Translations under genes and position numbers: made by a program
Notes under the pieces: generated by a model
What the model saw: the letters and a program-made list of their open reading frames with translations, nothing else
Told to the model about the DNA's origin: nothing
The model's database searches: none
Source: a virus
Strand: one strand, 5' to 3'
Length of the DNA stretch: 23,351 bases
Virus record (IMG/VR): IMGVR_UViG_3300028422_002001
Location: 1 to 23,351 of that record
Shown here: in pieces, positions 1 through 23,351 of the stretch
Layout of the letters: each line of letters begins with the position of its first letter
Numbering within the stretch: the first letter of the stretch is position 1

Positions 1-681
1 TTATCTCCGGTGTTTGCTGGGCGGCACGATGAAGCCGACGTAGTGCATGGTGTGGATCTCCTGTTGTGGGAGTGTGATCCGGGGTTGGGTCTCGTTGATG
101 GAGGCGAGTGCGATGGTGTTGGCGCGCTCGAACAGCAGCTCTCGCACCATGCTGTGGCCGTCTTGGGTGGTGACTAGTACGAATTCGCCGGGCATGGCGC
201 TGTGGCCTGGTTCAAGTACGATGAACCAGCCGTCTCGGATGGTGGGGCTCATGGCGTCGCCGCGTATCCGGAGGGCGTAGGCGTTGGGGTCGCTGCTGGG
301 GACGTCGATCCAGCCGTCGTTCTGCCCCGCTGAGCGCTCTAGGGTGACCCAGGTTCCCCCCTCATCTCCTTGGGCAGTGCCCTCCACCGGTGCCTTGCGG
401 GAGGGGGTGGTGATCGCCGCTGTCAGCTCCAGTGCATGGTCGCTCGGTAGCTCCAACTCCACCGCTAATCCCGTGCCGTTGATCAACCACTCGGGGTTCA
501 CCTGCACCGCCTGTGCGAGCCGACGGACATCGGCGAAGGTCGGTTCGCGCACGTCCCGCTCGTAGTTGGAGACGCGGCTTTGCGACCGCCAGCCACAGGC
601 CGTCGCCACCTCCCCCTGCCCCAACTTCAACCGCTCCCGCGCCCAGCGCAGACGGCTGCCAAAGCTCATCAATCGATTCAT
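1..681 (-). CDS. CI-like phage repressor, HTH plus S24 domain with altered catalytic dyad
   Basis: This 226-residue protein has the two-domain layout of lambda-type repressors. An HTH of the XRE class covers about residues 8-66 (recognition helix near SQSRVSNYERD, then the typical PEWLINGTG end). A linker and a LexA/CI-like S24 domain (about 125-222) follow. It should bind the operators just upstream and hold the lysis and tail genes silent. In LexA-family peptidases the nucleophile sits in a G-x-S-M motif and the general base in a V-K-[RKE]-L motif. Here these read G141-D-A143-M and V-R180-E-L, so Ser is Ala (GCC) and Lys is Arg (CGA). Self-cleavage driven by RecA therefore looks impossible, while dimerisation may persist. 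The start at 681 fits a leaderless mRNA from the promoter candidate at 688-717; Met5 at 669 is an alternative. The gene stops at the window edge. Repressor identity is firm; loss of cleavage is inferred. Confidence 0.9.
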   Translation of the reverse strand: MNRLMSFGSRLRWARERLKLGQGEVATACGWRSQSRVSNYERDVREPTFADVRRLAQAVQVNPEWLINGTGLAVELELPSDHALELTAAITTPSRKAPVEGTAQGDEGGTWVTLERSAGQNDGWIDVPSSDPNAYALRIRGDAMSPTIRDGWFIVLEPGHSAMPGEFVLVTTQDGHSMVRELLFERANTIALASINETQPRITLPQQEIHTMHYVGFIVPPSKHRR

Positions 682-687
682 CCCCTA

Positions 688-717
688 ATTTTCCATCACG
701 TCCCGTGATGAGGTCAC
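688..717 (-). promoter_or_regulatory. Candidate repressor promoter (PRM-like)
   Basis: Read leftward, GTGACC (717-712) and GAAAAT (693-688) are separated by 18 bases and match the sigma-70 -35 and -10 boxes at 4 of 6 positions each. The spacer contains the whole operator at 694-710. Transcription would start about 6-7 bases past the -10 box, at the ATG at 681, giving a leaderless message as for lambda cI from PRM. The match is by eye and the boxes are weak. Confidence 0.45.
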
Positions 718-755
718 ACGACGAATCGTGTTGATTGATATCACGAAACGTTATT
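694..755. promoter_or_regulatory. Three 17-bp operator-like sites between repressor and cro-like gene
   Basis: Three sites share a 7-3-7 layout. Site a at 694-710 is CATCACGtccCGTGATG, a perfect inverted repeat. Site b at 717-733 is CACGACGaatCGTGTTG, which keeps 6 of 7 bases of the right arm and 5 of 7 of the left. Site c at 739-755 is TATCACGaaaCGTTATT, with 6 of 7 left-arm bases. Centres are 23 and 22 bases apart, about two helical turns, the spacing of lambda OR1-OR3. Site a fills the spacer of the leftward promoter candidate and site c fills that of the rightward one, with site b between. The CI-like and Cro-like proteins encoded on either side are the obvious ligands. Confidence 0.75.
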
Positions 756-760
756 AGAAT
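731..760 (+). promoter_or_regulatory. Candidate promoter for cro-like gene and lysis/tail genes (PR-like)
   Basis: TTGATT (731-736) and TAGAAT (755-760) form sigma-70-like -35 and -10 boxes with an 18-base spacer, and operator site c overlaps the spacer and the first -10 base. The expected start near 767 leaves only a short leader, but it still carries the strong ribosome binding site AGGAGGT at 768-774. No other clear promoter was seen before the tail genes, so this one may drive much of the block. Confidence 0.5.
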
Positions 761-778
761 GGGCGCCAGGAGGTGACC

Positions 779-1087
779 ATGCCCAGCCCCACCCGGAAAG
801 CGATCGATCTCGCCGGTGGCCCAACCGCCCTCGCTGTCTGCCTGGGTGAGCGGCAACCCACCGTCTCCAATTGGCTTGCCCGTGACCGCATCCCCGCCGA
901 GCGGGTGGAGGCGGTCTGTCTTGCCATTGACAACGCCGTCACCCCCCACGAGTTGCGCCCCGATGTGTTTGGCGATCCGGCCTATCGCGCCGCTCGTCAT
1001 GGTGTCGGCCGAGGGGAGGAGGCGGCGGCTGGGGCGGAAGGTGCTGTCGCCTTGGGGTGTGTTAGGCGCGTATGTCCCGCCTCTTAG
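779..1087 (+). CDS. Cro/YdaS-like DNA-binding regulator
   Basis: This small protein (102 residues) begins with a YdaS-type HTH: an AIDLAGGPTALAV helix, the turn and recognition segment ERQPTVSNWLAR, then IPAERVEAVCLAIDNAVTPHELRPDVF. YdaS proteins often take the Cro position in lambdoid prophages, divergent from CI. The ATG at 779 is preferred over the in-frame GTG at 773 because AGGAGGT at 768-774 is correctly spaced for 779. The last 35 or so residues are rich in Gly, Ala and Arg and do not resemble the family, so the tail may be dispensable or altered. It probably competes with the CI-like repressor for the three operators and permits expression of the lysis and tail genes. Confidence 0.75.
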   Translation: MPSPTRKAIDLAGGPTALAVCLGERQPTVSNWLARDRIPAERVEAVCLAIDNAVTPHELRPDVFGDPAYRAARHGVGRGEEAAAGAEGAVALGCVRRVCPAS

Positions 1088-1142
1088 TTCGGGGCCTTCA
1101 ATCCCTCAGAGGGCGTTTACTTTGCAGTTGTGAGGTTCAGTC

Positions 1143-1601
1143 ATGCCATACAAATTAGGCAGCGGATCGCGCCACGAGCTGCGCGGTGTGCGCAGTGTGC
1201 TGGTGCAGGTGGTGGAGCGCGCCATCGAACTCACCACGCAGGATTTCTGCGTGGTGGATGGGTTGCGTAGCCGAGAAGAGCAGGTGGCGCTGGTACAGCG
1301 AGGCGCCTCGAAGACGCTGCATAGCAAACACCTCACTGGCGAGGCGGTGGACCTGGTGCCGTTTATCAACGGTCGGCCGCGTTGGGAGTGGGGGCCGCTC
1401 TACGACGTGGCCGCTGCGGTGCAACAGGCGGCCCGCGAGCAGGGGGTGGCGCTGCGTTGGGGCGGTGTGTGGGACCGTCCGTTACTCGACCTAGCCAGCG
1501 GTGCCGATGGCCTGGAGCAGGCGGTGAACGCCTATGGCGAACGGCGTCGGGCCGCGGGCAAGCGGGTCTTTCTGGACGGTCCCCACTTCGAGCTGGTTTG
1601 A
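1143..1601 (+). CDS. M15-family endolysin (peptidoglycan peptidase)
   Basis: This 152-residue zinc peptidase of the M15 family resembles the L-alanyl-D-glutamate endopeptidase endolysins of T5-like phages. The zinc-binding pattern S-x-H-x-x-G-x-A-x-D is present as SKHLTGEAVD, giving ligands His63 and Asp70, and the C-terminal DGPHFEL motif gives His148. An upstream GLRSREEQ segment is also typical. There is no signal peptide or membrane segment, so it should reach the wall through the holin encoded at 2658. A GAGG ribosome binding site lies about 8 bases before the ATG. It is the first lysis gene and lies 55 bases after the cro-like gene with no evident terminator between them. It would cut cross-linked stem peptides to release particles. 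Confidence 0.9.
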   Translation: MPYKLGSGSRHELRGVRSVLVQVVERAIELTTQDFCVVDGLRSREEQVALVQRGASKTLHSKHLTGEAVDLVPFINGRPRWEWGPLYDVAAAVQQAAREQGVALRWGGVWDRPLLDLASGADGLEQAVNAYGERRRAAGKRVFLDGPHFELV

Positions 1602-1621
1602 CACCGATAGGAGCGCCCACC

Positions 1622-2158
1622 ATGCAGAGATATTTCGCCTCCCTCCTCTGTCTCCTCCCCCTCATCCTGGGGGGCTGCGCCAATTCAGAGCCGAGCCTCA
1701 ACAGTGCGACCCAGGTGGCCAACACCGCCATCGCCCTGACCGATGCGCGGGGCGAGATCGAGGCGGTGATTGCTGAAGTCGATCGCGCTGCCGTTGACTG
1801 GCCGCTCTCTGACCAAAGCGCCTGGACGGCAGTGACCGTGGAGACCCGTCAGCTCCTCGATCGCCTGGCCGAATTGCGGAGCAGCAGCGTGCTGCCGAGC
1901 CTGACGGAGCTGACGCCGCTACTCCAGCAGGCAGAGGCGCTTTATGGGCGCGGTGCGGCCTTGGTGCATCCCCATATGAATGAGATCGGCGAGTTGGGCC
2001 GCCTGCGCCTCGCCCGCTTCCGTGATGCCCACGATGGCTTGCAGACGGCCTACGCCGCCTACCAGGCCAACCAAACCGCGCAGACCGCCGCCCAGGTGCT
2101 GGACACGGCGATCCGCCTAGGCACCCTCGCGGTGAAGTTGGGGGTGGTGGTGCCATGA
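1622..2158 (+). CDS. Lysis-cassette lipoprotein, function unknown
   Basis: This 178-residue protein starts with a lipoprotein signal peptide: a short charged start, the hydrophobic stretch FASLLCLLPLIL and the lipobox L-G-G-C with Cys19. The mature part is mostly predicted alpha-helix, rich in Ala, Leu and Thr, and lacks a known catalytic motif. AGGAG at 1609-1613 supports the ATG at 1622; longer in-frame readings upstream overlap the endolysin gene and have no such site. It ends with an ATGA overlap into the hydrolase gene. Its place in a lysis cassette would suit an outer-membrane spanin subunit, but it is longer than usual o-spanins and no paired inner-membrane spanin is visible, so that role is only a possibility. 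Confidence 0.75.
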   Translation: MQRYFASLLCLLPLILGGCANSEPSLNSATQVANTAIALTDARGEIEAVIAEVDRAAVDWPLSDQSAWTAVTVETRQLLDRLAELRSSSVLPSLTELTPLLQQAEALYGRGAALVHPHMNEIGELGRLRLARFRDAHDGLQTAYAAYQANQTAQTAAQVLDTAIRLGTLAVKLGVVVP

Positions 2159-2661
2159 TTGAGTACGCCGCGTTGCGTGATGAGATGCGCAGTGGTGACC
2201 TGTTCCTGGTGGAGGGCCGTGGGGTGATCTCCACCCTCATCCGGGTCTTGACGGGACAGCAGCTCTCCCACGTTGCACTCCTGGTCTGGATCGACGGCGG
2301 CCTGTGGGTGGCGGAGATGCGCGAGTTTGTCGGCTTTCAACTGCGGCCGGCCTCGCTCTGGCTAGAGGACATCAGCGGAGCGGGGCACACCGTCTACTAC
2401 GGTCGCGCACCGCGCCGTGTGCGGGAGAGTCCGTTGGTGAAAGAGACGGCCCTGGGCTTTCGCTCGCAGGGGTATGGCTACTTAAGCCTGTTGCAAGTGT
2501 GGTGGGCGCAGCTGCGGCGCACCCGGCTCCGGCCGCGCGGAGTGGTCTGCTCTACCTTTGTGCAGCGGTGTTGGGAGGCGGCAGGGATCGCCTTTAGTCA
2601 GACAGCAGATCCGGGAGACTTTCTGCGCCTATGCGACGGAATCGAGGCTATCGAAGCGTGA
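2155..2661 (+). CDS. YiiX-like permuted NlpC/P60 (papain-fold) hydrolase
   Basis: This 168-residue protein resembles the YiiX/YaeF group of circularly permuted NlpC/P60 enzymes. The N-terminal RSGDLFLVEGRGVIST leads to QQLSHVALLV with His39, a second acidic position follows in VAEM (Glu54), and the C-terminal VVCSTFVQRCWEAAG carries the candidate nucleophile Cys132. Such enzymes act as amidases or acyl hydrolases on wall peptides or lipids; the substrate here is unknown. No signal peptide is seen. It is translationally coupled on both sides (ATGA with the lipoprotein, GTGA with the holin), so it belongs to the lysis cassette. It could be a second lytic enzyme or could process the lipoprotein. 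Confidence 0.75.
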   Translation: MIEYAALRDEMRSGDLFLVEGRGVISTLIRVLTGQQLSHVALLVWIDGGLWVAEMREFVGFQLRPASLWLEDISGAGHTVYYGRAPRRVRESPLVKETALGFRSQGYGYLSLLQVWWAQLRRTRLRPRGVVCSTFVQRCWEAAGIAFSQTADPGDFLRLCDGIEAIEA

Positions 2662-3041
2662 GCGAACCGACTCCTCCTTGGTTCGAAATGCCCGTGCGCG
2701 AGGCGATCGCCTATGGGGTGGTGGTGGCCATCTCCAGTTGGGGCGGGATCGTCGCTTACATCAACCGAGTCCGGGCAGGGCGAGAGTTTAGCCTGTCAGA
2801 GCTGATAGGCGAGCTGACCACCTCGGCCTTCTGCGGCGTACTCACCTACTGGTTCTGCCAATGGGCGGGCCTCAACCCCTACCTCACTGCGGCGCTGGTG
2901 GGGATCTCCGGCCACATGGGCTCGCGTGGCCTGGCCCTCACCGAGCGCTATATGTTGGCTGCTGCCCGCAAGTGGCTCGATGTGCGCTTTGGTTTGCGCG
3001 CCGAGGGCGATCAAAAAGAGGGTGGCGATAGCCCTCAGTAA
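2658..3041 (+). CDS. Holin (LydA / holin superfamily III-like)
   Basis: This 127-residue protein has three hydrophobic segments, at about residues 16-35, 53-71 and 74-88, and a charged C-terminal tail. The stretch NPYLTAALVGISGHMGSRG is typical of LydA-type holins of superfamily III. It should form lesions in the inner membrane that let the endolysin through and set lysis timing. The GTG at 2658 overlaps the previous stop as GTGA, matching the coupling of the genes before it; an in-frame ATG at 2631 would give 9 more residues inside the previous gene and is less likely. It closes the lysis cassette, and a stable hairpin follows about 40 bases later. Confidence 0.85.
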   Translation: MSEPTPPWFEMPVREAIAYGVVVAISSWGGIVAYINRVRAGREFSLSELIGELTTSAFCGVLTYWFCQWAGLNPYLTAALVGISGHMGSRGLALTERYMLAAARKWLDVRFGLRAEGDQKEGGDSPQ

Positions 3042-3082
3042 CGCAGTTTTACCCCGTCAATTCCCCTGTTATCTAGGCATCC

Positions 3083-3108
3083 GCACAACGGCCTTCGGGC
3101 CGCTGTGC
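3083..3108 (+). terminator. Hairpin with UUCG loop after the lysis cassette
   Basis: Bases 3083-3093 pair with 3098-3108, with one A-C mismatch, around the extra-stable cUUCGg tetraloop. No run of T follows, so it is not a standard intrinsic terminator. It may slow polymerase, block exonucleases or separate the lysis message from the next gene. Confidence 0.4.
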
Positions 3109-3137
3109 GCTGCATATCGTGTGAGGAGAAGAGTGAA

Positions 3138-3389
3138 ATGGGCAATCCCACGCTGATGGCTGAGTTACCAGGCAAGAGTAAGTTCTATGTTGCCGAGCTG
3201 GTCCCCTTCTTTGCCCGCGCGTTGGCGTGCAGTGAGGCCGCTGCCCGTCAGCGGATCTATCGCGCCATTCGCGCAGGCCGGATCGCGGTGGAGGAGTATC
3301 CCACGGCGAGTCCCAACCCAGAGTCAGTGACCTATCGGATCCCCCGCGACGAGGCGATCAGGGTGTTGAGCGGCACGCCGCGCAAGTGA
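3138..3389 (+). CDS. Small winged-helix/HTH protein, excisionase-like
   Basis: This 83-residue basic protein has the order FYVAELVPFFA, RQRIYRAIRAGRI and TYRIPRDEAIRVL. That is the usual pattern of AlpA/excisionase-type HTH proteins, in which a helix-turn-helix is followed by a small wing and a final helix. The ATG at 3138 is chosen because GAGGAGAA at 3123-3130 precedes it; a longer reading from 3105 adds a Cys-rich stretch without support. Such proteins regulate transcription or control recombination direction, but no integrase belongs to this block. It stands between lysis and tail genes, where most lambdoid phages carry terminase and head genes. It may be a late regulator or a remnant of a reshuffled junction. 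Confidence 0.55.
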   Translation: MGNPTLMAELPGKSKFYVAELVPFFARALACSEAAARQRIYRAIRAGRIAVEEYPTASPNPESVTYRIPRDEAIRVLSGTPRK

Positions 3390-3424
3390 TCGCCTCGCTG
3401 AGTTCCATCATTCCCCCCTTCTGC

Positions 3425-3442
3425 GCACGACCTTCGTTGTGC
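3425..3442 (+). repeat. Small hairpin related to the one at 3083
   Basis: Bases 3425-3431 pair with 3436-3442 (one G-T pair) around CTTC. It shares the GCAC...CCTTCG...GTGC framework with the hairpin at 3083-3108, so two similar hairpins flank the small HTH gene. Confidence 0.4.
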
Positions 3443-3460
3443 CACCGCTGATGGCAACGG

Positions 3461-3487
3461 GATGCGCTACCCCTTGGGGTAGCGCAT
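3461..3487. terminator. 12-bp palindrome, possible terminator or protein site
   Basis: The arms at about 3462-3473 and 3476-3487 (core GCGCTACCCC / GGGGTAGCGC) are perfectly complementary with TT at the centre. The RNA form would be a strong hairpin, but no T run follows. The near-perfect symmetry would also suit a dimeric DNA-binding protein, for example the HTH protein encoded just before it. Confidence 0.4.
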
Positions 3488-3729
3488 TCGCTGCTCGCTA
3501 ACACGTAACGTCGCAGCTGTTGCAGCTGTATCACCTGTCGCAGCGCCGCGCCGTATCGTACACCCCCACGAAGGTGCTGGTGCAGTGCTCTGCCCGCGGT
3601 GCCGGCCGCCGGAGATGGCGCGGCAACGCCATCGGGCGCACTGGGCCATTCGCACCGCTTTTAACGCCCGCTCCCGGGTCGAGCAGACCTTGGGGTGTGG
3701 GATCCACTCCTAGCCCACAGGAGTCGTCG

Positions 3730-4161
3730 ATGTCTGTCGTTCTACCGGATCTGCAACCGTGGCAAGAGCGCCTGCGCACCCTTTTAGCCGAGCAGGCGAT
3801 TCGCGTCGCCGGCGCTGCCGAGATGGCGAGCGCCATGGCAGAAGGGACCCCCGCACCGGCCCTCTATCTGCTGGAGGAGCGGGCGGGGGCAGAGCCGAAT
3901 CGCAGCATGGTCGGCGTGGTGCAAACGGTGGAGCGGGTGGTCTCTATCCACTACGCCATCGACAACCAAAGTGACGCCTCGGTAGCGCAGCTAGGGTCGC
4001 TGCGCGCCACTGTGATGGGCGCGCTACTCGGTTGGACACCGCCCGATTGCAGCCACCAGATCCAATTTGTTGAGGGCCAGCTGACGGCGTTCGACACCGA
4101 TCTCCTTTGGTGGCAAGACCAGTTCAAAACGCAGTTTCGGCTGCATCACATCCACCCCTGA
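3730..4161 (+). CDS. Phage tail terminator-like protein
   Basis: This 143-residue protein resembles the gp37/tail-terminator proteins of siphoviruses and Mu-like siphophages. The pattern includes an N-terminal WQERLRTLLAEQ helix, an AGAAEMASAM segment, the strand ALYLLEER, and near the end ALLGWTPP, IQFVEGQL and LLWWQDQFKT. Terminators cap the growing tail tube and form the surface that joins a head. AGGAG at 3718-3722 supports the ATG at 3730. About 200 bases of unclear sequence, including a short TGGCCA hairpin at 4200-4215, separate it from the tail tube gene. It is the first recognisable structural gene of the block, so a complete tail could be capped even if no head is made. Confidence 0.75.
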   Translation: MSVVLPDLQPWQERLRTLLAEQAIRVAGAAEMASAMAEGTPAPALYLLEERAGAEPNRSMVGVVQTVERVVSIHYAIDNQSDASVAQLGSLRATVMGALLGWTPPDCSHQIQFVEGQLTAFDTDLLWWQDQFKTQFRLHHIHP

Positions 4162-4363
4162 AGTGCCCGCCCATGGTCGGATTCAGGGGGGAGTCCCATT
4201 GGCCAGTGATGGCCATCAGGCGGGAGTTGCCGCCGAAAGTGCGCGCCTGGGAAGTGTCGTTTCCCATGGCGACTCAAACCGGGCGCGCCCCACGCGATGG
4301 CGCCGTCCTCAAGGCAGTGAACACTGCGAACACAATGAACTGAAATGAAAGAGGAACTAGCGA

Positions 4364-5542
4364 ATGTATGACTCCAGTTTGATGGCGCTACTGACTGCGC
4401 AGGAAGTGAGCTATGGCACCGATCCGGGCGCCGACTACCAGGGCATCCTGCTGACCGAAGGCGCCGACATCCAGCCGGTGGGCGCCAAGATCGATCGCAA
4501 GGTGATGACCAGCCACCGCTCTGCGCTCGGTAGCGTCATCGGTGCCAAGGGTTGGAATCTCACCATCCCCTGCGAACTGAAGGGTGGCGGCCTGACCGGC
4601 AGCGCCCTCAACAAACCTGAGTTTGATCACCTGTTGCAGGCCTCCGCCATGGGCGTCACTGCCGGCTGCGTCATCACCCTGAGCGGTGTGAGCGGCAGTT
4701 GGGAGGCCGGTGAGGTGGTGACCAACACCACCACCTCCGGCACTGTGGGCACCCTGCTCAACGTGGTGGTGAGTGGCAGCAACACCACCCTCTTCATCCA
4801 CCCGCTCGACACCAAGCCGTCTGACACCGACAGCCTGGCCGGTGCTACCTCTGCTGCCACCGGCACCGTCTCCGGCGCGCCGGCCGACTCTTGGGTCTAC
4901 TACCCGCTGAGTGACCACGCCGCTTACAAGAGTGCCACCGCCCACTTCCACTGGGACGGCGTGCGCCACATCGCCACCGGTCTGCGGGCCGACTGGGAGG
5001 TGACCGCCGAGGTCAGCGGTTACGCTGCCATCAAGTTCACCGGCCAGGGGGTCTACAACGATCCCACCAACATCGCCCTGCCGAGCCCCGCGCTGAATGG
5101 TGTACTGCCGCCGGTGGTGCAGAACGCTGGCCTACAGATCATCAACGACGGCTCTACGGTCGATATGAGCAAGACCGCGGTGAAGAGCTTGCAGCTCAAG
5201 GGCGGCAACCAGATCAAAGAGCGGAACGACATGAACGCCATCGACGGCCGTCGCTCCATCGAGATCCTCGGCGCCCGCCAGGCGAGCGGCTCCATCGATC
5301 CGGAAGTGATGGCGCTGGCCGACTTCGACATCTGGACCGCCTGGAAAGACGCCACCACCCAGCGGCTCTACGCCACCCTCGGTGCCGACGCCGGCAACCG
5401 GGTCCACCTGCTGGTGACCAACGCCCAGGCGGATGAGGTGAAGTACCAGGACCGTGATGGCACCCTGGCCTACAACCTGCCGTTTACCCCGCGCGCCCTC
5501 ACCAGCGCCGGCAACGACGAGTACTTCCTGGTGTTCTATTGA
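4364..5542 (+). CDS. Major tail tube protein
   Basis: This 392-residue protein matches phage tail tube proteins of the two-domain siphovirus type. The N-terminal TAQEVSYGTDP and GILLTEGADIQPVGAKIDRKVM segments and the later WTLTIPCELKG-like stretch (WNLTIPCELKGGG, near residue 65) are characteristic. Tube subunits form stacked hexameric rings around the tape measure. An insert of about residues 100-165 rich in Thr, Ser and Gly may form a surface-exposed extra domain. GAGGA at 4351-4355 supports the ATG at 4364; a second in-frame ATG at 4382 is possible. No sheath gene accompanies it, which indicates a non-contractile tail. Confidence 0.85.
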   Translation: MYDSSLMALLTAQEVSYGTDPGADYQGILLTEGADIQPVGAKIDRKVMTSHRSALGSVIGAKGWNLTIPCELKGGGLTGSALNKPEFDHLLQASAMGVTAGCVITLSGVSGSWEAGEVVTNTTTSGTVGTLLNVVVSGSNTTLFIHPLDTKPSDTDSLAGATSAATGTVSGAPADSWVYYPLSDHAAYKSATAHFHWDGVRHIATGLRADWEVTAEVSGYAAIKFTGQGVYNDPTNIALPSPALNGVLPPVVQNAGLQIINDGSTVDMSKTAVKSLQLKGGNQIKERNDMNAIDGRRSIEILGARQASGSIDPEVMALADFDIWTAWKDATTQRLYATLGADAGNRVHLLVTNAQADEVKYQDRDGTLAYNLPFTPRALTSAGNDEYFLVFY

Positions 5543-5600
5543 TCGAACCCAAAACCCTGTTTCCGATCCTTTTTAACGCCACCCAATACTGGAGAACCCT

Positions 5601-5927
5601 ATGGCCCTGCGCCTGATTGATAACGACGCCCCTTACTCTGTTCCCGTCACCGTACTGGTACCGGACCACGGCAAGATGCGCGAGGTGAAGTTCACCATCC
5701 TCGCCAAGGTCATCTCCGACGAGGAGATCAAGAGCCTGGGCGAAAGTGGTGACATCGAGGCGCTGAACAAGTTGGTCACCGGCTGGAGCGGGATGAAGGA
5801 TCTGGACCACAACGAAGTGCCCTGCACGGAAGAGACTCGGGCGCTGGTGTTTGGTATCGCCAACTATCGCGGTGCCATCCTCGACGCCATCTTTAAGTCT
5901 CGCACCGGGCGCGCCCGGGGAAACTAA
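5601..5927 (+). CDS. Tail assembly chaperone, short form (lambda gpG-like position)
   Basis: This 108-residue protein lies between the tail tube and tape measure genes, the place held by lambda G. It reads as a small acidic-basic protein (MALRLIDNDAPYSVPVTVLVPDHG then REVKFTILAKVISDEEIKSL), like chaperones that coat the tape measure before tube assembly. GGAG about 8 bases before the ATG supports the start. The last sense codons are GGA AAC followed by TAA, and the heptamer G GGA AAC lies in the frame needed for -1 slippage, so a fraction of ribosomes should bypass this stop and make a fused protein ending at 6337. The chaperone role is assigned from position, size and this signal. Confidence 0.8.
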   Translation: MALRLIDNDAPYSVPVTVLVPDHGKMREVKFTILAKVISDEEIKSLGESGDIEALNKLVTGWSGMKDLDHNEVPCTEETRALVFGIANYRGAILDAIFKSRTGRARGN

Positions 5928-5953
5928 TCGCCGCCGCCCAACATCAGGCGGCG
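5918..5953 (+). promoter_or_regulatory. Programmed -1 ribosomal frameshift signal
   Basis: The slippery heptamer G GGA AAC occupies 5918-5924 in the correct phase of the chaperone frame (X XXY YYZ), directly before the TAA at 5925. After a 7-base spacer a GC-rich hairpin follows: CGCCGCC at 5932-5938 pairs with GGCGGCG at 5947-5953 around an 8-base loop. The -1 frame is open from before 5900 through to 6337. Lambda uses G GGA AAG at the equivalent place in G-T. Confidence 0.88.
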
Positions 5954-6337
5954 CTAGATTGGCACGCAACGCGGTCGAGAGGGAACTCGACCGCCCCCGT
6001 GCAAGAGCAGTTACAGGGGTTAGTAGAAGGTGAGGCGGCCGAGCAGTGGGCCGCCCTCATTCAACAACGCCAGCAGCAAACACACGAGGACCTTCTGCTC
6101 CTCGAAGAGAACCTGCCAGTGATCGAAGCGTGGGCCGTAGCGGGCGGCGAATGGATCACCGGTGGCATGGGCGGCCTGGTTCGCATGGACTGGACAGCCG
6201 TAGAAAAGGTGCTCGGTTACCACGAGATCGACACCCCTCCACACCTGATGCGCGGCCTGCATATCTTCAGCCGCGCCTACGCGGCAGAACATAACCGGCT
6301 CGATAACCAAGAGGCGGAACGAAAGAAGAGGCGATAG
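5924..6337 (+). CDS. Tail chaperone frameshift extension (lambda T-like; DUF1799-like)
   Basis: This frame continues the chaperone after -1 slippage at 5918-5924. Reading runs CTA ATC GCC and on without a stop, adding 137 residues so that the fused protein is about 245 residues. The only early start inside it is a GTG at 5999 with no ribosome binding site, so independent initiation is unlikely. The C-terminal part (VQEQLQGLVEGEAAEQW, then WITGGMGGLVRMDWTAV and HLMRGLHIFSRAYAAE) resembles the DUF1799-like proteins found just before tape measure genes. In lambda the fused gpGT recruits tube subunits to the tape measure-gpG complex; the same role is inferred. The tape measure gene begins 3 bases after its stop. 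Confidence 0.8.
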   Translation, partial: LIAAAQHQAALDWHATRSRGNSTAPVQEQLQGLVEGEAAEQWAALIQQRQQQTHEDLLLLEENLPVIEAWAVAGGEWITGGMGGLVRMDWTAVEKVLGYHEIDTPPHLMRGLHIFSRAYAAEHNRLDNQEAERKKRR

Positions 6338-6340
6338 GCC

Positions 6341-9300
6341 GTGGCTGAGATCACATTGGAGTTTCGATTAGAAGGGGACGTCTCCGGGCTCGCAGTGGCC
6401 ATGGAGGAGACGACCTCCGACGTCACCGCCCTGGGCGATGAGTCCACGAAGACGGATCAGATCATCAGTGATCTCGTCAGCCACGCGACAGATGGCTTCG
6501 CAACCCTCCAGGATCTGATCGGCAGTACCTCCTCACGTATCCAGTCGATGGTCGTCGCAGCGCAAAATGTGACCCAAAATATCAAGGCCGCCGCTGCCAA
6601 TGCCATCGCCGAAGTTGCGGATACCTACAACTCCTCCATGGCCTTGGTGAACCGCAGCAGCTCAGGCAGTGGCGGTGCATCAAGTGGTACCGCTGTCGAT
6701 GCAGAGGTAGAGGATACCTCCGCGCGTATCTGGGCGTTGATTGAGGAGGCACGTAACGTCACCAAGAGCATCCGGGAGACGACGGCTGCTGCGGTTGCGG
6801 AGGCGGCCGAGATCTCTGCGTCATCGCTCCAGCGCTCGCAGCGTAGCGCGCAGTCAAGCGTTCCCCAGGTCAGTGGTACGGATGCCGTCGGGGATCCAGG
6901 CATCGCTGCCTTGGAGGCCTCGGCTGAGGGGGCAACAGGCAGGGTGCAGGCCCTGGCCGAGGAGAGTAGCCGCCTCGCCCAGAGCTTGCAGCAGGTCAAT
7001 GCCAGCGCCTCAGGTGAGGCGCTGGCAAACTACAGTGCGAAGCTGGATCAGGCGAGCAAGGCGGGTCAGGAGAGCGCGAAGGGTATCGAGGCGACCTCCT
7101 CTAGCTCTGCTGGATCCTCCGGCATCATGGCGAGTTTTGGCAACGTCATCGAACTCGTGAGCGGCAAGTACGGCAAGCTCATCGAGCTGGTCAACGCCTT
7201 CAAGGATTCGCCTGTCGGCGCGTACATCATCGAGGCCGTGACGGCCTACCAGGGCTACGACAAGGCACTCACCGAGGCCACTGGCAGCGCCGCGGGGGCG
7301 AAGGTGGCGTTCGCTAAGTTGGATGAGTTCGCGGCGCGGACTCCCGTGACCCTGCAAGAGGCCACCGAGGCCTTCACCACCCTCAAAAGCGCAGGACTCA
7401 CTCCATCCATCCAGGCCCTCACCAGCTACGGCAACATCGCGGCAGGCACCAACAAGAAGCTGGCCGATGTGGTCAGTGTGGTGGGTGAAGCGAGCCAGGG
7501 GCAATACGACAAGCTCACCGATCTGGGTATCAAGGTTGCTGAGCAGGGTGACTCCCTCAAGTTGACCTACGGCGGCGTCAGCACCAGCGTCAAACAGGAT
7601 GCGAGTGCCATTGAAGGCTACCTCATGAAACTGGGGGAGACCCAGTTCGCCGACGCCATGGGCGAGCAGATGGACACCTTGCCGGTGATGTTTGATCGCG
7701 TCAATCAGCAGCTCTCCGGTGTCGTGGTTGATATCTATCGGCTGTTTGAACCGAGTGCGACCAGTGTCTGGAAAGACTCCCTGGCGCTGATGGGCGATGG
7801 GGTGGATTACGTTGTCGAAAAGATGGGGGCGCTGAGGGATTGGATCCAAGGTGGTATCGGCTTTGATTGGCTCATGGCCGAGGCCGAATTGTGGTGGGAC
7901 TCGTTGACCGCTGGGTTCGGTGGCAGCGGGGCCGCCATCCTGGAGACCATGGGGGGGGTGTGGCAGGGCATCGTGGACGGCGCCACTGCGATGCTGGAGT
8001 GGGTCACGGGCGGCATTTTTACCTCTTTTGGTGGACTGCTGGAGTTTTTGACCGATTTTGGCAGTCAGGCAGTCTCTCTCATCAGCGATGCCTTTGCTAA
8101 TTTCCCCCTCAACATGAAGGTGGCCGTAACCATCATGCTGGCGGAGGGAGAGAAACTCTGGATCAGCCTAAACGAGTCCATCGACCTGTTTGTGGTGGAT
8201 TTTGAGTCGTTCACCGAGTCCCTTGGTTACTATTGGGAGAGTATGACGCTCAACATCCGTCTGCTCTACGCCGAGGTCATGGATTGGGTGATTGAGCAGT
8301 CGGCTAAAGTGTTGGCGGAAGCCGCCTCCTGGATCCCCGATTTTGAAATATTCGACTCCATGCGCGAGGCGATCAAATCGAGTGCGGCGGCCTTGAGCGA
8401 TGTGGGCTCACGGCAGCAGGAGATCAATGATCTCATCGCGCAAGAGCATGCCGCCCACCAGGAAAACCAGCAGGTGTTGGAGGCGAAGCGGCAGTCTATT
8501 CAGACCACCGCTGAAGCCGAGCGCAGTGCCGCAGATGCCGGTGTGCAGGCGGCTCTCGCAGAGCGTCAGGCGGCAATGGATAAGCGAACGGCCTCGGTCG
8601 CCGCCCGGCAAGAGGCCCGCAAGGCGCAGGAGGAGACAGAGAAGACCGCCGGAGCCCAAGCGCTTGTCAAGAAAACGCTCGATGAGTCATCGAAGAGTGC
8701 CGCTGGCTTTACCAAATCACTTAATGAAAACTCGAAAGCCGCCGGCAATCTGACCGCCGAGGGCCAACGGCTGACGGAGCAGTACTACACCCCCTCAGAG
8801 CGCTTCGAGGCCACACTGGCCCGCTATAAGTTGCTGTACAACGAGAACACCATCTCGGTGGAGACCTACGCACGGGCCGTCCGCGATCTCACCAAAACCT
8901 ACCTCGAACAGTCAGAAACGCCCTTTGATGCCGGCATGAAGACGCTAGCGGAGGAGGCGAAACAGCTAGGACTCACCGAGCGCGAGCGGGCGGCATACAA
9001 CGCGGAGTTGGCGTATACCAACAAGATGTTGTCCGAACACAAAGAGTTGAATAACGACGAGATCGCAGCCCTGCGGGCGCAGGCGCTGGCCAACTATGAC
9101 TTAGGTGAGCAGATCAAGCAGCGCGCCAAGGAGGAGGCGGCGGCGAAGACCCAGTGGGAAAATACGGCTAAGAGTATCAGCGACGGTTTGACCGGTGCCT
9201 TCGTGGGATGGGTCACCAAGAGCGAGAATTTGGCTGAGAATCTACGCAACAGTTTGCGCGAGATGTTCAACTCGCTGGTGTTGCAGCCCAAGATTCAGGC

Positions 9301-11911
9301 CATTATGACCTCCATTTCTAACGATTTAACGACGAGCCTCTTAGGGTATACACCCTCTTCGTCTGGGGCCGTGGTAAAGAGTGTGGGCGACTCATCGGGT
9401 GTTGGCTTTAGTCCATCGAGTCTACTGAGTTACGTCCCCTGGCAAGGGCTGGGTACGCTGGTGCTGGGCGATACCATCATGACCAGTGCCGGTGTCACCT
9501 ACGGGACGGGATTTATGACCACCCAAAGCCAAATGCTGGCGGCCCAGGAGATGGGAATGGGCGGTATGAGTGGAGTCGGCTATGGTGGGCTTGGTATTGG
9601 CGGATATCTTGGATACCAGGCCACCGGTTCGATGTCTGGGGCGGTGACCGGTGCCGTGCTTGGGCAGATGGGGATGGGCGCCATTGGCGGCGTGATGTCC
9701 GGCGCGGGGGCCTCAGCCGGCGTCACCGCGGCCCTTCAGGCCATCGGCCCTTATGGGTGGATCGCCTTAGCCGCGCTGGCCATATTTGGGGATGGTTTGT
9801 TGGGTGGGGGATATACCGCGCCCTTTGGATCCCTCTCCACGTCGAGCGATGAGAGCGATCTGTGGCACAACAAGAATGGCGAATTCATCGGTGCGGAGTC
9901 TGTCTTTGGATATATCGGACTGACTTCTGATGCGCACCACGTAGGCGGCGAAAAGAAAACCCCTGCGATGCAGGCGTATTTCGATGGGCTGGCAGAGATT
10001 GATAACGCTCTCGCCCAGTTCCTCACCGTCGATGAGATCGCTGATGTCAAAACGCGCCTAGATGGTTGGGAGTCCTCCTCTACGAAGGCGTTTAAGGATT
10101 TTGAGTCCATGATGCAGGAGCGCTTGTCGGTCATTTTGACCGAGGTCGATCCTGCCTTGGGCAATCTGCTCGCCGCTTTTGATGGATCTTCCGAGGAGAT
10201 TGCCGAGTACGCCGCCGGCCTGTTGGCGGCGCGTAAGGTGGTGCTCGATATCAATGCCTTCCTGGAGGCGCTGGAGAAGCCCAACGATCCAGTCCAGGCG
10301 ATCATCGATCAGCTGGCGGCGATGGATCAGGCGGTGGCCAATGCCGAAGCCGCTGCCATCGCAGCGGCCGAGTCAGGCGATCCCACCCAGATTGCCCAGA
10401 TGGCCGAGCAGCTCAAGCAGGCGGAGATCGCCCGCTATCAACAGTCCATCGCCCTGGTGTATCAGCTACAGGCCGCCATCGAGGAGACGGAGCGGCTGGC
10501 CTTTGAGTTCTCGTTGCGGCTGACGCAGAAGATCGAATCACTCACTGGGGTCGGCTCTCTCACCAGCGCGCCGGGTTCAGGTTCCGCGCAGATTTATGGG
10601 GCGGGGGCTGAGGTCTACCGCCGCTACATGGAGTCCACTGACCCAGCCGAGCGGATGCGCTATCTGGAGTATGGCGAAGGTCTGGTGGATAAGTGGATCC
10701 AGGCGCGCGAGCAGGAGATCAACCGTTGGCTTGAGGCGGAGATGGCGGCCATAGATGCCCAGCGCTCGGCCTTGCAGGCCCAGCGGGAGCAGGTCCAGCA
10801 GCGTTATCAGGCGGAGCAGGAGGCGATCCAGGAGGCGATCAACCTTACCCAGGAGTGGCAGGGTGTGCTGGATGGCGTGCAACGGATGCTCGACTCGCTG
10901 CGCTACTCCGGTGGCAATCCGCTCTCCTCATCTGCGCGTTACTCCATCCTCGGCTCGGACATCAGCGCGCTGGAGAGCCAGCTGGCGGGTGCCTCGGCGG
11001 AGGACCGGGCGGGCATTGCCCAGCAGCTGCTCTCACTCTACGAGCAGCAGGCCCAGATGATGCAGGCCGGCGATCTGTTCCAGCTGCCCAGCGAGGAGTA
11101 TCAGGCGCAATACAACAGCCTGGTCTTACGCCTCGGCGAGTTGCAGGGCATGGCCCAGGCAGAGACCGATCGGGGCGAGCAGCTGCAAGAGGAGTTGAAC
11201 TCGCTGACCGAGCAGCAGAACGCTGAGTTGGCATCTATAGACGCCCAACTGGCGGAGTTGGATGCGCAGGCGGCGCAGCTCCAAGAGCAGGCTAATGCCG
11301 AGTTAGAGGCGATGCGAGCAGAGGCCGCGGGCTACTACGCCTGGATCCAGGCAGAGGGCGAGGGCTACTTCTCCGAGACCCTGGCGACCCAGCAGGCCCA
11401 GCTCGACGCCATCCTGCAAGGGCGGACGGCGGAGGAGTTTGCCGTCTGGGCCCAGGACCAGATGGTGGCATCGCTACAGACCATCGCCAATGTGCTGGTT
11501 GCCATGAGTAAGGGCGATCCCTTCTCAGAGGCGATGGTTGTCGCAGCCTTGGGCGTCGGCTCGTCCAATGACTCCTACGGTAGCGACACGGCACAGAGCA
11601 GTGCCGATAGCGGCGAGCGTTCGTTACCGGAGGGTGTTGCGCGCTCGGCGACCGCCAAGGTGCCGGATCTCACTCCCCCTGTACCGTTGGCCATCCAGCC
11701 CAGTATCGCCGATGGGCGGCCTGTGACGGTGGCCATCGATCAAGGGGCCGTGGTGGTGCAGGTCTCCGCCAGCGGCGGCGATGCGCGGGAGATTGCGGCG
11801 TCTGTGGGACCGGTGGTGGAGCAGGCGCTCAAGCGCTTTGTATCGGGTCCCTTCCGGGATGAGGTGATCAAACTCGCGCCCGCCCTGCGGCGGGCCCAAC
11901 AGGTGGCATGA
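6341..11911 (+). CDS. Tail tape measure protein, 1856 residues
   Basis: This very long protein sets tail length and is held in the tube lumen until release. A helical N-terminal region (1-290) is rich in Ala, Ser and Glu. A conserved tape-measure core (about 290-410) contains YQGYDKALTEATG, ARTPVTLQEATEAFTTLKSAG and VVSVVGEASQGQYDKLTDLGI. A second helical region follows, then a Gly/Ala/Met-rich hydrophobic stretch at about 1059-1157 of the kind thought to enter membranes. Two coiled coils rich in Gln and Glu lie near 1461-1517 and 1606-1662. At roughly 0.15 nm per residue, as in lambda, the tail would be near 280 nm. The GTG start at 6341 follows the chaperone extension by 3 bases. The frame is uninterrupted over 5.5 kb, which speaks against decay. 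No embedded lytic domain was recognised. Confidence 0.93.
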   Translation: MAEITLEFRLEGDVSGLAVAMEETTSDVTALGDESTKTDQIISDLVSHATDGFATLQDLIGSTSSRIQSMVVAAQNVTQNIKAAAANAIAEVADTYNSSMALVNRSSSGSGGASSGTAVDAEVEDTSARIWALIEEARNVTKSIRETTAAAVAEAAEISASSLQRSQRSAQSSVPQVSGTDAVGDPGIAALEASAEGATGRVQALAEESSRLAQSLQQVNASASGEALANYSAKLDQASKAGQESAKGIEATSSSSAGSSGIMASFGNVIELVSGKYGKLIELVNAFKDSPVGAYIIEAVTAYQGYDKALTEATGSAAGAKVAFAKLDEFAARTPVTLQEATEAFTTLKSAGLTPSIQALTSYGNIAAGTNKKLADVVSVVGEASQGQYDKLTDLGIKVAEQGDSLKLTYGGVSTSVKQDASAIEGYLMKLGETQFADAMGEQMDTLPVMFDRVNQQLSGVVVDIYRLFEPSATSVWKDSLALMGDGVDYVVEKMGALRDWIQGGIGFDWLMAEAELWWDSLTAGFGGSGAAILETMGGVWQGIVDGATAMLEWVTGGIFTSFGGLLEFLTDFGSQAVSLISDAFANFPLNMKVAVTIMLAEGEKLWISLNESIDLFVVDFESFTESLGYYWESMTLNIRLLYAEVMDWVIEQSAKVLAEAASWIPDFEIFDSMREAIKSSAAALSDVGSRQQEINDLIAQEHAAHQENQQVLEAKRQSIQTTAEAERSAADAGVQAALAERQAAMDKRTASVAARQEARKAQEETEKTAGAQALVKKTLDESSKSAAGFTKSLNENSKAAGNLTAEGQRLTEQYYTPSERFEATLARYKLLYNENTISVETYARAVRDLTKTYLEQSETPFDAGMKTLAEEAKQLGLTERERAAYNAELAYTNKMLSEHKELNNDEIAALRAQALANYDLGEQIKQRAKEEAAAKTQWENTAKSISDGLTGAFVGWVTKSENLAENLRNSLREMFNSLVLQPKIQAIMTSISNDLTTSLLGYTPSSSGAVVKSVGDSSGVGFSPSSLLSYVPWQGLGTLVLGDTIMTSAGVTYGTGFMTTQSQMLAAQEMGMGGMSGVGYGGLGIGGYLGYQATGSMSGAVTGAVLGQMGMGAIGGVMSGAGASAGVTAALQAIGPYGWIALAALAIFGDGLLGGGYTAPFGSLSTSSDESDLWHNKNGEFIGAESVFGYIGLTSDAHHVGGEKKTPAMQAYFDGLAEIDNALAQFLTVDEIADVKTRLDGWESSSTKAFKDFESMMQERLSVILTEVDPALGNLLAAFDGSSEEIAEYAAGLLAARKVVLDINAFLEALEKPNDPVQAIIDQLAAMDQAVANAEAAAIAAAESGDPTQIAQMAEQLKQAEIARYQQSIALVYQLQAAIEETERLAFEFSLRLTQKIESLTGVGSLTSAPGSGSAQIYGAGAEVYRRYMESTDPAERMRYLEYGEGLVDKWIQAREQEINRWLEAEMAAIDAQRSALQAQREQVQQRYQAEQEAIQEAINLTQEWQGVLDGVQRMLDSLRYSGGNPLSSSARYSILGSDISALESQLAGASAEDRAGIAQQLLSLYEQQAQMMQAGDLFQLPSEEYQAQYNSLVLRLGELQGMAQAETDRGEQLQEELNSLTEQQNAELASIDAQLAELDAQAAQLQEQANAELEAMRAEAAGYYAWIQAEGEGYFSETLATQQAQLDAILQGRTAEEFAVWAQDQMVASLQTIANVLVAMSKGDPFSEAMVVAALGVGSSNDSYGSDTAQSSADSGERSLPEGVARSATAKVPDLTPPVPLAIQPSIADGRPVTVAIDQGAVVVQVSASGGDAREIAASVGPVVEQALKRFVSGPFRDEVIKLAPALRRAQQVA

Positions 11912-12597
11912 TGGCATATATCTTCAGCAATTTTGTGCGCACAGTGTTGTCGTCCGGGGTGACCGCGGGCGCAACTACGATAAGCGTGGTGGCCGCAACG
12001 CCACCGAATGTAACCCCGCCAGACCCGGGGACAGGCACCGCGGTATTGGTGTTGTCTGACTCATTGGAGGTGGCCACAAAGAGAAATGTAATTTCTTATA
12101 CGGGTCGAACCGACAATGGTGATGGCACTTATACCCTGACTGGGGTTTCCGGGGTGTCTCAGTCGTGGACGGCGGGGGCGCATGTGGTGTTGGATGTGAT
12201 GTCGGAGCAGTTGTCGGCATTTGAAACACATCGCACGGATGGGTTTGGAGATCCGCATCCTCAATATCAACTTGAGGGTGCTATGGGGATGGTCAGTCAG
12301 AAGATATATGTAGCTGCGGGTGCGACCTCTGTGCCATTCTCTGAATTGATTTCAGGTTCGGGCTCTCTTTTCTTTTTGCACTCCAATGTGGGGGTTGTTT
12401 ATTTTAGTATGTGGTATGGGGGATCTGTAACCTATACCCAGCACATTGTTTCTGGTAATCAGGTATCCTGGGGGAATGGGGTTGACCCGGTAGTGGCTGA
12501 CCGGCTATGTCTGTGGCAAGCGGGTGGATATGTCAATGTGTCTAATCGCACAGCGTCATTGCATACTTTAACTCTGGTGAGGTTCCGTCCAATATGA
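11908..12597 (+). CDS. Small tail/fibre protein with HPQY motif
   Basis: This 229-residue protein overlaps the tape measure stop (ATGATG, start at 11908 or 11911). The N-terminal half contains short beta-rich repeats (TVLSSGVTAGATTISVVAA, then VISYTGRTDNGDGTYTLTGV). A central ETHRTDGFGDPHPQYQ segment resembles the HPQY motif common in tail fibre and baseplate-attached proteins. The C-terminal 100 residues are a predicted beta-rich domain with many aromatic residues, plausible as a receptor- or sugar-binding head. Base composition drops here compared with the tape measure gene, suggesting an exchanged cassette. In lambda, genes M and L lie at this place; no similarity to them was seen. Confidence 0.6.
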   Translation: MMAYIFSNFVRTVLSSGVTAGATTISVVAATPPNVTPPDPGTGTAVLVLSDSLEVATKRNVISYTGRTDNGDGTYTLTGVSGVSQSWTAGAHVVLDVMSEQLSAFETHRTDGFGDPHPQYQLEGAMGMVSQKIYVAAGATSVPFSELISGSGSLFFLHSNVGVVYFSMWYGGSVTYTQHIVSGNQVSWGNGVDPVVADRLCLWQAGGYVNVSNRTASLHTLTLVRFRPI

Positions 12598-13148
12598 TTC
12601 CAAGTATTGTGCCCACGTTGCATGGAACGTTTTTGGTGACTCACTTAGATGAGCGCGGTGTTCCTCTATATCCAGCGGTCGAGGTGGCTCCAGGAGACAT
12701 GGGGGTGGATGCCATTGCGGCAGAACTCCTTGCTGGTTTTTTGTCTTCAGGACAACCGGAACTAATCTATTCTGAAACTCGTGAGTCGGTGGCGGTCAGT
12801 TGTATAGTGGAGTTGGCTGCATGGTGTGAAAGAGAACATACTTCTCTGAAGTCCATGTCTCCTCCGGCAGAAGTTGAGAGTTGGTCCGTGCAACAAAGAG
12901 AAGCCGAGGCTGCTGCCGCAAATTCGGATGCCAAGGCACCTTATCTCTATGCCTTGTCGGCCAGTCGGGGCATACCATTTGAAGAAATGGTGGTTCGCGT
13001 GTTGTCAAAGTCAACCGCATACTTGACGGCCTCTGCGGCGCTGGTGGGTCGGTATCAGCGAGCTAAAGATGTCATTCACGCTTATCTCGCTGATGAACAG
13101 TTGTCGGATGAACAAGCAATTGCTGCGATGCGCGCACTGGAGCCGTAA
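12594..13148 (+). CDS. Putative tail fibre assembly or tail-associated protein
   Basis: This 184-residue protein is coupled to its neighbours by ATGA upstream and TAATG downstream. Residues about 97-165 read SWSVQQREAEAA..., then PYLYALSASRGIPFEEMVVRVL and ASAALVGRYQRAKDVI. This pattern is familiar from fibre assembly or DUF4376-like phage proteins, where residues pack as helices around an alternating W..Q..EA motif. The N-terminal half is beta-rich and unrecognised. Lower GC than the tape measure gene and placement after the small fibre-like gene suggest that the two travel together. A chaperone for the preceding fibre protein is the most likely role, but this rests on weak resemblance. Confidence 0.5.
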   Translation: MIPSIVPTLHGTFLVTHLDERGVPLYPAVEVAPGDMGVDAIAAELLAGFLSSGQPELIYSETRESVAVSCIVELAAWCEREHTSLKSMSPPAEVESWSVQQREAEAAAANSDAKAPYLYALSASRGIPFEEMVVRVLSKSTAYLTASAALVGRYQRAKDVIHAYLADEQLSDEQAIAAMRALEP

Positions 13149-15934
13149 TGCTTGGATTTCCTTTGGGAGTACGGCCGCTGGGTGTACTTTATGTGCTCGA
13201 TGCTCCCACTGCACTCATCGAGTCTCGGTCGCCATCGGTCATTGCGACCGTAGAGTTAACAGTGGATGGAGTAGTCCATCGCTATGCCTCTACGGATCAA
13301 GTCTATGATGGTGAGGTCTATACGGCGAGGTTATTGCAATGGCCTCAGTTGGAAGAGGTTGCGCGAGATCAATGGGGGCTGCGAGAAGCGGCCAATATCT
13401 CTATTGAACTCTCCAATGCAGATGGTGCATTGAATGTGTTGGATGAGCGCAGCCTTCCCGGGATTTCCCTTTTTATTCAGTTGATTCTGACCCACTACTG
13501 GTCTGATGGATCCGTGAGTGATGAGATTGTTAGTCGTACTCTGGTGTGTACTGGAGTGCGGCGCAGCTCGTCAAAATGGTTGCTCACCTTGACGGACCAG
13601 GGCGCTCGGGTGCTGGACCAGCTCTATCCTGCACACGTCTGGAGCGCTGATGATTGGCCGCAACTCTTATCCGATCATGTCGGGCAGGTAGTACCCTATC
13701 CACTCGGCACTGCTATTAAAACGCCCTGTGCCTTGGTTGAGGACAATGATGGCGCAGGTCCATGGATCTACGCTGCCGGAGCGCTGCCAACGGCGACCGT
13801 GCTGACAGTTTACCGTGATGGATGGGTGGTGGATTCGGCTGAATATACGTTAGGTAGTGCGACGGCAGTCAGTGGTAGTTACAGTGTAAGAACGATTGCC
13901 TTTGCCAAGCAACAACGTGATACGGAAGGCCGCTTGCTCCCTATTGAGGTTGATCTCCAGGGGGGCGATAGCCGCAATGTGGTGCGTGAGATTCAGCGGT
14001 TGTTGCAATTTGCTGGTGTGGCAGTCGATAGCTATTCATTCGACACCGCTGCTGACTATGCCGATGAAATACAGGCATGGATTGATGTTTCTTATGGTCG
14101 TGATGGACGACAACGCACACTCCTGGCCATCATTGAGGAGTTGCTGCTGGTGGCACGGGCTAATCTTTGCCAAACAGGCTCAGGTACCTGGGCTATGACT
14201 CAGGACCGACCGACCGATTTACATGCGGTACTGAACGAAGCGGCCGGTGATCCCATTCAATTTGATGAACTGGGCGCGGGCGAGATCCCGGCGAGCGTGG
14301 AGCTGCGTTACCGGCCCACTCATATCGATCCTAGCCAGCTCAGTCCCGCCATCACCCGGACCATCCCTGGCGGTACTAGCCCTACCCCAGTACGCTACGA
14401 GGCGCCAGCAGTTCGTAGTCATCAGACGGCCGACCGCCTGGTGGACTATCTCGCCAAGCGCCTGGCCTACGGCGCCAGCGGTAGCGCCCTCGCCGTGGGG
14501 CGTTACTACCAGCAAGGTGATCTCTTGGCCATCGCGGGCACCACGGTCTATAGCGGCTCGCGCAACTGGCTGGTCACCTCCGCCAGCCGACAAGATCACC
14601 GCACCGACCTGCAACTGTTGCAGTACGACGCGGCGGTGTACAACTACACCGCCGGCACATTGCCGGCCGATGCCAACGACACCTACACCCCAGACTACTC
14701 CCACACCCCCCCAGCGGCCCCCACCGGACTCACCGTGACGGGTTCAGGCACCCATATTGCGCAGGATGGGCGGGTGACCGCCTGGGTGCAGCTGAAGGCG
14801 ACTCCGCCAGCGGTGAACTGGTCTGCCGTGCGCTTCAAGGCGCAGGGGGTCAGCATCCCGGATGTCTACCAGATGGAGGGTGAGGATGCCGGTGATGGCA
14901 CTTGGGTGGGTACGCTATCAGGGATGCTGCCCGGCGTGCAGTATGACTTCCTCGCCAATGTAGTGAATGCCTTTGGCGTGGTGGGCACCTCCACCGCCGC
15001 GCTGCGACAGAGTACACCGACCGATACCACGGTGCCGGTGGCGCCGAGTTCGGCGACGGCCGCGCAGGGGACTGGCCGGGTAGTGACGGTTGCCTGGGGG
15101 CGAGTGGGCGATGCGGACCTGTCGGGATATATAGTGCAACGACAGGTGAATGGCGGGACGTGGACGGAGGTGGCTCGGGTTGCGGGCACTAGCTATACCG
15201 ATACAGCGGTGAACTACGCGACCAATTACGGTTATCGGATCTATGCCTATGACCGCAGTGGCAACGTCGGCCCCTATAGCCCAGTGGCAAGCGTCACGCC
15301 AGCGGCCAATGTGGGGGATGGGGATGTCAGCGGTAGTAATCCCATTCAAGGGACTAAATTGGCCAATATTAACGCCGATACGATCACGGCAGGCACCTTG
15401 ACTGGACGCACCGTGCGCACGGCGGCCTCAGGCAAACGGTTTGAGGTATCGCAGTCGCGGGGCGAAGCGTTTTTTATCGATGAGAATAATAATGAAATTG
15501 CTACCATAGGATTGCGTCCTGATGGTGAGGATATGGTTATTGGCTATTTTGGCAGTATCACACATCAAGCCATAGCCAGTAAGCATGAGAATAATTCGCC
15601 CTTATCCACTATGATTGTTGTTAATCATTCGGGTAGTGGTTTTGCCAGAGGCATGTCAGCATCATCATCTGGTTGTGGGGTGGCGGGCTATACAAATAGT
15701 GTGTCTAGTGTATTTGGTGCAGGTGTTATTGGCGTAGCTGCAAGTGGTGGCGTGGGTATGCGCTGTGTAGGGCGTTTTGTGATGGCATCAGAAGGGTTTT
15801 CTTATCCCTACCTCGAAAATAGTAGTAGCCATCTCCTCTTCAAACTCTCTGGTACTGTCTGGATCCGTTTCAATCTGAGCGGTTCTATCGAACGCACTAC
15901 CAATGGTGGATCTAGCTGGACGACACTCGCATGA
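13148..15934 (+). CDS. Tail tip hub and fibre protein with FN3 domains
   Basis: This 928-residue protein probably forms the tail tip and reaches the receptor. Residues 1-520 form a hub-like region (for example LSNADGALNVLDERSLPG and YYQQGDLLAIAGTTVYSG), as in large tail tip proteins of Mu-like siphophages. Two fibronectin type III domains follow at about 523-622 and 632-718 (PAAPTGLTVTGSG, then VPVAPSSATAAQ and YTDTAVNYATNYGYRIYAYD). Next is an ANINADTITAGTLTGRTV segment seen at fibre stalk starts, and a C-terminal domain with Gly-rich GVAGYTNSV/GAGVIGVAASGG repeats. The DNA for the last 150 residues is clearly more AT-rich than the FN3 part, as expected for a swapped receptor-binding end. 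It overlaps both neighbours by 1-4 bases. Confidence 0.8.
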   Translation: MLGFPLGVRPLGVLYVLDAPTALIESRSPSVIATVELTVDGVVHRYASTDQVYDGEVYTARLLQWPQLEEVARDQWGLREAANISIELSNADGALNVLDERSLPGISLFIQLILTHYWSDGSVSDEIVSRTLVCTGVRRSSSKWLLTLTDQGARVLDQLYPAHVWSADDWPQLLSDHVGQVVPYPLGTAIKTPCALVEDNDGAGPWIYAAGALPTATVLTVYRDGWVVDSAEYTLGSATAVSGSYSVRTIAFAKQQRDTEGRLLPIEVDLQGGDSRNVVREIQRLLQFAGVAVDSYSFDTAADYADEIQAWIDVSYGRDGRQRTLLAIIEELLLVARANLCQTGSGTWAMTQDRPTDLHAVLNEAAGDPIQFDELGAGEIPASVELRYRPTHIDPSQLSPAITRTIPGGTSPTPVRYEAPAVRSHQTADRLVDYLAKRLAYGASGSALAVGRYYQQGDLLAIAGTTVYSGSRNWLVTSASRQDHRTDLQLLQYDAAVYNYTAGTLPADANDTYTPDYSHTPPAAPTGLTVTGSGTHIAQDGRVTAWVQLKATPPAVNWSAVRFKAQGVSIPDVYQMEGEDAGDGTWVGTLSGMLPGVQYDFLANVVNAFGVVGTSTAALRQSTPTDTTVPVAPSSATAAQGTGRVVTVAWGRVGDADLSGYIVQRQVNGGTWTEVARVAGTSYTDTAVNYATNYGYRIYAYDRSGNVGPYSPVASVTPAANVGDGDVSGSNPIQGTKLANINADTITAGTLTGRTVRTAASGKRFEVSQSRGEAFFIDENNNEIATIGLRPDGEDMVIGYFGSITHQAIASKHENNSPLSTMIVVNHSGSGFARGMSASSSGCGVAGYTNSVSSVFGAGVIGVAASGGVGMRCVGRFVMASEGFSYPYLENSSSHLLFKLSGTVWIRFNLSGSIERTTNGGSSWTTLA

Positions 15935-16665
15935 TTATCGATTACGCCTCTCTGGTTCCCTCTTCCGTTACCGCCACCTCTGCCGCCGCCGGTTACGCCG
16001 CCAGCCAGCTGGCCCTCCCGCAGATCGGTCTGCCGTGGCGCTCCACCTCGACGGCCACCCAGCAGGTGGTGATCGATCTCGGCGCAACGCAGACCATCGC
16101 CTCCGTCTGGGTGCAACACCTCAACGCCCAACAGTTGACGGTGGAGCGGGCCACGGTGGCCAATAGCTACACCACAGTGGGCACCCTCACCACGCGCAAG
16201 CAGGGGGACGGCCGACGCAAGGGGCGTATCGCCCTCAATGCCTCGGCGCGCTACCTGCGCCTCACCATCGCCGCCGGTACCCCCACCGACGGGGCGGCGT
16301 ATTGGGAGCTGGGGGCGGTCTACCTGTTTGCCGGCTCGCAGTCGTTTGACTCGTCGCCCAACGCGGGCCTGGCGGTGCGCTACGAGCACCCCCAGCAGGA
16401 GGTGACCCTTGCCAATGGTCAGGTCCGCACCGCCAGCACCGGCCCCTCCTACGCGGTGCTGGCGCCCGAGGTGGAGCACTGGCCCGATGAAGACCTCAAC
16501 TGGCTGGTGCGCCAGGCGCGCACAGGGACCATCGGCCTCGATCTGGAGCTGACCTCTCGGCCGTGGGCGCTGTGGCCGGTGCGCAACTACCAAAAGACGA
16601 TCTCCACCAGCCTGCGGGATGTGGTGACCGATACGCTGTCGGCGGAGCTGGTGGAGGTGGTTTGA
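15931..16665 (+). CDS. Tail protein with discoidin-like (F5/8 type C) domain
   Basis: This 244-residue protein is coupled by ATGA to the hub/fibre gene and ends the rightward block. Residues about 30-130 have the jelly-roll signature of discoidin/F5-8C domains: QQVVIDLGATQTIASVWVQHL, an alternating beta middle and SARYLRLTIAAG. Such domains bind sugars or surface polymers. The C-terminal half (GLAVRYEHPQQEVTLANGQV, then EHWPDEDLNWLVRQA and RPWALWPVRNYQ) looks like a phage baseplate or distal tail component. High GC returns here, matching the hub portion and not the AT-rich fibre end. It may be an accessory adhesin at the tail tip. Confidence 0.65.
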   Translation: MIIDYASLVPSSVTATSAAAGYAASQLALPQIGLPWRSTSTATQQVVIDLGATQTIASVWVQHLNAQQLTVERATVANSYTTVGTLTTRKQGDGRRKGRIALNASARYLRLTIAAGTPTDGAAYWELGAVYLFAGSQSFDSSPNAGLAVRYEHPQQEVTLANGQVRTASTGPSYAVLAPEVEHWPDEDLNWLVRQARTGTIGLDLELTSRPWALWPVRNYQKTISTSLRDVVTDTLSAELVEVV

Positions 16666-16690
16666 CGATGAGGCACGCCTGTGTTGCCTG

Positions 16691-16721
16691 GAGAGGCGGC
16701 GTGATTTATGGCGCGTCTCTC
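16691..16721 (+). terminator. Hairpin after the tail operon
   Basis: GAGAGGCG at 16691-16698 pairs with CGTCTCTC at 16714-16721 (one G-T pair) around a 15-base loop, 25 bases after the last tail gene. The following bases are AT-rich (TAAATCATTAG) but contain no T run. It lies in the 149-base gap between convergent genes and may end the tail message. Confidence 0.4.
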
Positions 16722-16814
16722 TAAATCATTAGAGCGGTGGAGGTCGGCACAGGGACGGCTAGATTGAGCGGAGTGCGGAACGGTTTAACCTATTGGTACC
16801 GGAGACGGAGAGAT

Positions 16815-17318
16815 CTACTTTTTTCTCTTCTTCTGTGGGGCGGAGGACGAGGGTTGAACTGCATTATCTTGCGGGGGGACGGTTGGCTGTTTCCGTCCCT
16901 GAATGAAGGCAATGACTAGACCTACGATTGTTGTACCTGCAACCGCTCCTGCTGCGGCTGGGTGGCCGAGCCACCCCAGCCAGCCTACTGTGATAAAGGC
17001 CGCCACGACGGTTAGAAAGGCGAACAGTTGACCCCTCATGGCCTCTCTGCTCTCCGCGTGCAATGCAGCCTTTTCCTGCTCTCTGCGATGCAGGCTCTCA
17101 GCTTGAAACTCTGCGACGATTCGATCGGCAATGCCGGGCATCACTTCGTCGTAGCGCTTAAGAATATCCGGGTGAGGGAGCGGCCCGATAAACATCTCTG
17201 CGCGGACAGAGACTTGTTGCTCTGTATAGATGAGGGGGTCTTCCCGCAGGTCTGCGGCGGCTAATTCATCACTACTGACGACCCGCTCAGCGGGAGAGGG
17301 TGCTATTTTTCCGTTCAC
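16815..17318 (-). CDS. DUF2335-family membrane protein
   Basis: This 167-residue protein carries the DUF2335 pattern: GPLPHPDILKRYDEVMPGIADRIV, a helical QAESLHRREQEKA stretch, then two close hydrophobic segments (about 95-117 and 118-141) and a Lys-rich cytoplasmic tail. DUF2335 proteins are predicted inner-membrane proteins common in prophages and mobile islands; their function is not established. The start is a GTG at 17318, overlapping the small gene upstream by 32 bases. It is transcribed opposite to the tail genes and ends 150 bases from them, the typical layout of phage cargo expressed during lysogeny. Superinfection exclusion is one possibility, inferred only from position and membrane location. 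Confidence 0.75.
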   Translation of the reverse strand: MNGKIAPSPAERVVSSDELAAADLREDPLIYTEQQVSVRAEMFIGPLPHPDILKRYDEVMPGIADRIVAEFQAESLHRREQEKAALHAESREAMRGQLFAFLTVVAAFITVGWLGWLGHPAAAGAVAGTTIVGLVIAFIQGRKQPTVPPQDNAVQPSSSAPQKKRKK

Positions 17319-17490
17319 GCTGGACTACCCGCTCCGTGGTGTCAGCAAGCCCTTTTCCCACCTTGATCCATACTGATCCCACGCGCTCCGCGGGGGACTC
17401 CTGCGGGATGAAGCGGCGGTAGTTTGTCGATGGGGCAAGCTCCAAGAGCGTACCGACGCCGCGGAGAAAGCTCCTGATATGCTCAGTCAT
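17287..17490 (-). CDS. Small protein coupled to the DUF2335 gene
   Basis: This gene encodes 67 residues (begins MTEHIRSFLRGVGTLLEL, then PSTNYRRFIPQES). The ATG at 17490 is preceded by GGAG with 7 bases between, while longer in-frame readings upstream lack such a site and look noncoding. The protein is basic with an amphipathic start, and has no clear signal or membrane segment. It overlaps the DUF2335 gene, so the two are probably one operon and may act together. No function is recognised. Confidence 0.6.
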   Translation of the reverse strand: MTEHIRSFLRGVGTLLELAPSTNYRRFIPQESPAERVGSVWIKVGKGLADTTERVVQRERKNSTLSR

Positions 17491-17933
17491 TACATTGCTC
17501 CAAGACACACTGGATATTCGCTTGGCTGTCTGTGCCGGATAACACGAGGGGGCGCCAGGTATCCCTAGACCACCGCGGAGCCGCGCCGCTAGCGAGTTTG
17601 CCCGGTAGGAAGAGTAGCCAGATTTTAGCGGGATATCTCCCCTTTGAACTTTGTGGGTACGGGAACCCATGCATCTACAGCACCGTGCCAATGACACCGA
17701 GCAACTCTTACACGGGTAGTCGGGCTAAGTCACCTTGGCTACGCGACCTTCTGGAACAGAACATACCAGCGTCTTGCAGGCGAGTCAAAACCATACAAAA
17801 AAACTAAGGTATATAGGCCTTCCCAGTGTAAAAGGCGGCCTTGCCTTCATGTTAACTCTTATTAATCAATATGTTGCCCTGAGCCTCCGGACGATTCTCG
17901 GTATACTTATGGTCTGCTCTACTCGCCCGCCGC
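17491..17933. other. Intergenic segment, expected attachment-site region of the right phage
   Basis: No convincing gene is seen. A short inverted CGCGG/CCGCG repeat lies near 17573-17586, and 17785-17880 is a clear AT-rich block with A runs. The promoter of the 67-residue gene should lie here. The segment touches the integrase 3' end, where the core attachment site usually lies, but the partner repeat would be outside this window and no tRNA gene was found. Confidence 0.35.
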
Positions 17934-19052
17934 TCACTCCTCCACCGGCCGTACCCGCGGCACGCTCTGATCGTAGACATCCATCATGCTGGGGGAGCGG
18001 TGGCCGGAGGCCTCCTGTTTTTCGGCGCGTGTCCCTCTGGTGCGGGTGATGCCGGCCCGTTTCAGGTCATGGAGGCCGAAGCGCTGGGCGGGATCGAGGG
18101 TACCGCTTGCCAGTGCCCGGGCGATGAGCCGCTGCCAGGCGCTGGCGAGGCCGCTGCGCTGGAGTGGGTGGCCGTCGCTGCCCACCACTAGGCGTCGCTC
18201 CTCCGCCCGCAGCGGCGGCGGTCGGCGGTGACGCTCCCAGGCCTGCTGGCGCTGCTCCTGTAGCTCCTCCCACGCCGTCCGCAGACGCGGCGACCACTCG
18301 GTGATGTTGCCGCGACTGCCCTTGCGGCGGACCACGGTGAGCCCCTCATCGCTGGCACTGGCGTCGGTGAGATCGAGCACCTCAATCGCCCGCAAGCGGC
18401 AGAGATAGGCCAGCTCCATGACCGGCGCTAAGTAGGCCGATCCGCTCTGCTGGCGGGCAAAGTCAAGGAGTGCGCGGTAGGTCTCCGGTGTCGGTAGACG
18501 CCGCTGCTGGCGCTCCCGCGCCGTCTCCACCCCCTCCGCCGGATTTTCACTTAAGTGGCCGCGATTGGCCGCCCAGCGAAACAGGCGCCGCAGGTAGCGA
18601 AGCGCGTGGTTGGCCGCGCTTGGGCCGCGCGCTTCCGCCAGGTGATCAACAATCCTCTGCACCATCGGGCGGTTCCACTGGCGCAGCTGAGAGTTGCCCA
18701 ACGTGCCGCCGCTACGGGCGGGGAGGGCGGCGACGATGGCGTGGCAGTAGTGGTAGTCACTTTGGGTCGCCGGGGCGAGGGCGCGAAAAATGGGGGAGCG
18801 CTGAAACTGCTCCGTTACCCAGGCGAAGCTATCGGTCGGTTGGCTGCCATACTCGGCCGTCGCCAGGCGCTGGAGATCCGCCAACGTCGCCCCAGGGCCG
18901 GCCACGCGCCGGGTGTGGCGCCTCCCCGTTTCGTCGTGGTAGATGACATACCAGCGCCCACGGCCGCTGGCATCCCAGTAGATCCCCTGCGGCAGGCGGT
19001 TGGCTTCGATGCCCGGCGGGAGCTGGAGCGTCTGGCTGCGATGACGACCCAT
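17934..19052 (-). CDS. Tyrosine integrase
   Basis: This 372-residue site-specific recombinase has an N-terminal arm-binding region (IYWDASGRGRWYVIYHD), a SAM-like core-binding domain (about 70-175) and a C-terminal catalytic domain. Catalytic residues can be placed at Arg221 (CRLRAIEVLDL), Lys244 (RRKGSRG), His328 (LHDLKRAG), His351 (SGHRS) and Tyr360 (VYD). The second Arg position of the H-x-x-R box is Lys331 with Arg332 beside it, a variant found in some phage integrases. The start overlaps the DUF4224 gene as TAATG, giving an int-xis-type pair. It probably integrates and excises the right-hand phage. The gene looks intact. Confidence 0.93.
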   Translation of the reverse strand: MGRHRSQTLQLPPGIEANRLPQGIYWDASGRGRWYVIYHDETGRRHTRRVAGPGATLADLQRLATAEYGSQPTDSFAWVTEQFQRSPIFRALAPATQSDYHYCHAIVAALPARSGGTLGNSQLRQWNRPMVQRIVDHLAEARGPSAANHALRYLRRLFRWAANRGHLSENPAEGVETARERQQRRLPTPETYRALLDFARQQSGSAYLAPVMELAYLCRLRAIEVLDLTDASASDEGLTVVRRKGSRGNITEWSPRLRTAWEELQEQRQQAWERHRRPPPLRAEERRLVVGSDGHPLQRSGLASAWQRLIARALASGTLDPAQRFGLHDLKRAGITRTRGTRAEKQEASGHRSPSMMDVYDQSVPRVRPVEE

Positions 19053-19255
19053 TAGAACGGCGCCTCTTCATTCGCCGGTACCTGGGCGATGCCGCGTGCC
19101 GCCTCCAGTTGTGAGACGGTGATCCAGAGTCGGCCACGTCGGCCATAGAAGGGGATCACCCCTTGGGCCCGTAATACCCGCTCGATATCGCCCGCCCGTT
19201 CATAGCCCGTGAGGGCGGCTAGCTGCTCTTGATCGATGATCTGCTGATGTTGCAT
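19052..19255 (-). CDS. DUF4224-like excisionase-type protein
   Basis: This 67-residue protein contains EQLAALTGYERAGDIERVLRAQGVIPF followed by GRRGRLWITVSQLEAA. This is the DUF4224 pattern of small winged-helix proteins often encoded beside phage integrases. The ATG at 19255 has GGGAGC 7 bases upstream. Longer readings to 19480 run through the next gene in another frame and are rejected. Coupling to the integrase (TAATG) suggests a recombination-directionality role, inferred from location and fold. Confidence 0.75.
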   Translation of the reverse strand: MQHQQIIDQEQLAALTGYERAGDIERVLRAQGVIPFYGRRGRLWITVSQLEAARGIAQVPANEEAPF

Positions 19256-19293
19256 GGGGGTGCTCCCGATGGTTTGAGTGGGTGGCCGGGGCC

Positions 19294-19785
19294 CTAGGGG
19301 GCGCTGTGACGGGTGACTCTGCCCGCCTCTTCCGCCAGTTGGCGGGCCTGCGCCACCGCTGCCTCTACCTGAGTCAGTTGCAGCTCCGGCGCAAGGGCGT
19401 GCATGACCGCCTTGGCGGCCTGCTCCGCGGGGCGGAGGTGGTCGGTATCCTCTGCACGCTCTGCCACCGCGGCGGCCCACTGCCAGTAGCTAGTGGCCAT
19501 CAGCCAGGCTTGGCAGATCTCATCGGCGTTACAGCGGCCGGTGGCGTAGTCGTGGGCATAGCGCAAGGCGCGCCGAGGGGTGGAGTCGTCGGGATAGGCG
19601 CATTCGAATAGATGCAGTACCGACTCCGCCAGTTGGGCGGCCTCACTTCGCTCTCTGCTGCGGTGGTCGATTGTTGCGGGGATGGGTGGGGTAGCGGTGG
19701 ACATCTCGATCTCCGGTGCTTGGGTCAGGGTGATAAAGGCGGCAGCAAAGAGGGCGGCACCCATGGCGTCTTTCAACCACGCCAT
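19294..19785 (-). CDS. Early phage protein, hydrophobic start, possible Imm-5-like helical domain
   Basis: This 163-residue protein starts with a short hydrophobic stretch (MGAALFAAAFITLT) that could be a membrane anchor. An internal Met at residue 28 (MSTATPP) would remove it. The body reads AESVLHLFECAYPDDSTPRRALRYAHDYATG and continues with Ala-rich helices to residue 155. This resembles the putative immunity protein family Imm-5, by memory and not by search. It overlaps the upstream gene by 13 bases and lies in the leftward int operon. The function is unknown; protection of the lysogen or of an early phage step is speculative. Confidence 0.6.
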   Translation of the reverse strand: MAWLKDAMGAALFAAAFITLTQAPEIEMSTATPPIPATIDHRSRERSEAAQLAESVLHLFECAYPDDSTPRRALRYAHDYATGRCNADEICQAWLMATSYWQWAAAVAERAEDTDHLRPAEQAAKAVMHALAPELQLTQVEAAVAQARQLAEEAGRVTRHSAP

Positions 19786-20084
19786 GGCCGTCCCTTGCGC
19801 ACTTCATGTTCGGCGCGGGTGCGCAGTCGCGCCTCTTGCTGAGGGAGGATGTGCTCGCGGATCCACTGCATTAGCGCTAATGGATCGTTGCGGAAGAGGA
19901 GGAGATCGATCTGGTCCCAGTCGGCTTGGTCTAGCCAGGCCGCCTCTAGTGCCTCGGCCCGTGGCAGGGCTTGCTCCAGTAGTGCCTGGAACCGCTCCTC
20001 TGCCGCCTCTTCTAGGCGCTGTGCTTCGCCAAGCTGTCGGGCGTAGTGATCGCACTGTATCCCAACGATATCGGGACTATTCAT
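19773..20084 (-). CDS. Small early phage protein, function unknown
   Basis: This 103-residue protein is mostly predicted helix (AQRLEEAAEERFQALLEQALPRAEALEAAW, then WDQIDLLLFRNDPLALMQWI) with a basic C-terminus. The ATG at 20084 follows AGGAGGAG, a near-perfect ribosome binding site, which rules out the longer reading to 20177. It is the first gene of the leftward operon whose promoter candidate lies at 20201-20230. No family is recognised. Confidence 0.6.
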   Translation of the reverse strand: MNSPDIVGIQCDHYARQLGEAQRLEEAAEERFQALLEQALPRAEALEAAWLDQADWDQIDLLLFRNDPLALMQWIREHILPQQEARLRTRAEHEVRKGRPWRG

Positions 20085-20181
20085 GGCCGCTCCTCCTGCA
20101 CACGCCTCCGCCAAGGGGGGCGCTGTCGTTACGGGTGCTGCATCGGCGGTGGGAGGCGCAGGGCCATTTTGGCCCACCGGT

Positions 20182-20243
20182 ATGATGCGTTGGTGAATTA
20201 ATAATGCATCATCGCATCGATCCGGGTCAATACATCAACGCAT
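20182..20243. promoter_or_regulatory. Operator-like repeats upstream of the leftward operon (OL-like)
   Basis: ATGATGCGT at 20182-20190 and ATGCATCAT at 20204-20212 form an inverted pair with one mismatch. TTGGTGAATTAAT lies between them (20190-20202), and on the other strand TTGATGTATTG lies at 20238-20228. The same words return at 21218-21257 before the cro-like gene, so both regions could be bound by one regulator. Confidence 0.5.
20201..20230 (-). promoter_or_regulatory. Candidate promoter of the leftward int operon (PL-like)
   Basis: Read leftward, TTGACC (20230-20225) and CATTAT (20206-20201) are separated by 18 bases and match sigma-70 boxes at 5 and 4 of 6 positions. Operator-like repeats overlap both boxes, which fits repression. 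Confidence 0.5.
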
Positions 20244-20406
20244 TTTTTTCTGTATTTATGCGCAGAGGGGATGAGGGGGGGGCTTAAGGGGAGGGGAGGT
20301 CGCTCTAGCGCCTTAGCCGAGGCGGGGATTGGATAGGGAACGGACTATTAGGTCTATAAATAGAGTATTTGAAAACTTTAATGGACTGCTTGAGGAGAGG
20401 GAAGGA

Positions 20407-20430
20407 ACGGCCACCAACCACGGTGGCCGT
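20407..20430 (-). terminator. Terminator-like hairpin after the repressor remnant
   Basis: ACGGCCACC (20407-20415) and GGTGGCCGT (20422-20430) pair perfectly over 9 bp around a 6-base loop. Read leftward it is followed by TTCCTTCCC, a pyrimidine-rich but not pure T tract. It lies about 70 bases past the end of the repressor remnant and would end that message. Confidence 0.5.
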
Positions 20431-20498
20431 TGGGCGGGTAGCGCAAAGGCGGGACCTCCATGCAGCAGAAGCGGAGGGGCCCTGTGCGGGAGGCCCTG

Positions 20499-21185
20499 CT
20501 ACAGACGGTGTTTGCTCGGTGGCACGATAAAACCGACGTAGTGCATGGTGCGGATCGCATCGCGTTGCAGGGTGAGGTGCGAGTGGGCCCCGTTGATGGA
20601 GGCCAACGAGATGCTATCTGCACCCTCAAATAGCAGCTCTTTCACCATGCTGTGCCCATCTTTGGTAACGACGAGCACAAACTCGCCCGGCACCGCGGCA
20701 TGGCCTGGTTCTACCACAATAAACCACCCATCTCGAATGGTTGGCGCCATCGAATTGCCGCGCACGCGGACGGAGTAAGCGTTGGGATCACGGCTAGGTA
20801 TCTCTAGCCAATCGTCTTTGTGTCCTGCGGGATGTTCTAGTTCCACCCAGTACCCATCTTCTCCAGTTTGGGCCGTGCCAACTACCGGCGCCTGTTATAG
20901 GGGTGCGGTGGTTGTCCGGCCAGGCTCCAACACCGCTCCTTCGGTGGCCACACTGCTTGTACCGGCCTCCTCACCCCCTGCCGAGCGTTGGTAACAGGGC
21001 GGCCATTGCTGAGAGGGTGCCGTCCCAAAGGTCAGTGGGGGTGTCGTTGAGTATGCAGCTTACGGTGAATGGGGAATAGCCGTCAGTTTCGACAGGTCGG
21101 AGGCCGGTTGGACCCCTTGGATGCGCATTCGTTCGGGCGCGAGTGGCGGCGAGAGGGGGGGGTAGCAAGCTATGCGCGAGCGCAT
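20499..21185 (-). pseudogene. Broken CI-like repressor: frameshifted HTH, intact S24 domain
   Basis: The original gene likely began at the ATG at 21185, after GGAG, and encoded about 228 residues. HTH sequence runs from ERMRIQGVQPASDLSKLTAIPHS in one frame, which meets TAA at 21062-21060. It then continues as TVSCILNDTPTDLWDG and LSAMAALLPTLG in the next frame, and returns to the first frame after a G run near 20976. A further in-frame TAA lies at 20897-20895 in the linker, before QAPVVGTAQTGEDGYW. From a GTG at 20846 the S24 domain is complete (115 residues): G-N-S-M and V-K-E-L supply an intact Ser-Lys dyad. About 70% of C-terminal residues match the left repressor by eye, but the HTH parts are unrelated. 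Both shifts sit near C or G runs, so base-calling error must be excluded; the stop codon is harder to explain that way. Confidence 0.75.
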
Positions 21186-21217
21186 TATTTCTCCGGGGGG
21201 TTGCATCGGGTAAATTC

Positions 21218-21257
21218 GGTGATGTATTGTTTGTTTCATGCATTGATGAATTAATCA
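21218..21257. promoter_or_regulatory. Operator-like repeats upstream of the cro-like gene (OR-like)
   Basis: GGTGATGTATTGTTT (21218-21232) and TTGATGAATTAATCA (21243-21257) repeat words found at 20190-20202 and, on the opposite strand, at 20238-20228. The second site contains the near-palindrome TGATGAATTAATCA. Their centres are 25 bases apart and they end just before the ribosome site of the cro-like gene, so a bound protein would block its transcription. The promoter boxes themselves are not clear. Confidence 0.5.
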
Positions 21258-21270
21258 GGTGGCGTGGGCT

Positions 21271-21474
21271 ATGGATTGGAAGATGATTATCGAGCGGCTC
21301 GTGGCCGCGGGGATGTCGGAGGCCGCCATTGCGGCCGAGGCGGGCCTGACGCAGCCGAGTATCAATCGGCTGCGTCATGGGCGGATCGCCGATCCCAAGC
21401 ATCGGGCCGGCGAAGCCATCCTCCGGCTGTTCAGTGAGCTTCCGCAGTCGCAGAGCGACTGTGAGCAGGTGTGA
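21271..21474 (+). CDS. Cro-like HTH regulator of the right phage
   Basis: This 67-residue HTH protein (MDWKMIIERL, then MSEAAIAAEAGLTQPSINRLRHGRI and PKHRAGEAILRLF) is of the small phage XRE type that commonly stands divergent from CI. The ATG at 21271 is chosen because AGGTGG at 21257-21262 is well spaced; a GTG at 21259 would add four residues without a ribosome site. It faces the broken repressor across the OR-like repeats and precedes a strong terminator and the replication genes. It probably controls the early lytic and leftward promoters. Confidence 0.75.
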   Translation: MDWKMIIERLVAAGMSEAAIAAEAGLTQPSINRLRHGRIADPKHRAGEAILRLFSELPQSQSDCEQV

Positions 21475-21494
21475 TGTTTCCATGGGCCTCCTCT

Positions 21495-21532
21495 CGCGGC
21501 GCCGGTGTCTAAGCCGGCAAGCCCTAGCCGCG
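21495..21532 (+). other. Nested RNA hairpin ahead of a terminator
   Basis: CGCGGC (21495-21500) can pair with GCCGCG (21527-21532), enclosing GCCGG (21501-21505) paired with CCGGC (21514-21518). It starts 20 bases after the cro-like stop and ends 6 bases before the terminator stem. It could act as an attenuator, antitermination (put- or nut-like) element or message end protection; no known motif was recognised. Confidence 0.45.
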
Positions 21533-21538
21533 TTGATT

Positions 21539-21567
21539 GCCCGGCCATCTTGGCCGGGCTTTTTTTT
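21539..21567 (+). terminator. Intrinsic terminator between cro-like gene and replication genes
   Basis: GCCCGGCC (21539-21546) pairs perfectly with GGCCGGGC (21552-21559) around ATCTT, followed at once by eight T. This is a textbook intrinsic terminator, in the place of lambda tR1. Replication genes 100 bases further on must use readthrough, antitermination or their own promoter. Confidence 0.92.
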
Positions 21568-21670
21568 CCAGGGGCGGGTGTGCACTACGAGAGGCAGTGG
21601 TAGTGCCATGGCGGCGGCGCAGTGGAGCCGCTGGTGGTTGTTTGACTCAGAAGATTCAGGGTGAACCAGC

Positions 21671-22618
21671 ATGGCCGGTGATTGGATCAAAATGCGGGTA
21701 GGGTTGCGGTCCGATCCCCACGTCCTGCGCATGGCGCGCCATCTCGCGGCCGATCCAGAGTTTATGGCTTGGCGTCACGGTGACGTCACGGGTGACGGGC
21801 GGCGTGACCGCAGTGGTGAGCTTCAGTTGATCACCCATCTGGTAGTCTCCGGCCTACTGACCATCTGGGGGTGGGCCAATGAGCATATGGGGGATGATGA
21901 GCTTATCCCGCTGGCCTCTCTTGCCGATCTCGATCTGTTCGCCGAGATCCCCGGTTTTGGGGCGGCACTGGCCGCTGTGGGGTGGGTCGATGTACTACCT
22001 GAAGGGCTGCATTTTGCAGATTTCGCTAAGCACAACAGCACCGTTTCAAGCCGCAGCAAAAGTGGGGCCGAGCGCACCCGCGCCTGGCGGGAACGCAAAA
22101 AGGCGGCAGCGGCCCAGCAGGAGAGTGTGACGGCGAGCGTGACGTCACCCTCGGCGACAGATCAGACCAGAGTTACAGAAGAGAAGAGATCTGGAAAAGC
22201 GCGATCGGTCGCGCCCGCTACCGCCGCCGATCCCAACCCCCCATCTTCCGCCCCAACCACTCCGGGGAGTGCTGAACCAGAGTTGACGGCCACCGCCGCG
22301 ATGGCGAGTGGGCTGCGGGGGGTCGGCGTGGTGGTGGGGGCGACCGATCCCATTGTCCGCGGCTGGGTACGTGATCACTTCAGCGTTGAGCAGTTAGTGT
22401 TACTGGCGCAAGAGTTGACGGCACGCCATCCAGGCAAGCGACTGGCAACCAAGTACCTCGATGCAACACTCCGCGGTCGCCTGGCGGATGCCCAACGCCG
22501 CCGCCGTCCACCGCCTGTGACGGGCGGCGCTGGCGTGACAGGGGCGGCGGGGGATGAAGACGCCATCCGCCAGGCGATGGGCTGGGGAGTCCTGGAAGGG
22601 GAGGTGGAGCGTGGTTGA
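21671..22618 (+). CDS. Phage replication protein (origin-binding, lambda O position)
   Basis: This 315-residue protein has the common phage replication start WIKMRVGLRSDPHVLRMARHL and a winged-helix-like segment LITHLVVSGLLTIWGWANEHMGDDELIPLA up to about residue 125. A basic stretch (SRSKSGAERTRAWRERKKAA), a Pro/Ala/Thr-rich linker and a C-terminal domain (DPIVRGWVRDHFSVEQLVLLAQEL) follow. The layout matches O-type or DnaD-like initiators that bind the origin and recruit a helicase loader. AGGGTG about 8 bases before the ATG at 21671 supports the start. It overlaps the next gene by 8 bases, as O and P often do. The linker would be the place to look for an origin, but no iterons were seen. Confidence 0.7.
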   Translation: MAGDWIKMRVGLRSDPHVLRMARHLAADPEFMAWRHGDVTGDGRRDRSGELQLITHLVVSGLLTIWGWANEHMGDDELIPLASLADLDLFAEIPGFGAALAAVGWVDVLPEGLHFADFAKHNSTVSSRSKSGAERTRAWRERKKAAAAQQESVTASVTSPSATDQTRVTEEKRSGKARSVAPATAADPNPPSSAPTTPGSAEPELTATAAMASGLRGVGVVVGATDPIVRGWVRDHFSVEQLVLLAQELTARHPGKRLATKYLDATLRGRLADAQRRRRPPPVTGGAGVTGAAGDEDAIRQAMGWGVLEGEVERG

Positions 22619-23351
22619 GAGCGATATCGAGGCCTTCAGTCGGGCCTGGCGCGGGGCCTGGCGGGCCCGCGATCGGGACCCTACCCCGGAGGTGATTGCG
22701 CAGGCATTCAAGGCGCTGGCCCCCTATCCGTTAGCACTAGTGCTAAGGGCACTGGAGCTGCACACCGTCGATACGGCACGCGGCCACTTTGTGCCGCAAC
22801 CCTCCGATGTGGTGCGCCAGGTGCAAGCCATCGACGGCCACCCAGGCGCGCAGGAGGCGTGGGCGCTGGTATTGCCGGCAATAGATGAGCGGGAGACGGT
22901 GGTGATGACCCGGGAGATGGCCGCGGCACTGGAGTTGGCGCGCCCGCTACTGCTGGCCGGTGACGAAGTGGCCGCCCGCATGACCTTCATCGAACACTAC
23001 CAGCGCCGGCTCCACAACGCCCGGCGCCTGGGACGTTCAGCCCACTGGCAGCTGTCACTGGGCTACGACCCAGAGCGGCGCCAAGTGGCCATCGAGCGGG
23101 CCGTAGCAACCGGTCTCCTACCACGCGAATCGGTCGCCCACCTTCTCCGCGCAGAGGTGACCCCAGAGGGGCGCGCCATCGCCGGCCTCCTGACCGGCAC
23201 GACAACCCCCGCCGCCGCCCTCAGCCCAGATTTTCAGGCCCGCCTACAGCAACTGCGCGAAGGGATCCAAAAAGGCTGCCGCGGCGACCTAGCCGCCGCC
23301 GCCGATGCACTGGCCGCTAAAGTAAAAGGCAACACGACGTCTCCCCCTTAG
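22611..23351 (+). CDS. Phage replication protein, possible helicase loader (lambda P position)
   Basis: This 246-residue protein follows the O-position gene with an 8-base overlap. Its N-terminal half (DPTPEVIAQAFKALAPYPLALVLRAL, then GHFVPQPSDVVRQVQAIDG) resembles phage replication proteins that act with the initiator. Next is a helical segment (AARMTFIEHYQRRLHNARRLG) and a variable C-terminus. No Walker ATPase motif is visible, so it is not a DnaC-type ATPase. The GTG at 22611 is preferred over the ATG at 22554 because GGAGGTG precedes it and it minimises overlap. It ends exactly at the window edge, so the rest of the operon is unseen. The loader role is inferred from position. Confidence 0.65.
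   Translation: MVESDIEAFSRAWRGAWRARDRDPTPEVIAQAFKALAPYPLALVLRALELHTVDTARGHFVPQPSDVVRQVQAIDGHPGAQEAWALVLPAIDERETVVMTREMAAALELARPLLLAGDEVAARMTFIEHYQRRLHNARRLGRSAHWQLSLGYDPERRQVAIERAVATGLLPRESVAHLLRAEVTPEGRAIAGLLTGTTTPAAALSPDFQARLQQLREGIQKGCRGDLAAAADALAAKVKGNTTSPP

Follow-up and report, generated by a model that had tools for sequence, protein, structure and literature searches.

Judged from its gene content, the 23,351-nucleotide stretch of DNA analysed here (the window) carries most of a prophage that is chimeric, lacks head genes and sits in a tRNA-Thr(CGT) gene. We see an even chance that this prophage works as the locus of an F-type, i.e. non-contractile and flexible, tailocin organised like rhizoviticin. 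A clean junction where the head genes are missing, a complete tail and the precedent of rhizoviticin speak for such a function, whereas the lack of conserved headless relatives, a likely recent integration, a main repressor predicted to be non-cleavable and a rearranged integrase-att geometry speak against it.

The window corresponds to positions 74418-97768 of a 125,518-base contig (C28) in a 4.63-Mb genome of 130 contigs. The integrated element itself measures 23.86 kb and is bounded by exact 40-bp direct repeats of the 3' half of tRNA-Thr(CGT), one at C28:74223-74262, contained in the intact tRNA gene and about 194 bases short of the start of the window, the other at C28:98083-98122 (window position ~23,666). 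On the left flank lie host genes (mre and gat, by reading) and then the tRNA-Thr(CGT) gene; on the right, past a short gap, a large sensor-kinase-like gene is followed, again by reading, by murJ, ribF, ileS, lspA and ispH. The right att copy is still perfectly identical to the tRNA 3' half, which suggests that integration is recent. An earlier note had proposed the regulator, lysis and tail genes at 1-16665 as a candidate F-type tailocin. As a headless, siphophage-derived tail with a lysis cassette this description holds, but the block is the left two thirds of one larger element, in which a late module (repressor/cro, lysis genes and complete tail) is joined to an early module (integrase, excisionase, truncated CI2, Cro2 and replication genes) whose genes point to another temperate phage as their source.

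The late module opens with the divergent repressor and cro genes named in the earlier note, both of them borne out by profile matches. CI1 (1-681, minus strand; PF00717, 6.8e-16; phrog_4, 1.6e-31) is a full-length repressor with HTH and S24 domains, and Cro1, divergent from it (773-1087, plus strand; PF15943, 1.1e-14; phrog_35, 1.2e-13), is a YdaS/Cro-like regulator. Between the two genes we recognise from the sequence three palindromic operator-like sites (694-710, 716-731 and 740-754), together with a promoter-like consensus match (731-760), promoters being no more numerous than in shuffled sequences; LexA boxes likewise occur in the number expected by chance. Ser and Lys form the catalytic pair of S24 repressors. 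Both are retained in CI2 and in the repressor of phage LPPA56, but alignment with these two proteins places Ala and Arg in CI1 at the catalytic Ser (G-N/H-S-M) and Lys (V/I-K-E), so that CI1 is predicted to be unable to cleave itself and SOS induction is not assured. CI2 (20499-20846, minus strand; PF00717, 1.7e-16), in the early module, consists of the S24 domain only; no HTH is encoded upstream of it, and among those genes of the element that lie within the window it is the only one visibly broken. The neighbouring Cro2 (21259-21474, plus strand; phrog_6831, 4.9e-14) is a small HTH regulator, near whose gene no operators shared with the cI1-cro1 region were found. CI1 and the CI2 fragment are 73% identical in DNA over 300 bases, and their divergence over 115 codons (dS ~1.5, dN ~0.21) suggests that they parted long ago and were since kept by purifying selection as the repressors of phages related to each other. 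The element thus holds two related repressor genes (8-307 and 20506-20805), one full-length but catalytically dead, the other truncated but catalytically intact.

Directly downstream of cro1, all on the plus strand, follow the lysis genes. What had been described as a four-gene cassette stands for an M15 peptidase endolysin (1143-1601; phrog_465, 1.3e-46; PF13539, 1.5e-7; 53-55% identity to phage endolysins) and a superfamily III, LydA-type holin (2631-3041, start at 2631 or 2661; PF16083, 2.8e-24; phrog_785, 6.5e-24), so that the element has lysis genes of its own. The two genes between them lack a firm lysis-family match: the first (1622-2158) encodes a lipoprotein with a signal peptide, by sequence reading possibly spanin-like, with no significant family, and the second (2155-2661) a C92/NlpC-like amidase or peptidase (PF05708, 0.0026, below its cut-off; phrog_1128, 1.8e-7). 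A small plus-strand gene (3138-3389) for a protein of 83 residues matches no family at E 10. A low-confidence structural model makes it possibly a winged-helix DNA-binding protein, and it may be a late regulator or a relic of a small terminase; a PrtN-like identity was rejected, the family scan giving no match. It is followed by a non-coding gap (3390-3729) where head genes would be expected. Neither related head genes nor phage DNA resemble the gap, and a search for head-gene remnants in it found none. It contains a perfect 12-bp hairpin at 3460-3487 (ATGCGCTACCCC-TT-GGGGTAGCGCAT) that is not accompanied by a T run.

The tail genes, also on the plus strand, occur in the order first proposed, and all frames are open. 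They comprise the tail terminator (3730-4161; PF23840, 2.5e-23), the tube protein (4364-5542; tblastn matches with annotated tube proteins reach 1e-22), a gpG-like assembly chaperone (5601-5927; phrog_569, 1.4e-10) and the T part of a gpGT fusion (5924-6337, with a separate ORF from 5999; phrog_680, 6.6e-8, and frame translation), a tape measure protein of 1856 residues (6341-11911; phrog_1716, 2.6e-26; 6e-39 to that of Microcystis phage MACPNOA1), a tip- or fibre-associated protein (11908-12597; phrog_30299, a weak match at 0.0028), a conserved phage protein (12594-13148; phrog_2618, 3.5e-15), a J-like tip and receptor-binding protein with an fn3 domain (13148-15934; phrog_31, 4.2e-11; 30% identity over 776 columns to MACPNOA1) and a distal tail protein with an F5/8-type C, galactose-binding-like domain (15931-16665; PF22633, 3.8e-6; MACPNOA1 homologue, 2e-29). 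The frameshift signal claimed earlier is indeed there, in the chaperone pair, as a lambda-like slippery site G GGA AAC at 5918-5924 that stands directly before TAA and is phased such that a -1 shift leads on into T. Thus every expected assembly part of a non-contractile, siphophage-type tail is present and open, and no sheath was recognised. The segment encoding the two small tail proteins and J (11908-15934) has a GC content of ~51-54% in most kilobases, lower than its neighbours, and a third-position GC of 0.46-0.57 as compared to 0.75-0.86 in these neighbours, as if it had been swapped in from elsewhere.

The absence of head genes first noted for the block extends well beyond it. No terminase, portal or capsid gene was recognised in the tail-lysis block, the neighbouring contig or the element, and profile searches of the whole genome with five models, three for the large terminase (PF03354, phrog_2 and phrog_15), one for the portal (PF04860) and one for the HK97-type capsid (PF05065), were all negative. 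The head-gene models did give matches in control genomes, and phrog_2 was checked to be a large terminase family. Head genes elsewhere in the genome are thus not found by these five models, and their location directly left of base 1, which the earlier note had wished to see checked, is ruled out by the host genes and the tRNA-Thr gene that lie there. An intact temperate siphophage would have terminase, portal and capsid genes, which by these searches the element lacks. Both the junction around the missing head and that between tail and integrase fall between genes.

Related tail loci were the other point to be checked. The tip half of the tail (tape measure, J and distal protein) is 27-34% identical to its counterparts in MACPNOA1. 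A DNA pattern built on a conserved motif of J brought up further distant relatives of this half, namely four viral contigs and the prophage of a Rudaea MAG; a protein search of viral contigs gave no close relatives. The tube, by comparison, is 25-33% identical to those of Rhodobacter, Rhizobium and Synechococcus phages and has relatives at six loci in genomes from the class, and the terminator is related, in the same range of identity, to that of B3-like Pseudomonas phages. Both MACPNOA1 and its relatives on the one side and the B3/Mu-like, Synechococcus and Rhizobium phages on the other share the tail order of our element, but their tail genes adjoin genes for terminase, portal or capsid, of which the window has none. 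In MACPNOA1 the head genes lie upstream of the tail, and homologues of them occur in the four viral contigs, of which two end early, as well as in the Rudaea prophage; the annotated phage S-LBS1 and a B3-like phage have kept their head genes too. A family scan detected portal, terminase or capsid genes in four of the six class loci (L064, L065, L068 and L070), L066 has a major-capsid-like ORF recognised by reading only, and L067 was outside the scan. No headless relative was found, and related tail loci keep their head genes wherever examined, although all are distant (~25-35% identity) and thus do not reveal a fresh deletion from a close ancestor. The tube and J genes are absent from all sampled members of the family (19 members for the tube), the genomes searched including none of the same genus.

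The statement that integrase and replication genes are lacking is correct for 1-16665, but they follow in the same element. The integrase (17934-19052, minus strand; phrog_1, 5.7e-38) is a tyrosine integrase of a tRNA-Thr-targeting family, 47% identical to that of phage Dobby and, over its full length, 39-47% identical to those of the Pseudomonas phages Dobby and LPPA56 and of Stenotrophomonas phage Smp131. An excisionase-like DUF4224 protein (19052-19297, minus strand, part of the ORF 19052-19480; phrog_1266, 5.5e-10) comes next, and the right end of the window is taken by a replication initiation protein (21671-22618, plus strand; phrog_2509, 1.3e-28) and a phage replication-region protein (22554-23351, plus strand; phrog_6028, 1.3e-56), homologues of which are annotated as O/P-like in some phages. 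Integrase, excisionase and a tRNA-Thr-type attP core are shared with Dobby, LPPA56 and Smp131, and LPPA56 in addition has a related repressor. The records of these phages contain a tRNA-Thr-like core with 31 of 40 matches (26 of 40 in Smp131) about 0.1-0.4 kb from the integrase gene, and Smp131 has been published as integrating at tRNA-Thr (PMC3931495), so that it was plausibly the element's own integrase that placed it in the tRNA-Thr gene. Different from these complete phages, however, the integrase here is ~18 kb away from the left att copy and, counted from the 3' end of its gene, ~5.7 kb from the right copy. The element is therefore rearranged, whether by entry of the tail module into the stretch that separates the left att site from the integrase or by an inversion of the integrase-replication segment. 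A degenerate third att copy was sought between tail and integrase, where the best match (21 of 40) is no better than background. Then again, random decay could also leave such a geometry.

How does this arrangement compare with known headless tails? Rhizoviticin of Allorhizobium vitis VAR03-1 is an F-type tailocin encoded by a 22.7-kb headless chimera at a tRNA gene and has been shown to kill; a tail and lysis Region A is combined with an early Region B holding a LexA/CI-like repressor, replication genes and an integrase remnant, and five early-region genes are needed for tail-gene expression (PMC10811719). By this published plan the likeness is close, both being chimeric headless prophages at a tRNA gene (22.7 kb versus 23.9 kb here) with a tail-lysis region and an early region that includes a repressor, replication genes and an integrase or its remnant. 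In keeping integrase, excisionase and replication genes our element departs from the usual mature tailocin locus, but rhizoviticin is the same exception (PMC10811719), and since its tail expression depends on five early genes, the early genes kept here are no argument against function. On the other hand, rhizoviticin sits at tRNA-Cys, lacks att repeats and has a truncated integrase, whereas the present element, in a different host, occupies tRNA-Thr, has both att copies and a full-length integrase and, unlike rhizoviticin, shows a second divergent CI/Cro pair immediately next to its lysis genes. Finally, activity has been demonstrated for rhizoviticin, whereas for our element it is a prediction.

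The F-type pyocin of Pseudomonas aeruginosa consists of a siphophage-like tail with lysis genes and no head, and is controlled by PrtN/PrtR. By this description the present locus resembles it in being a headless siphophage-like tail with lysis genes but differs in its control, as the small genes scanned gave no PrtN-family match and a CI/Cro pair is found instead. The earlier note had taken such control as a departure from known F-type tailocins. This view does not hold, since in Listeria monocytogenes a CI-like repressor controls the F-type tail element monocin (PMC6872733), and rhizoviticin has its LexA/CI-like one (PMC10811719); CI control of an F-type tailocin is thus already known. Cleavage of the monocin repressor depends on the metalloprotease MpaR (PMC6872733), whereas no MpaR-like gene was recognised in our element.

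If the locus is functional, CI1 would hold the late operon off through the operators at 694-754. As CI1 lacks the S24 catalytic pair, derepression would probably be brought about by an antirepressor or by Cro1 rather than by direct RecA-driven self-cleavage, and would yield one long transcript for lysis and tail proteins. The -1 frameshift at 5918-5924 would give two chaperones. Tail length follows the tape measure at about 0.15 nm per residue, so that 1856 residues would set a tail of ~280 nm, the tube of which would be closed by the terminator where a phage would have its head. Target specificity would come from the J-like and F5/8-type proteins, and holin and endolysin would burst the producer, releasing tails that may kill related cells. 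The parts for assembly and lysis can be read from the sequence, and from them we infer expression, particle formation, release and killing. Should tails be made, the element would provide, from another host, a second rhizoviticin-like chimera caught between prophage and tailocin, here with a full-length integrase and intact att copies. Such chimeras would then seem to arise repeatedly and could move between strains, and the element would be one more candidate tailocin, with a repressor that is not SOS-cleavable.

It is quite possible, if short of probable, that we are instead looking at a defective and recently rearranged prophage, left when two related phages at tRNA-Thr recombined and lost the head and other parts, with tail and lysis genes that are no longer selected but not yet decayed. 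The earlier note had held the intact frames against drift after a head deletion. The frames are indeed open, but since integration was probably recent, as the perfect right att copy indicates, this is weak evidence for function. A CI2 devoid of its HTH domain, an apparently locked CI1, the want of conserved headless relatives and the distance of the integrase from both att copies, as compared to ~0.1-0.4 kb in its relatives, all fit a defective prophage. Random deletions, however, would be expected to clip genes, and here neither the junction at the missing head nor that joining tail to integrase cuts into a gene; that all expected assembly parts of the tail, down to the frameshift site, are present and open also speaks against this reading.

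An F-type tailocin that is itself mobile, excising from and inserting at tRNA-Thr by its own integrase, and whose non-cleavable repressor uncouples tail production from direct SOS cleavage, appears unlikely to us. Even less probable is a satellite-like element that excises, replicates and spreads by means of the head and packaging functions of another phage, as a mirror image of the capsid-forming satellites. The intact integrase, excisionase and replication initiation genes and the att copies, together with a tail and no head genes, would suit such a life style, but no packaging or head-redirecting gene was recognised in the element, no head genes of a helper phage were found in the genome and the att copies do not adjoin the integrase. 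That the organism has head genes which an incomplete assembly (130 contigs, ~95.6% complete) has missed is hardly credible, given that a single 125-kb contig contains the element together with its flanking host genes, left and right, and both att repeats in full, and that the three terminase models, the portal and the capsid model all remained without match.

The right-hand part of the window also contains a DUF2335 membrane protein gene (16815-17318, minus strand; PF10097, 1.1e-16; phrog_3996, 6.5e-34), a moron by its nature, which is followed by a segment (17319-17933) that was searched for phage-like remnants and has none. Between the excisionase gene and cI2 lies a gene for an Imm5-like protein of 163 residues (19294-19785, minus strand; PF21805, 3.3e-6, above the Pfam cut-off), possibly an immunity protein; an immunity-like gene is unusual at such a position.
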